Origin: Cymbomonas tetramitiformis
Lineage: Eukaryota; Chlorophyta; Pyramimonadophyceae; Pyramimonadales; Pyramimonadaceae
Assembly (NCBI GenBank): GCA_001247695.2
Contig: LGRX02025804.1
Span: 35,489-99,488 of the forward strand
Direction: 5' to 3'
DNA: 64,000 nt
A program made the translations under genes and the position numbers. How positions within the stretch are numbered: position 1 is the first letter of the stretch; the number at the start of each line of letters is the position of its first letter. The notes beneath the pieces were generated by a model, which was given only the letters and a program-made list of their open reading frames with translations, searched no databases and was not told the DNA's origin. Below, piece after piece: positions 1 through 64,000 of the stretch.

Positions 1-628
1 TAAGAACATCTCTACTACTCCATTTCATCAGATCATAGGCTAGCATCTGTCATTTCCACACCTGACTTCCTAGGGGCTGTCATCACATTCTTTCAGCGGA
101 AGCTATATCACTTCGTATTATCTTGTGTGTAGCTTCACAGTTTCACGGTTGACATATGCGAGCGTAGCACCCTGTTAATAGTAGTGCTTCACTGTGTGTG
201 TGTGTGTCCTCACAGTAGTCATGGCCACTTTCACACCCATCAACCTCATCAACTCTTTCCAGAAGGCGTCCTGGAAACGAGGATCACGGTCGCTGACAAA
301 ATTTTTCATTGACGCACCATGCAGCCTCCATACCGTGTCGAAGTAGATTCGCGCCACGGTAGCGGCTGAACTGTCTCCAAAATTCATGGGAACCACATTA
401 ACCATTTTAGAGAGCTTGCATGTAAATGCAACAAAGGCATCATTGCCCTGCTCGGTCATCGGTAATCCCGTAACGAAATCCACCCCCACATCTTGCCACA
501 ACCTAGTAGGAATAGAATGCGGGTTCAGCAACCCATCTGGGTAAGAGGATCGGGGCTTCACCGATTGGCAAACAGCACACGATGCCACCCAATCTTCCAC
601 GTCCTGGTGTGCATTTCTCCACCAGAAC
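1..628 (-). pseudogene. Gypsy-1 integrase core fragment
   Basis: Remnant of a Ty3/gypsy integrase, read on the minus strand from 628 toward 175. It carries the end of the zinc-binding domain (CAVCQ, the second Cys pair of HHCC) followed by the start of the DDE core (VGVDFVTGLP, then FVSDRDPRFQ, the first two catalytic Asp). The third acidic residue is not reached, because the reading frame decays near a short CA/TG run at 189-208. The upstream half of the same domain lies at 5295-5440 in the same orientation. The two halves are parted by the element at 629-5286 and are in the same frame if that element and one target duplication are subtracted. No coding sequence is visible in 1-174. The piece is a dead copy, older than the intact gypsy at 11-33 kb. 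Confidence 0.8.
621..628. repeat. 8-bp target duplication, left copy
   Basis: ACCAGAAC here and again at 5287-5294 flanks the TIR element 629-5286. It lies inside integrase coding sequence, so the duplication is visible as a repeat of the codons around the FWW motif. Confidence 0.8.
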
Positions 629-1574
629 GGTAAACGCGATATTGGACACGAAGTGGGAACTGGTTCCGCGCGATCGAGAGGTCATCAGACCTGAGACAGG
701 TCGTCATCGTCTCTTCGCCGGAAATTTCCGGCGAAATCACATCAACACATCGCATGCTGCCGAGCGGAGGGCAGGTTGCATACTGGGGAAGGCAGGTTGC
801 ATGGTGCCGCATGGTGCCGAGAGCAGGTTGCATGCTGGGGAATAGTTTTCAGAAGCATATGAAAAATATCCCATTGCTTCTAAAAACTATTCCTGCTTAT
901 CATATATCAGAAACCCTTTGCCTTGCCCTTTACCGCTGCACGCGACCGGCAAGCATCTCTGAAACTTCCGAGTTTCAAAGATGCGTTTTGTATTTTGGGT
1001 GCACCCTAAAATTACAAAACGGCCGAGCGCTTCCCGTTTGTGCATTTATTCCATGGCATATTTCAGGAACTATATTATTCTGGGAGCAAATTTTGATTGT
1101 TTCTGGAACAATTAACTTTTGATTTTCCCCGTAACAATGAATTTTGGCTACGGGAAAGCATATGTAGGGTTTTGTGTTAAGTTTTTAGGGTGCCTGGCTA
1201 CTGGATAAACCCCATAAACTCTCACTAAACCCTAAATATGCGTGTCCGTAGCCAAAAATCATTGTTACGGGGAAAATCAAAAGTTAATTGTTCCGGAAAC
1301 AATCAAAAGTTGCTCCCGGAAAAATTAAAACCTCATATTTCATATGAAATATACACATAAGCACGAAGGCATCGGCCACGCATCTTTGAAACTTAGAACG
1401 AGTTTCAAATATGCATTTTTTGTCATTTGGGTGCGCATTACCAAATAACAAATCGGCCGAGCGCTTCCCGTTGGCGTGGGGTTGAATGTTGAATATTCAT
1501 TATAATATGAGTTAGCATGCGAGGTTGCAAAGGCATCGGGACAGAATCTACGAAACTGTCCTATGCCTTTGCCT

Positions 1575-1845
1575 TTGGGTTTGGGTTCGAACGTACCCAA
1601 ACCCAAAGATGCCAAACAGCCGAGGGATTCCCATGCGTCCTAGCGCACAGAACTTGGCACAAATACTGCCAAGATATATACCTTTAAGTTACTTGTGCGC
1701 GAAACGCGCAATTTGTTTCTAAGGCAGATGTTTTGGGTTTGGGTTCGAACGTGACACCCAAACCCAAAGATGCCAAACAGCCGAGGGCTTCCCGTGCGTC
1801 CTAGAGCGCGAATCTTGGCACAAATACTGCTAAGATACATATCTT
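1575..1845. repeat. Two diverged copies of a ~150-bp unit inside the long-TIR element
   Basis: The run GGGTTTGGGTTCGAACGT followed by CCCAAACCCAAAGATGCC and a tail ending in AAGATA occurs near 1575-1690 and 1735-1840. A third partial copy is near 1915-1965. Each unit is internally palindromic (GGGTTTGGGTTCGAAC against its complement). A related unit recurs in the foldback element at 3.2-3.9 kb, so the two nested elements share repeat content. Confidence 0.55.
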
Positions 1846-2431
1846 TAAGTTACCTGAAGCTCAAGGCTTCAAGTTACTTGTGCGCCCAACGCGCAATTTA
1901 TTTCTAAGGCAGATTTATTGGGTTTGGGTTTGGGTTCGAACACAAACCCAAACCCAAAGATGCCAAGCAGCCTGGGGTTTCCCCTGCGTGTGCATGTTTG
2001 TAAATTCATATGAAATATTCCATGGAATAAGTGTGAATATCCCGCACAAACGGGAAGCGCTCGGCCGTTTTGTAAAATTAGGGTGCACCCAAAATACAAA
2101 ACGCATCTTTGAAACTCGGAAGTTTCAAAGATGCTTGCCGGTCGCGTGCAGCGGTAAAAGGCGAGGCAAAGGGTTTAGGATATAGAAGAAGTAGGAATTG
2201 TTTTCAGAAGCACTAGAATATTTTTCATATGCTTCTGAAAACTATTCCTACTGCCGCTAACCCTTTGCCTTTCCCTTTGCCTTTGACCTTCCGTTCGCAG
2301 TTTTACCATGTCCGCTCGGAGCGGTCCGGGTGGCACCTCAGATCCGGCGAAGCCGATCCGACGATGACGACCTGTCTCAGGTCTGATGACATCTCGATCG
2401 CGCGGAATCAGTTCCCACTTCGTGTCCAATA

Positions 2432-5272
2432 GAGAGGTTCCGATTTTCGATTTCAGGTTACGGATTACAAGTTAAGTTCATAGATTCTTTTTTTTTTTCA
2501 TGACATCGATGACCTTAACTTGTAATTCGGGAAAGGGAAGGGTTATACGCGCTGGAATTCACACGTCGTTTCCGTCTCAATCCCGAAAAAATTCTGAACC
2601 AGCGTGACGGTCATATCGTCTCGCATCGTCTCGCGTGTCATCGTGAATTTAATTTCCAGGATTATTAAAACAGATAATCGATTTATCTTCCATCGATATC
2701 GCGGATACGATTACCGTTGGCGCTGGCGTTGACTAGCTCAACAATAAAGCGCTCGCTGCGACATCCACTCCTCATAATTTTCTCAACGTTCCTTCGCCTC
2801 ATGGCCGGAACGGTGTACACTGTGACTGCTGTGTTATGTGCAGGGATTGCGGAAGTGTTTGGCTTTTTTTTTCAATTCGTTTATTGCATATATGCGAACT
2901 CACGGTATTCGGTGTGTGCAGCTTGTGTCGCAGGTTTTCCGATGGCGAGGAGCGACGCACCTTTTTGAGATGTGGAAGTCTAGGGCAACCAGCTTGGGAT
3001 GATACCCAACCACACCGGACTTACTTTGTTTTCATACTTTAATCTACTCACCTTGGATATGCATACAAACTTTGAGGAGCATCGAGGTGTAATAAGTTTT
3101 AGACTGATTTATCTTTTTCGGTTTGTGGCGCCATCGCGACCTCTTGGGATGTGGAAGTCAAGGTTGAGCATGCCAACCTTGCTTGAGTTCGAACCCAACC
3201 ACATCGAAGTCTGAGTCCTTGTGCTTCAGGGAACTAAAATATATATATCTTAGCAATATTTGTGGAAAGTCTCGTGCGCTAGAACGCACGGGAAGCCCTT
3301 GGCTGTTTGACATGTATTGGGTTTGGGTCCATTCGAGCCCAAACCCAATAAATCTGCCAAAGAAATAAACTGATCATTTCGCGAACAATGTATCTCAGTC
3401 CTTGAGCTTCAGGAAACTTAAAGAGATATATCTCGAGAATATTTGTGGAAAGTCTCGTGCGCTAGAACGCACGGGAAGCCCTTGGCTGTTTGGCATGTAT
3501 TGGGTTTGGGTACACTCGAGCCCAAACCCAATAAATCTGCCAAAGAAATAAACTGTTCGTTTCGGGCACAGTGTATGCCCGTCCTTGAGCTTCAGGGAAC
3601 TTAAATGTATATATCTCGACAATATTTGTGGAAAGTCTCGTGCGCTAGAACGCACGGGAAGCCCTTGGCTGTTTGGAATATATTGGGTTTGGGTACATTC
3701 GAGCCCAAACCCAATAAATCTGCCAAGGAAATAAACTGTTTGTTTCGCAAACAATGTATCTCAGTCCTTGTGCTTTAGGGAACTTGAAGATATATATCTT
3801 GGCAAAATATCAGCGTAGTTTCGTTTGCTAGGAAGCATGGGAAGACCTTGACTGTTTGGCATTTGTTGGTTTGGGTACATGAAAGCCCAAACCCAAAACG
3901 CTCTTTGTCATGAAGTGGCCTTCTCGTGCATACTTGACGACAATCCTTGCGCGCAAGATGGTGAACTAATATTACTCTCAGCAAATTTAGTGCAAAGTTT
4001 CGTGCGCTAACACAGAGGACTTCGATGTGGTTGGGTTCGAACCCAAGCAAGGTTGGCATGCTCAACCTTGACTTCCACACCCCAAGAGGTCGCGATGACG
4101 CCATAAACCCAAAAAGATAAATCAGTCTCTAACTTATCACACCTCGATGCTCCTCAAACTTTGTATGCAGATTCAAAGTGAGTTGAATAAAACGTGAGAA
4201 CAAGGTGGGTCCGATGTGGTTGGGTGTGATCCCAAGCTAGGTTGCCCTAGACTTCCACACCTCAAGAAAGCGCGCCCCTCCTCGCCATCGGAAAACCTGC
4301 GACACAAGCTGCACAAAATGAGTATCGTGAGTTGGCACATATGCATAAGTAAACTGAAAAATAGAAGCAGCCAAACACTTCCGAAATCCCTGCGCATAAC
4401 ACAGCAGCCACGACATCGTTCCGCCCATGAGGCGAAGCGAAGGACCGTTGAGAAAATTATGAGCAGTAAATGTTGGTGCGCAGCTCTTTATCCTTGAGCT
4501 AGTCAACGCCAACGGCAATCGTATCCGCGATATCGATGGAAGATAAATAGATGATGATTTAATAATCCTGGAAATTAAATTCACGATGACACGCGAGACG
4601 ATACGAGACGATATGACCGTCACGCTGGTTCAGAATTTTTCCGGGATTGAGACGGAAGCGACGTGTGAATTCCAGCGCGTATAACCCTTCCCTTTGGGAA
4701 AACGTGTTCATGACGAACTTCGGGACGCCACTGTTAATTCCTCCGTAGTTCGGGACAAAATTTTCCCGACTTACGGGTTACAAGTTAAGCTTCAATTCGG
4801 TTTCAACATCGCAGATTTCGAATATTGTGCAGATTCCTCTAATCTAGCGGTCAATTTGATTTACGTGGTGTGTCACATGCGTTGTTACTGCAGTCGTGTC
4901 TCGTATACCACCAAGCTCCGATACTATTATAGTTACTCCCCTTGATACCACTGCGCCACGAGCCCATGAACGCGACGCTTTCAACGAAGGGCGACACTCA
5001 GAAATACGAGCATCGCGGCGCGCCACGTCGGAATAATATTTCAGGGCATCGCACCGCCCGTCCGATTCCCTTCGCTCGTGTTCTTGTGGTGCTTTCGCTT
5101 TCGATGTTGACATCCTTAACTAGTAGTTGGGAATTATGTTTGGACAAATTTCGGAAACCATTTTGCATTTCACATGCATTCCGAGTTATGGCATTCCGGA
5201 TTACGGGATAGTCGCGATGACGATGACACTAACTTGTAATCCGTAACCTGTAATCGAAAATCGGAACCTCTC
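2432..5272. mobile_element. Foldback element, TA target duplication
   Basis: The element starts GAGAGGTTCCGATTTTCG and ends with its complement, flanked by TA at 2430-2431 and 5273-5274. The inverted similarity runs inward for several hundred bases. The 2520-2760 block, with the words GGGTTATACGCGCTGGAATTC and ATCGATATCGCGGATACG, reappears inverted at 4495-4700. A further inner pair is near 2800-3060 and 4160-4440. The ORFs at 2717-3042 and 4173-4623 are these same arms read on opposite strands, not genes. It sits in the right TIR of the element 629-5286, so it is the younger of the two. Confidence 0.7.
3225..3900. repeat. ~182-bp tandem repeat, three copies plus a degenerate fourth
   Basis: The block TTGGGTTTGGGTACATTCGA followed by GCCCAAACCCAATAAATCTG begins near 3318, 3499 and 3683, with a decayed copy near 3866. 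Each unit also carries GTGCGCTAGAACGCACGGGA, a second inverted repeat. The array forms the loop side of the foldback element. Confidence 0.7.
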
Positions 5273-5294
5273 TAATACCGTTTACCACCAGAAC

Positions 5295-5942
5295 CGCCGC
5301 AGAACACGTTCCAGCGTTTTATCTCTGCCGGTATGACCAGCCGTCACCGAATCATGCGCCTCCCGCATAATGATTTTCCCTCGGCGGGGAGTCTTCACCC
5401 AGCACCAACTGATACCGTCCAGAAGTCGTTCTCCACAGTACATTACCCACACCAGACAAAAGTCCTTCGTACGGCAATGAGGAGCGTTCTTCGCCTTGTC
5501 CCGTAGGTCATGGCGTCATGCAGAGATCCATCTCTGTCATATTCGGACTTCAACGCCTCCATGAAAACTGCGTCAGTAGCGTTCTCCTCGGAGTCTCGCA
5601 ACTTGGCAGATTTTCCCTTGAGGACAATAGGCACCGGTGTCCTCGTGTGGCGTATTCTTTGTACTCGCTGTTTTGATGGGGGAGCGTACACCACCAACAT
5701 TGGTTGCTGCAGGTCAACCAATTTACCATTTGGACCCTCCATCAGTTGTACAGGTTCAAACTGCGCATCGTGTGTGGGGATTACTTCCTCAATGCGCATA
5801 CCAGCCCGCCGAAATAAAGATCTCCGCCGCGGCATCCTTGCCTGAATATTTGGCAAAAGAAACACTGCATATGTGTTCCCGGGGTCCAATCTCCATTCCT
5901 GCACATACTTTCGCAGGAGAGCTTCCACCGTCAGGTGTTCCC
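5295..5942 (-). pseudogene. Gypsy-1 Dam-like domain C-terminal half and integrase zinc-binding domain
   Basis: Read on the minus strand from 5942. First comes a stretch with LLRKYVQEW, AVFLLPNIQARMP, IEEVIPTHD and VVYAPP, which I read as the C-terminal half of the Dam-like (N6-adenine methyltransferase type) domain of many algal gypsy pols. A linker follows, then REAHDSVTAGHTGRDKTLER, the HxnH part of an integrase HHCC finger. The ORF opens inside the hAT-like element at 5951-6617, so its apparent N-terminal residues are not original. No reverse transcriptase lies between these domains. The function call rests on remembered family patterns. Confidence 0.6.
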
Positions 5943-5950
5943 CCGAGGAG

Positions 5951-6617
5951 CAAGGTTCGGTATCGATTGTCTGATATTCTGATACCATCGATATATCAGA
6001 ATATCAAGATCAATTGATAGTGAAGTTGTGCACTATCAGAGTATTGGAATCGATTGATCCCACTAATCATTTATCAGAATCGATTGATGATAAATTAAAA
6101 ATAATCAAAAACTATCAATACCACGCGGAACACCTGATACCGAGTTCAAGGAGGGGATCTGCAGGTCCTTGTAGGTCCTGGTAGGTCCCGGTAGGTCCCG
6201 GTAGGTCCCGGTAGGTCCCGGTAGGTCCCGGTAGGTTTGTAGATCCATGTAGGTCCCGGTAGGTCGGTAGGTCCCGGTAGGTCCCGGTAGGTCCCAGTAG
6301 GTTTTGTAGATCCATGTAGGTCCCGGTAGGTCCCGGTAGGTCCCGGTAGGTCCCGGTAGGTCCCTGTAGGTCCCTGTAGGTCCCTGTAGGTCCGTTGTAG
6401 GTCCCTGTAGGTCCCTGTCGAGGTTCGGTATCGTTTGTCTGATATTCTGATACCATCGATATATCAGAATATCAGAATCAATTGATAGTGAAGTTGTGCA
6501 CTATCAGAATATTGGAATCGATTGATCACACCAATCATTTATCAGAATCGATTGATGATAAAATGAAAATAATCAAAAACTATCAATACCACGCGGAACA
6601 ACCGATACCGAACCTTG
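5951..6617. mobile_element. hAT-like non-autonomous element, TSD CCGAGGAG
   Basis: The ends are CAAGGTTCGGTATCG and its complement, flanked by CCGAGGAG at 5943-5950 and 6618-6625. An 8-bp duplication and CA-rich ends with AGG are typical of hAT. Inside are two direct copies of a ~190-bp block (5951-6150 and 6424-6617) rich in ATCGATTGAT words, on either side of a GGTAGGTCCC array. It splits the Dam-like domain of Gypsy-1; subtracting it with one duplication keeps the coding frame. No ORF of its own. Confidence 0.75.
6165..6420. repeat. GGTAGGTCCC decamer minisatellite
   Basis: About two dozen near-perfect copies of GGTAGGTCCC (variants GGTAGGTCCT and GTAGGTCCCT), interrupted twice by GTAGATCCAT. 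It is internal to the hAT-like element and probably arose by slippage after insertion. Confidence 0.85.
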
Positions 6618-6625
6618 CCGAGGAG

Positions 6626-7140
6626 GAGGGTGCACACCACACATGCAATCCCCTCCAGTTCTCTTGCAAGCAGTTGTGCCAGAACCGCTTGACTTGTCGG
6701 TCGTTGCCTTGCTCATCGCAGCAGGCATCGACGTTGAAGTTGCCGTACTTGGCCTGAATACGGTCAAAGACTGCTTGTCGAACTCTTCTTCCAGGCGAGC
6801 TTTCTGTCTGAAATCTCACAGATTTCCCCAACTGCCGCCTTGTTGTTGAGATTGTTGACGCCTCCTCCATGCGTTGCGTTTCCTCCAGACCATCTTTCAG
6901 GGAGAGGGAAAGGCTGCGTAGCCACTTTCCTCCCAAAACCATATCCACTGCAATGCCCAGAGGAAGTACACGCATGGCCATGGAGGACTCCGAATAAGTT
7001 CCCGTCGTGGTTCTGGCGGTGAACTTGGAGTACGCCACGCTTCCCGTTGTCTTAACAGACCCATCTGCCAGAGTAACCCTCATGGCAGGCCCGCTTCTCA
7101 CAGTCGACTTGCAGCGTTTAGCACAAGCCTCAGATACAAA
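6626..7140 (-). pseudogene. Gypsy-1 protease and Dam-like domain N-terminal half
   Basis: The minus-strand frame from 7140 starts inside a retropepsin just after the lost active-site Asp: FVSEACAKR, RVTLADGSVKTTG, then MRVLPLGIAVDMVLGGKWL, which matches the second half of gypsy proteases (ILG-type flap). After about 40 residues come AVFDRIQAKYGNFNVDACCD and GLHVWCAP, resembling the VDxCAD and NPPF motifs of Dam-like domains in algal gypsy pols. Here NPP is replaced by CAP, so catalysis looks lost. The frame upstream of 7140 is unrelated AT-rich sequence, so the copy is truncated. Confidence 0.65.
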
Positions 7141-7480
7141 TATGTCCGATAACATTCTTTGTATTTTCAGGTATCTTGTATTGGTATATATATATATATA
7201 TATATCGGTTTCAAGATGTTTAAAGTGAAGCTTAGTGCAAATCCGATTACTATATATTTTGGCTAGTTGTCGATATTTTTGACAATCGTGGGCCACTCTT
7301 AGTGTGTTTTCGGCCATAAAACATGATTTTTTCATGCGTATTTCGTTTTAACCGTTGGTTCTGTCCCACATGACACCTAAAGATGCCCAAACCAACATTA
7401 AAACATCCACTCTCACTTTACTCTCACTCTCATCTTTTACTCTCATTTTTGTGAATATTCCGTTCATAGATTCCGCCAGT
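7141..7480. other. AT-rich non-coding stretch with TA microsatellite
   Basis: Holds a (TA)n run at about 7183-7206 and TCTCACT/CTCTCATCTTTTACTCTC words near 7410-7450. I see no gene. Confidence 0.6.
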
Positions 7481-8146
7481 TGACTTTTACAGGGACTTAC
7501 AGGCAATCAAGTACAGGTAAATACAGGCAAGTACAGGTCGGCCTGGTACAGGGACATACATGGACATACCGTACTGCTACCGGGGAGTATAATAGGCACT
7601 TATAGGTACATACAGGAGGTTACAGGGAGTAATGGGACATATAGGGACATGCTGGCAAATACTGTTAGCTACGGGTAAGTACTGTTGGTTACAGGCCCCT
7701 ACCGGGGGTACTGTCATTTACAGAGAACTACAGGCGAATACAGGTCGTTACCGGCGAATACTGGCAAGTACAGGCATGTATTGGGATTACAGGATGTCAC
7801 TGTCAAGTACAGTTACATACCGTGAAGTACTGGTAAATACGTATTGGCAAGTACTGGCGGGTACCGTGTACTACAGGAACTACAGGCATATACTGGTATG
7901 TACCGTCGTCTAACGGCGTATAAAGGAACCTACAAGAGAATACAGGAGATTACCGGCGGTTACAGGGGTTGCTGGTGCTATATGCATGTACAGTTGTAAC
8001 ATACCGTGACATATAGGCACATACAGGCAAGTACCGGCGAGTACCGGCGAGTACCGGCAAGTACCGACAAATACAGGAACCTACCGGGATATACTGGTAT
8101 GTATCGTCACCTATTGGTGAGTACAGATGCGTACCGGCAAGTACAA
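7480..8146. repeat. TACAGG/TACCGG degenerate decamer minisatellite, left part
   Basis: Dozens of degenerate units of the form TACAGGCAAG or TACCGGCGAG, period near 10. The same array resumes at 36762 on the far side of element E2, so E2 inserted into it. Apparent ORFs (for example 7632-7913, 8006-8344) are repeat artefacts. It may be the subterminal repeat zone of a further, outer transposon. Confidence 0.8.
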
Positions 8147-8162
8147 GAACCCTACGTTTTTA

Positions 8163-8830
8163 GCATTCTGCAGCACACTGCTGCACATGTGCTGCAGGCG
8201 TACCACAGACGTACCACGGACGTACCGCACACGTATGACAATGTGCTGCAACGAAGACAAGCTGCAGCATTCTTGCAGCATGTCTGCAGCACATATACGT
8301 CTGCAGCACACCGCTACAGGCATGCTGCAGACACGCTGAAGTGACCCCTCCTGTGCTGCAGACATGCTGCAAGAATGTGGTGCTGAACCCGTGCAGCATG
8401 CGTGCAGCATGTGTTCAGCATGTGAGCTGCATGTGCCTTGCAGGCATGTTACCAATGAGATACAACCGCTGCATATGTGGGCACATACGCTGTGGACATG
8501 CTACACTATATTACATGTATGCTGCACGCATGCTGCCGCATATATGCTGCATGAATATTATGGTGAGCTGCAAAAGTGCTATTGTGCGTTGCAGAAGTGT
8601 GCACATGTGTTGTTGACATGCTACAGTATATTACATGTATGCAGCAGGCATGCTGCATGAATAATATGATGAGCTGCAAAAGTATTAGTGTACGCTGCAG
8701 AAGTGTTGCATGTGTATATTATAAGTTGCAGGCATGCTGCATATCAAGCTGCAAATATGTTGCATGTATATATTGTATATGCTACTGGCATGCTGCACAT
8801 ATATTACCAGCAAGATTCATATGAGCTGCA
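8163..8830. repeat. E2 left subterminal CTGCAG repeats
   Basis: Many degenerate units built on TGCTGCAGGCATGCTGCA, in both orientations, interspersed with GGTACG words. The core CTGCAG and GCATGC are palindromes. The matching right zone is at 36190-36750. These are likely transposase binding sites, by analogy with CACTA elements. Confidence 0.75.
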
Positions 8831-9149
8831 GGCATGAGAAGATGTTACAAAAATATTTCAAATTTGAATGCACTATGATGCTTGTGTTGCAAACATGATT
8901 GTGGTGGGGAAATAAGTGCAAGTTCTATTAAAACATTGTGTTCAAATCAATTAAGCTATATACAATGATATTATTCACAATTTTGTTATTCGATACAAGG
9001 TTAAATCATCTTTGCTAGCTATAGGCATCTACACGCGTTGACTTCAGCAAAACTAACATCTACAAGCGTTGACTTCAGCAAAACTAAGCTAGCGTAACTA
9101 TCAACCTACAACCTATATAGAAGACGAAGTTACATGGGATCCCCCCTTG

Positions 9150-9700
9150 GGCGTTTTCAACCGATCTGAAAAATGAAGCCAAATAGCCAACGGTTAGCGA
9201 GGGAAAGAAAGAAAATTAGCTAGCAAACTACTTTTCCAAAACTGAATTATCAACTTGTAAACGATAGCGAATAAACGAAGAAAGTCGCGAGGGGTACCTT
9301 TGGAACTTGGGCTTCGGAAAAATCGTTCTCATCCTTGCGCATTTTCAGCCCATCTAAACAACAAAAAGCCAAATAACGGACGGTTAGTACATCGCAGATT
9401 CAAATAAGTATTAAAACACTCTCTTAAAACTAAAATATCGTCCCATAAACGTTAGCGAATAAGTCTCGAGGTCTCGATGGGCTGGAAAATTACTTATCTT
9501 CCTTATGAGTTTTCGGCCCGTCTGAAAAACAAAGCCCAAATACTAAGGGTTAGTAAAGCGGAGAAACGCATTAGACGGTCAAAGCACCTTAGAAAATTGA
9601 ACTATCGTAGACGATGGCGAATAGCCTAAAAGCCTCGAGGCGTTCGATGGGCTGAAAATGTACTTCTCCTCATCGTGCATTTTCAGCCCATCGTTCGCCC
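9150..9700. repeat. ~175-bp tandem repeat in E2, three copies plus a fragment
   Basis: Blocks with CATTTTCAGCCCATCTAAAC..AAGCCAAATA and GGTTAG begin near 9156, 9339, 9509 and 9678. No coding potential is seen. The stretch 8831-9150 beside it is AT-rich with a 29-bp direct repeat around 9030-9085 and no gene. Confidence 0.55.
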
Positions 9701-9721
9701 CAAGACAACGCGCCGATCACA

Positions 9722-10860
9722 TTAAGGCTTCAACTGTGAAAGTAAGTTTTTATTTGAACACACGCGCACGTACCTGCAAACAGTTCGTAGATAAGCCATA
9801 GTCAGAACTGGAAAAACAAGCCCCTCTGCATATGCAGTCCCAGTGTGTGTCCACAGGTGTGCAACGCACCGGTGAGCTGAGGTGTAGCTCACAACGACAA
9901 GTTCGTCTGCACTCCCGCTGACCAACACCATGCGATGGCCGAATCGTGTCACAGTGTCGTCGTGCGATCCCTGGACAGATCGATTTGAATTTCCGCGACA
10001 ACTTGGCACGTGTCATGTCATACATTTCATGTCGATGATTTCGTGCATGACTACTGTGTATGTCATAGGAGAAGGTCATTTCGTGGCCCTTGTCGATTTG
10101 AATGACCCAGATTTTTCATGCCTTTGATTTACAGGTGGGAAATCGTTTTTCGCGATCACGGTGACACTGACCCCGTCGAATTTCGTGCTTGTACGTTTTT
10201 TTTTGACACCCCTTCCTCAGGTATCTTTCGTCCCGTTCGATTCGCCATCGAGCGGTGCAGCTTTTCTCTGAAAATTTTCTTGTTTGCCAAATATCGAAAA
10301 ATGAAAACTTTTTTGGCAAAGTGCAACATGCCTGCAGCAATTTTGCAGCACTTGACGTGCTGCAAATTGTGCTGCAGGCATCTGCAGAGTGTTGATGCAG
10401 ATTTTTTAGGGTGGTAGGTAGGGGTCACGCTAAGTGAGACACGGTGTTAGCGCATATACCCAATGTGCTGCAAATCCCTGCAGCACGGATGCAGCGTGGA
10501 TACAACTTACGGGGTTTCCCATTTTTTACAAAAAAAACTTTCGATTTCGGTGACCCCTATGTGCTGCAAAAAGCTGTAAATATGAAGACAAGCTGCATCA
10601 GCCCTACAGGCATGTTGCAGTATGCTGCTGCAATGACCCCTGCCATGAGCCCCCAAAAAGGTAAAAACTTTTGGTTCTCATATCTTGTGAGGCTTGGCAT
10701 ATGGCCTTAGGAGCAAAACTTTGCAGCATACACGGTGTTAGTTTTTTGTGAGGGGGTCACATCTGTTCGATTTTTTTGTTTTTTTGTTAAGGTGGGAAAA
10801 TGTGCAGCATGTAGCAGCATGTTGCGGTATGTTGTGGGCAAGCTACAAATGTGCTACATA
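9722..10860. other. E2 interior without recognisable gene
   Basis: Overlapping small ORFs on the minus strand (9722-10079) resemble no family I know. From 10320 to 10860 scattered CTGCAG and TGCAGCA words of the E2 type occur, consistent with E2 internal or intronic sequence. Confidence 0.5.
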
Positions 10861-11088
10861 TCAAGGTATGGCTTACGCGAGGTCGACTTTACACAAAACT
10901 TCGGAAAATATTTTTATTCGATAAACATGTCGCTTAAACCAATCTAAACATATTGCGCGCTCTGGGTATACAATTGACCCAGGCATTGAAAAGTTATGGC
11001 CGATACCGCTCGGTTACCTCCCATACTTAACCATACGTAAGAGCACACTTCAATCGCATTTATCTCACGATCTAGAAAATCGGAAGTT
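10861..11088. mobile_element. 264-bp MITE, left 228 bp (split by gypsy)
   Basis: Starts TCAAGGTATGGCTTACGCGA after a TA. Its remaining 36 bp lie at 33127-33162, ending in the complement and followed by TA. 228 plus 36 equals 264, exactly the length of the uninterrupted, inverted copy at 45424-45687. TIRs are about 42 bp; the TA duplication points to a Tc1/mariner-like MITE. Confidence 0.85.
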
Positions 11089-11612
11089 TGTAACAAACGC
11101 CGGCTTCTCATGGTACCGCGCCGGGTTTGTTCAGCTGGTGACACGCATGACAGTGGTGACAGCATGACAGGCTTTGCGAAGATGACCATCTGAGAGATGC
11201 AGGCTTGCCAGAAAAGATATGGTCACTATCGAATGACCAGGGAATGATAAGATGAAGATGGCAGTGACTCCTTTGCCGCTGACGTGTCAATCAGAATGTG
11301 GTAAACGGTAACATTGTTAGAGCTGGCATGGAATAATGACTTTCCATTGGCCAGATGAAGATTTAAGGGCTAGAACCCGTTACAGTTTTGGGAAATGTGA
11401 CAGAGCATTGAGATATAAGTAAGCTCTGACCGGAGGTCAGGCTAGTGGACTCATTATTGTTTTGCTTCGCAAGTACTAGGTGGCTGTTCGCGTGCCAGTG
11501 CTAGAGTGCTAAGACAGTTCTGCTCACAGCTTTTGTACACAATAATTCGTATTTTGTGGTTATAATATCAATTTTGACGGATATATTTTACTGCTGTTTT
11601 TATACTTTTTCA
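11089..11612 (+). repeat. Gypsy-2 5' LTR, lacking its first 221 bp
   Basis: TGTAACAAACG to TTTTTCA, identical to 32380-32903 except G/A near position 11200. The full LTR (32159-32903, 745 bp) begins 221 bp earlier, with TGTTGG. The missing part appears instead at the element's 3' extremity. No TGG primer-binding site directly follows at 11613, so the priming tRNA is not evident. Confidence 0.85.
11411..11422 (+). promoter_or_regulatory. Candidate LTR TATA box
   Basis: GATATAAGTAAG lies in the 3' half of the LTR, where a U3 core promoter is expected; the same sequence is at 32703-32713 in the 3' LTR. No experimental start is implied. Confidence 0.4.
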
Positions 11613-13381
11613 AAACAATAATGTCCTGCGCGGAGCGGCTTTTTATTTCAGTGTTAATCCAGAAGTAAAGACCCTTTGGCGAGAAGTCAGCAGCAGTTTG
11701 TAAGAGCGGATTCGGAAGTCAGGCGACTCCAGGGGCACCCACGGTGCACTGGCGGACCCTTCTTCTTCCCTGAACTTGGTGGTACTTGCACTGAAAGAGG
11801 CTACCAGCGACGGCGGCAACAGATCAGCTCTGAATTCACTAGTGATGAGCGGCCTTCTTCTATCCGGTGATATGCTCAGCACCTTGTTCTGCAGTGAATC
11901 CAGGGGCACCCCTGGTGCACTGGCCTAACTGCTAACAGGTGTTCTTCAGTTTTGAGCTAATCAGCACGGCATGAGCTTGGGCGGCGGCGGCGACAGAGTC
12001 AATCAGCAGTGAATGTGCACCTTGATGAGCACTTCTCAGTGGTTTCTCCAGCTGGCCACCTTGTTTGAAGTGAATCCAGGGGCACCCCTGGTGCACTGGC
12101 TTAACTGAAAGGCAAGTGTGCGTCACCTGGAAGCTAATCAGCGGCGGCATCTGCCTGGACTTACCAGCTAAGAGTGGATCAGCAGTTAATGTGCACCTTG
12201 ATGAGCCACCTCCCAGTGGTTTCTCCAGCTGGCCACCTTGTTTGAAGTGAATCCAGGGACACCCCTGGTGTACTGGCCTAACTGAAAGGCAGGTGTGCTT
12301 GGCCTGGGAGCTAATTAGCGGCGGCATCTGCCTGGACTTACCAGCAAAGAAGCAGATCAGCAGTGAGTTACTGCTCTATGTCTGGAACTTCAACTTACGG
12401 TTTCTTGGGCAGCTCCACCCTGTCTGACGGTTAATCCAGGGACACCCCTGGTGTACTGGCCTAAGCCTGAAGTAGGAAGGAGCTTGCCAGAGGACTAGCA
12501 GCGACATCAGCCCTGAAGGCGACAAGTGAGTGGTCTTTTTAAGCGATATTCACTGGTGTGATACAGTTATCTGGTGGATTCAGAGTTAATTACTTGCCCA
12601 GCCTGGAGTGCTGCTTACCACTGGAGTGACTTTCTAGTTCTTTATCATAATGTGTGGGAGAATTCTTTTATCTTTTCTACAGTATTGGTCAGCTGGTGAG
12701 GCCCTCATATCACCGGTGACCTTCTGAATTAGCCGTGGTGTTGCGAATCCAGGGGTGCTCAGCACACTGGCTTAGCTCCCAACTCTGCACAGCGACCTTG
12801 TTCTTGCTTACTGGACTGGGGAGTGAGCTTCCATGCTAGCTACGGTGCCCTTGATTAGCAGTGGTGTTGTGAATCCAGGGGTGCTCAGCACACTGGCCTA
12901 GCTCACACCGCTGCGTATCAGTGCTATTCTTGGTGCCGTGGAGTTGTCCTCATGTTCGCTGTGCTCCTGATGAACTCTGGCTCAGCTAATCCAGGAGTGC
13001 TCAGCACACTGGCCCAGCTTTAAGCCCTCCTTGCACGAATATTCTGCATCTGCTGCGGATTTAGAGCGTTGAAACACAGTGCTGGACCTCTAGGCGTTCG
13101 CTGGCTGCACGCGTTTCGTTCTTCCGCTTGTTCAGCGAGGTGAATCCAGGGGCACTCAGTGCACTGGCCTAAGCCAGTCTGAATCAAGCCTCCAGTCTGC
13201 TGGTGAACGAGCTTTGCGCTGAGAGAGGGGACTCTTCCTTGGTCCCATTAGCTGAGCATTAACGCAGTACTTTACCACGGAGGGTGAGGCAGAGCCAAGC
13301 GCTGCCTCTGCCCAGTCCAGAGATCGTGAGGCACGACGACTGGCGCGAGAGAGGGTCAGTCAGGACCTTGACACGGGATAT
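11613..13381 (+). other. Gypsy-2 1.77-kb 5' leader with repeated hairpins
   Basis: Untranslated leader between LTR and Gag. It contains nine copies of a motif AATCCAGG..CTGGCCTAA at 11729-11752, 11900-11923, 12076-12099, 12253-12276, 12436-12459, 12749-12770, 12875-12896, 12991-13012 and 13146-13167. Each folds as CCAG/CTGG around an inner stem. The inner stem changes in a compensated way between copies: GCACC/GGTGC, ACACC/GGTGT, GTGC/GCAC, GCAC/GTGC. Spacing is about 175 nt in the first half and 115-155 nt in the second. This points to selection on RNA structure (packaging, dimerisation or translation are possible roles). Small minus-strand ORFs here are shadows. Confidence 0.8.
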
Positions 13382-16297
13382 ATGAGCACAGAGGGATCGG
13401 GTCCAGAATCCATTCCCTCTGCACCGGCATCACCAGCAGCAACAGCGCTCGCAGCAACAGCACTTGCAGCAGCAGTAGCAGCTTCAGCGCCTGCAACTAA
13501 TCAGTTCCTCTTTGCGTTTGACGACGTAGACGAGATGGATTACTATGACAGAGATAGTCACGCACTTGACAAGGAAGATGTCAAGCTCCAGTACACTGGT
13601 GGCAAGAACGAGGATAGGGCGCTCTTTATCAGGCGTTTCGTTGACATGGTAGCGAAAGTACAGCGGGCTTACGAGGCTAAGAAGCGCAGGCACATGAAGT
13701 CAGCGTCTTTTCACGCGCTCAGTCAGCAGCAGAAGAAGGCTTTCGCTGACTCCAAGCCAGACCTCAGATCGTTGTGGGATAGCCTGCCCTCGTTCCTAGC
13801 AGGGGACGATCATTCAACCTCAGTCGCCTATGACTGGTGGTGCGCTGCATACCTGAAGGATGGCATCATGGCCTCACACGCGTGTCATGTCTTGAAGGAT
13901 CTCACCATGAGAGACGCTTTTCAGGGCTCAGTGCGTTGCGCACAACCTCCTTTCCATGAGCTGGCGCCAGGATCGACATGGGCAGTCTGTAAGGTGTTCG
14001 AGGAAGGCGATGCTGATGGCGAAGAGTCTGATGAGTGGGAGAGCGAGGGAACCTCCACTAAGGGTCTCACGGGGACAGATGGCACGGAGGATTCTCACTA
14101 CTTTTGGGCCTTGAGGGCTTTCATTGCAGAGCTCGAAGCCAAGTTCCTGATGAAGGGCACCAAGGAGAAGGAGGATCTGTTGATAGCCAAGCCGCAGACC
14201 ACCGAGCAGGACGGCCTCGCTTACGTGAAGAGCTGTCGTCGCAGGGAGGCAGCGCTCAACATCGGCAAGATGGTGGAAGACCCCATTGTCAGGCAGAACA
14301 TCGAGGAGTGCATCAAGGGTCTGCGCATCAAAGAATACCGAGATCGCGTGTCCGAGCAGTTACGTGTCAGTCATCCTGCCCCCAACAAGGTCACATGGGA
14401 GGACCTGGAGGTCATCGTGGAGGTGCAGGACAAGCTGAAGAACGATGCGGAGGCTTGGGCTCTCACACTGCAGCAGGAGCTGGTTCGCAGACTCTCCTGC
14501 GTGTACTCTTGCTACGAGGCCAGGCAGCTGGGGCTCGACCTGGCTGCACTAGTGGCCGCCATGAGGCGCTCTGGTTCTGCCCCCAAGACTGGGGACAGAC
14601 GCAGGGACCCCAAGAAGAAGGAGCAAGCACAGCATGGTGGCGATGACGCCAAGAAGCCTTCGAGGGAGGTGAACAATGCAGAGCGTCAGAAGCCTACCTA
14701 CGGCAAGGTGCCACCACCTGACGCTTCAAAGAAATTCCAGTGTGATTGGTGCTTCACACGCTTGCCCCACTCTCCAGAGCGCTGCTACACGGGGTGCCGT
14801 GAGGCCCGTGTGCCTCCGAACTTCCACAAGGACAGGCAGAACTCGAAGTGGCCGGATGAGGTCAAGAATGCCCAGATGCGTGCTTACAACATCGCGCACC
14901 GCTTCGACAACCACAAGATGGGGATCACCACCAAGGAGTGGCTTAAGCTCCCAGAGGCCAAGCAGAAGCTACCGCAGCAGCAGCAGCAGCAGCAGGTGGC
15001 GGCCAGTGCTGAGGTCAAGGAGAAGCTCGCTGCAGAATTGACAGGTCTTCAGACAGGGACACCTCCAAAGGGGGACAAGGGCGCCGATGCACAGGCCCGG
15101 TCAGAGGTCAGCGATGCGGAGACTGAGTACGACTCCCACTTCAACCAGCAGGCTGAATATGAGGAGGATGAGAAGGACTGCCCTGCTGATGATGGGCTGG
15201 AGGATACTCATGATGTCGGCATCAGTCACGCACCAGGTCTCCAGGCCAGGGCCGCAGTCGCCTTGGGCAGCACTCAGAAGATGCAGAGCTTCCAGGTCAA
15301 GACGCCGGAGGAGTTCGACAAGGCCGCTCAGGTGCCCAGAGCCGTTCCTCCCAACGTCCTCAGCAGGAAATTCCACCTGCTGGCATCCAATCTTCGCAGC
15401 TCCGTGCGCACTTGCTCGCAGATTGCGGCCATCCTGATGTCCCAGCACGCCATCGAACTCCCGAAGGACATCGAGAACCTCCTGGCGCTGGAGGAGCTCA
15501 TGGGCAACGATCCGAATGATGCGACCGAGCAACCCACCGAGGTCAACGAGCATGCACTTGAGGACACGCACGCCACAGTGATGCAGGGGGTAAGAGAAGA
15601 GGCAGATGGTGCAGAACACCGCGCGATCGAGGAGGTGCCATTGGACGAGATGCCCAACGGTGTGGTCGACAGCGCCGCCGCCCGATGTGCAGCCGCTGCC
15701 TGTGTGGACGACCTGGGGGTGGTTGACTTCAGCGACCATGGACATGTACGAGCTGGCACCATCAAGACCCTCGCCTACGACGCGCTGAGGGCAAAGATGA
15801 AGCAGCACCTGACCGACGAGCAGGTGTTGCTGATGACTCAGGTGCAGCCCATCTGCAAGTTGCGGAATGCCACCCTGTATGAGGGACTGGCGTTGGTGTC
15901 ATCTGGTGGTGAGCTTATGCTATACCGGGCGATCCTCATGGACACCGGCGCCAACTGCAACATCATCTCCATCGCGGTCGTGAGGCGGCTGGGCCTCACG
16001 GTGTACGAGGCCAGCACCGGCGCCAAGGTCACCAGGTGTGACAACAGCCCCACGAAGTTCACGCATTACTGCTACGTGGACGTCATATATACTGGCTGCG
16101 GGCACACCGCACATGACGCTTCACCGGCTATACGCCTTCGTGACCTTCGAGCCCGAGAACTCGTGGGATCTGCTGATAGGCACCGGGCCACTGAAGAACT
16201 CCCTGATGATCGACATCAAGCTTGGAAGTTGCGTGGCCGTGTCGCATGCGCCAACGATTTTGGGCATGGATGCTCAGGTGGTGCTTCCGTTGGTTGA
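13382..16297 (+). CDS. gag: Gypsy-2 Gag and N-terminal part of protease
   Basis: 971 codons. The N-terminus is Ala/Ser/Pro-rich. Residues about 60-400 are a charged helical Gag-like region, followed by a lysine-rich linker. A Cys cluster CDWCFTRLPHSPERCYTGC near residue 455 resembles a zinc finger but is not the CCHC knuckle. A poly-Gln run lies near residue 540, then an acidic stretch. The C-terminal part holds YRAILMDTGANCNIIS near residue 855, the DTGA active site of a retropepsin. The second half of the protease continues in the next frame (16038 ORF), so expression of an active protease needs a +1 shift near 16100-16115, or this copy has an indel. The first ATG after the hairpin leader is used; no upstream in-frame ATG of note. 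Residues after about 915 are read in the wrong frame if the shift is real. Confidence 0.8.
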   Translation: MSTEGSGPESIPSAPASPAATALAATALAAAVAASAPATNQFLFAFDDVDEMDYYDRDSHALDKEDVKLQYTGGKNEDRALFIRRFVDMVAKVQRAYEAKKRRHMKSASFHALSQQQKKAFADSKPDLRSLWDSLPSFLAGDDHSTSVAYDWWCAAYLKDGIMASHACHVLKDLTMRDAFQGSVRCAQPPFHELAPGSTWAVCKVFEEGDADGEESDEWESEGTSTKGLTGTDGTEDSHYFWALRAFIAELEAKFLMKGTKEKEDLLIAKPQTTEQDGLAYVKSCRRREAALNIGKMVEDPIVRQNIEECIKGLRIKEYRDRVSEQLRVSHPAPNKVTWEDLEVIVEVQDKLKNDAEAWALTLQQELVRRLSCVYSCYEARQLGLDLAALVAAMRRSGSAPKTGDRRRDPKKKEQAQHGGDDAKKPSREVNNAERQKPTYGKVPPPDASKKFQCDWCFTRLPHSPERCYTGCREARVPPNFHKDRQNSKWPDEVKNAQMRAYNIAHRFDNHKMGITTKEWLKLPEAKQKLPQQQQQQQVAASAEVKEKLAAELTGLQTGTPPKGDKGADAQARSEVSDAETEYDSHFNQQAEYEEDEKDCPADDGLEDTHDVGISHAPGLQARAAVALGSTQKMQSFQVKTPEEFDKAAQVPRAVPPNVLSRKFHLLASNLRSSVRTCSQIAAILMSQHAIELPKDIENLLALEELMGNDPNDATEQPTEVNEHALEDTHATVMQGVREEADGAEHRAIEEVPLDEMPNGVVDSAAARCAAAACVDDLGVVDFSDHGHVRAGTIKTLAYDALRAKMKQHLTDEQVLLMTQVQPICKLRNATLYEGLALVSSGGELMLYRAILMDTGANCNIISIAVVRRLGLTVYEASTGAKVTRCDNSPTKFTHYCYVDVIYTGCGHTAHDASPAIRLRDLRARELVGSADRHRATEELPDDRHQAWKLRGRVACANDFGHGCSGGASVG

Positions 16298-19220
16298 CAT
16301 GACACCACCCAGGCGTCCCCACCTGCCCAGGCGGGTGGACCCAGTGGTGTGTTTGCAGTCGGAGATCTTTGGGCAGGGGATGGAGTGCGAATGGCTAGAG
16401 CACCCACCTCTGAGCACAAGGGAGGAGAGGTTTGCTGCCTCTGGGATTCAGCCTGAGCACATCGATGACGTCTACGTGTCACCATTGGGGTCACCAGCGT
16501 CTTCGTCGAGGCCTCCTGCTGAGCCCCCACGACCCCAACTCGCCACGCGCGCGGAGGTCGAGGAGAGGTGTCGCAGTCACACATGTTCCCTTGAAGGTGG
16601 CCGAAGGAGTGACCTGGCGTCACTGGCGCCTGCCGTACAGGCAGCGTCGGAGTGCATGCTCGCACAACTCTACGCAGAACCGAACCCCTGGGAGGGTGGA
16701 CGCGCGAGGTGGGTCACTGAGGACCAGGTGGTTGGGGGTCGTCCGTCTCTGGATGCCCCTCTCGACCACAACTGGGCGGATCAGAGACTGTACCTGGACC
16801 GGCACCATATCGCGCGTCTTTGCCGCATCCTTCAAGACCTTCCCAAGGACATGCCGGCCAGACCTTCCCAAGAACATGTCTGCGTGGAGTTCGTCCGTTG
16901 TCTCGAGCAGAAGTGGGTGATGGTGGACCAGCTGATGCCCCCTAACTGGCTGTATGTGGACCAGAAGCTGGATCACGATGAGGAGAAGGACCGCTGGGTG
17001 CTCAATGGGAGCTACATGACACACGTGCCGTCCTCTGCCAGCAAGCAGGACGTCGTCAAGCCCAGGGAGCGAGGCAGATCGCGCGACAGCCTCAACCCGA
17101 TCCAGCGACTGCAGGACACGCTCCAGGCGTTGTTCATATACCCCAGTGGCGAGGTCACTGGCACCCTCATGTGGGACCTGAAGGAGCGTGTCCTCTGTGT
17201 CCAACCGAGCACAGCCACGCAGTACCTCGAGCTGATGCGCTGCAGGCTGGATCATGCGCTCGTGTACAACAGTGAGGAGTTGCTGGACGAGCTCCAACTC
17301 CCTCACTGGTACGAGAGCACTGGTGTCTGGACATACCAGCTGCTCAGGTACCTTTGCCCGGTGGACATGGAATCCCTCTCGGTTGGCATCCTCCGACAAT
17401 ATAATCGACATGGCAGCGAGGGGCCACCTCTGGAGCTCATCTCACTGGGTTCGAACACCAAGTACTACCCAGTGGGGGATGGTCTTGGGGGGCCTGGCAG
17501 GGTGTTCTCCGAGAATGCCGCTGCCCAGGAGTACGTGCGCCTGGGGGAGATGAGGAAAATGCTCAAGTCGGTCAACACCAGGCAGCAGGGCTACGATGCG
17601 CTCGAGGCAGATGCAAGGCGTAGGCCGCCACCGCCCAACAACATGGTCAACACGAGGCTCACGAAGCGAGCCCCTGCGCAGCCACCTGCTCCTGCCGCAG
17701 GCGCAGGACCATCCCAGGCTGTCGCAGGGCCATCTCGAGCCAGGTCCAGCAGCCGCTCGCCACCGCGCTTGTCGCACATCGCACGACCATCTCAGGCTGT
17801 CGCGGGGCCATCTCGGGCCAGGTCCAGCAGCCGCTCGCCACCGCACTTGTCGCACATCGCACACTGCCGTACGCCGTCGCCATCATCCAGCGGCATTGGG
17901 CCCGAGGACTTGATGTCACCTCGACTCGTTTGCGCCACCGCGGCTTGGCCGTCAGATCCTGCTGACAGCCCTTCTCGGGGGAGGTCGCCCCCTGCATCGC
18001 CCGCTATGACCAACGCTGGCTCGTGGGCGGACTCGATCCGTGTCCCACGTGATTCCCGATCACTTTCCCCGGGGGGGCCGCCTCCTACGCCTCCGAGTCC
18101 ACCACGGGCGAATCGCCTGCCTCGGTCCCCTGCGAGGGCGCCTCCATCTCCAGCGGGGTCAGATTGGGATGCCGCACGAATGGCCACCACATCCGACAGT
18201 TCAGTGTGCAAATTTCTGTCCGTGGAGGAGGTGAGAGCCTTGAAGGACCGCCGCAACCTTACCGTCTTTATGGTGCGGTTTGGCGTGACGTTCGTTGACC
18301 GTTGCAGGGGCCAGCGAGTCGTGTACGAGCTTGGCGTGTGCAACCAGGAGCGAGGTCTCAGGCTGCGGAAACATCCGGGTATCACCAGCAAGGTCGCCAA
18401 GAAGCATGACAAGACCATCGCGTGCGGAGACCGGGGCTGGCGCCTCCCTCTTGGGGGACAGACAACGTCGTCCAACCTGCTAGAGGCTATGATTTCAGCC
18501 TACGCTGATCTGTCGCACCGTGGCTCAGGGCACAGGTTGCCCGGGGGTCATGCGAGGAACATTGCGTACTCGCTGTGCGCCTACGTGGAGCTTGGGGCAG
18601 CACACGTGCTGCGCTGCATGGCGCACCCAAATGCCACACCAGTGTACTACATCTTCATGGAGGACCAGCGATGTCGTACTTGGCACGCTGAGTTCACAAA
18701 CGAGTACTTCATGCGAGATGACCGGAAGTTCACATGCTTGCAGTGGGGGACCAGGGAGGTGGCCGCGCCGTGGTTGCTGCCAGCCCTGGGGGCCTTGGAG
18801 GCGCTGCGTCTCCCGCCGCCGCCGCCGCCGCCCGCCCATCAGGCTCGCGTGGCCGAGCGATCCGAACACGTGGATACGGCCTGGCGAAGGAATGTGCACG
18901 AGGTTCGCGACCCCTCTGCGCGTCATCAGGGCCGGCCTTCTGGCCGGACGTCTGAGCATCAGCCGGGCGCGGGCGGTGCTGCGCGCTCATCTGCCCCTTC
19001 TGTCGATCGCCATGGGGCTGCTACCCATGTCGTCCATGCGTCGAGGGCGTCCAGGATGCCGGCCAGTCATGACTCACGCCGTCCTCCTTCTCCGGCTGTT
19101 TCAATATGCAGCGAGGTGACGGAGGCGTTCGAGCGCCATACGGACGAACAACGTGAGGCGCAGCGACAGCACGCGCATTTTCATCAGGGCTCCCCGGGCA
19201 CAGCGGGCGGGTGGCCCTGA
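16038..19220 (+). CDS. Gypsy-2 protease C-terminus and unexplained polyprotein region
   Basis: Open for 1060 codons in frame +1 relative to Gag. The useful part starts near 16110: LYAFVTFEPENSWDLLIGTG is the second half of the retropepsin (LIG flap). After that I recognise nothing for about 1000 residues. Near residues 530-620 is a Pro/Ser/Arg-rich segment with two tandem copies of a unit containing PSQAVAGPSRARSSSRSPP. A more globular Cys/His-containing block follows near residues 715-910 (for example VCKFLSVEEVRALKDRR and LQWGTREVAAPWLLP), then a low-complexity tail. A single TGA at 19218-19220 separates it from the next ORF in the same frame, so stop readthrough or a recent nonsense mutation is possible. 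Gypsy pols normally go from protease to RT within 100-200 residues, so this region is a large addition. The 16038 ATG itself is unlikely to be a real start. Confidence 0.6.
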   Translation: MTTAPRSSRITATWTSYILAAGTPHMTLHRLYAFVTFEPENSWDLLIGTGPLKNSLMIDIKLGSCVAVSHAPTILGMDAQVVLPLVDMTPPRRPHLPRRVDPVVCLQSEIFGQGMECEWLEHPPLSTREERFAASGIQPEHIDDVYVSPLGSPASSSRPPAEPPRPQLATRAEVEERCRSHTCSLEGGRRSDLASLAPAVQAASECMLAQLYAEPNPWEGGRARWVTEDQVVGGRPSLDAPLDHNWADQRLYLDRHHIARLCRILQDLPKDMPARPSQEHVCVEFVRCLEQKWVMVDQLMPPNWLYVDQKLDHDEEKDRWVLNGSYMTHVPSSASKQDVVKPRERGRSRDSLNPIQRLQDTLQALFIYPSGEVTGTLMWDLKERVLCVQPSTATQYLELMRCRLDHALVYNSEELLDELQLPHWYESTGVWTYQLLRYLCPVDMESLSVGILRQYNRHGSEGPPLELISLGSNTKYYPVGDGLGGPGRVFSENAAAQEYVRLGEMRKMLKSVNTRQQGYDALEADARRRPPPPNNMVNTRLTKRAPAQPPAPAAGAGPSQAVAGPSRARSSSRSPPRLSHIARPSQAVAGPSRARSSSRSPPHLSHIAHCRTPSPSSSGIGPEDLMSPRLVCATAAWPSDPADSPSRGRSPPASPAMTNAGSWADSIRVPRDSRSLSPGGPPPTPPSPPRANRLPRSPARAPPSPAGSDWDAARMATTSDSSVCKFLSVEEVRALKDRRNLTVFMVRFGVTFVDRCRGQRVVYELGVCNQERGLRLRKHPGITSKVAKKHDKTIACGDRGWRLPLGGQTTSSNLLEAMISAYADLSHRGSGHRLPGGHARNIAYSLCAYVELGAAHVLRCMAHPNATPVYYIFMEDQRCRTWHAEFTNEYFMRDDRKFTCLQWGTREVAAPWLLPALGALEALRLPPPPPPPAHQARVAERSEHVDTAWRRNVHEVRDPSARHQGRPSGRTSEHQPGAGGAARSSAPSVDRHGAATHVVHASRASRMPASHDSRRPPSPAVSICSEVTEAFERHTDEQREAQRQHAHFHQGSPGTAGGWP
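17701..17865 (+). repeat. Two tandem copies of a ~78-bp coding repeat
   Basis: Two in-frame copies encode PSQAVAGPSRARSSSRSPP followed by LSHIA. The repeat keeps frame, which argues that this part of the polyprotein is translated. Confidence 0.65.
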
Positions 19221-20280
19221 TGCACAACCAACGCTGTGGCCGTGGGCTGCCTGCACAGGCAGTCCACTTGCTTGAGGCCAGGTGTCCTGCGGGCGTGTAT
19301 CTCGTTTGCGGGCAGTGCAGTGGTTTGGTGGTGGCTGGGACGCGGTCCCATTCCCATGGCCGCCGTGTGGGCGATGTGGGAGTCGATGGCATGGCACTTG
19401 TCATGGTGCCCTTTTCAAGTTTGGTGGAGGCGCTGCGTGGCCTCGTTTTTGAGCCAGCTGCCAGTATGGTGGTCGTCTGCTCGACGTTATCCCCGTCGCG
19501 CATCTTACGACATTTGGATCTTATGGGCTCTCGCCTGCGTTTGGTACGTTGGGTTGCTCATCGTGCGCGCCGCGGGCATCTATGCTGGCGTGCACCGTGT
19601 TCGTGCAGAAGGTTGGATGGTGGTGCCCCTTCGGGGGGTGGTCGTTTCCTTGGCATGCTGGTCACAGTGTGCGGCCGCCCTCCTCCTCGTGGTCCTCGCC
19701 TGGCTTTGGGTTTGTACCAGCATTTACGCTGAGGACGTGGCGTGCCACGCCTCCTGTATCGTGCACGACCCGCTGGACGCAGGTCACATTCGACGTGGCC
19801 GTGGATGGACTATTCCGTCCCTGCGTTGGTCCCAAGTCTTCTTGTTGGGCCGCGTGTGCCTGCCCGCTTTGCCGGCCAGGTTGGACAAGCCTCGCTTCGC
19901 GGCGCGCTGGACGCAGCTTCGACGCAATCTCCGCCTTCATCGCATCGCGCAAGCCGCCTACATGGCGCTTGTCCTTGCAGTCGTGGTCTCCACCGCCGCT
20001 GGTGGGAGTACTCGCTTGGCGCACGGGGGGTGGAGAGTAATGGCGTGCTTCTTCGCTTCGAACTCGCCGGCAGCTGCAGTGCATTTCAACCGAATTTTGC
20101 GGTTTTTTCTGCTTTTGTGCGGAATCTTGTGGGTCGCTGGCAAGCTGACCGAGAGTGTGCCTACGTATGATGTCATGTCACCCACGCGCAGTGCCTGGGG
20201 TTCGTCCCCCTGCACTTCTTGGGAGGCTCAGCAATCCTCAAGGCAATGGGAGCCGGGCTGGGAGGCCAACGTCGCGGAGC
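19221..20280 (+). CDS. Membrane-like segment upstream of RT in the Gypsy-2 pol frame
   Basis: The pol frame is open from the codon after the 19218 stop (first ATG at 19236). Its first ~330 residues are unlike any gypsy domain I know: Trp-, Cys- and Val-rich, with four stretches hydrophobic enough to span a membrane. These are near 19505-19585 (WILWALACVWYVGLLIV), 19645-19735 (AAALLLVVLAWLWVC), 19955-20010 (MALVLAVVVSTAAG) and 20093-20150 (ILRFFLLLCGILWVAG). Normal-looking polyprotein resumes by 20280 (VLPYTVLDELQPLGD). Options are a captured membrane-protein exon, an env-like module moved upstream of RT, or an intron or wrong-frame stretch that happens to be open. Overlapping ORFs in the other frames make the last option real. 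Confidence 0.4.
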
Positions 20281-21870
20281 AGGATGAGGTCTTGCCGTAC
20301 ACCGTGCTGGACGAGCTTCAACCTCTAGGTGACACGACAGTGACCAAGGACGAGGCAGCGTGGCTCGACACTGAGCTCAATGCCACGTTTGGAGGACATC
20401 CTGACTTCAAGGAGGAGCACTGGGAGGAAATGCGGAATGTTCTTCGCAGGTGCAAGACCACCTTTGCCAACAGTCCTCACGATCTGACAGGCTACAAGGG
20501 CAAGGCGGAGCACAACACGTTCTCCATTCCTTTCGTAGACGAATCCAAGGCCGCCTACCAGAGACCCAGGAAGTACAGTCCGGGCGAGCAGGAAATCATC
20601 GATATTTATTGCAAGGAACTTTTGGAGTATGGCTTCATAGAGCCTGCAGCCAAGCATTGCAGGCATGCGAGTAACGTCGTTGTGGCTGGCAAGAAGGATC
20701 ATGAGACTGGCCTGTGGACCCAGACGAGATTCTGCGTGGACCTCAGGGGTGTCAACCGGCACTCCCTCAAAGACAATACGCTGCCACATCGACCAGAGGA
20801 GCTCTATCAGAAAGTGGCGAAGGCCAGGTTCAAGACCACGCTGGATGCCACCAAAGCCTTCCACCAGATTCCCATGGCCACGGAAGAGGACAGGAGCAAG
20901 ACGGCGTTTTGGTGGAAGAATCAGCTGTACCAGTACACCTCGATGCCTTTTGGTGCAGCTGGAGCTACTTCTGCGTTCGTGAGAATCATGGACTACGAGT
21001 TACGTCACTTGCAGCATTGTACGGTGGCATACGTCGACGACGTAGTGGTCTACACGGATTCCACGCCTGAGCAGCATCTGAAGGACGTTGAGGACGTATT
21101 GCGCACCTTGGGGGACGCTGGCATCCGATTGCATGCAGGCAAGAGTACCTTTGGTGCAGCCACGGTGGACTTTCTGGGCTACCGCATTGGTCATAACTCC
21201 ATTGGCGCGCAAGAAGCTAAATGTAAGGCCATCCAGGAGCTTCCAAGCCCCCAGGACAAGACTGGGCTCCGCTCGATCTTGGGCATGATGAACTACTACA
21301 AGGGCCTGGTGGGTGAGCCAGGGGGGCCGAACTACTCTGAGATGGCCCGCCCTCTCAATGACCTGCTCAAGAAGGAGGTCACTGACATCAAGGGAGCCTG
21401 GGGGAAGGAGCAAGATCAAGCACTTCAAGACCTGAAGGATGCTCTCTGTTCTGGGAGGTGCCTGAGGCCTATCGATTATGACAGACCCCTTATATTGTAC
21501 ACCGATTGGAGCACCTATGGCATTGGCGCAGTGCTGGGCCAGAAGGACGATGATGGGAAGGAGTACATCTGTATGGCAATCAGCCGATCCCTGAGTAAAA
21601 CGGAGAGACAGTACGCCAGCTTCAAGGGGGAGATGCTCGCAGTGGTATGGGCAGTGCGCACACTGAGGCAGTACTTGCATGGGGTTCACTTCACGTTGGT
21701 GACCGACCACTCACCGCTCACCACCCTGATGGAGAAGGCCGATCTCCAAGGGCAACACCTACGCTGGGCAATCAGTTTGCAGGAGTTCGACTTCACGGTG
21801 CAGTATCGTCCAGGAGCCAAGAACAGCAACGCTGACGTGCCGTCTCGCTACCCACTGCCGTCCACGACAG
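20281..21870 (+). CDS. pol: Gypsy-2 reverse transcriptase and RNase H
   Basis: RT copies element RNA into DNA; RNase H removes the template. Visible RT motifs in order: RFCVDLRGVNRHSLKDN, FKTTLDATKAFHQIPM (first catalytic Asp), FWWKNQLYQYTSMPFGAAGA, and AYVDDVVVYTD with the catalytic YVDD at 21030-21041, then LHAGKSTFG and VDFLGYRIG. RNase H follows: ILYTDWSTYGIGAVLGQ, YASFKGEMLAVVWAVR and LVTDHSPLTTL give the expected acidic residues, ending with RPGAKNSNADVPSR. No stop or obvious loss of a catalytic residue, so this part of the copy looks competent. It is the same frame as the downstream methyltransferase, so all are made as one polyprotein, presumably cut by the protease. Confidence 0.92.
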
Positions 21871-22339
21871 ATGAGACTGGAGCGAGGCATGAGAGGGAGA
21901 AGGTGACTGCGTTTCACGCAGGCGTGGGGGAAGTTCACACGAAGGACTTCTGTGACCACTTGTGCTTTATGTTGGCTGGAGATGCTTCTCCAGGGGAAGA
22001 GGCCACGCCAGAGGTGCAGGTTGCCAACTACTGCAGGATGGCTGCCATGGAGCAGCTGGGCACGGGACCAGTGCATCGTTTATTCGACTTGCACTACCGC
22101 GAGGAATTGGAGTGCAATCATGGGGACATGTTTGACACTGACTTACCCGAGCTGGTGACCGACTCTGGAAGGCTAGCCAGAGCAGCTTGGAAGGCGCTGA
22201 GCCTGGTGAGGCCTACGCGAGGCACGCACGGCGAGGGAAGCCCCGCTGTGTACAGCAATGAGTACTTTGAAGGCGAGCGCATCTTAAAGCCTGAGAAGGT
22301 GGACACCAGGGTGCTGGGCAGGCAGTTCTTCTCGCAAGC

Positions 22340-23350
22340 TCGGGAGGAAGGTGTGGTGTGCTACGAGCCATGTGGAGGCCTCTGTGCTGGCCTAGAGATG
22401 TTGCTCCGCAGTGGGATGAAGGTGGATCGCTACCTGTATCAGGACATATCCCCGAGCAGTCGGACAGTTGCCAGGGCCAGGTGCACGGCGTTGCTAAGAC
22501 GATATCCTGACCTCATTTCGCCCCGTGCAATAGAGTTTGGGGCTCTACCCCAAGATCTGCACGACACCACCAGTGCCGACTTCATACGAGCAGGAGCTCT
22601 TCAAGGACGCCAGTGGGTCATGGTATGTGGGTTCCCATGCCAGGATCTCTCTCCTGCTGGAACACTCACAGGCCTGGATGGCAGGCACAGCAAATTATTT
22701 TATGAAGTGGTTAGGCTTCTGTCCACACTCCAGCAGCTGCAGCAGCAGAGGCCTCCAGGCTATATCCTGGAGAACGTTTCCCCGTTGTCACACAGACCCG
22801 GAACCAAGATCAGGGACGAGGTGTTCCCGTACATTGCCAGCGTCATTGGCCGACCAGTGTCCTTTGATGCAGCACAAGCAGGCGCTTACGCACACCGATT
22901 GCGAGCGTATTGGAGCAACTTGTTCCAGAGCCACCAGTTTCGCTCCGTCATGAGCAAGGTGGTGAGACCAGAAGGACGAATCGTATCGTCAATCCTATGC
23001 AGGGGCTGGCATCCCAGGCCAGTGATAAGGACAGACCGCTCGCCTCACTACGTGGTGAACGTGGTGGGAGAACCATTGAGGGCACTTCCCACCATCATGG
23101 CGACGCAAGGGTCAAGAGCGTTCAGAAGAGCGAGGATGGGGACCGTGGTGCGCAACCAGGACGATGAAGACGCCGAGGAAGAATCTCGAGAAGTGAACCT
23201 CGACGAGAAGGCGCGAGCCATGGGCTACAGCGCAAGTGAGCTACGCATGGCCGATGGCCTGAACGACGTAGAATTGGCAAGCATTCTGGGCCTGGCCATG
23301 GATCGCAGGGCAATGGAACTGCTGATGGCGGTCGCAGAAGCGAGCAGGAA
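22340..23350 (+). CDS. Gypsy-2 C5 cytosine methyltransferase domain (Dnmt3/DRM-like)
   Basis: Within the pol frame, after a ~150-residue linker behind RNase H. Motifs in the order of C5 cytosine methyltransferases: I, VVCYEPCGGLCAGLEMLL (SAM binding, atypical in lacking DxFxGxG); II, DRYLYQDISPSS; IV, MVCGFPCQDLSPAG with catalytic Cys codon at 22638-22640; VI, YILENVSPL with ENV at 22770-22778; VIII, AGAYAHRLRAYWSN; IX region, EPLRALPTIMATQGSRAF; X, EKARAMGYSASEL and ILGLAMDRRAMELLMAV. The motif order is not permuted as in DRM. The PCQ loop followed by SKLFYEVVRLL resembles Dnmt3/DRM more than Dnmt1. Expected reaction: transfer of methyl from SAM to C5 of cytosine in DNA. A lysine run near 23625-23646 could act in nuclear entry or DNA binding. 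Retrotransposon-borne enzymes of this kind were reported for charophytes and dinoflagellates by de Mendoza and colleagues in 2018 (recalled, not looked up). Confidence 0.88.
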
Positions 23351-23803
23351 GGGGCTCCCCCGTAGCGAGGAGTCCCCAGAGGCAGAGAATTCCCCAGGAC
23401 AGCCCATCGCTGTAGACAACAACTGGGCAGACCACGCGAGGTCGGACCTTCAGCAGAGGCAAGCTTTGCTGGCGGAATGGGTTGAGAATTCGAATGCATA
23501 TACTCAGCAGGTGGCGAAGACTATGACTCACCGTGACTGGGAGGAGAAGCTGCAGGTAATGTGCTCGCAAGGGCAGAAAGGTGCAGAAGGAATTGGGGCT
23601 CAGCGACAGAAGGCTGGAACCAAGAAGAAGAAGAAGAAGAAGAAGGAGTGGCAGCTCTACACTATGGCGCAGTATCGTCAGAGGCATGAGAACCACTTCG
23701 TGAAGGAGGGCGCAACCCCAGCAGCGCGCGTGGATGTGCCTGCTTGGAGTCCGCCTGCCAGAGATTCAGAGATGAGGCTCCCCAGGTTGGCGTGCACCAC
23801 CAG
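23351..23803 (+). CDS. Gypsy-2 linker between methyltransferase and integrase, broken by E1
   Basis: Basic linker with a run of eight lysines (about 23624-23647), ending where E1 inserts at codon AGA (23801-23803). Codons 23804-23924 after the junction are E1 sequence and not original. The pol frame resumes at 29512 in register. Confidence 0.8.
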
Positions 23804-23822
23804 ACCCTACAAAATAGGGATT

Positions 23823-24890
23823 ATTCCAAAGGCTTGGACGGCACCATTCCGGGCGCCCGGAACCGTCCTGAAAATATTTGGTAAAATTCCAAGCCTTTGG
23901 AAACCGCCAGGAATTGCAAGGTGAAGCTTTGGGTTTTTCCCTAGGAGTCCTATGGGGTTCCAAGCCGATGGTCCTACGGGGTTCCAAGGGGCTGGACCGA
24001 AATTTGTTAGTCCAATGGGTCCTGGTCGATTCCAAGCCGTTGGACCTATGTCCTCGGATTGCGTATGACCGAAGTCGTCGGTCCAAGGCGGTTCCAACGG
24101 TTTGGAATTCATTTTGGACAATTCCAAGCCTTTGGAACTTTCCAGTCTGAGGTCGGCAGTCTGAAATCGGAGGTTCAACGGCTTGGAACCCCATTGGACC
24201 GGTCTCCGCGCAGCACGGGCGTGGTTTCAAAAGATTCCAAGCCTTTGGAACTTGCTAGTACGAGTAATGAAGCTCGAACCCGGAGGCTCAACGGCTTGGA
24301 ACCCCATTGGACCGGTCTCAGCGCAGCACGTGCGAGGGTTTCAAAAGATTCCAAGCCCTTGGACCTTGTTAGTACGAGGAATGAAGCTCAAACCCGGAGG
24401 CTCAACGGCTTGGAACCCCATAGGATCGGTCTCTGCGCAGCACGGGCGTGGGTTTCAAAAGATTCCAAGCCCTTGGACCTTGTTAGTACGAGGAATGAAG
24501 CTCGAGCCCGGAGGCTCCACGGCTTGGAACCCCATAGGACCGGTCTCTGCGCAGCACGAGCGCGGGTTTCAAAAGATTCCAAGCCCTTGGAACCCCATAG
24601 GCCCAGTCTCTGGGCAACACGGGAGCGTGTTCCGAAATTCCAAGCCCTTGGAACTTCCCGATCTGAGAGCGGAACGCTATGAGCAAGTGCTTGATATATA
24701 GACTGATAATTCTCTGGACCGATCATTCTTGCTACGTGCAGTTCAAGACCGTCCAAGCCTTTGGAACGATTATGGAAGTGATATCTTATGGTGTCCAGGC
24801 TTAGTCCAATGGTTTGGAACCGCTTCGGAACTTGCGTTTGACGGATTCCAAGGCGCATCCAAGCCTTCGGAACCCCTTTGGAACTCCAGG
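23823..24890. repeat. E1 left subterminal TCCAAGCC..TTGGAA repeats
   Basis: Dozens of copies of TTCCAAGCCTTTGGAACC and variants, imperfectly palindromic through TTCCAA/TTGGAA. From 24175 to 24610 they sit in a ~116-bp tandem unit (about four copies) containing GGACCGGTCTC and GCGCAGCACG. All ORFs here, on both strands, are products of the repeat. Confidence 0.8.
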
Positions 24891-25479
24891 TAAGTTAGTA
24901 TTATCTGTACAATGCGTGTTATATATTACAGTATATTTACAACTGGTAGGTTCTGACTTGGCAGCACGTGGTGCTCAACGAGACCGATACACTAAGTGAA
25001 GTGACTTGGAAGCTGTTAAATTGGATCCAAGGCGCCCGTAGTCCCGGGTCCACTGTTGACCTTGTTCTGAGCAGAGTGCTACTCCGAACGAGGCTTGCCT
25101 CAAATCCGGCGACGCGTTAAAGCGGCATGCACCATCGAAGAAAAGCAATCCCTTTCGTGGGGCTGAGTCTGGCTCGTGTCCCTGTTCGAGACAACAACCA
25201 CACCAGAGCACTCTTCCTTTCAGGAGAAATGCTCCTCGAAAATCGCACCCCGGTCTCTACCGGGCCCCAATCTTGTGGAAAGGGATGGACGATTTTCGAG
25301 CCTGGCCACTTCCGGTGTGCTACTCGTGTAGAGTAACCCACCCGTCGTGGTCAGTACTCTAACCGTCCAGCATCCCCATGTTAAAGGGAGGCTTCTATGA
25401 CGGACGGGCACCAGGTGGTCCGTGCAGGCAAGATAATTGGCATTAATTGCCTGTATTTGCGAAGCACTCCAATTTAAGA

Positions 25480-25795
25480 TATGCATCCCAAAGTCCGAAA
25501 CCCAGTGTTCCGAAGCTGACCCACGAAATCTAACGTAGAGCAAAAAAACAAATCCAAATTCGAAATCCAGGATCCCGAAGACTGAAATCTGAAATCTAAC
25601 GTAGAGCAAAATCAGCCAAATCGAAATTTCGAAAATCTAACGTAGAGCAAAAAACAAATCCAAAATTCGAAAATCCAGCATCCCGAAGACTGAAATCTGA
25701 AAATCTAACGTAGAGCAAAATCAGCCAAATCGAAATTTCGAAATCTAACGTAGAGCAAAAAAACCAAATCCAAAATTCGAAAATCACTTTCCAGG
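25480..25795. repeat. Short repeat AATCTAACGTAGAGCAAAA in E1
   Basis: Five or six copies, two spacings, joined by AAATCCAAAATTCGAAAATC words. The same 19-mer occurs in the MULE region at about 53842 and 53916, and inverted at 56080-56205, so it is shared between unrelated elements. Confidence 0.7.
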
Positions 25796-25817
25796 TCAAT
25801 TTAACGTGACCGATACA

Positions 25818-26315
25818 TTAAGTGATGGCTCTAAAGGTGTTCCAAAGGCTTGGACGATGCTTGGACTCTTCTTCGTGGGGGAATCCAAGGTTGTTCCAAA
25901 GGCTTGGACGGGGCTTGGATATTGTTAAACAATGGTTCCAACGGCTTGGACGGGATTTAGAACTCACCGAGTCGGACGATGCATACTCAATCGGGCTGAA
26001 GAAGTTTTCACGGATCTTCCGGAGCATCCGTTCGGCATGGTCATGAAGATATGTGTCATCCCCGTGTTCTTCCTCTTCGTCCGTCTCTGACGGTGGATCC
26101 GTCTCACCGTCATCATTCACACTTTCGGGACCGTCAAGAGAGTCGTTTTCTTCATGATCTCGGTCATTGGAGAGGCGTGCGACGGGCGGATGTAGGATCA
26201 AATGCCGCCTAATCTGTTTTTTGGAGTAGCAAAATCGGAGTCTGCATTGATCGCATGGGCATGGAGTGCCTTCCGCGTTCTCGTTTCGAGCTAGTCCACG
26301 CCTTTGCCTAGCCAT
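25818..26315 (-). CDS. E1 transposase N-terminal exon (zinc-finger-like)
   Basis: Minus-strand frame starting MARQRRGLARNE (ATG at 26313-26315; an upstream in-frame ATG at 26379 adds 22 unconvincing residues). It encodes TPCPCDQCRLRFCYSKKQIRRHL, a CxCxxC...H pattern like the N-terminal finger of CACTA/Plavaka-type transposases, then a strongly acidic stretch (SETDEEEEHGDD). The exon at 58.2-58.4 kb in E3 has the same plan (VCDCGACHSS...RHR, then acidic). The catalytic part is absent from E1. The last ~45 residues run into repeat sequence. Confidence 0.5.
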   Translation of the reverse strand: MARQRRGLARNENAEGTPCPCDQCRLRFCYSKKQIRRHLILHPPVARLSNDRDHEENDSLDGPESVNDDGETDPPSETDEEEEHGDDTYLHDHAERMLRKIRENFFSPIEYASSDSVSSKSRPSRWNHCLTISKPRPSLWNNLGFPHEEESKHRPSLWNTFRAIT

Positions 26316-26379
26316 TATTCCTGCGAATCCATGTAAGAAGTGTGAGTTGTCTGACCGGACTTGTAAGGTTTTCAGATGC

Positions 26380-27270
26380 ATTCCGGGCGCCCGGACCCAT
26401 GGTCCGGCGCGTGGGAACGTAGTTCCGGGCGGTCGGAATTAAATACCTTCAACATTCGGCAAAAGTCCGGTTTGTCACCTTTACATCAGGGTTTCTACGT
26501 TTTTAGGCACAATCCGGGCGCCCGGACAGGCCAGGGATTACGGTGTCCATCGGTTTGGAAAAGCCATCTTAAAAATCGACTAGGTCCACTTCTGGGGATT
26601 AATCCAGAGGCTTGGAAGTCCATTGGAATGGGACATTTGCTCCCACTTGAAAAATTCCATGCCTCTGGAATTCCAAAGTGAAGCATTGGAATCGCACAAA
26701 GTTATTTAGAACGTTTTGAGGATTGCAAAAATCACCTAAGGACCAATATTCCAACGGGTTGGCCCACTCAAACCAATGGCATGGAACTTTTTTGGTAAAA
26801 ATCGACTAGGTCCACTTCTGGGGGTTTATCCAAGCCCTTGGAAGTCCATTGGAATGGGACATTTGCTCCCACTTGAGAAATTCCATGCCCCTGGAATTCC
26901 AAAGTGAAGCCTCTTATTTCAAAGCTTAACACTTGGCTGTTTTTTGTGTAAAAAGCCCAAAAAACAAAATTTCGGAAAATTTTCTGTTTTTTTGAAAAGT
27001 GGACATATGTTTGGCCCCGATGTTTTTGATATGCAGCGACGTGAAAAATGCAGAAAAATTGTTTTCTACCGTCAATTATGCACATCTTACGGGAAATTTC
27101 TAAAAATAGAGCTGCGACGAATTCTGTAGAAGGACTTGCTCCAAAAATAAAAAGCAACAGTCCAGAAAACAGAAATATACAGTATAGCGATGGACTGCTC
27201 AGATCGAAGATTAAATTGGATTCGTCGTGCACGAATGGTTGGATCGACTGCTCAGTCTTTCGCCGTACGT
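26380..27270. other. E1 interior, no recognisable gene
   Basis: Contains GGGCGCCCGGAC palindromic words (26385-26530) and a duplicated ~100-bp block (26575-26690 and 26805-26910: TCGACTAGGTCCACTTCTGG and following). ORFs on both strands are not recognisable. Confidence 0.5.
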
Positions 27271-27274
27271 AGTA

Positions 27275-27400
27275 TAATCGCGAGTAATCGCGAGTAATCG
27301 CGAGTAATCGCGAGTAATCGCGAGTAATCGCGAGTAATCGCGAGTAATCGCGAGTAATCGTTAGTAATCGCGAGTAATCGCGAGTAATCGCGAGTATCGC
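27275..27400. repeat. TAATCGCGAG decamer array
   Basis: About twelve nearly perfect tandem copies of TAATCGCGAG, one with TAATCGTTAG. Its inner TCGCGA is palindromic. 27400-28560 beside it shows no gene I can support. Confidence 0.85.
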
Positions 27401-28559
27401 GACCTTTGAAGACGATGGATTTTCAAATGGCTAGACGAACGGTACTCTGTGACTGTGGACTGTGGACACAGTGAAGACCCGACACTTTACAATACGGAAC
27501 TTCATATTTCACCTCAACGCCGTCGAAGACTTGCAGTATTGTATGTCCAGGTTTGTACTGTAATTATCTATATGAGCTTAGCCGTGTCTTCTTTCTTCTC
27601 ATTTTTCGCAAGATTACTTTGTGGAGATCTGCAGGAAATTCTCCGGTGACGCTCGGGTCCGGGACGTAAACGCGATTCCAGGAAGTCTGAAAGATCTCTG
27701 CGGCGGAGTTATTCAAACGGTACGGGCTCAATTCGCTGTGACACTGAGAATGCCGCAACGACAGTTCTTGAACGTACCTGCCGTTATCTAGCAGCCTTGC
27801 ATGTTGCGCGCGCAGAGTTGTTTTCAGCATTTTGTTTGAAAACAGTTCAGCATCATCGTAGTAGCAACACCGTATCATTAATCCCACAAACCTGCACTTT
27901 TAAAAATAGCGTCAGCCCAAAATAGTACCGATGCTCGAGAATCGGCCATAACACGCCGGTATGTTTTCCACATATGCGTGTAGAACTGAGCTTTGTGTTT
28001 TACTTTTTCAGGGATTGGTACCGCCCGGGTCGAGAATTGCTCTATCGCAGGTAAGACTGTTTAAACGTTGGATCTGATTTGCGTTTCGTTGACTGAAGTT
28101 TATTATTTTACTTGCGGTTCGGCGTCTGATGAACGCTGATTTTGTTCTGTTTTACGGCATGTTCGCAGGTCGTGTTTCAAGTGCGTCGGTGCTTGCAATT
28201 AGCGGAACAGATTTCAATTTAAAAGTTTCAAACTAATTAGAGTAGTTTTAAGAGTAGTTTCGAAAGCTTGCAGCTTTCGGTAGAATCCCTGACTTGTGAT
28301 AGCATTATTAGCCTGAACCTAGATCCCACGCACTTGTAACTCTGTCAAGTAATGTTATTTATCCAATGATGATGACGTATTTGCAACTTAGCATCGCAAC
28401 CTTTAAACTTTCTGTGTACAGCATGCACACGACATCATAATGTATGTGTGCAAAGAAACATGAAAACAATGTAGCAACAATTGCAAGTGTATTTTGGAAC
28501 TGCGCGGTACCCCTTAACCCTGCATACCTGCATATTCTCACTGTAAATGTATTTGGAGC

Positions 28560-29500
28560 CATGGTCCCAAGTCTTTGGAACCATGTCCGTTTAAGCCTTT
28601 GGAGCCATATATGTTTAAGCCTTTTGGAAACGTTGTTCCAAATCGTTGGAAATGCGGTTCCAAGCGTTTGAAATTAATGAAATGTATGAAGCAAAATAAA
28701 TGTATTTGGAACCATTGTTCCAAGCCTTTGGAACATGTCCGTCCAAGCTTTTGGAAACATTGTTCCAAAGCCTTGGAACAATGGAACCTGGCCATGCAAT
28801 TCTCGTTTAACAGATTCTAAGCCCCGTCCAAGCCCTCGGAACTCGCTTGGAACCTTAATTTAACAGCTTCCAAGCCCTTGGAATCACGTTGGAATCTCTG
28901 TTTAACTGAGTCCAAGCCCTATCCAAGCCCTTGGAACCCCCTCGGAAACTTCTTTTGACGGAGTCCAAGACCCGTCCAAGTCTTTGGAACCCCTTTGGAA
29001 CCTGTTTTTTTGCAGCGTCCAAGCCCTTGGACCCTCCTCGGAATCACCGTTTGGCAGAGTCTAAGCCCCGTCCAAGCCTTTGGAACCCCATTGGAATGCC
29101 CGTTTAACAAGGTCCGAGCCCCGTCCAAGCATTTGGAACCCCCTTGGAATCGCCAATCTAAAAAAATCCTATGGGAATCCAAGCCGATGGTCCAAGCGGG
29201 TCCAACGGGGTTCCAAGCCGACGGTCCAAATGGGTCCTACGGTATTCCAAACCGACGGTCCAACGGCTTGGAAACCGATTGGAATTTTATGTAAATTCCA
29301 AGGGGGTTCCAAGGGCTTGGATAGCAAATGTCCAGGTCCAAGCCCTTGGACCGCGGCTTGGACGGGGCTTGGACCTGGACATTTGCTGTCCAAGCCCTTG
29401 GAATTCCCAGTGTTAACGCCAACGCCTCTCAAACACATACCTGTCCTACCGGGTCCTATGGGGTTCCAAGCCGACGGTCCAAGCCCTTGGAATAATCCTT
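28560..29500. repeat. E1 right subterminal TCCAAGCC..TTGGAA repeats
   Basis: Counterpart of the left zone: repeats of TCCAAGCCCTTGGAACC spaced roughly 25-60 bp. The ORF that starts at 29080 opens in this zone and runs by chance into the gypsy pol frame at 29512. Confidence 0.8.
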
Positions 29501-29511
29501 ATTTTGTAGGG

Positions 29512-30860
29512 AGATTCGAGGACTTGATGGCCAGCGTGGCCGAGCAGCAGGTAGACCGTGACAAGCATCGAGATGTACACGATGATGCATGGTGCCTCAG
29601 ATGGTTGAAGTCCAATGGCAGCGTGAGGTTGCCAGAAGAGGAAGTTCGTCGTGTGAGGAGACGAGCAGCACGACATCGATGGGATGAGGCTACGGACGAG
29701 ATCTACATGGTCACGCTGTCGGGCAAGGAGGTGAGAATACCTAAGCCTGCTGACCGTCTCGCGTTGGTTAAGGAATACCACTCCAGAACTGGACATTGGG
29801 GCATAAGGCGTACGCAGCATCTTTTGTGGCAGCGCCATTGGTGGGCCGATTTGAAGAAGGACGTGGAGGCTGTGGTCACTCAGTGTGAGACCTGTCAGCG
29901 TGTGAAAACTCATTATGCGAGAGAGGAGGCATGTTTATCCCCCCTCGAGATCGTGTCGTTCATGTATCGCTGGTCGCTGGATTTGGCATGGCCTTCAAGG
30001 AGGCAGACCAAGACTGGCAACAACCGAGTGCTCATCATGACCGAGCACTACACCAGGTTCATAGTCTGTGTACCCATTCCCGACAAGGAGGCAAGGACCA
30101 TCGCAGCGGCATTTCGCAGTCATGTCCTGGCTGTGTTTGGTGCGCCAGCAGAGTGCTTGGTGGATGGAGGTAAGGAGTTCGAGGGCGAGTTCAAGCAGCT
30201 GTGCAGAGACTGCCTGATCGACCGACGAGTCACCTCGCCAGACTCACCAGAGGGCAATGGGCTGACCGAGCGAGTGGTGCGCACTATGAAGTTTTGCTTC
30301 AAGAAGCTTGCCTTGGAGAAGGGTCTCGATTATGAGTGGGATGAGCAGCTCTGGCCACTAGTGCTGAGTTATAATGCAGCACGCCAGGAGTCCACGGGGG
30401 TGGCGCCGTTCACCATGTTGTTTGCCCAAGAGGCAGTAGTGCCGCCCGATTTGAAGCAGGCACCCAGCATAGATTTCGGTGCTGAGGTCGAAGATGAGAA
30501 GGATGCCAGAGTCAAGGACCTCCTCCGGAGAGCACAGGTGGTGAGGCGACTGATGGTACACGCTGGTTGCAGCCTGGAGGTCGCACAGCATCGTGATACA
30601 TTACATTATGAAGGGAGAAGGGGTGGGGGCTATGAGCCTAGGCCACACCAGTTTAAGGTGGGCGATTTCGTCTACATCAGGCAGAAGCCTCGCAGCGGCA
30701 TGGAAGTCGCGACCAAATCCGCCATTCTGAAGCTGGTCAAGATACAGCGAGATGGTGTGGTGGTGCTTGAGGACGCCGCCAAGTTAAGAGAGAAGAGCAC
30801 TGTGCAGAGCATCGCGCCATGTCACCTACAGGTGAAGGACCAGTATGACTGCAGTGCAGC
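29512..30860 (+). CDS. pol: Gypsy-2 integrase
   Basis: Continuation of pol after E1. The zinc-binding domain is EYHSRTGHWGIRRTQH...VVTQCETCQR (HHCC). The DDE core has YRWSLDLAW (first Asp), ECLVDGGKEFEG (second Asp) and GNGLTERVVRTMK (Glu). Then VGDFVYIRQKP near 30660 resembles the GPY/F-type C-terminal module that binds DNA. The enzyme joins the cDNA to host DNA; the 4-bp duplication AGTT around this element is consistent. No inactivating change is seen. The apparent ATG at 29080 is in E1 and should not be used. Confidence 0.9.
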
Positions 30861-31030
30861 CGTTCCCAGCAAGCACCTAGCATGTGAAGCGTGCAGGAAG
30901 ACTGATGGGGAAGCAGAGATGTTGTTGTGCGACGCATGCAACAGGGGGTACCAATTGTGGTGTCTGACCCCAGCACTGAATGGAGTACCAGAAGGCGAGT
31001 GGCTATGTCCCAGGTGCTCAGGCACGGGGA
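30860..31030 (+). CDS. Gypsy-2 PHD-like finger, one zinc ligand replaced
   Basis: After integrase, the frame encodes CEACRKTDGEAEMLLCDACN, RGYQLWCL and GEWLCPRC: the C4HC3 spacing of a PHD finger, a chromatin-reading fold that commonly binds histone H3 tails. The canonical GYHxxC histidine is Gln here, so one ligand of the second zinc site is missing in this copy. A PHD finger next to integrase could steer insertion to marked chromatin; that is inference. Confidence 0.75.
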
Positions 31031-31499
31031 TGCAAGCTGCCAACGCTGAGGTGCAGACCCAGAAAGACGAGAGCTCTGGCGTCCTAGAGGACAGACTGGG
31101 CATGAAGGAGCAGCAATTGAACGAGAAGCTGTCTGCGGAAATGCGCCTGCTGCCAGCAGACGTGGGTCCCCGTCGTGTGGTGAAGGGGGACAAATTTCAG
31201 CCATGGCATGCCATCTCATCAAGGGAGATGTTATTGAAAGAGAAGGACATGTTCTTGGGCATGCCAGATCAGATTGATTGGGGAAGACAGGACAAGCTCT
31301 CTGAGGCCGTGCAGATCTTCATGCCAGGGCACTGGAATGAGGGGCATCGCACGGTGCTGAGCAAGAAATATCGGGAACAGAAGGCCATGGCAAGGCAGCT
31401 GAGGGATGCACCTCTTGTGCCTGCGTTGGCTGAAGAAGAAGTTGAAAGACGAGGAGAATTGAGACACATGACTAAGGCTCAGGTGAGAGAAGCTAGCGC

Positions 31500-32121
31500 A
31501 CTGCAGTGGGGGCTTGAACTGGTCATCACAGTGCCCTCCGAGGTGAGGCGTTTGGCGACAGAGGTGGACTGGAAGTCCGTCGATGGCGTGTGGGACCCAT
31601 GGGCAGGCACTGGGGTCATCAGTGAGGTAATGGTGGAGCAATGGCCGCAGTTGAGATTTATGAATAATGACTGGAACTCTCAGTTGGGTTGGTCTGAGGC
31701 GCATGACGCACTTCAGCCAGGTAACTATCGCATATGGAAGGAGAAGTATGGTGTCTGTGACGCAGTGGTGACTTCGCCTTGGTTTGCAGCGCTGGATATC
31801 GCGTTTCCATTGGCAGTGATGGCCAGTCGTGTGGTGGCATGTGTCCACGTTCCATCTTACTACTTGACAGACATGACCGAGAGCAGGGCTGCGTACTTCA
31901 GACGATTGAGTCAGACGGGACGCTTGCATGTGATTGGGCATCTGGAACATGGACCTATTGGCCGCAGGTGTATGTGGGTCTTGGTGTTCAAGAATCCGCT
32001 GGTCAGAGCCAGGATGTTACAGGGTGGAGAAGGTGAAGGCATTGGTATGTTCACTTTCAGCTTGGGTAAGTTCATGGCAGATGGTGATACGACCCAGTAT
32101 GCTGAACAAGCCCATATTTGA
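31500..32121 (+). CDS. Gypsy-2 C-terminal amino-methyltransferase-like domain
   Basis: The last ~200 residues of the pol frame carry VWDPWAGTGVISEVMVE (31588-31638), a Rossmann SAM-binding loop, and about 50 residues later DAVVTSPWFAALDIAFPLAV (near 31758-31815). TSPWF occupies the place of the (N/D/S)PP(Y/W/F) motif of N6-adenine and N4-cytosine methyltransferases, with Pro-Trp in place of Pro-Pro. It is followed by the beta strand VVACVHVPSYYL. The stop is at 32119-32121, about 25 nt before the polypurine tract. It may be active, or a non-catalytic DNA-binding relic. A coiled, charged region (31040-31500) links it to the PHD-like finger. Confidence 0.6.
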
Positions 32122-32146
32122 GTCTGTGCTACTGCACGCAGCAGCT

Positions 32147-32158
32147 ACAGATGGGGGA
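32147..32158 (+). promoter_or_regulatory. Polypurine tract
   Basis: ACAGATGGGGGA directly precedes TGTTGG, the true start of the LTR. A purine run next to TG is the plus-strand primer site of LTR retroelements, and it fixes the LTR start at 32159 rather than 32380. Confidence 0.75.
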
Positions 32159-32903
32159 TGTTGGAAATCTGGGCTTGCATGTAAGAGCTTAGCGTTCGAT
32201 CTCGGAATATCAGAATTTTAAAAAATTTGTAGCTCTACGATCTTGTGCTGTGTTGAGAATTGCTTGAACAGTTACCGGCACCAGTGAATGTTAATGACGA
32301 ACTTATGACCAGCCGCGAGTGTTAAGCTTGCTCGATTCCGAGAATGTTCGTACCATCATATGCACGCGTTTGCGACAGCTGTAACAAACGCCGGCTTCTC
32401 ATGGTACCGCGCCGGGTTTGTTCAGCTGGTGACACGCATGACAGTGGTGACAGCATGACAGGCTTTGCGAAGATGACCATCTGAGAGATGCAGACTTGCC
32501 AGAAAAGATATGGTCACTATCGAATGACCAGGGAATGATAAGATGAAGATGGCAGTGACTCCTTTGCCGCTGACGTGTCAATCAGAATGTGGTAAACGGT
32601 AACATTGTTAGAGCTGGCATGGAATAATGACTTTCCATTGGCCAGATGAAGATTTAAGGGCTAGAACCCGTTACAGTTTTGGGAAATGTGACAGAGCATT
32701 GAGATATAAGTAAGCTCTGACCGGAGGTCAGGCTAGTGGACTCATTATTGTTTTGCTTCGCAAGTACTAGGTGGCTGTTCGCGTGCCAGTGCTAGAGTGC
32801 TAAGACAGTTCTGCTCACAGCTTTTGTACACAATAATTCGTATTTTGTGGTTATAATATCAATTTTGACGGATATATTTTACTGCTGTTTTTATACTTTT
32901 TCA
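32159..32903 (+). repeat. Gypsy-2 full 3' LTR (745 bp)
   Basis: TGTTGGAAATC to TTTTTCA, with TG..CA ends. It consists of a 219-bp part (32159-32377), the dinucleotide GC, and the 524-bp part (32380-32903) shared with the 5' LTR. The boundary reads GCGACA-GC-TGTAAC, whose centre ACAGCTGT is a perfect palindrome resembling joined LTR ends. Confidence 0.85.
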
Positions 32904-33122
32904 TGTTGGAAATCTGGGCTTGCATGTAAGAGCTTAGCGTTCGATCTCGGAATATCAGAATTTTAAAAATTTTGTAGCTCTACGATCTTGTGCTGTGTTG
33001 AGAATTGCTTGAACAGTTACCGGCACCAGTGAATGTTAATGACGAACTTATGACCAGCCGCGAGTGTTAAGCTTGCTCGATTCCGAGAATGTTCGTACCA
33101 TCATATGCACGCGTTTGCGACA
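32904..33122 (+). repeat. Extra partial LTR (first 219 bp) at the 3' extremity
   Basis: Copy of 32159-32377 with one difference in an A/T run, joined without a gap to the CA end of the full LTR. It ends GCGACA, followed by the duplicated AGTT and the rest of the MITE. Together with the 5' LTR lacking exactly this part, the element is circularly permuted. Confidence 0.85.
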
Positions 33123-33126
33123 AGTT

Positions 33127-33162
33127 TTGTGTAAAGTCGACCTCGCGTAAGCCATACCTTGA
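33127..33162. mobile_element. 264-bp MITE, right 36 bp
   Basis: Remainder of the MITE interrupted by Gypsy-2, ending CATACCTTGA and followed by TA. See the left part at 10861-11088. Confidence 0.85.
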
Positions 33163-33389
33163 TATAGATAGCTGCCAACAACACGTTTCCGAGCCGTCGC
33201 AAAAAGCTCGGATGTCACAAAGTGGTCACATGCATAATGTTCCATTTACAACTTTGAGGAGTTGCGGGACCTTGGGAGGACAATCCTAAGACCTGGTGAG
33301 ATATAAAAATCCAAAAAAAACCTCGTATCGCCGGAGGCGAAAAACGCTGGTTTTGGGCCTGCAAAGGCCATTCGTTTGAGTGCGCGAGT

Positions 33390-33750
33390 GCTAGAGGATT
33401 TTGATTAGGTATCCGAATCGCGTGTTTGAAGTTCGTGGGACCTTTTGGGGGCCCTCTCTAAACACTTTGTCGCGAAAAATATCATTGAAAAAAACTTCGG
33501 GGTGCGAAAATGGGCCAACGAAAAACGCTGGTTTTGGGCCTGAAATGGCCATTTTGAGTGCGCGGGTGGGTGCTAGGGGATTTTGATTAGGTATCTGAAT
33601 CGCGTGTTTGAAGTTCGTGGGACCTTTTGGGGGCCCTCTCTAAACACTTTGTCGCGAAAATATCATTGAAAAACACTTCGGGGTGCAAAAATGGGCCAAA
33701 AACTCTAGTTTGGGCCTGAAATGGCCATTTTGAGTGCGCGGGTCGGTGCA
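33390..33750. repeat. ~186-bp tandem duplication in E2
   Basis: GATTTTGATTAGGTATCCGA and the following ~160 bp occur near 33396 and 33581; flanking GGGCCTGAAATGGCCATTTT words extend the similarity. No gene. Confidence 0.65.
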
Positions 33751-34006
33751 ACTTAAAGGAATATCCATATACAAGCTAACCATGTCGGTTGCGATCATAT
33801 GGGCTTTCACATTATAAATGCAAGCATATAGTACAAACATTACTTATCAAAGATCGTGCTACACAAGGGACGCTAGGATTCGCTGATGCTCTGCCTCTGA
33901 CTGCCCAAACGTGGGCTGCCGCTGCTCATCACTCGTGGTGGGGATGTCCCACGGCGAGTGGGTCGCTTAGTGCCATGAACGATGAGGTCGCCGCAAACCG
34001 CATACT

Positions 34007-34195
34007 GTGCGTAAGTGCCATTCCATACACCACTCAGTTACCGGCATGTCGGCCAAAGATTGGGGCGTCGGACACAAGCGCTTGTTACGGCCCAATGGTT
34101 CCGGTACGGATGCAAAACACCTCAAGGCACATGATGCATTGAAGTTGTTCCAGTCGAAGTTGTTCGCGGTCGGTGTCAGCTTGGCCACGAGATGA
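34007..34195 (+). CDS. E2 transposase, exon with RPNG block
   Basis: The frame encodes RLLRPNGSGTDAKHLKAHDALKLFQ, clearly similar to the E3 block LRPNGTNTGPKTLKCHEALKM at 46.5 kb. In CACTA transposases this block precedes the DUF4218-like domain. Earlier exons with the Transposase_21-type core were not found in 33.2-34.0 kb, so the E2 copy is probably incomplete. Confidence 0.55.
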   Translation: MRKCHSIHHSVTGMSAKDWGVGHKRLLRPNGSGTDAKHLKAHDALKLFQSKLFAVGVSLATR

Positions 34196-34423
34196 TGGTC
34201 AAGTCCCAAATTCTCTGGCGAGCATCGTGCACAAGCTGACGATTATGATTCGGGGATGTACCGCACATTCCATAGAGGTCCAGGTGCGATTATGTGTGTA
34301 GCACGTGTTTAACATGTACTCAGCATACTGTAGACATGATGCAAGCACATGTACATGTACAGCATGCCCGCAGCATTACTGCAACATGTCTCAAATGTGT
34401 GCACATGTGCTGAACACGTGCAG

Positions 34424-34914
34424 GACATGGACTACCTGAAAGAGCAGACTATCCTTTTCTTTACTGATTTGGAGAAGAATGGCCCTCCTGACTGGCTGGT
34501 GGTCAATACCCACAAAATCTGGCATTGGGCGGATCTGCTCCTACGATTTGGACCTGTTCGCGAATGGTGGATGTATGCATTCGAGTCCTTCAACGGCAAG
34601 ATAGCTAGGTGGGTGAAGAACAATAATGCGTACCCCGTAGCAAGCATCATGAACGGTATTCGGAGATTGAAGATGCTGTGCTCGTTGCGGGGCATCATCA
34701 GCATGCTGGGAAATCGAAGAACCCGTCGCCGTCTTCCGCGGGCATTGACGACCCGGAAGCCCGGCATTGTGGTAACCACCCCCGGTAAGGACGGGAAGAA
34801 ACTATGGCTATCGGATGACGAGATCACTGAACTCAAACGTTGGATGCGAGCGAGTATTCCCACATACCAAAAACTCGTACAACAACATGAAGAGTATGGC
34901 ATCTACCGTCAAAG
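34424..34914 (+). CDS. E2 transposase DUF4218-like exon
   Basis: Exon bounded by a CAG acceptor (ends 34423) and an AAAG|GTACGT donor at 34914/34915. It encodes PPDWLVVNTHKIWHW, FGPVREWWMYAFESFNGKI and RWVKNNNAYPVASIMNG: the W(M/F)YxFExFNG signature of DUF4218 in CACTA transposases. The E3 exon 45732-46244 is its homologue. The introns on either side carry E2-type GCAGCA words. The reading frame continues across the downstream intron (34915-35038) into 35039. Confidence 0.75.
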
Positions 34915-35038
34915 GTACGTACACCTTGGAATACTATTGCTTGCTTACACGCTGTACTATCTTGCAACGGTATTGCAGCGATATTGCAGCATGTCTGCAA
35001 TGTGTTGAACATATACTGACAATACGGCGAATTCACAG

Positions 35039-35387
35039 GGAGAACTCGGCTCGCACGAAGCCAGCAGCCGGTCGCCGTGTATTTTGGGATCCTGTGCCCG
35101 AGATCCGCTTCAGTGCATGGGTGGGCCCTACAGGATGGCTTGGTCGACAATACACGGATTATGTGCAGATGCTCATGATGGGCCCCATCCGCGAGTGTCG
35201 CGCTTTTACCAAGGCGACCATCGGAGGTGAAGTCTTTCGCACTACTATTGGGGATATGGGGAAACGCGCATCGCTATCGTTCATCCGTGCTCTATTTCCA
35301 GCAGAGACACGTGAGGGCAATGCACGTCCAGAGTGGGTTGCCAGGTGCGACCACGACAACTATCTACCCGCGTCCACTTTATTGTGA
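35039..35387 (+). CDS. E2 transposase, following exon
   Basis: Begins after a CACAG acceptor and joins the previous exon in frame. It encodes KPAAGRRVFWDPVPEIRFSA and GRQYTDYVQMLMMGPIRECR, ending at a stop at 35385-35387. The real exon probably ends earlier at an unidentified donor. No known domain beyond its position in a CACTA transposase. Confidence 0.5.
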
Positions 35388-35452
35388 TACGTTTGCATCA
35401 TAACTTTGGTACGTCTGCAGCGCTTTAAGGATATGCTGCATGCATATTGCAG

Positions 35453-35815
35453 GTATGGTGTCATCAAATCCATCATGCAGATAACCATTGGCGGTGTGTC
35501 CTACACTTTTTTAAAATGTGACTGGCTGTTGCTGCCCACACCGACCCAGATCACCAACTTCAGGAATAGGAATTCCATCCTTGGGGTGGACAAGACTTCA
35601 AGGGCCTTCTACACCTTCAACCCATGGGACACGTCCGAGTACACCATGGACAACTAACCGAGAGCCCTTCCTCTTAGCCAATCAGGTCCAAGCGCGAGTG
35701 TTGATAGCCAAGCACCCCTGGATGGAATCCGCGGTGGTGCTGGATACTAGCGATCGGAACATGAAAAAACTGGCCCGGGACGGTGACATTCTTAGGCCCA
35801 TATATAGGTAGTGAC
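35453..35815 (+). pseudogene. E2 transposase DUF4216-like region, frameshifted
   Basis: YGVIKSIMQITIGGVSYTFLK and CDWLLLPTPTQ lead to a stop at 35655-35657. The next frame continues EPFLLANQVQARVLIAKHPW and WMESAVVLDTS, the counterpart of DPFILAAQIEHQV in E3 (DUF4216-like). The change of frame indicates an indel or a missed splice. Confidence 0.55.
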
Positions 35816-35968
35816 GGGCACTTCGACACTTGTGGAAAGTGCGGGTCCGATGGTGAGCTCCTTATGTGTGAGCATGCAGGCTGTCGGGAGGCTTTGCATT
35901 TGCGATGTGCTGGGCTCACAAACGTACCCATTGGATCGTGGCACTGCAAGGAACACTGTGACTCCTAG
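35816..35968 (+). CDS. E2 C-terminal PHD finger
   Basis: DTCGKCGSDGELLMCEHAGC, ALHLRCAGL and SWHCKEHC give a complete C4HC3 PHD finger with histidine present, ending at a stop at 35966-35968. It follows the DUF4216-like part and probably closes the transposase. A PHD finger on a CACTA transposase would allow chromatin-dependent targeting (inference). Confidence 0.65.
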   Translation, partial: GHFDTCGKCGSDGELLMCEHAGCREALHLRCAGLTNVPIGSWHCKEHCDS

Positions 35969-36189
35969 GATTTGCAAATATATTGCAGCATACCTTTGAT
36001 ATGTTGTTAGCATGTTCTGTATATGCTACATATATAGTGTAAATAATGTGGATGTTTGAATGTCCGAATAATTGCATGATTGGTATAGGTTTCGTGTACA
36101 TATTCCCCTGGTTGAAAGTATGCGTCAGGACTGTGGCATATGTGGTGTGCGTATGCCTCGACTGGAGGCATGGATCAGATTGACGTGTT

Positions 36190-36750
36190 GTACATGTGCT
36201 GCACATATGTCCCGAGTGCAGGACAGCTGCAGGATAGCTGCGAAATAGCTGCAGGATAGCTGCAGGATAGCTGCAGGATAGCTGCAGATGTCACCCGCGT
36301 GCAAACGTGCTGCACGATAGCTGCACATGTGCTGCACATCTACTCTTGCAGCATGCCTGTGGTACGTCTGCAACACAGTGCTGCACACGTTCTACATGCG
36401 TGCTGCAATCCTTGCAGCACAATTCCATTTCTGCAGCACATTTCCCGCTCCGGCTCCAGGTACCCCCAAATCCTAACTTACGCGATACTCGTCCAAATGC
36501 CGTGAAACCCTGCCAACATAAGGTCAGGCCCTTCCATAAATGATACCAAGTGATAGCGGACGATTCGGATATCATCCGAGTGATTAAGCTAGCATGTGCC
36601 CTTTTCAGTGGTGATTATCAATCACCGCATCAGCATGCTGCAGGATGTACTGCAGCGTGTCTGCAGCACATTGCCTCTTGTGGTACGTTTGTGGTACGTT
36701 TGTGGTACGTGTGTGGTACGCCTGCAGCAGTGTGCTGCAGAATGATAAAA
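36190..36750. repeat. E2 right subterminal CTGCAG repeats
   Basis: Includes a perfect short array of ATAGCTGCAGG (36225-36290) and scattered TGCTGCA words, then GTGGTACGTTT repeats (36680-36720) mirroring the left end. ORFs here are artefacts. Confidence 0.75.
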
Positions 36751-37329
36751 ACGTAGGGGAACCTACTGGTATCTACCGTTACCTACCGGTGCCTACTGGT
36801 ACATAATTATAGGCGCCTACTGGTATTTACTGGTGTTTACCGGGACCTACCGGTGCCTACTTGTACCTACCGGTGCATAATGGTACCTACCGGTGCCTAT
36901 TGGTGCCTACCGGAAACCACTAGTACCTACTGGCGCCTACCGGTACCTACCGGTATCGACCTTCATTAATCGCAATATCCGACATAACGACGCCGACAAA
37001 TTTAATATATGCTGTTATCATATTGACACCGGCCGTAATATCAATGTCGCGAGAGTGTTGTAACTTTGTGGAACCAGCATGCGTGCATGCCGACTATGCA
37101 CGGAGCTATATGGCTATATTAACTAATAATAATAAAACATTTACGCCGAGAGTACTGATAAAGTCATGAATCCGCTGTAATCATGCAAGCAGGCAACCGA
37201 GGGACAGAGGTAGCTGGAATCATCCTCATAGCGAAAGGCTCATCCAAGTCAAATCGACCTAGGAAACCGCGACAGTGGACGTGGAGGTGGAGCGTGGCTG
37301 CACCTCCATCTGTGGTGGGAAAACGAGGT

Positions 37330-37503
37330 GGGGTTTTAGGCTGTAAGGTTTATCTAGGTTTTAGGGTTTTAGGGTTTATAAGGGTTTTAGGGTTTTAACT
37401 CTATTTTAAGGGCTTTTAGGGTAATAAGAGTTTTAAGGTTTTTACCCTATTTTAAAACCTGAGAACCCTAAAACCCTAAAATAAAACCCTAAAACCCTAA
37501 AAC
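37330..37503. repeat. Inverted telomere-like repeats
   Basis: GGTTTTAGGGTTTTAGGGTT words (37335-37440) followed by CCCTAAAACCCTAAAA (37465-37503), making a hairpin. TTTTAGGG resembles plant and green-algal telomere repeats, but the array is short and interstitial. Confidence 0.7.
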
Positions 37504-37796
37504 ACCGCAATATTTCATCTCACTGCGACACATCATCTCACCGCAATATTTCATCTCACCGCGACACATCATCTCAACGCAACATCTCATCTCACCGCAA
37601 CATATCATCTCACCGCAATATTTCGTCTCACCACAATATATCATCACACCGCGACACATCATCTCACCGCAATATTTCGTCTCACCGCAATATTTCATTT
37701 CATCTTAGATACAACAATATTTCATCTCACCCCACCCACACCCCCACCCCCAACCCACCCCACCCCACCCCACCCCACCCCACCCCACCCCACCAC
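37504..37796. repeat. CACCGCAATATTTCATCT array and CCCCA tract
   Basis: About eleven degenerate 18-bp units CACCGCAATATTTCATCT (37504-37725), then a CCCCA/CACCC tract (37727-37795). The minus-strand ORF 37489-37698 is its translation. Confidence 0.75.
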
Positions 37797-38756
37797 AAGA
37801 GGGCACCTACTAGTATTTGTTGGTATTTGTCGGTATTCACCGGAACCTACAGGCGCATATTGGTATTTGAGGGGTACCTACCGGTGCCTATAGCTACAGG
37901 TTCCTACATGTGCCTACATGTGCCTATCGGTGCCTATAGGTGCCTACGGGTGCCTACTGGTGCCTACTGCTAGCTACCGGCGCCTACTGGTATTTACTGG
38001 TATTTACTGGTATTTATCGGCGCCTACAGGCGCCTATAGGTATTTATATGCCCTTACTGGTATTGATAGGGATCTACCGGGACTTTCAGGATTAAACCGG
38101 CATTTACTAGGAGGTACCGGGAGTACTTGTACGTACAGGCGGGTACAGGTTGCTACTGGCGCCTACAGGATAATATAGGCATTTACAGGGTAATACCAGT
38201 GCCTATAGGCACCTACTAGAAATTACCGGCGTTTACAGGGAAATACAGGTAATTACCGGCACCTACCGGTAGTACTGGCATCTACCGGGCAATACAGGTA
38301 CCTACTGGCACATACCGGCACATACAGGCCCCTACTGGAACCTACTGGCACGTATCGGCAATACATGCATATACGGGCAGGTATCGGGATATACTGGCAT
38401 GTTCCGTTTCGAGTACATGCGAGTACAGACGAGTACAGGCACTTACCGTGACTGCAGGGATATACAGTCGACTACTGTAAGTTACAGGGGTTTACCGTCA
38501 TCTACAGGAGCTTACAAGGAGTACAGGGCCTTACAGGGATTGCAGGCTAGCCTTTATATGTAATAGGGGGGTACGACGGGCGACGCATTTCTTTGTTAGG
38601 CCGCTCTACGGTGAGGCCACTCCTCGGAGCCGGTTGTCTGGATTGATCACCCCGCCACCGAGCAGAACCACGATACTAGTTGACGCCGACATCGATTTTC
38701 CCGCCTTAGTTTCCACAGACTCGCGTATGGCCATCCTGCACACTAAGAAGGATTTG

Positions 38757-39060
38757 TGTTAAAAACTGTTAATGATGTGTTAAAAAATGTTAATCCAGTG
38801 TTAAATAGTGTTAATGTGGAAACTGGGTGTTAATCAAGTGTTAATACGCGAAAAATTTCATAATGGGCTATATTATAGGCGGAAAAGTGTTAATGAGGTG
38901 TGAAGAAAGTGTTAACCGTTGGCGAGGGAGTGTTAATGGGACAGTTCAGGAGTGTTAACGGAAGGCTGCATCTGTTAATCGCGGTATAATCACGCTGCTG
39001 GGAATTATATTGGAGCCAGAACACACGCCTGTTTCGCCGATGCATTTGAAAAGTGTTAAT
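38757..39060. repeat. Dispersed GTGTTAAT words
   Basis: GTGTTAAT or GTTAAT recurs more than a dozen times at irregular spacing, including once beyond a GC-richer stretch at 39050. 38561-38756 and 39061-39514 show nothing I can support. Confidence 0.6.
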
Positions 39061-39706
39061 ACCCAGCGCAGCCACCGCACCGTGCGTGATGAGGGTCGAT
39101 CTCCTGGCACTAGAACAAGGTATTAGTTATATATTAGACCAAAACCATGCTCTGGTGACTGAAGAAAATATAATTTGGGTGTTGGGGGACTGGAAGCAAT
39201 TATACACAAGAAAATGTCCGCCTGGATCTCCCCCTGCTGTACACGTACATGTAGTCAACACCCTCGCGATGACTTGTGTCACGAGAATTTGAAAGAACCT
39301 CACCCGACCGTCACGTAGTTTTCCTCAAACTTCCTTCACCCGCCTCAAACTTCCACCACGACCACTTTTCAGCTTTCTTCGACAACGCCCACTTATTCGA
39401 CGGACCAACCCTCGTAGTCGCATGCACCGTTGTGTTCTTTAATGAATCTTTTCCGTATGTCCCTTGTTATTGGCGTGTGCACTTAAGGTTTCTGCTCTTG
39501 GGAGTTTCACAGATATGCAGACCCTTGGCTAGCGGGAAAACTGTTCACCAAACGACCTTTTTTACTTGACCTGCGTTTTCGTCGCGAAAAACTGACACAT
39601 GTAGGGACTTCATTCGTATGTTTTGAGTGATTTATCGGGAAAGTGGGATCTTGCTTCGCAACCCTACGATGTAGGCTGCAGTTTTCTTTCAGTTTGATAG
39701 TTTCTA

Positions 39707-39779
39707 GTGGCATTAGCTCAACTTTTAGAGCGCCAAACCAATCGGTTTGGAGGTTCTCGGTGAAAGTCCGAGATGCCAC
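39707..39779 (+). ncRNA. tRNA-like cloverleaf, copy 1
   Basis: Acceptor GTGGCAT/ATGCCAC (7 of 7 paired), D stem GCTC/GAGC, anticodon-arm stem CCAAA/TTTGG, T stem CTCGG/CCGAG, all perfect. The anticodon loop has eight bases (CCAATCGG) without U33, and the T loop is TGAAAGT instead of TTCRANY, so a translating tRNA is unlikely. The layout most resembles tRNA-Ile(AAT). Confidence 0.6.
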
Positions 39780-40024
39780 ACAATAGACTCTCTTTCACTA
39801 TCTTACCATCTTCCTCTTGAAGATACACGGTTTTTCAGACCCTTCGCTAGCGGGAAAAGTACTCATCGCACGACTTTTTTAACTTGACCTGCGTTTTCGT
39901 CGCGAAAAACTGACACATGTAGGGACTTCATTCGTATGTTTTGAGTGATTTATCGGGAAAATGGGATCTTGCTTCGCAACCCTACGATGTAGGCTACAGT
40001 TTTCTTTCAGTTTGATAGTTTCTA

Positions 40025-40097
40025 GTGGCATTAGCTCAACTTTTAGAGCGCCAAACCAATCGGTTTGGAGGTTCTCGGTGAAAGTCCGAGATGCCAC
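40025..40097 (+). ncRNA. tRNA-like cloverleaf, copy 2
   Basis: Same 73-nt fold as at 39707, all stems intact. Confidence 0.6.
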
Positions 40098-40346
40098 ACA
40101 ATAGACTCTCTTCCACTATCTTCGATCCCATCTTCCTCTTGAAGATACACTGTTTTTCAGACCCTTCGCTAGCGGGAAAAGCACTCATCGCACGACTTTT
40201 TTTACTTGACCTGCGTTTTCGTCGCGAAAAACTGACACATGTAGGGACTTCATTCGTATGTTTTGAGTGATTTATCGGGAAAATGGGATCTTGCTTCGCA
40301 ACCCTACGATGTAGGCTACAGTTTTTTTCCAGTTTGATAGTTTCTA

Positions 40347-40419
40347 GTGGCATTAGCTCAACTTTTAGAGCGCCAAACCAATCGGTTTGGAGGTTCTCGG
40401 TGAAAGTCCGAGATGCCAC
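40347..40419 (+). ncRNA. tRNA-like cloverleaf, copy 3
   Basis: Same 73-nt fold as at 39707, all stems intact. Confidence 0.6.
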
Positions 40420-40664
40420 ACAATAGACTCTCTTTCACTATCTTCCCATCTTCCTCTTGAAGATACACGGTTTTTCAGACCCTTCGCTAGCGGGAAAGGT
40501 ACTCATCGCACGACTTTTTTAACTTGACCTGCGTTTTCGTCGCGAAAAACTGACACATGTAGGGACTTCATTCGTATGTTTTGAGTGATTTATCGGGAAA
40601 ATGGGATCTTGCTTCGCAACCCTACGATGTAGGCTACAGTTTTTTTCCAGTTTGATAGTTTCTA

Positions 40665-40737
40665 GTGGCATTAGCTCAACTTTTAGAGCGCCAAACCAAT
40701 CGGTTTGGAGGTTCTCAGTGAAAGTCCGAGATGCCAC
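40665..40737 (+). ncRNA. tRNA-like cloverleaf, copy 4
   Basis: Same fold with one change, CTCAG for CTCGG, that mismatches the T stem. Confidence 0.55.
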
Positions 40738-40997
40738 ACAATAGAGGTGCGCTTCCTACTTTGATAGGACCGGACTTGAGGCATAGAAGGCACTAGTGTT
40801 TAACTGCATCTTGTCCATCTTAGTGCTGACTAGATGACCTGGTAGTCTTGTGCTTACTAGGAACTTAGCAATCCGCTTGCCAAAAAGTAGTCACTTTCAA
40901 GTAAAAGCTGTGAAAACTAGCCCACCTAGAGTCTTGTGAAACCTTATTTGCTTTGTCGCTCTTGGGTAAGCCCTTAACATTTTGGGTACAAAATTTG

Positions 40998-41045
40998 GTG
41001 GCACTAGCTCAAAGGTAGAGCGCCAAACCATCATGGTCCCTCTTG
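40998..41045 (+). ncRNA. Partial tRNA-like sequence
   Basis: GTGGCACTAGCTCAAAGG then TAGAGCG is a near-canonical 5' half (acceptor strand and A-box D arm). The 3' half does not fold. It may be the less decayed relative from which the 320-bp units derive. 40746-41350 is otherwise without a gene. Confidence 0.4.
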
Positions 41046-41349
41046 AAAGTTACTCAGTTTTTCGCTCTACAATATTGGCTACTGAATTTCCGGTTTGGTT
41101 TGGTTGTTTCTTGTGGCATAGATAAACCGAAAGAAGATGAAGTGAGCATATGGGCAAGACAAATAAAGACGAGAACCTGCTTAAGCTAACTTTGAACAGT
41201 ATTCAACACTAACAGCTGAGTTAGTACACAGTACCAACTGTACCAAAGTTAGCACACTATCAAAGTAGAGCGCCTTAGTACACTCTTACAGGTTTTAAGC
41301 TAGTAATAGGTTTCAACACTAACTCTACTTAATTAAACTCAACTTTCTT

Positions 41350-42010
41350 TTTAAGGGTGCACTTCATCTCAATCGGCAGCTTGCTGGGGACATATTGTCG
41401 CCAGTGGGTTGCTTATGGTTGTTTGAAGTGGGGGGTTTTTGTCATCGGGTCCCATGCCGCTCAACCGTGTAGCTCGTGCGCTGACCGCCAACGGGCCGGT
41501 CGCGCCACGATGCGGCGGTTTGCAAGCCTCTTGTCCCTGTTTTCTTTTTTAAGGGTGCATCTCATATCAACCGGAGGCTTGCTGGGGACATACTGTCGCC
41601 AGTGGGCAGCCGTATGGTTGTTTGAAGTGGGGGGTTTTTATCATCGGGTCCCATGCCGCTCAACCGTGTAGCTCGTGCGCTGATCGCCAACGGGCCGGTC
41701 GCGCAACGATGCGGCGGTTTGCAAGCCTCTTGTCCCTGTTTTCTTTTTGAAGGGTGCATCTCATACCAACCGGAGGCTTGTTGGGGACATATTGTCGCCA
41801 GTGGGCAGCTTATAGTTGTTTGAAGTGGGGGTTTTTTATCATCGGGTCCCATGCCGCTCAACCGTGTAGCTCGTGCGCTGATCGCCAACGGGCCGGTCGC
41901 GCAACGATGCGGCGGTTTGCAAGCCTCTTGTCCCTGTTTTCTTTTTTAAGGGTGCATCTCATACCAACCGGAGGCTTGCTGGGGACATATTGTCGCCAGT
42001 GAGTTGCTTA
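41350..42010. repeat. ~197-bp tandem repeat, about 3.3 copies
   Basis: CTTGCTGGGGACATATTGTC begins near 41380, 41578, 41777 and 41967; each unit carries GCCAACGGGCCGGTCGCG and TGCAAGCCTCTTGTCCCTG. A fifth related copy lies at 43335-43500. ORFs here are phase artefacts. Confidence 0.8.
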
Positions 42011-42448
42011 TGGTTGTTTGAAGTGTTTTATTTTTGTGTTCACCGGGTCCCATGACACTCACCCTCCATCATGAGGTTACGCACGGTTGGCGGACGCACG
42101 GTCAAGCACGGTCGGTCACGCCGGATGAGCAGGTTCTAACTACACGTTCCGATTGTCGCGTCCCACTCAGGATGCTCCCGCAGCACCAGCAGCCGCAACT
42201 GAAGGGGGCGCCTCTGCCACCCCCGCTTCTGAAGACGCGGCGGCTGCGGTTGGCCACAAGGTACGCTATGCACCCGCCATTCCCGCTTCCTGCTGTATCT
42301 GCTCCCCCCCCCTGGGACAACCTCATGAAACTCCTGTTTCACGGACACACGTGGTTGTACAACCCAACATCGAGTGGGACAAAACGTAGCCCGTCGGGTT
42401 GATGCACATGCAGGGATCGTCCGCCCAGTTGTCACGGAGTGACAGTAC

Positions 42449-42634
42449 ATGTTGAACGTCCCGCTTAGCGCAACTGATAACGCCGTGCGGCTTATGTTGG
42501 GACAGCGTGTGGGCACCGTGTGTTCTCGCGAGGGGGTCCTCCCATGTCGGCAAGCGTTGTTCCTGGCCCTTGTGCTGTGTGACCACAGTGCGCACGATAT
42601 TCCGGATTATACACAATTGGCGCATGCAGGGTGA
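42449..42634 (+). CDS. Hypothetical exon
   Basis: 61 codons from MLNVPLSATDNAV to TQLAHAG. Composition is protein-like (LCDHSAHDIPDYTQ), and AG|GTGAGA at 42630 could be a splice donor. No family recognised. Flanked by repeats, so it may belong to a transposon. Confidence 0.25.
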   Translation: MLNVPLSATDNAVRLMLGQRVGTVCSREGVLPCRQALFLALVLCDHSAHDIPDYTQLAHAG

Positions 42635-42929
42635 GAGACATGGAAACGTTATTGTGTGCGGTGTGTCGTACCCCATGTGGTCGCGCGAAGAGTGGGAGAC
42701 CGGTGATTTCCCTCCGGTTGCCGTCATTGAGTTTGTGGGGTGTCAACCCGGAGGTGCGGACTCCCTCCATGTGGAAGGTGTGGGGGAGATCCTCGTGTTG
42801 TCGGATACCGAGAAAAACCCATTCGAATCGGGCATGGTAAGCACGGGATGCAATGTTTCGCAGTTTGCACTGTTGATGACATATCGACTGTGGCGCACGT
42901 CCAGGAAAACCCGCGGCCGACGCTTTTGA
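42630..42929 (+). CDS. Hypothetical protein fragment
   Basis: The frame of the ORF opening at 42507 is most protein-like from about 42640: VIVCGVSYPMWSREEWETGD, VAVIEFVGCQPGGADSLHVE and ILVLSDTEKNPFESG. I recognise no domain. It overlaps the hypothetical exon upstream in another frame; at most one arrangement can be right without splicing. Confidence 0.25.
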   Translation, partial: GERHGNVIVCGVSYPMWSREEWETGDFPPVAVIEFVGCQPGGADSLHVEGVGEILVLSDTEKNPFESGMVSTGCNVSQFALLMTYRLWRTSRKTRGRRF

Positions 42930-43329
42930 GTACGGCACCGTGGAGACTTACTACTTGATCTTCATGAAGCGTTCCGCCGAGAACTAGCTAGAAGAAGCAC
43001 AGTTGCTGTTTTATTTTCATCCACACAATGGTTGGTAGGTATCTGCTTAATTTATAGACTGCAAAGCCAAGGGTGAAGGTGGTGTTCATATCAGATGGAG
43101 GACGTGCGCGCAGACTTGGTGAATGTTGGAAAGCAACCGCGAACTGGTAATAATAACGCGGTACGTGCAGATTCTGGGAACATAATGTTGTTTTATTTTA
43201 AGTGTGAATAAACTGAAGCGGGAGTTGTTCAGGCTCCCGGTGGAGCACGGGGCGCGGCGTTTGTCGCACCCTACGCTAAGGTAAACGCCGGCATCGGTGC
43301 AATTCCACGACAGGTGCATTTGTGCTAAA

Positions 43330-43500
43330 CCAACTGTAGCTCGTGCGCTGATCGCCAACGGGCCGGTCGCGCAACGTGGCCGCGGTTTGCAAGCGTTTCT
43401 GCACTTCATATCAACCGGGGGCTTGCTGGGGACATATTGTCGCCAGTGGGATGCTTGTGGCTTTTTGAAGTGCGGTTTTCGTTTATCATCGGGTCCCATG
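43330..43500. repeat. Isolated copy of the 197-bp repeat
   Basis: Matches the array at 41350-42010 (GCCAACGGGCCGGTCGCG, CTTGCTGGGGACATATTGTC, ATCATCGGGTCCCATGCCGC) about 1.3 kb away. Confidence 0.7.
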
Positions 43501-43723
43501 CCGCTCACCCTCCATCACCATATCACTCATGGTTGGCCTCCTGCTGGCTATCATATTGAACTTCATATCATCACAACGTGCCGCCTGGTTATGGTGACCG
43601 CCTACCCCATTGTTGAGGACCTTACCATGAACAGCCGGGGCGTGTATGTGTGCAACGAGCGAGGCGGAAAAACGTACCCTTCTCCTACCGGTAAGCCGTC
43701 TCGAAACCAAGGTCATTATCCAT

Positions 43724-43993
43724 CGCAGGGGCTGGATCGGGCAAAATGGATCGGGGCGGGTCGGATCGGGCAATCGGATCGGGGCGTAATCGATCGTGGC
43801 AAAATGGATCGTGGCAAAAATGGATCGGGCAATGGATCGCAGGGCTGGATCGGGGCGGGCTGGATCGCAAAATGGATCGTGGCAATATCGATCGTGGTGT
43901 GGGCTGATCAAAGTGTGGGTCGATCGGGGCAGGGGTCGGATCGTGGCAAATGGATCGTGCGTAATGGATCGTGGCAGGGGCTGGATCGTGGCA
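43724..43993. repeat. GGATCG(T/G)GGCA short-unit array, left of E3
   Basis: Degenerate 10-18-bp units such as AAAATGGATCGTGGC and GGGGCTGGATCG. The same units resume at 63969-64000 after E3, so E3 inserted in this array. It may be the subterminal zone of another element. Confidence 0.75.
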
Positions 43994-44009
43994 CCCTACA
44001 TTCTGGGAA

Positions 44010-44260
44010 AATCAGAAGACGTCTAGAAGACGTCTTCTGAACGTCTTATAGACGTCTTCGTAGAAATGATGTCTTCTGGTTTCCAGAAGACGTCTTCTGA
44101 TGGGAACGTCTTCTGGAAACCAGAAGACACTCTTCGGGGAAGACGTGCCGAAGATGTGCGGAATGTCTTCCGGATTTCGGAAGACATCTTCCCGGAAGAC
44201 ATGCAAAGGGCAGTCTTCCCGGAAGATACCCGGAAGATGTTCCGAATGTCTTCTGGGCCA
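44010..44260. repeat. E3 left subterminal GAAGACGTCTTC repeats
   Basis: Clustered AGAAGACGTCTTCTG palindromes and TTCCGGAAGAC variants. The minus ORFs translating as SSGRR or EDVFW strings are artefacts of this repeat. Confidence 0.8.
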
Positions 44261-44568
44261 GAATACATTCTGACATGTGTCATCGACACATATGTGATGA
44301 TTATGCAATTTGGCCACATAGCTACTTCATACCACACGTACACTAGTCGCGTAATCAGCTAATCACAGAAGACATTCAGAAGGCGCACGGAAGACATGCG
44401 GAAGACATTCCAGGTATCGTTCCTAACAACTTCAGGGTTGTCATCATGCTCTGTTGCTATGATACATAATAATATACGGCTAAGTTAATTGATAGGTCTA
44501 TCTACACATACATGTACGATTGCATCTATTCAACATACAGACCACTAAGTACGATGCCCGGCGTATTA

Positions 44569-44880
44569 TCATGATCGCCTCTTGCGTCTTGCACCTTTCG
44601 GTCGTGAACCATCATCGTCGATGCACTCGAAAAAGTCAGCCTTTAAATCAAATACCACCGCCGTCTTCATCACAGGATGTTTCTTGATTACAACTTGGTG
44701 CTCAATTTGAGCCGCCAGGATGAATGGATCAGTAGTGTCCCAAGGTGTCTCGGGATCATCCGGGTCGTATGTGTACACCACCTTTGCGGTATTGTCCGGC
44801 CCGTACTTCGAGTTTAGCTTGGCAAACCGTTTTGTCGTCGCTTGGTTGAATTCAGGGAACCACTTTCCCTTCACAAGAAT
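44569..44880 (-). CDS. E3 transposase C-terminal DUF4216-like exon
   Basis: Minus-strand frame with VVYTYDPDDPETPWDTTDPF, DPFILAAQIEHQVVIKKHP and TAVVFDLKADF, ending in basic PKGARRKRRS. DPFILA(S/A)Q is the DUF4216 signature of CACTA transposases and matches EPFLLANQ in E2. Unlike E2, no PHD finger follows. Confidence 0.7.
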   Translation of the reverse strand: MLVKGKWFPEFNQATTKRFAKLNSKYGPDNTAKVVYTYDPDDPETPWDTTDPFILAAQIEHQVVIKKHPVMKTAVVFDLKADFFECIDDDGSRPKGARRKRRS

Positions 44881-44949
44881 GTACTCTTCGCGGCCAAGTC
44901 GACCTTGTAGATGCTATCTACCATGGCGTACCTGCGAGTTGGAGCCACA

Positions 44950-45396
44950 ATTATACTCTATAGTAAGAATCCCCGAAGACGTGGGGAAGACACACAGAAG
45001 ACATTCGGTACATATTCTGCGCACATTCACCAAAACGTAATGCACGGACGCACCGGTCAGTCTCGATTTCCTCGCCTTTGATGTTTTCTCCAGAGAAAAG
45101 GCTCGGAAGTAACGTTGACAAGTTTTCTTCGTCTTGTCCTGAGCTGCCGTGCGATAGCAAACTCCTCGAACCACGACCGAGCCGAAAGATTGACACACGC
45201 GAGGAGGCCCTTCGACGAGTGCCGCTTCATTCTCCGTGAATGGTCTCCCCAGCCAGACCTTGGGGTCGCTACCGTGCATATGCAGCGGCACATCCATCAG
45301 GCGAGACCCTCCGGCATGTGCGCCAATACGTCTCCGAACCATATGGTTTTCCCTGCGAATGTATACGTGCACAATGTCAGGACATGTATTTACCAA
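44950..45396 (-). CDS. E3 transposase exon, uncertain boundaries
   Basis: Minus-strand frame containing GGSRLMDVPLHMHGSDPKVW and RPFTENEAALVEGPPR, plausibly between the DUF4218- and DUF4216-like exons. Its 3' part (QRYFRAFSLEKTS onward) approaches a GAAGAC-rich intron at 44960-45010. No domain recognised. Confidence 0.4.
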
Positions 45397-45423
45397 AGAC
45401 GTGTGGAAGATGCCTAGAAGATA

Positions 45424-45687
45424 TCAAGGTATGTCTTACGCGAGGTCGACTTTACACAAAACTTCTGATTTTCTAGATCGTGAGATATAAGCGATTTAAG
45501 TTTCCGCTTATGTATGGTTAAGTATGGGAGATAACTGAGCGGTATCGACCATACCTTTTCAATGTCTGGGTCAATTGCATACCTGGAGTACGCAATATGT
45601 TTAGATTGCTTTGAGCGACATGTTTACCGAATAAAAATATTTTCGGAAGTTTTGTGTAAAGTCGACCTTGCGTAAGACATACCTTGA
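45424..45687. mobile_element. 264-bp MITE, intact copy
   Basis: TCAAGGTATGTCTTACGCGA to its complement, flanked by TA (45422-45423, 45688-45689). It is inserted in an E3 transposase intron, inverted relative to the E2 copy, and serves as the template that shows the E2 copy was split by Gypsy-2. Confidence 0.85.
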
Positions 45688-45731
45688 TATATGAAACGTC
45701 TTCCAGGCACCTTATGGGTTTCATTTCTTAC

Positions 45732-46244
45732 TTACCTCTCGCAGTAGGTGACGTAGTCGTCGAATTTTGCCTTCAACTTGCGGTATTGGGGCACGTTGCC
45801 ATGCATCCACAGCTCCAGCGCTTTCGTTTCAGCGCAGGAGAGTACATGGCGCTTGCCTTGTGTTCCCAAAACCACGGTGTTCGGCGCCCTCAACGGTGCG
45901 GTGGTCAAGAACCGGAGCACGGGTGGCCGGGTGGGATTGGTGGTTGCCTCCCGCCGGCGACGAAGTACCAAGATTAACCCTCGCACCACATGTACCATCC
46001 GGTACCGCCCGAAGCCTTGCATAACACTCTGAACCGGATATGCATTGTTCTTCACCCACCTTCGAATCTTCCCGTTGAATGATTCGAACACGTACATCCA
46101 TGTCCCCCGTATTGGACCATACATGAGGAGTTGGTCGGGGAAGTGGGAAAGCAAATGCGTGTTGATGACCAGCCAGTCAGGTGAGCCATCGCGCTCGAGT
46201 GACTTGAAGAACTCATCCACCAGATTTTGAAGCTTAGAAACATC
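45732..46244 (-). CDS. E3 transposase DUF4218-like exon
   Basis: Begins (minus strand) after a TTGCAG acceptor at 46245. It encodes DGSPDWLVINTHLLSHFPDQ, MYGPIRGTWMYVFESFNGKI and RRWVKNNAYPVQSVMQG, matching the E2 exon at 34424. The WMYxFExFNG core is the DUF4218 signature. It continues to a conserved tail (VVLGTQGKRHVLSCAETKAL). Frame intact. Confidence 0.75.
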   Translation of the reverse strand, partial: DVSKLQNLVDEFFKSLERDGSPDWLVINTHLLSHFPDQLLMYGPIRGTWMYVFESFNGKIRRWVKNNAYPVQSVMQGFGRYRMVHVVRGLILVLRRRREATTNPTRPPVLRFLTTAPLRAPNTVVLGTQGKRHVLSCAETKALELWMHGNVPQYRKLKAKFDDYVTYCER

Positions 46245-46334
46245 CTGCAAAATCACCAAATAAAAGGCAATTAAGGAAGACGTGTGGAATGTACTCAGAA
46301 CGTATTCGGGATGTCTTCCATATGTCTTCCGTAC

Positions 46335-46540
46335 CTTACAGTCTACAAGCTCCGAAGTGAGCTCTCTCGTTATGACCGTCAACTGCCCGATCAAGTCTTC
46401 AAGCATGTTTTTCGAGTAGCCCTCGTCTCTATCCCAAGACGCCAGCACGCTCATGATGCCCGCTTGTAGCATTTTCAACGCCTCGTGACACTTGAGCGTC
46501 TTCGGTCCGGTGTTCGTGCCGTTCGGACGCAACATCTTCT
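46335..46540 (-). CDS. E3 transposase exon with RPNG block
   Basis: Encodes MLRPNGTNTGPKTLKCHEAL and LEDLIGQLTVITRELTSELV; donor rc GTACGGAAGAC at 46334. The intron 46245-46334 contains several GAAGAC words. The frame is also open through the intron, so the splice is inferred from homology to E2. Confidence 0.65.
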
Positions 46541-46559
46541 TATGGCCTTGCCCCTATGA

Positions 46560-47140
46560 CCTTCCCAACGAGAGCTCCGTCATGAACTTCAAGGCGGTTT
46601 CTAGCGACCTCAAAGATTTCGACCCTTTTGCCCGCATCGGGATTTGAAACGGACCAATTGCCATTGAATATCGTTCCACACCTGTCATTTTCCCGGGCGC
46701 GAAAGTTAGTGGTAACAGGAAGACATCTGGAAGACACGTAGATGATACTTAGGGCACCTTCCGGGCACCTTCCTAGCTAGTGGTCGGGTTTTGACTGCAT
46801 CACCTTTGTCGTCCCTTGTCGTCTTCCACCACGTGGGATGCATATCGTTCGCGCGAGCGTGCTCTCTTACACCCGGCGTAAAGTCGAACCCCATGAGTGC
46901 CTCATGGACATATAGCCCAAGGTTTCGGAGTTGATGCATGCCGTCAAGGATGACATTCTTGGAAAGATCGAAATACGGCAAACGAGATAGTGCCGATGGG
47001 AACTTCACACCGGTTTCGCCGATTTCCTCCTCCAACACTTCCTGAAGATTGGCCGCATTCTTACACGTGCTAAGCAAGACGTGTCGTTGGCCCGCGCGTC
47101 GAATGAACTCGTCGGTCTTTGGTACGGCGGGCCCTGCGTA
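46560..47140 (-). CDS. E3 transposase middle exons
   Basis: Contains VLLSTCKNAANLQEVLEEEI, PYFDLSKNVILDGMHQLRNL and FTPGVREHARANDMHPTWWK. The D-x-MH-x-x-x-N pattern follows the catalytic core in Transposase_21-type CACTA proteins. An intron with GAAGAC and CACCTTCCGGG words lies near 46720-46790; the short frame upstream (KVIGARP, RAL VGK) belongs to the next exon. Confidence 0.6.
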
Positions 47141-47214
47141 CAATAACAGGAAGACGCTCAGATGACACCCGGAAGATGTTGTGAATACATTCGGCATGTC
47201 TTTGGGGAAAACGG

Positions 47215-47720
47215 ACCTGGCGGATCTTGCTCGCAAAACTTGTACAACATCTTATTTAGATGCGGGCATTTCCCCTTCCCCCGGATCAAACATTTTGCAC
47301 ACGCACAGAAGCTGCCCACGCCCATAATGTTCATAGCATCGACGAGCCCTACATAGTCAAACACGGCGGCAAGAAGCATCGCCCGGCATTGGAACACGTC
47401 GTCCGTGAAGGAGTCCCAACATGGAAACCCGACTTCCCAAAGTTCCAAAAGCTCGTCTACCAACTTCTCGTAGAGGATGGTGGTGTTCTTCGGCTTCCCC
47501 GCCACCATTCCCCACAACTCAAGGTTCACAAACTTCTTGCGGATTTCCGGTGGCAAGTTCAACACTTGAAAGTAGATAGGGAAAACCCCCGACTTGTCCT
47601 TCCAAACGGTGGCCCCATCGGCGCAAAGCATGAGGATGACGTTGCGAGGGTCCTTGAAGAAGTCAGGATATGCAGCTTGCTTCGCCTTCCACTCAGATCC
47701 ATCTGCAAGATACATAAATA
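47215..47720 (-). CDS. E3 transposase catalytic core (Transposase_21-like)
   Basis: Encodes FFKDPRNVILMLCADGATVW (Asp of the RNase H-like fold), KSGVFPIYFQVLNLPPEIRK, LVDELLELWEVG and GSFCACAKCLIRGKGKCPHL. This is the DPRNVxLxLxxDG...NLPPxxR...LxxLWxxG...CxxC pattern of CACTA transposases (PF02992). No stop within the exon. Confidence 0.8.
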
Positions 47721-47849
47721 CAACTTAAATTCATTCAAGTAGTAGGAATCGGGAAGTTATACGGAAGGTGCACGGAAGACATTCTGCGCATCTTCTGTAC
47801 CTCTTCGGGGCAATTCAGGATATGCTCTATCAAGCAATGTGTTACTCAC

Positions 47850-48365
47850 CGGGAATGTCTTCCAGAATGCCTTCCTCAGACTTTTCCCGTGTGGCGTGCG
47901 AACGCATGAGCCCAGCAACGTCGGGATGGCTGTAAATTGCTTGAAGTAAATCCTTTAAATGCCAATGATAGAATTGGCACTTCGCCTTCCCCCGCTTTGC
48001 ACTCGGGGTGGCTTCGGCATTCCGGGTGTCGTCCGCACCCTCGGCATTCCCCGCACCGCACCGATCCTTACCTCCCTCCCAACGGCATGCCCCGCACCTT
48101 GGACAGAAGTCAAAGTCCGCGAATTGTTTTTCGAACATCACGCACCCATGCGGGCAAAGGTCCACCACTAGGAGTGGGATATCAATGACCTTAAACCGAG
48201 CAATGCTTTGTTTGAAGGAGTCGGGCAACTTAGAAAACACGTCCGGGTGATTAGTTTTCAAAATGTGCAGCAGTTGCCCAAAGGATTCTTGAGTCATATT
48301 GCCATCCAGATTCCACTCCAATAAGTCGAGTAGGGTATCCTCGGAGCTCGTCGCTGCGGTCTGTC
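47850..48365 (-). CDS. E3 transposase zinc-binding exon upstream of the core
   Basis: Encodes LPDSFKQSIARFKVIDIPLL, VDLCPHGCVMFEKQ and DFCPRCGACRWEGG. The CPxxCxxF...CPxCxxxR pattern directly precedes the catalytic core in CACTA transposases. Introns on both sides carry GGAAGAC words. Confidence 0.75.
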
Positions 48366-48504
48366 ATCGAAGGATAAAACGGAAGGCGTCAGGAAGACGC
48401 ACGGAAGACGTCCTATGTAACTTCCGGGCGTGTTCCGGGTACAAAAGACATCACACTATATACAATTTTCAATTCTGAGCAAAATATTCAAACAGCGAAC
48501 GTTA

Positions 48505-48690
48505 CCTCCATATCAGCCAAGTTCTCCAACGACTTTAATTTTCCTTCGATTTCTTCCGTCACCTTTCTAGCAAGTTCCGGGTCGACATGGTCGAGTAATT
48601 CGTCGAGCTCTTCTTGAACGGCTTCCGGGTCCGGCAAGTTTCCATCGGCATCGGCATCGTCAAGGGAACCGGAATCGGCATCTTCCTGTC
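48505..48690 (-). CDS. E3 transposase acidic exon
   Basis: Minus-strand frame from 48690: SGSLDDADADGNLPDPEAVQ and EELDELLDHVDPELARKVTE, ending near an exon boundary at 48505. Acidic linker between the N-terminal finger (now at 58.2 kb, beyond the MULE) and the zinc exon. Confidence 0.5.
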
Positions 48691-48833
48691 AACCACAATC
48701 ACTTTCAATGGGCAAGAGATACATACGTGCCAATTGTGAAGAACAACTGCATTACCTATCAGGAGTAACCGATTTTGATATGTACCTTCATTCTCATGAA
48801 GACATGCGGATGATACCCGGGAGAGTTAGTTTT

Positions 48834-49080
48834 GGTCCAGTCAGTCCGTCCAGTCCGTCCAGTCCGTCCAGTTTGGACGGACTGGACGGACCGGACCAAA
48901 CATTTTAAACATTCTAAGATTTCGCAAAATAGGGCTCCCATACTTAAGCCCATACTTAAGGAGTGTAACGCGTCGGTCCGCGTCGACGCCTGCGTTTTCA
49001 CATACTTAAGAAAATTTAAATTCTTTCTTCATACTTAAGGAATATACACCGACTGCCCCTTCCCCCCCTAATCAGGGACT
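48834..49080. repeat. MULE left TIR with TCCGTCCAG array
   Basis: Four copies of AGTCCGTCC followed by their complement (GGACGGACT), then CATACTTAAG repeated four times. It is mirrored at 57600-58106. 49081-49354 continues the arm and contains two of the 20-bp palindromes. Confidence 0.75.
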
Positions 49081-49354
49081 CAGGGGGTATAACCCAGTCG
49101 CATGTGAGTTTCAAACGTGCGTCAGAGAGACGAACCCAACGACCGAGCTTGACAATCGTATACGATTGTCACACGTGAGTCTGGGTGTCGGACCTAGTGC
49201 TCCAGCTTGACAATCGTATACGATTGTCACACGTGAGTCTGGGTGTCATAATATAAATATTTACACTAAACCCATGTCTATATAGAGTGTTCTTTTCATA
49301 AAATAATTCATTTCTCATGGTACATTCTCATGGTCACATTCTCATAGGAATCCA

Positions 49355-49984
49355 ATGCCGACTTCCCTGCGATACCGTAACCATGCTTTGGATGTCCCGC
49401 ATGCGGTGCCAATCTCTCTTCAGTTACTACAGGCCTTGTTTCCAACCCTTACCGATACCCCGCTGCTTCTTCACATGCGCAGCACAGAAGACGTGCAACC
49501 TGCCGAGCTCGGCACCGTGTTCCCTGACGGAGCTGTCGTACTTGTGATCGGTGGTGTCAGTACAACCCCCGGATCTAGCGATGTGAAAACCCGTTGTGTA
49601 AATGCCGAAACAGCCACGCACGAATCTTCCCAAGCATCAGCTTCTCCGCCTCGCCCTGAGGTAAAGCGCGAAATTTTAGTTTGTGACTTAACCGAATCGC
49701 CTCCACCTCCAAAAGACTCGAATGAATCTATGAAATCCTACAGCGCGGGACAAGAACCAAAGCTCAAGCACAAAGTCAAATCGGACTATACATCCTATAC
49801 CGGACCAGCTATTCCGATAGATTTTTCTCAGGATGTTGATTTGTCCCAAGACGTAGCGGTTGTTCAGTCTGAAGAGCTTGTGGACGAACTGCCTGTGCCT
49901 CTACTTCCGGGGTTAGTTTACAAGCCACGGGCTGGAGTTTTCTCTCCGTGGAAGGATTTCTTAAAATACGATCCACAGACATGG
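49355..49984 (+). CDS. MULE transposase N-terminal exon
   Basis: 210 codons from MPTSLRYRNHAL. A globular start (VPISLQLLQALFPTLTDTPL, AVVLVIGGVS) is followed by a Ser/Pro/Lys-rich linker and KPRAGVFSPWKDFLKYDPQT, where the frame meets a stop at 49985. The frame resumes in register at 50268. The function of the N-terminal part is unknown to me. Confidence 0.6.
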
Positions 49985-50260
49985 TAGATATCTCCCGCGG
50001 AGGTGACTCGGCCCGCATTGGGAATTTACTTCGGCCACATTTCGGCCCGTTTCGGCCCGAACCCAAAATTGCCCGCCGCAGGCGCAAAATTTTAATTTTA
50101 AGTATGACAATTTGTCAAAAATCGATAAAATTTTGGAAATTTATCGATTTTCCCCTCAATGCGACTCGGCCCATCCGCAACTTTTCCTTCGGCCCGACTT
50201 CGGCCCGGGCCTCCGTGACACGGCCCCGGGCCGGCCAATCCCAGGAAGATATCTTCCCTG
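49985..50260. mobile_element. Small insertion (MITE) or intron in the MULE transposase
   Basis: Starts TAGATATCT and ends AGATATCTTCCCTG, with inverted GGCCC words; the flanks repeat TCCACAGAC(A/C)TGG on both sides, like a 9-12-bp duplication. Subtracting it keeps the frame. A GT-AG intron reading (GTAGAT..CCACAG) is possible but would not join in frame at those sites. Confidence 0.55.
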
Positions 50261-50267
50261 TCCACAG

Positions 50268-51216
50268 ACCTGGATGCGTTCTGGGGACAAACGACGTATC
50301 AAAGGCCGACTCGTTAGAACTACGCGATGTGGTGGGGCTTTATCCTGTGACAACGATGCGTGTGTCGTATTTTGTCGAACGGGTGACCGTAACCGTTCCC
50401 AATTCACCGGTACCTTTAAAAATCGCAATCTGGCTTGCGCCCATTGCAACGCTGCACCTACGCATTCTGGGAATTGCCCGTTTAAAGTAACCACCGAAGA
50501 AGACTCCGATTGGAACATCCTCGTCCTGTCTACTAGCCCCATTGGACACAACCATTCCGTGCTGTCCACCGACAGCCCCAGCGTGGGCGAGCTACAGGCA
50601 GCTAAGACTAGGGCTGAGGAGGTTCTAAATACCGGTGGAGTGCGAAACGTGTGCCAGGTAAAACGGACTCTACTCACGGAAACCGTTTTTCCAAAAGACT
50701 CTTCTTTTCACCCCAGCCAGCTACCAGGCATCGCGAGGAAAATGAACGTCATTGATACGGCAGTGGACCATAATTTCGTGCGAGGTCGTCGACAGGATGA
50801 GGGCATGAAAGCCGTTTCCCAATGGGCTGCTCAGCACGGCAAGGGCCTACTGCAATCTTTCGCGGACGAGGGGAACATAGATAGTTTTGCTCACACGTTC
50901 GTCATGTCCAGTGTCGGAGTGGATGGAGGTGTCGATCTCGTGCGTCGCATGCACCCGAAAAGTAGCGACCACTACCTCCGCTCAGCGTACGTCCACTTGG
51001 ATTTCGTACATCGCAAGGTTTCTGGGGATTGGGTGACGATGGGGGCGCACGTGTTCTCCATAGAGGCCAACGCCCTGCTCACTATTGCCACCATGAACGT
51101 ACCCAAAGACTGTACCGAAACACAGGTACTGTTTTGTACATTGGTGAAGAAGACGGTAGCAGCCGAACATCCGCGTGAGGAAGTATTATTCTATGGCTTC
51201 ATGGGAGATGCAGCAG
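50268..51216 (+). CDS. MULE transposase catalytic region, part 1
   Basis: Starts WMRSGDKRRIKGRL and includes a Cys/His cluster (LACAHCNAAPTHSGNCPF) resembling the FAR1/WRKY-GCM1 finger region of MULE and FHY3-type proteins, then an RNase H-like fold: YVHLDFVHRKVSGDWVTMGA (first acidic residue), VFSIEANALLTIATM, and EVLFYGFMGDAAG (second Asp), cut by a consensus donor CAG|GTAAGTT at 51216/51217. Confidence 0.7.
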
Positions 51217-51514
51217 GTAAGTTAAAGATCATAATTTTCAATGGGAGAGTTTGTAAGTTACACGGTTCTGACAATCGTATACGATTATGGGAACCGTTGA
51301 CAATCGTATACGATTGTCAGCAGCTGACAATCGTGTACGATTGTCAGCACCGTGTAACCTACGCATGAAATACTGGGCAAGTCAATAATCATAGTTTTCA
51401 AAGTGGGAGTTTGCACATTATAACGTTCTGACAATCGTACACGATTGTCAGCACCGTGTAAACCTACGCATGATATACTTGGTTTTCAAGAACTGATTAA
51501 TATTTGGGGCACAG
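51217..51514 (+). other. Intron of the MULE transposase containing palindromes
   Basis: 298 bp, GTAAGTT to CACAG; removal joins the frame so that the second catalytic Asp is followed by ANWAAIKKVWP. It holds four copies of the 20-bp palindrome that also marks the ends of the element. Confidence 0.7.
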
Positions 51515-52260
51515 GTGCTAACTGGGCAGCAATCAAGAAAGTTTGGCCAGACCAAGATGACCGTAACAATCTGGAGTGCACGTTCCATTGGGGGCAGAAC
51601 TTACATAAGATCGAATCTCTTATTCCATCAGATCTCCATGCCGGGCACAAAGACCTCTTACGGCGATGGATTCACTCTACTCCCGAGGCCAAGGTGTCCT
51701 GTGAAACTACCATCTTCGCTTGGTATGCTGAGAAGTGCGACAGGTCGAATCAGCCAAAATTGAATGCGTACTTCGTTTTCCAAATACGGCACGCGCAGCA
51801 CATTCTGACGCAATTCAAGGATCAAAGCGAAGACATGACCGCCGAAATCCAACGACCGCTTGTATGCCTTGCGGAAAGCATGCACGCGAAGTGGAGATCG
51901 TGGGGGGCATACTACTCCACCTTGTTGGAGTCCGTGGAATTCGATAGCCTTATGCAGATTCGCCAAATTTGCCTGGCGATGAACCGGCAGAACTCAACAA
52001 AGCACTTGTTGTGCGTGCAAGGTCGTATTCGTTCATTGGAGGATAAGTGGGTTAAAGGCGTCCTTACTCAGGCAGAGTTTGCAAATGGTCACGAATTAAT
52101 GCAAATAGTTCGTGCTGGCGCGACAGGATGGCTTCCACAGAGAGGCATCCCTGCAACGGACACCCACCGTCCAGATAAGGTAAACCATGGGGGGGGGTTT
52201 CGCGCAAACGCCCTGCGGAACTTCCATCGGAAGGCGTCGCCTCCAAGAAGACGCGCACTG
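51515..52260 (+). CDS. MULE transposase catalytic region, part 2
   Basis: ANWAAIKKVWPDQDD, LECTFHWGQNLHKIESLIP and downstream helical sequence, matching the DxxxAxxxAI..VxP...LCxxHxxxN block of MULE transposases, with acidic residues further on that could supply the third catalytic position. The frame runs to 52398 but changes to the next frame within the 18-bp repeat at 52262-52385. Confidence 0.7.
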
Positions 52261-52261
52261 C

Positions 52262-52385
52262 CTCGGCGGTGCCACCTGCCTCTGCGGCAAGACCTACCTC
52301 GGCGGCACCACCTACCTCGGCGGCAAGACCTACCTCGGCGGCAAGACCTACCTCGGCGGCAAGACCTACCTCGGCGGCACGTCCG
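52262..52385 (+). repeat. 18-bp coding repeat CGGCGGCAAGACCTACCT
   Basis: Seven near-identical units in the transposase; in the downstream frame they encode PTSAAR repeats, in the upstream frame RRQDLP. Slippage here could shift the frame, which may explain the switch between the two ORFs. Confidence 0.75.
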
Positions 52386-53312
52386 GAGCGTGTTTTAGTT
52401 CGCGTTTACCCGGAAGCTGGTGGGGACTTCCAACCTTCCCTGCTTCACATCATGCGGGCAGGCACTAACGGTAAATGCTATGGACGGAAGTCTAATGGTT
52501 CTCGTCACGACATCCCAATCGCGAAAGGGCAGCTGACTATTGGGTACACCGGAAGCTTGACCTATTATTTTCCAGCAAAAAACTTAACTCTTCAAAAGGG
52601 TCAAGTTCGCGAAGTGAGGACCACTCCCCCGATCCGGATGATTATATTCTGCTCGTGGAAATGTGTTCAAAACCCATGGTATTGTTGTCACGTTTCGATG
52701 CCTGGACTGCCCGAGGGGGGGGCGAACCGTGTACCCAAACTTCTTGTTGCACCAGACACAAAGATCCTGGAAAGTGAGGAGACTCGTCTCTGTTCACTTG
52801 GTGTTTGCGTTGCCCACGAAGATGTGACCCCAGAAGAGGCTCGAGGACATCTGGTGAGATCGGAGAATTCGGAGATGGACGTGGAGGAGAGACTTCGCAA
52901 CGGTGTTAAGGTGAAAGCGAGTGGCAAGGGTTTCCTGACGAAGAAGATAGCGTATTTCTATACCGCGCTCCACAGCATGGTTAAGACCGATAACCTTGCA
53001 CTGACTCAAATCCGGAAATGTGTTCCTGGTGGTGCAACCGTGTATAACTTCCGAGTTTGTCACCCTGATTCCGATGGCCGTGAATACCTCTTGGAGTTTG
53101 GACGAGAATACCGTTGTTCGTGTCCGTGTTTTCGAGAAATGGCGAGGACCCGACCTGCTCCCTGCAAGCATTTCCTTTGGCTGTACTCCGAGATATTCCA
53201 AATTCCGATCATTACGAGTGTGGGATACCTTCACGAGCCATCTCTGCTATCCTCAGAAGTTCGCAAAATACTGTCTTACTATCCTGGAATTCCGGACAAC
53301 TTCGATCTCTAG
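52269..53312 (+). CDS. MULE transposase C-terminal part with SWIM zinc finger
   Basis: After the PTSAAR repeats the frame encodes VLVRVYPEAGGDFQPSLLHI, CSWKCVQNPWYCCHVS and, near 53105-53185, REYRCSCPCFREMARTRPAP and CKHFLWLY: CxC..CxH, the SWIM finger that follows the DDE core in MULE transposases and FHY3/FAR1 proteins. The stop is at 53310-53312. Flanking TIRs and TSD argue for a transposase, not a domesticated host gene. Confidence 0.8.
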   Translation: MPPASAARPTSAAPPTSAARPTSAARPTSAARPTSAARPERVLVRVYPEAGGDFQPSLLHIMRAGTNGKCYGRKSNGSRHDIPIAKGQLTIGYTGSLTYYFPAKNLTLQKGQVREVRTTPPIRMIIFCSWKCVQNPWYCCHVSMPGLPEGGANRVPKLLVAPDTKILESEETRLCSLGVCVAHEDVTPEEARGHLVRSENSEMDVEERLRNGVKVKASGKGFLTKKIAYFYTALHSMVKTDNLALTQIRKCVPGGATVYNFRVCHPDSDGREYLLEFGREYRCSCPCFREMARTRPAPCKHFLWLYSEIFQIPIITSVGYLHEPSLLSSEVRKILSYYPGIPDNFDL

Positions 53313-54518
53313 TTGCTTAGCTAGAATACAAACGTAAATCTGTTATGGCATGTTATATATTTTACAGTGTATGCATTTTCATATACCTTACTCAAAACAT
53401 TTTGTATACCATTGCATGTATTATCACCCTCATCCACATTCGAATATGATTAACCGTACGGTCGAAGCTTGACAATCGTATACGATTGTCACACGTGAGA
53501 GAGAGCCGAACTTAGCGCCGAGATCGTGTATCCTATTGCGTGTATCCTATTGCACTCGAGAATTTGTGTTCTTCCGTATGTTCTATGTCGAGGCACGTAG
53601 GGGGCCTAAGTTGTGTCTTGTGTGTAAGTTACGGCACATAACTACCGTAGATAAGTAATAAGAAATGTCGACATTATAGGGTTTATTGTACGATTATGTC
53701 CCGGTTGTACGGTAATGCTATTTCTACATAATGCATTACGCATTACGCGTAAATCTCAAAACCTTGGAAACACGTGTTTACGCGTAAATTACGTCGGGGG
53801 AGGTCACGTTTATCCGAACATAGGCCCGAACCAGTTTTGAAATCTAACGTAGAGCAAAATAACAGATGTAAAGAATCTGAAATCAAGCATTCCAAAAACT
53901 GATATCTGAAATCTAACGTAGAGCAAAATTAGCAAAAGAAAAAAACTAGAAAATTAGCAAAATTTTAAAAATGGAATCCCCCTCCCCACTCTAAGCGGAA
54001 ACTCGGAATCCCAAGTCGGTATCCCCCCCCCTCCCCACTTACCCACTTTTTCGGGACCAGGAGTGAGGGCAAGATTTTTCAAAAAAAAAAACCTCTATTA
54101 TAATACAAGCTGCAGATACAAGCTGGTAGTCCTCCCCCCGGACCCCGACTTCATTTCCAAACTCGAGTCCAAGTCGGTAGGGGGGCTCGTAGAGGAGGTG
54201 GGCGAGATTTTTCAAAAAAAAACTCGTCTTATTGTTATAAGTAAAATAGAAATTATAATCCGTCACAGTAGTCTGCTTCGTACTTGCTAGCTATTGCAAG
54301 GAAACTCCACGACAACTGCATCAATGTCGGAGTGAATGCGCATCAAAGCCCGGTAGAGGCTATAAATTGACTTCTGAACTGGTCTGACAAGTTTTGGCGT
54401 AACATCGATTTTCCTGCGAATCCTGCGATATCTCGTGCGAATAAACACTGAGGCAGCGACTACGCCAGGCGTGCACGATTGTCAAAACTGACCACGACGT
54501 CAGGCTCGGACTAGCTTT

Positions 54519-55440
54519 TGACAATCGTATACGATTGTCAAAGCTTGCGACTACGAAAGGGGGCCGGACCTAGCGCCCAAGCTTCACAATCGTATACGAT
54601 TGTCACGCGTGAGTCAGGGGGCCGGACCTAGTAGCGCCCAAGCTTCACAATCGTATACGATTGTCACGCGTGAGTCAGGGGACCGGTCAAAGCTTGCGAC
54701 TACGGCAGGCTCGGACTCAGCTTTGACAATCGTATACGATTGTCAAAGCTTGCGACTACGGCAGGCTCGGACTCAGCTTTAACAATCGTATACGATTGTC
54801 AAAGCTTGCGACTACGACGGCAGGCTCGGACTCAGCTGTGACAATCGTATACGATTGTCAAAGCTTGCGACTACGGCAGGCTCGGACTCAGCTTTGACAA
54901 TCGTATACGATTGTCAAAGCTTGCGACTACGGCAGGCTCGGACTCCGAAGCTTTGACAATCGTATATGATTGTCAAAGCTTGCGACTACGGCAGGCTCGG
55001 ACTCCGAAGCTTTGACAATCGTATACGATTGTCAAAGCTGGCGACGTTTTTATAAGTCTAATTCTTGAGTCTGTAGAAAAGCTGGGTTTGACAATCGTAT
55101 ACGATTGTCAAAGCTGGCGACGTTTTTTTAATTTTTAGAATTCTTGAGTCTGTATAGAAAAGCTCCAGGGGTTTGACAATCGTATACGATTGTCAAAGCT
55201 GGCGACGTTTTTTTAAGTCTAATTCTTAAGTCTGTAGAAAAGCTGGGTTTGACAATCGTATACGATTGTCAAAGCTGGCGACGTTTTTTTAAGTCTTAGA
55301 ATTCTTGAGTCTGTATAGAAAAGCTCCAGGGGTTTGACAATCGTATACGATTGTCCAAGCTGGCGACGTTTTTTTTATTTTTAATTCTTGTCTGTATAAA
55401 AGCTGGGTTTGACAATCGTACACGATTGTCAAAGCTGGCG
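54519..55440. repeat. Palindrome array with 57-80-bp period
   Basis: First part: units AAGCTTGCGACTACGGCAGG plus CTCGGACTC and the palindrome (period ~58). Second part: GCTGGCGACGTTTTTT plus AATTCTTGAGTCTG and the palindrome (period ~80). Not CRISPR: the repeat is fully palindromic and the intervening sequence is itself repeated. Confidence 0.8.
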
Positions 55441-55555
55441 ACGTTTTTTTTTTTGTGTCTAATTCTTTCAGAGTCTGTAGAATTAAGCTGGTTTTGGCAA
55501 TTGGTTGCGAATTTCAAAGTTGACTAAACTTCACTATATTATGTGCGGAATGCAA

Positions 55556-55985
55556 TCTTCATGCATACATTCTTCGAAAAATTTAGCACGGTTTTGCCCC
55601 ATTCTATTTATTTTTTAGGTTATTCATGCATACATTCTTCGAAAAATTTAGCACCGGTTTGCCCCATTCTTTTTTATTTTTTAGGTTATTTATGCATACA
55701 TTCTTCGAAAAACTTAGCACCGGTTTGCTCCATTCATTTTATTTTTTAGGTTATTCATGCATACATTCTTCGAAAAACTTAGCACCGGTTTGCCCCATTC
55801 ATTTTGTTTTTTAGGTTATTCATGCATACATTCTTCGAAAAATTTAGCACCGGTTTGCCCGGCATTCATTTTGTTTTTTGGGTTATTGCTGCAAACATTC
55901 TTCGAAAAATTTAGCACCGGTTTGCCCCATTCATTTTGTTTTTTGGGTTATTCATGCATACATTCTTCGAAAACTTGGTTGCAGG
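55556..55985. repeat. ~66-bp tandem repeat, seven copies
   Basis: TGCATACATTCTTCGAAAAA then TTTAGCACCGGTTTGCCCCA, ending TTTTTTAGGTTATT. Units keep an open frame of 22 codons (MHTFFEKFSTGLPHSF), which yields ORFs on the plus strand; I take these as artefacts because the period is a multiple of three. Confidence 0.8.
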
Positions 55986-56210
55986 CTTTTTGGGGGTCTA
56001 ACGTCTAAGTCTTTTAGAGTCTGCGGAAAAGCTGGTTTTGACAATCAGATTGATATTCAGATTTTTTACATCTGTCATTTTGCTCTACGTTAGATTTCCA
56101 TTTTTCAAATTTTGCTAGTTTTGCTCTACGCTAGATTTCAGATTTCCTTTTTTGGAATGCTTGATTTCAGAGTTTTTACATCTGTCATTTTGCTCTACGT
56201 TAGTTTTCAA

Positions 56211-57186
56211 TAAGGGGCGTAACTAGTTGGGCCCGTTAACTAGTTAGACCCAGTTACAAGCAGTTATTGTTACTAGCTAGTTAATCAATTTCATTTTATT
56301 AACTAACTGACCCTAGCTAGTTAATCAATTCGCACTAACCGTTTGTAGCTAGTTAATCAATTCTATTAATCGAATCAACTACTTAGTGGTAGTGACGAGC
56401 TGACGCCCCCCGCACAATTTATTAATTACCAGTTAATCACCCATGTTGCCCATTGCGATCGGGCGGAAAATCGAAAAATCGAAATTTTTGATTTTCGTCA
56501 CAGTCGAGTGACATTAACCTGATCGCGTGAGCCGAGATGAGTGGCATGAGCACGTAGTCGAGTGTCGAGCGTTTTCACGAAGCTAGTTGTTGTCTTCTCT
56601 ATCTGGTATCTCTTGGAAACATAAGCCTTTATCTATACAGTAAGCACTTGTAGAGTTCGTAAAATTTGCAGAACTGTCCGTTCGATATAGGTATATCGCG
56701 CTAAAAAAAGGCTTTAGATACTATGGGGCGTACAAAGAAGAAACTGTCGGCATCGACAGCTTCAAAAAGCGGTCCTCGAGGTGAGGGTGGAAATGTTTCG
56801 ATTAAGCTTACCCGAAAGATGTACTTCGCTTATTGTGCAAGAGCTCGCCTATTACTGAGATGTAATAGGTTTTCATTAATAATAGGAATAATAAGTACCT
56901 CGCGTTGCCAGTAATTATGACATCTGGCACAACTAATACGTATACCCGAATGGGTCGATTTTGACCTAGAATGTGCAAAATTTAATACCGCATTATCCAA
57001 ATACTCAATTTTGGCAATACAGCAACCAGTTAAACCACCAGTTAACTAGTGCAAAAAAAGCAATTAACCCTTTGTAGCTAGTTAATCAATTTCTTATTTA
57101 CTTACTAGCTAACCCCAACCAGTTAATCAATTTGCACTAATCACTTCCAACCAGTTGGACCTCAGGTCAACCGGTTACGCCCCTTA
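56211..57186. mobile_element. hAT-like non-autonomous element, TSD GTTTTCAA
   Basis: TAAGGGGCGTAACTAG to GGTTACGCCCCTTA, flanked by GTTTTCAA (56203-56210, 57187-57194). 976 bp, with many GCTAGTTAATCAATT words near both ends. A 63-codon ORF at 56723 (MGRTKKKLSAST) has no recognisable domain. Confidence 0.8.
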
Positions 57187-57800
57187 GTTTTCAAAACTGG
57201 TTCGGACCCCCCCACCCCCCCACCCCCCCATATTATTGTTGTGGGGTTCGGTGTAAGTTTTTTACTAACAACAAAACAATTACAAATAAATTCGTTTGGG
57301 AAACAGTTTTGACAATCGTACACGATTGTCAGACCTGTGTATCGCGTGTTCATTAATAATTTCTATATAGCCCGTATAGACCGGACTAGGAAAGAATGGG
57401 GAATGATCCTCCTAAAGGCCTCAAGCGATTTAAATATTGCCCAGGAGGGCATGGGCGGATGCAAAAAATCACAGGGCTACTGCCTGACTCACGTTTGACA
57501 ATCGTATACGATTGTCAAGCTCTGTCGTTGGGTTCGTCTCTCCGACGCACGTTTGACACTCGCACGCATACGACTGGGTTATACCCCCTGAGTCCCTGGT
57601 TAGGGGGGGAGGGGGGAGTCAGTGTATATTCCTTAAGTATGAAGAAAATATTTAAATTTTCTTAAGTATGTGAAAACGCAGGCGTCGACGCGGGCCGACG
57701 CGTTACCCTCCTTAAGTATGGGCTTAAGTATGGGAGCCCTATTTTGCGAAATCTTAGAATGTTAAGAATGTTTGGTCCGGTCCGTCCAGTCCGTCCAAAC

Positions 57801-58043
57801 CAAGGCTCTATATCGATATTTCCGATAACCGATACTATCGATATATCGTATTTATCGCCGATTATCGGATTGCAATGTCTAACTATCGATTGTGCAGGTT
57901 TTGGTGTTCCATATTTAATTTATAACAAATTACATATAAATGTCCAAGTAATCGATTATTTATCGATTGTGGCGATTATCGATACCGTTTTTCGGATATC
58001 GGATTGTATCGATACCGAAAAACCAAACCGATATAGAGCCCTG
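57801..58043. mobile_element. hAT-like MITE in the MULE right TIR, TSD GTCCAAAC
   Basis: CAAGGCTCTATATCG to CGATATAGAGCCCTG, flanked by GTCCAAAC (57793-57800, 58044-58051). The 243-bp interior is rich in CGATTATCGAT words. It interrupts one arm of the MULE, showing that it came after the MULE. Confidence 0.85.
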
Positions 58044-58190
58044 GTCCAAACTGGACGGACTGGACGGACTGGACGGACTGGACGGACTGGACGGACCGAC
58101 TGGACCGATATGAATCCCCTGATACCCGGAAGACCTTCTGCACGTCTTCCGGGTACCTTCCGCGAGGGTTACCTGAGAATGATAGTCTTT

Positions 58191-58400
58191 CTACCCGGAT
58201 TTGCACACCTGATCCGACTCCTCGCCATCGGGATGTTGCTCATCGTCGTCCACAGCCTCTTCCGGAAGCGTCGGAAGGCATACAATCTGTTTGAACATAG
58301 TCCTATGTCGAGACCGTGTCCTCATGGTGACGAAGCGCATGGATGAGTGACACGCGCCACAATCACACACCACCATCCCGGGCCCGCGGTTGGACGTGAT
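58191..58400 (-). CDS. E3 transposase N-terminal zinc exon
   Basis: Minus-strand frame with GPGMVVCDCGACHSSMRFVT and RSRHRTMFKQIVCLP, then acidic EEAVDDDEQHPDGEESD. CxCxxC...RHR plus an acidic tail parallels the E1 exon at 25.8-26.3 kb. It is separated from the rest of the transposase by the MULE. Confidence 0.55.
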   Translation of the reverse strand: MTSNRGPGMVVCDCGACHSSMRFVTMRTRSRHRTMFKQIVCLPTLPEEAVDDDEQHPDGEESDQVCKSG

Positions 58401-59600
58401 ACCAACGGCGGCCCCGTCGTCCCCTTGCGTCTCACCCACCAACTCGACGGGCGTGGGAGGCATGTTGCGGTGTGCTACGGGGCCTTTCATCCGCCTGCGC
58501 AAGCATGTCACACGCATCCGCCGGGAATAAGCTTGACCGGAATGAGCCCGGAAGATGCGCAGAAGACGCTCGGAACGTCTTCGGAACGACTTCCGATGGA
58601 GCGTGCAGGCATACATCTTTCATGGAGATACGGGCATGCCGTGCCAACCGGTTCGCACCTTCGTTCGTGTTGGCCTCTCCGGGGGGAGGGGGTCACGGTT
58701 GGACGTGATACCAACGGCGGCCCCGTCGTCCCCATGCGTCTCACCCGCCAACTCGACGGGCGTGGGAGGCATGTTGCGGTGTGCTACGGGGCCTTTCATC
58801 CGCCTGCGCAAGCATGTCACACGCATCCGCCGGGAATAAGCTTGACCGGAATGAGCCCGGAAGATGCGCGGAAGACGCTCGGGACGTCTTCGGAACGACT
58901 TCCGACGGAGCGTGCAGGCATACATCTTTCATGGAGATACGGGCATGCCGTGCCAACCGGTTCGCACCTTCGTGTTGGCCTCTCCGGGGGGAGGGGGTCA
59001 CGGTTGGACGTGATACCAACGGCGGCCCCGTCGTCCCCATGCGTCTCACCCGCCAATTCGACGGGCGTGGGTGGCATGTTGCGGTGTGCTACGGGGCCTT
59101 TCATCCGCCTGCGCAAGCATGTCACACGCATCCGCCGGGAATAAGCTTGACCGGAATGAGCCCGGAAGATGCGCAGAAGACGCTCGGGACGTCTTCGGAA
59201 CAACTTCCGACGGAGCGTGCAGGCATACATCTTTCATGGAGATACGGGCATGCCGTGCCAACCGGTTCGCACCTTCGTGTTGGCCTCTCCGGGGGGAGGG
59301 GGTCACGGTTGGACGTGATACCAACGGCGGCCCCGTCATCTTCTTGCGTCTCACCCGCCAACTCGACGGGCGTGGGAGGCATGTTGCGGTGTGCTACGGG
59401 GCCTTTCATCCGCCTGCGCAAGCATATCACACGCATCCGCCGGGAATAAGCTTGACCGGAATGCGCCCGGAAGATGCGCAGAAGACGCTCGGGACGTCTT
59501 CGGAACGACTTCCGATGGAGCGTGCAGGCATACATCTTTCATGGAGATACGGGCATGCCGTGCCAACCGGTTCGCACCTTCGTGTTGGCATCTCCGGGGG
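58389..59600 (-). repeat. ~305-bp tandem repeat, four copies, including a coding-like segment
   Basis: GTTGGACGTGATACCAACGG begins near 58388, 58698, 59003 and 59308. On the minus strand each unit reads PVAHRNMPPTPVELAGETHG then AVGITSN, which in the last unit leads into the zinc exon, so an exon plus its GAAGAC-bearing intron seems to have been tandemly copied. ORFs on both strands in 58.3-59.6 kb are these units in various frames. Confidence 0.7.
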
Positions 59601-59609
59601 AGGGTCCTC

Positions 59610-60500
59610 GGGCTCATGGACTTCGGTATAGGTCATGTCCACAACTTCATCCACTGGGGCCGGAGGTGAAGGTGTAAGCCTTTGCGGATTCATCCGCCTA
59701 TCCCCATCACTCACAAGCTCCGGAGGACGATGATATGGTTCGCCCGATGCGATTGCATCCCGTATCTTCAACACCATTCGATCCTTGGAGGTTGACGCCA
59801 ATGGGAGGCTCAAGCAGCCACTTATGTTGTCGAAAGTGCACCGTGCCCGGATCATCGGCCAAGTCCAATGGATCGGAGAAAATGTCCTCCCACGTATGCT
59901 CCTTAAAGCCCGGTTCATGCAAGTCTGAAATTGCTTGCACATAGCCAAAAAACTCTTTAACCGAGAAAAGCACATTAGTGGGCTCGGCTAAGCCGAAAGG
60001 TGGCCGGTTGCTTTGACGCGGCACGCAAATACGAACCGCGTCCTCATGATCTTCAGCCCTGCGAAAACATTGTGATGGTGAATTCATAGAAGACACATGG
60101 AAGGCGTCCGGAAGTTGCGCAGAAGATGCTCCACACATCTTCGGTTGTATGCATTCCAAACTGCATAAATGTGCATGATAGATGCATGTGGGTTATGGAG
60201 ACAAGCAAGCACCTTGTTGCAGGGGAATGCTCATGACTGTAGACGGATTCCCCGAGCCATGCCGTCATCTCATGATCCAGCTCGCGGGATGGCGACACCG
60301 TAGACAACCAATCGTGCACCGCTGCCATCTTCCCCTTCAAGACCTCCGGCTTGGATTGACGGAAGACCTCCGCCGCGGATTCGGGGGGGGGGTTAGTGAG
60401 CATCGCTCGTTTGAAGGACGACATTTTGGTCTTTGGGGGCGCTTCCCCCTTTTGGAGATGCGCGGCACGTTTACTTGCCATTCTATCTCCTATACAAAGG
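59610..60500 (-). CDS. E3 upstream coding exons, function unknown
   Basis: Three protein-like minus-strand stretches in order: MASKRAAHLQKGEAPPKTKM with HDWLSTVSPSRELDHEMTAW (60480-60220); then CVPRQSNRPPFGLAEPTNVL, VKEFFGYVQAISDLHEPGFK and SDPLDLADDPGTVHFRQHKW (60060-59720); then VDEVVDMTYTEVHEPEDPPP (59690-59600). GAAGAC-rich intron-like sequence separates the first two (60070-60200). Either the 5' part of the transposase or a second E3 gene; no family recognised. Confidence 0.45.
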
Positions 60501-60539
60501 ACACTTGGCCAAGGTAGTGCGGAGGGCATCCTGAAGACA

Positions 60540-61115
60540 AACACTCAGAAGACGTTCAGAAGTCACTCAGAAGACACGCGGAAGACATCTCCCGACATCT
60601 TCCGGACGTCTTCTTGACTGTGCTTGCGGAAGATACCCCAGATACCTTCTGTACATCTTCCAGACACCTTCGGGGAATATATGTCTTCCTGAACCCAGAA
60701 GAGGTGCGGAAGACACGCGGAAGACACGCGGAAGACACGCAGAAGACACGCGGAAGACATTTTTTTGACATCTTCCGGACGTCTTCTTGACTGTGCTTGC
60801 GGAAGATACCCCAGATATCTTCTGTACATCTTCCGGTTGTCTTAGAGATGTCTTTGAGGAAGACGTGTCTTCTGGAAATCTGATACTTGTAGAAGTTCCC
60901 GTCAACGTCTTAACACCCCTCTTCGGGGCGTCTTCCTCATTTTTTTGGATCTAGGTAGACATTAGAAGACGCGTAGAAGATCGTCAAAAAAATGAGGAAG
61001 ACGCCCCGAAGAGGGGTGTTAAGACGTTCGGTGGAACTTCTACAAGTTGCAGATTTCCAGAAGACATGTCTTCCTCAAAGACATCTCTGGAGGGTAACAA
61101 GATGCACAGAAGATA
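60540..61115. repeat. GAAGAC repeats with a long hairpin
   Basis: 60840-60950 is the inverted complement of about 60980-61090, including CACCCCTCTTCGGGGCGTCT and GTAGAAGTTCC. The loop is about 30 bases (GATCTAGGTAGACATTAGAA). Before it, ACACGCGGAAG is repeated four times (60715-60750). Confidence 0.7.
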
Positions 61116-61596
61116 TCTGGGGTATCTTCCGAATGTTTTTTGGGTTTTTTTGTATTTTTTGAAAAAAAACTATAAAAAATCGCGAAAAAACAAAAAAACA
61201 TATAAGGTGCGCAATATTGGGCAAAACCGTACTGTGAAGGTAGAATTGCAAAAAAACAAGTGGTTTGTTCGGGAGAGGGTCAAACGTACCAAGTTACTAA
61301 GTTAAAACGGCCGCCTAATTTGGTAGAAGAAACTGCTCTTGTTTTAGAGCACCATCGCTCCTAGCAACGGTCGAAGAGTCGATCACGCGCGCAGCGGACA
61401 GTGCAATCTGCGGTCCAGATGAACCCCCCAGTCTTAATCGGATGGTCTCCATGAGTTACAGAAACTTAAAATGGCATGAAGGCGTGGGTGGGCACCCACA
61501 ACGCCCCTTGTGCACTAGCGGCGTCGTTGGCGGCAATCGCCACATCGTGCCACATGCACGGGGAACATCACTAGAACACAAGGGGAATCGTGGATG

Positions 61597-61690
61597 CCCA
61601 TGCCTCCAAGGGGATTCGAACCCCTCACTCACCCTCGCGCGAGACGCGTTCGGCTTACCATATTTGACCACTCGGCCATGCACCCACGAT
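61597..61690 (-). ncRNA. Degenerate tRNA-like sequence with A and B boxes
   Basis: On the minus strand, TGGCCGAGTGGTC matches a class II (Ser/Leu) D arm and A box, and GGGGTTCGAATCCCC is a perfect T arm and B box 45 nt later, with a long variable-arm-like hairpin GTCTCGCGCGAG between. Acceptor strands (GGGTGC/GCATCC) pair only if about 11 extra bases are looped out. Probably a pseudogene or SINE head, not a working tRNA. Confidence 0.5.
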
Positions 61691-61740
61691 GATGGAAGCC
61701 CGCGTCTTCGTATCGTAAACTTTTGTGTGACTGCACCCAG

Positions 61741-62112
61741 GTGCTCTCTTTGGCCGTCGACAAGGACGACGTAGGCTTTGATAACGCCCCGTTGCTCTTC
61801 TCCGCCTGGCAAAGTGGCATGCAAATGGCCTTTGTCGGGTTGGAGAAGTTGTACGGCAAGGGCCTCAAGGCGAACGACAAGATGGCCGGGCCGGGTGGCC
61901 TCGGGTCCCAACTTCTCGCTGCGATGGAGGAGAAGACTTACCCCTTCGGGGACAAGTCAAAGTGGGGCCTTGTGGTTCCCATCAGCCACCTCCGCCCCAT
62001 CTTCAAGGAGAATTTGCATCGGGCATACGAAACCACCAGCTCCGAAGCGGGGTCTCCGAAGAGGAAGGAAATCCTTTCTAGTGCTAGTAGTGAAGACGGT
62101 TCTGATGATTGA
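61741..62112 (+). CDS. E3 plus-strand terminal exon, function unknown
   Basis: After a possible TGCACCCAG acceptor the frame encodes VLSLAVDKDDVGFDNAPLLF, WQSGMQMAFVGLEKLYGKGL and WGLVVPISHLRPIF, ending in a Ser/Asp-rich tail (SSASSEDGSDD) and TGA at 62110. AATAAA occurs at 62144-62149. It runs opposite to the transposase, near the right end of E3, where CACTA elements often carry a second gene. No family recognised. An in-frame ATG at 61723 exists, but it lies upstream of the likely exon start. Confidence 0.5.
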   Translation: MLSLAVDKDDVGFDNAPLLFSAWQSGMQMAFVGLEKLYGKGLKANDKMAGPGGLGSQLLAAMEEKTYPFGDKSKWGLVVPISHLRPIFKENLHRAYETTSSEAGSPKRKEILSSASSEDGSDD

Positions 62113-62259
62113 AACTGTAAATATGTAAATAAATAGCTTTGTAAATAAACCCGAGTGCTGCAACGTTCTTTGTTCCATTTGTATCATCCTGCCAGCGAAC
62201 TGCATGCGTGTAACCTGAACGCATACGTATAGCGACTTTTGGTAGAGTTGCAGAAGACA

Positions 62260-62830
62260 TCCAGAAGACATCTTCTGGACGTCTTCTGTACATCTTCCGG
62301 ATTCCGGAAGACGTCTTTTGGACGTCTTCTGGGGTCCAGAAGACATCCAGAAGACGTCCAGAAGACGTCTTCGGCGCGTCTTCTAATGCCTACCATCTTC
62401 TGAGTTTAAGAAGACGTCCAGAAGATCTTCCGGGAAGACGTCCCGAAGATATCTTCTGGACGTCTTCTGCATGACTTCTGTACATCTTCTGAATTCCGGA
62501 AGATGTCTTCTAGACGTCTTCTGGGTTCCAGAAGATATCTAGAAGACATCTAGAAGACGTCTTCTACGCGTCTTCTAATGTCTACCATCTTCTGAGTTTC
62601 AGAAGACGTCCAGAAGATCTTCCGGGAAGATGTACAGAAGACGCCTAAAAGATATCAAGAAGACGTCTTTCGGGATTCAGAAGACATGCAGAAGACGTCC
62701 AGAAGATAACTTCTGGATGTTTTCCCGGAAAATCTTCTGCACGTCTTCTGGAAACCAGAAGATGGTAGACATTAGAAGACGCGCCGAAGACGTCTTCTGG
62801 ACGTCTTCTGGATGTCTTCTGGACCCAGAA
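62260..62830. repeat. E3 right subterminal GAAGACGTCTTC repeats
   Basis: Dense AGAAGACGTCCAGAAGACG and its complement, continued at 63888-63960 after the inserted element. Two ~190-bp sub-blocks (62290-62400, 62480-62590) are near duplicates. Confidence 0.8.
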
Positions 62831-63887
62831 TGGCTACTGCCCCGGGGTCCTTATCATATATAGGACCCAAATTGCGTTGGGTCCTTTCACAAGGACCACT
62901 TTTTCACGATTTTTTAAAAGCATCTTCTTGAGATAAATTGAGGCAACCACCAATAAGGTAGACTAATTATGACCCAAACTAACTTATCCTATGGCTGCTT
63001 GGCATATATCCGATGTGGCGTGCGTCTATTGGTAGCATAACTGCTAGTAACCCTGAAATTTTCAACGTTGTAGTTTTTCAAATGTTTGAAAACGAGGTAT
63101 GTAGCTCTTGATTTTTTCACAACAAACGGAATTTTGAAGCACACGGCGCCGACGCTATGCAATATTGGTGGCACATACCATGGCCGATGATCGGTGGATG
63201 TTTGTGCCCGGTGGCATCCCATTTCACGCCGTTATAGGTGTCACAATCCACATATCCCGCCATTTCCAAGGCAAATATTAGGAAATATATGGGCTAATTT
63301 TGGCATGGAACAATGTGACATTGACTGCGCACATGACGCCTGCAAGCTATCGCCGCATTGCAGTCTTCATATATACACACTAACGTAATTTTTAAGCCCT
63401 CTATATACCCAGAATGGACCATAACATGGTGCATATGCACAGTCATACAAGACGAAAGGCGACATTTTGGGCAGTCGATTTAGTGTAATTTTTAAGTTGG
63501 GTCATTTTTGCTGCTTCAACCGATATTTTGAGGGTCAAGATGACCTCGGATGAAAGTTTTGACAAGACACTGCAGAAAGAGCAGCTCGAGAACTTGATAA
63601 CATAGGTCCTGCAATTTTCATAGCACCTTCGAGCAAGCAAATAAAAAATGGGTCCTTGTGAAAGGACCCGCCATTTTATTTATTTTTGAGGGGAAACACA
63701 TATCCAAAGTAACCGCCGCAACCAAGGACATAAATGCAATCACTATGCATTCTCACTTAAAAATAAATTAATTGGGCTCATAAATACTCGACGAAAGCGG
63801 TCAAACTATAACTATATTCAATTATTATGCATGGTACGAGCATTATGCGTGGGTCCTTGTGAGGACCCAAGCTCGGGGCAGTAGCCA
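62831..63887. mobile_element. TIR element with GGACCC subterminal words, TSD AGAA
   Basis: TGGCTACTGCCCCG to its complement, flanked by AGAA (62827-62830, 63888-63891). GGGTCCTTGTGAAAGGACCC-type palindromes lie just inside both ends and at 63651-63672. About 1.06 kb, no recognisable gene. Superfamily uncertain. Confidence 0.7.
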
Positions 63888-63968
63888 AGAAGACGTCCAG
63901 AAGACGTCTCAGAAGACGTTCAGAAGACGTTCAGAAGACGCGTCTTCTGATTTTCCCAGAATGTAGGG

Positions 63969-64000
63969 GCAAGGGCTGGATCGTGGCAGGGGCTGGATCG
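63969..64000. repeat. GGATCG array, right of E3
   Basis: Continuation of the array at 43724-43993 (GGGGCTGGATCGTGGCA) starting with the duplicated GCA; it runs off the window. Confidence 0.75.

Follow-up and report, generated by a model that had tools for sequence, protein, structure and literature searches.

Permuted terminal repeats in a gypsy-type retrotransposon family of Cymbomonas tetramitiformis and a probable route of integration through a two-LTR circle

By which route does a retrotransposon come to be flanked by two different parts of its own long terminal repeat (LTR)? The question is raised by a gypsy-type element of about 22 kb in Cymbomonas tetramitiformis, found in a window of 64,000 nucleotides (i.e. 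the whole stretch of DNA analysed), in which the LTR parts A and B occur in the order B-internal-A-GC-B-A, flanked by a 4-bp duplication (Table 1). Judging from sequence comparison, we consider it likely that this permuted layout is the normal integrated form of a family whose integrase habitually cuts open a two-LTR circle, doing so at a palindrome that lies within the LTR.

The element and its empty site

The two copies of B (524 bp each) differ at a single position, as do the two copies of A (219 bp each). At 32903/32904 the CA closing B directly meets the TG opening A, i.e. an LTR-LTR joint, while the GC between A1 and B3 (32378-32379), which lies inside the palindrome ACAGCTGT, is absent from the outer ends of the element. 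The polypurine tract abuts A at 32158, which identifies A-GC-B as the true LTR. Apart from the single differences between the repeat copies, all of this, including the junction, the outer ends at the palindrome, the repeat lengths and the AGTT duplication, had been proposed in an initial annotation and was confirmed. The duplication measures 4 bp if the element is taken to run from TG to CA; the letters permit 4 to 6.

The second MITE copy (arm 45459-45690, 90%) aligns without gaps across the joined flanks and contains AGTT once. It shows the clean empty site. The annotation had taken a MITE sum of exactly 264 bp as confirmation of the outer boundaries; the rejoined MITE in fact measures 270 bp, with 44-bp inverted ends.

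Table 1. Positions of features of the element and its surroundings in the window.
Feature	Position	Strand	Remark
Interrupted MITE, left part	10858..11088		
Target duplication AGTT, left	11085..11088	none	
Left terminal repeat (B5)	11089..11612	+	LTR part B alone
TATA-like ATATAAG	11413..11419	+	begins 39 bp upstream of presumed RNA start
CATTATTGTTTTG	11452..11464	+	presumed RNA 5' end and self-primer, complement of primer site
Primer binding site AAACAATAATG	11613..11623	+	
ORF 1	13382..16297	+	gag position
ORF 2	16038..19220	+	
ORF with reverse transcriptase, RNase H and C5 DNA methylase domains	19236..23924	+	3' end runs into nested insert
Nested TIR element	23805..29511	none	CCCTACAAAATA ends, AGA duplication, splits pol
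ORF with H2C2 zinc, integrase core (rve) and PHD finger	29080..32121	+	start inside nested insert
Polypurine tract AGATGGGGGA	32149..32158	+	abuts A1
Internal copy of LTR part A (A1)	32159..32377	+	
Palindrome ACAGCTGT	32375..32382	none	A/B boundary, putative integrase cut site
Second copy of LTR part B (B3)	32380..32903	+	
Right terminal repeat (A2)	32904..33122	+	LTR part A
Target duplication AGTT, right	33123..33126	none	
Interrupted MITE, right part	33127-33165		
Second, uninterrupted MITE copy	45421..45690	-	empty site, start approximate

Pfam domains occur in the pol order reverse transcriptase-RNase H-integrase (RVT_1 and RT_RNaseH, followed downstream by Integrase_H2C2 and rve), the rve match scoring 30.7 bits, below the cut-off of 32.6. 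ORFs 1 and 2 had no Pfam match, gag and protease included. The nested TIR element is missing in the copy at locus L096.

Layout across genomic copies

The best-scoring family copies were collected in a genome survey, in which flanks were read at loci L001-L066. Among these best-scoring copies, the right end had the order internal-A-GC-B-A in 24 out of 31 loci, with exactly one repeat unit as the common form (23 loci) and an extra unit in L011. In L001-L066, 15 distinct left flanks were found, all immediately 5' of TGTAAC, and 29 distinct right flanks, all directly 3' of GACA, this being preceded by GC (..GCGACA) in all but L025. At L018 and L025 the right flank is similar to the beginning of B, and these two may not be plain ends. 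Conventional left ends (A-GC-B-internal) were found in none of the 13 B-internal places in L001-L066 and none of four later ones, i.e. 0 out of 17. On contigs C16003, C366, C16689, C17793, C19816, C20953 and C3532 the left end was not reached or the 5' parts were unlike. Wherever an untruncated outer end was read in the genome, it falls at ACAGCTGT. A one-off permutation among conventional A-B...A-B copies, as envisaged in the initial annotation, was rejected, since most of the copies read have the permuted form. One copy, L004, stops after A and has no GC-B-A; it proved unusable as a clean one-LTR-circle insertion, being truncated on the left and lacking part of the host element. No relatives were found in viral contigs.

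Genome-wide 20-mer counts were 1,261 for A-GC-B and 228 for B-A, a 5.5-fold excess that the conventional form would give too, and the ratio does not settle the matter, given that the B-A 20-mer is spelled differently in related subfamilies. Five places had A-GC-B but no exact B-A; three of these were A-GC-B-A with altered letters, one was truncated and one was unresolved.

Target duplications were exact in five of the eight copies with both ends read (AGTT, AGCA, TACA, GCTC and GGAC), not matching in two (C12716 and C2656) and off by one letter in a third (C396). An assembly artefact might be suspected, given near-identical repeats in an assembly of 25,745 contigs, and is nevertheless hardly credible in view of identical ends next to so many different flanks, the exact duplications and the gap-free empty site. 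The duplications also bear on a second idea, i.e. a DIRS/PAT/Ngaro-type element integrated by a tyrosine recombinase, as such elements are not known to make a target duplication. Here, duplications vary between sites and are unlike the GC found between A and B, integrase domains are present, and no tyrosine recombinase was found among the 12 ORFs scanned. DIRS membership was therefore rejected as extremely improbable, even though the repeat order A-internal-B-A-B is shared (PMC4157794).

A second, diverged family has the right end A'-GC-B'-A', read in one copy, with ACAGCTGT preserved. The primer site of this family was predicted in advance from the B' sequence and then found 245 times, compared to once for a control. 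Left ends, found by pattern, read flank, B' and primer site in all six sampled places, while that of the copy on C17135 was not found within the stretch examined.

Terminal signals and the proposed integration route

The outer ends, TGTAAC..GCGACA, are the flanks of the palindrome and form an inverted repeat matching in 10 out of 12 positions, compared to 3 out of 12 for the ends defined by reverse transcription; 319 out of 200,000 random TGT/ACA pairs reached 10. The 11-mer at the primer site is the sole one among 20,487 internal 11-mers with a reverse complement in B, and its pairing extends to a 13-nt complement at 11452-11464, situated 39 bp past the TATA-like start, where we presume the RNA to begin.

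The sequences themselves show the layout, the duplications, the empty site, where primer site and polypurine tract lie, the inverted repeat of the outer ends, the variant joints and the occurrence in two families; the start and end of the RNA, the circle and the integrase as the cutting enzyme we infer, as follows. Transcription would start inside B, at CATTATTG, and end in the second B, and reverse transcription, for which the 5' end of the RNA itself would serve as primer in the manner of Tf1, would produce cDNA with A-GC-B LTRs. Joining of its ends, TGTTGG and TTTTTCA, would create a two-LTR circle, in which the element's integrase would cut both strands after CA in ACAGCTGT inside an LTR, releasing GC. 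Insertion of the opened molecule with a 4-bp stagger would then give B-internal-A-GC-B-A, and since this form retains promoter, primer site and polypurine tract, the next round would yield the same form.

Could the permutation instead have arisen once and been inherited by some other copying route, with B+A as the real LTR and no circle? The uniform layout and the likeness of TGTAAC..GCGACA to ordinary LTR ends speak for this; yet the polypurine tract lies next to A and the primer site next to B, rather than at the outer ends. Furthermore, A1 and A2 differ by 2.26 letters within copies and by 4.55 between copies (23 copies; none of 20,000 shuffles as low), i.e. A2 is closer to A1 of the same copy than to those of others, although A1 is nearest, or tied, to its own A2 in just 16 of the 23. 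The LTR-LTR joints also vary: in L022, a copy sitting inside exact GGAC duplications, U5 is shortened and GGGGGA is kept, L057 lacks one letter and L098 has two extra. Such defective joints point to joints made anew, and those with polypurine or extra letters need newly joined ends. A single permutation inherited without a circle is therefore quite improbable. The initial annotation had held that the circle explanation fails if all members share the permuted form; conventional cDNA ends are, however, still required by the polypurine tract and primer site. Together with the new joining to which the defective joints point, this makes the circle route look habitual rather than accidental. The annotated two-LTR circle cut at the palindrome thus stands as the favored route, although not as an isolated event.

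The nearest rival to the two-LTR circle as substrate would be a linear multimer, with cDNAs joined head to tail or with additional LTR units, cut by integrase at two palindromes. Arrays with extra A-GC-B units in L011/L053, C2012 and C6730 fit this; however, unequal exchange can also create arrays, and a circle needs only one palindrome cut and yields exactly one repeat unit, the common form. We regard the multimer as unlikely. Returning to the circle, and with somewhat less assurance, we favor a broader reading, in which these are a clade of integrase-bearing gypsy-type retrotransposons with the two-LTR circle as an obligatory integration precursor. As the putative integrase site is a palindrome within the LTR, the linear cDNA ends would be left unused, and the split direct repeats would be convergent with those of tyrosine recombinase elements.

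Comparison with other retroelements

KnitGypsy-Dnmt3 of Klebsormidium nitens (de Mendoza et al. 2018, PMC5890265) shares the gypsy domains and a cytosine methyltransferase in pol, and its repeats are given as those of a DIRS retrotransposon (Fig. 4 legend). The combination of such a pol with DIRS-like repeats recurs in Cymbomonas, as a likeness of features. The parts of PMC5890265 describing the element do not give an integration route, a palindrome or self-priming, and the terms 'target site' and 'circular' are absent from its main text.

The split direct repeats of PAT, Ngaro and VIPER (A1-internal-B1-A2-B2; PMC4157794, PMC6681497) have the same order as B-internal-A-GC-B-A, whereas those elements encode a tyrosine recombinase and no integrase, in contrast to the integrase and 4-bp target duplications found here. 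Full LTRs at the ends defined by reverse transcription did not bound the copies, whose untruncated outer ends lie at ACAGCTGT; the element is therefore named gypsy-type by its domains, not as a standard Ty3/gypsy (Metaviridae) member.

Tf1 integrates via the LTR ends defined by reverse transcription, whereas in Cymbomonas the ends are displaced into the LTR. Like that of self-priming Tf1/sushi Ty3/gypsy elements (PMC7175516), the 11-nt primer site would be complementary to the 11 nt with which the RNA is presumed to open. A precedent for the proposed cut exists in foamy virus, whose integrase cleaves both strands of the LTR-LTR palindrome and produces a 5' overhang of 2 nt (PMC1180852), and HIV-1 integrase likewise cleaves its own junction palindrome (PMC1905944). 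The double-strand cut after CA resembles the one proposed here; the viral palindrome, however, arises at the LTR-LTR joint, while that of Cymbomonas lies inside the LTR, with the joint elsewhere. Retrovirus papers describing two-LTR circles as dead ends (PMC5314604, PMC2538528) count against the circle route.

A gypsy element with split repeats, KnitGypsy-Dnmt3, had been described before; what the present analysis adds is evidence on mechanism. Among algal elements, Chlamydomonas TOC1 and REM1 reportedly also have unusual LTR arrangements. Early retrovirus research asked whether two-LTR circular cDNA can serve as a genuine precursor of integration, a question for which a family with every intact outer end read looking circle-derived would offer a natural system. 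The layout also suggests that LTR finders may misplace such elements if they rely on a full LTR on either side. If the proposed route is true, an integrase can go together with split repeats of the kind known from tyrosine recombinase elements.

The permuted element and its coding content

Both claims of the initial annotation on the structure in the window, i.e. the layout B...A-GC-B-A of the LTR parts A (219 bp) and B (524 bp) and the AGTT at the extreme ends, were confirmed in the sequence. An empty site is provided by a second MITE copy, which aligns without gaps through the joined element flanks and has AGTT only once, so the insertion was clean. The two B copies differ at one position, as do the two A copies.

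Features of the window
Feature	Position	Strand	Description
Gypsy-type element, including AGTT flanks	11085-33126		B - internal - A - GC - B - A
Nested 5.7 kb element	23805-29511		CCCTACAAAATA inverted ends, AGA duplication; splits pol
Tandem repeats in nested element	24110-24637, 28806-29482		TCCAAGCC-like motifs
Four tandem repeats	39503-40760		Spacing 318-322 bp; tRNA-like call of undefined identity in three
Second MITE copy	near 45421-45690	minus	Gap-free alignment through joined element flanks

In a domain scan of the ORFs, reverse transcriptase, RNase H and C5 DNA methylase were found in the same frame, followed in the next one by H2C2, rve and PHD domains. The rve match (30.7 bits) is slightly below its cut-off of 32.6; an integrase D, D, E triad is visible by eye in the translation, the last two members separated by 34 residues. 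Going by its domains, the element is classed here as gypsy-type, but it is not counted among the standard members, as it lacks the standard LTR-bounded form. The nested element, presumably CACTA-like, has a weak Transpos_assoc match under the cut-off, and is missing from another family copy (L096).

The polypurine run AGATGGGGGA stops exactly 5' of A. Immediately 3' of the left B are the 11 nt AAACAATAATG; their reverse complement, CATTATTGTTT, lies at 11452 within B, 39 bp downstream of the first base of a TATA-like ATATAAG. Among 20,487 internal 11-mers, AAACAATAATG alone has its reverse complement in B. The 11-nt primer site is thus complementary to the presumed RNA start, as in Tf1, whose primer site pairs with the first 11 bases (PMC7175516). 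Given the polypurine run adjoining A and the primer-site pairing in B, the LTRs of the cDNA should be A-GC-B, with the ends TGTTGG and TTTTTCA.

Copies in the host genome

By searching the genome with A as query (40 of 2,281 candidates scored, on 31 contigs), we obtained 31 loci, with the overlapping L001 and L002 counted once. Among these best-scoring copies, 24 of the 31 have internal-A-GC-B-A, including one with an additional A-GC-B unit (L011) and one with a shortened B (L022), while L004, L007, L008, L019, L023, L028 and L031 are truncated, rearranged or other. Two pairs of contigs share right flanks (L005/L009 and L015/L032), hence the 24 loci represent 22 insertions. From a search with B (40 of 2,053 candidates scored), 30 loci were taken. 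Both searches together gave 29 distinct right flanks, all immediately after ..GACA (..GCGACA in all but L025), and 15 distinct left flanks, all immediately before TGTAAC; a sixteenth entry (L015), an internal 6-bp repeat, was left out. The internal region follows B at 13 of the 15 left ends and at four further ones read later, and the conventional A-GC-B-internal occurs at none of these 17. The end counts describe best-scoring copies and are no census of the family. The expectation that most copies would be conventional A-B...A-B was thereby not supported, and the permuted form is the norm among the copies read. The right flanks of L018 (2469-2482) and L025 (2473-2486) are similar to the start of B over 8-9 letters, and L025 is also without a matching duplication; both right ends are possibly more complicated than the rest.

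Both ends were readable on eight contigs, where ends lying on the same contig in the same orientation were counted as one copy. The 4-bp duplications match in five of the eight, namely AGTT (window element), AGCA (contig C13888), TACA (C4057), GCTC (C10126) and GGAC (C16576). One letter differs in C396 (CAAC/AAAC), and matching duplications are absent in C12716 and C2656, possibly through recombination between copies.

LTR-LTR joint, outer ends and palindrome

Of 41 starts of the terminal A in the list, several of which overlap or belong to the same copy, 39 are preceded at the joint with B by ..CTTTTTCA. Joint variants include one missing letter (L057), two additional letters (L098) and an inverted piece of B (L031). 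Outside the list, B is cut near position 460 in L022 and followed by GGGGGA and then A, which reads as a shortened U5 with polypurine letters retained; as exact GGAC duplications flank this copy (C16576), its odd joint probably came in with the insertion. The joint appears to have been made anew. Across 23 copies, among which two insertions are represented twice, the internal and terminal A differ on average by 2.26 within copies versus 4.55 between copies, a value as low being reached in 0 of 20,000 shuffles, and for 16 of the 23 the nearest (or tied nearest) match of the internal A is the terminal A of the same copy. Gene conversion could also have kept this similarity. Where both B and both A sequences were read (five copies), there are 23 substitutions over about 2,559 positions in B, with five gap letters, and 11 over about 1,095 in A; from these substitution counts, the two repeats look about equal in age.

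The outer end TGTAACAAACGC matches the reverse complement of the opposite end, TGTCGCAAACGC, at 10 of 12 positions, a level reached by 319 of 200,000 TGT/ACA pairs drawn at random from the element; for the ends defined by reverse transcription the figure is 3 of 12. The outer ends have the appearance of the integrase site. Within the LTR they join as ..GCGACA GC TGTAAC.., with the palindrome ACAGCTGT central.

Genome counts were 1,261 for an A-GC-B 20-mer, 228 for a B-A 20-mer and 0 for controls, an excess that would be expected of a conventional family too. Five of the first six listed A-GC-B places were read, all on contigs lacking an exact B-A match. Three of them (L098, L100 and L102) are PPT-A-GC-B-A followed by flank, belong to subfamilies whose A is about 88-91% alike, and have altered letters in the B-A 20-mer, so that subfamily changes account for at least part of the excess. 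L101 is truncated within B. In L099 (C92:22160-23260), a stretch short of its far end, the alignment has shrunk to 36 bp on the left and 56 bp on the right of the palindrome boundary; it represents a third lineage, with the presumed cut site as the best-kept portion of its LTR.

A second family and the proposed route

A related element on C17135, 77% alike across about 340 bp of DNA at the integrase end, has the order polypurine tract (the same), A' (218 bp), GC, B' (416 bp), A'. It retains ACAGCTGT, and A' and B' are alignable with A and B only over some 50 bp surrounding the palindrome and at their opening letters. Its primer site was predicted from the RNA-start motif in B' before the genome was searched, and the pattern TTTTACA+AAACAAAAATG was found at 245 places versus 1 in the control. 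Reading the first six plus-strand places in the list showed flank, B' and primer site in all of them, with different flanks and a B' that is 75-87% alike to its C17135 counterpart. One starts TCTCACA, not TGTCACA, and CATTTTTGTTT is exact in five. For the second family, the right end was thus read in one copy and left ends in others.

The seven best protein matches (69-99% identity) all carry the name Cymbomonas tetramitiformis. The integrase ORF also shares 32-38% identity with four unnamed proteins (P0025-P0027 and P0031), of which P0027 unites methylase, RNase H, integrase and PHD domains, so the lineage may extend beyond Cymbomonas.

The split-repeat layout is already known in gypsy elements, as KnitGypsy-Dnmt3 of Klebsormidium combines gypsy domains with DIRS-like repeats according to a figure legend (de Mendoza et al. 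2018, PMC5890265), the main text of which has neither "circular" nor "target site". PAT, Ngaro and VIPER are described as having split direct repeats and a tyrosine recombinase, without an integrase gene (PMC4157794, PMC6681497). In literature mostly outside subscription journals, searches for permuted, split or displaced LTR elements found only PMC1905944, those on split direct repeats combined with algal, gypsy and integrase terms only PMC4157794, and those for KnitGypsy and related terms PMC5890265 and a fungal DIRS paper (PMC3783388); the integration route proposed here was not found.

By analogy with Tf1, self-primed reverse transcription would yield A-GC-B ends (steps 1-2), which would then be joined (step 3), as suggested by the joint and its variants. 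A double cut after CA in the palindrome, with loss of GC (step 4), would explain the outer ends; it is comparable to foamy virus integrase, which double-cuts its own LTR-LTR palindrome to leave 2-nt 5' overhangs (PMC1180852), and HIV-1 integrase also cleaves its junction palindrome (PMC1905944). Linear multimers are a possible alternative substrate, and extra LTR units do exist (L011, C2012, C6730). Head-to-tail arrays of at least three A-GC-B units, with joints spaced 746-748 bp, are found in L069 (C2012:2300-5500) and L070 (C6730:400-3000). Insertion with a 4-bp stagger after the double cut (step 5) follows from the duplications. The product retains promoter, primer site, polypurine tract and palindrome, and the permuted form could therefore perpetuate itself.
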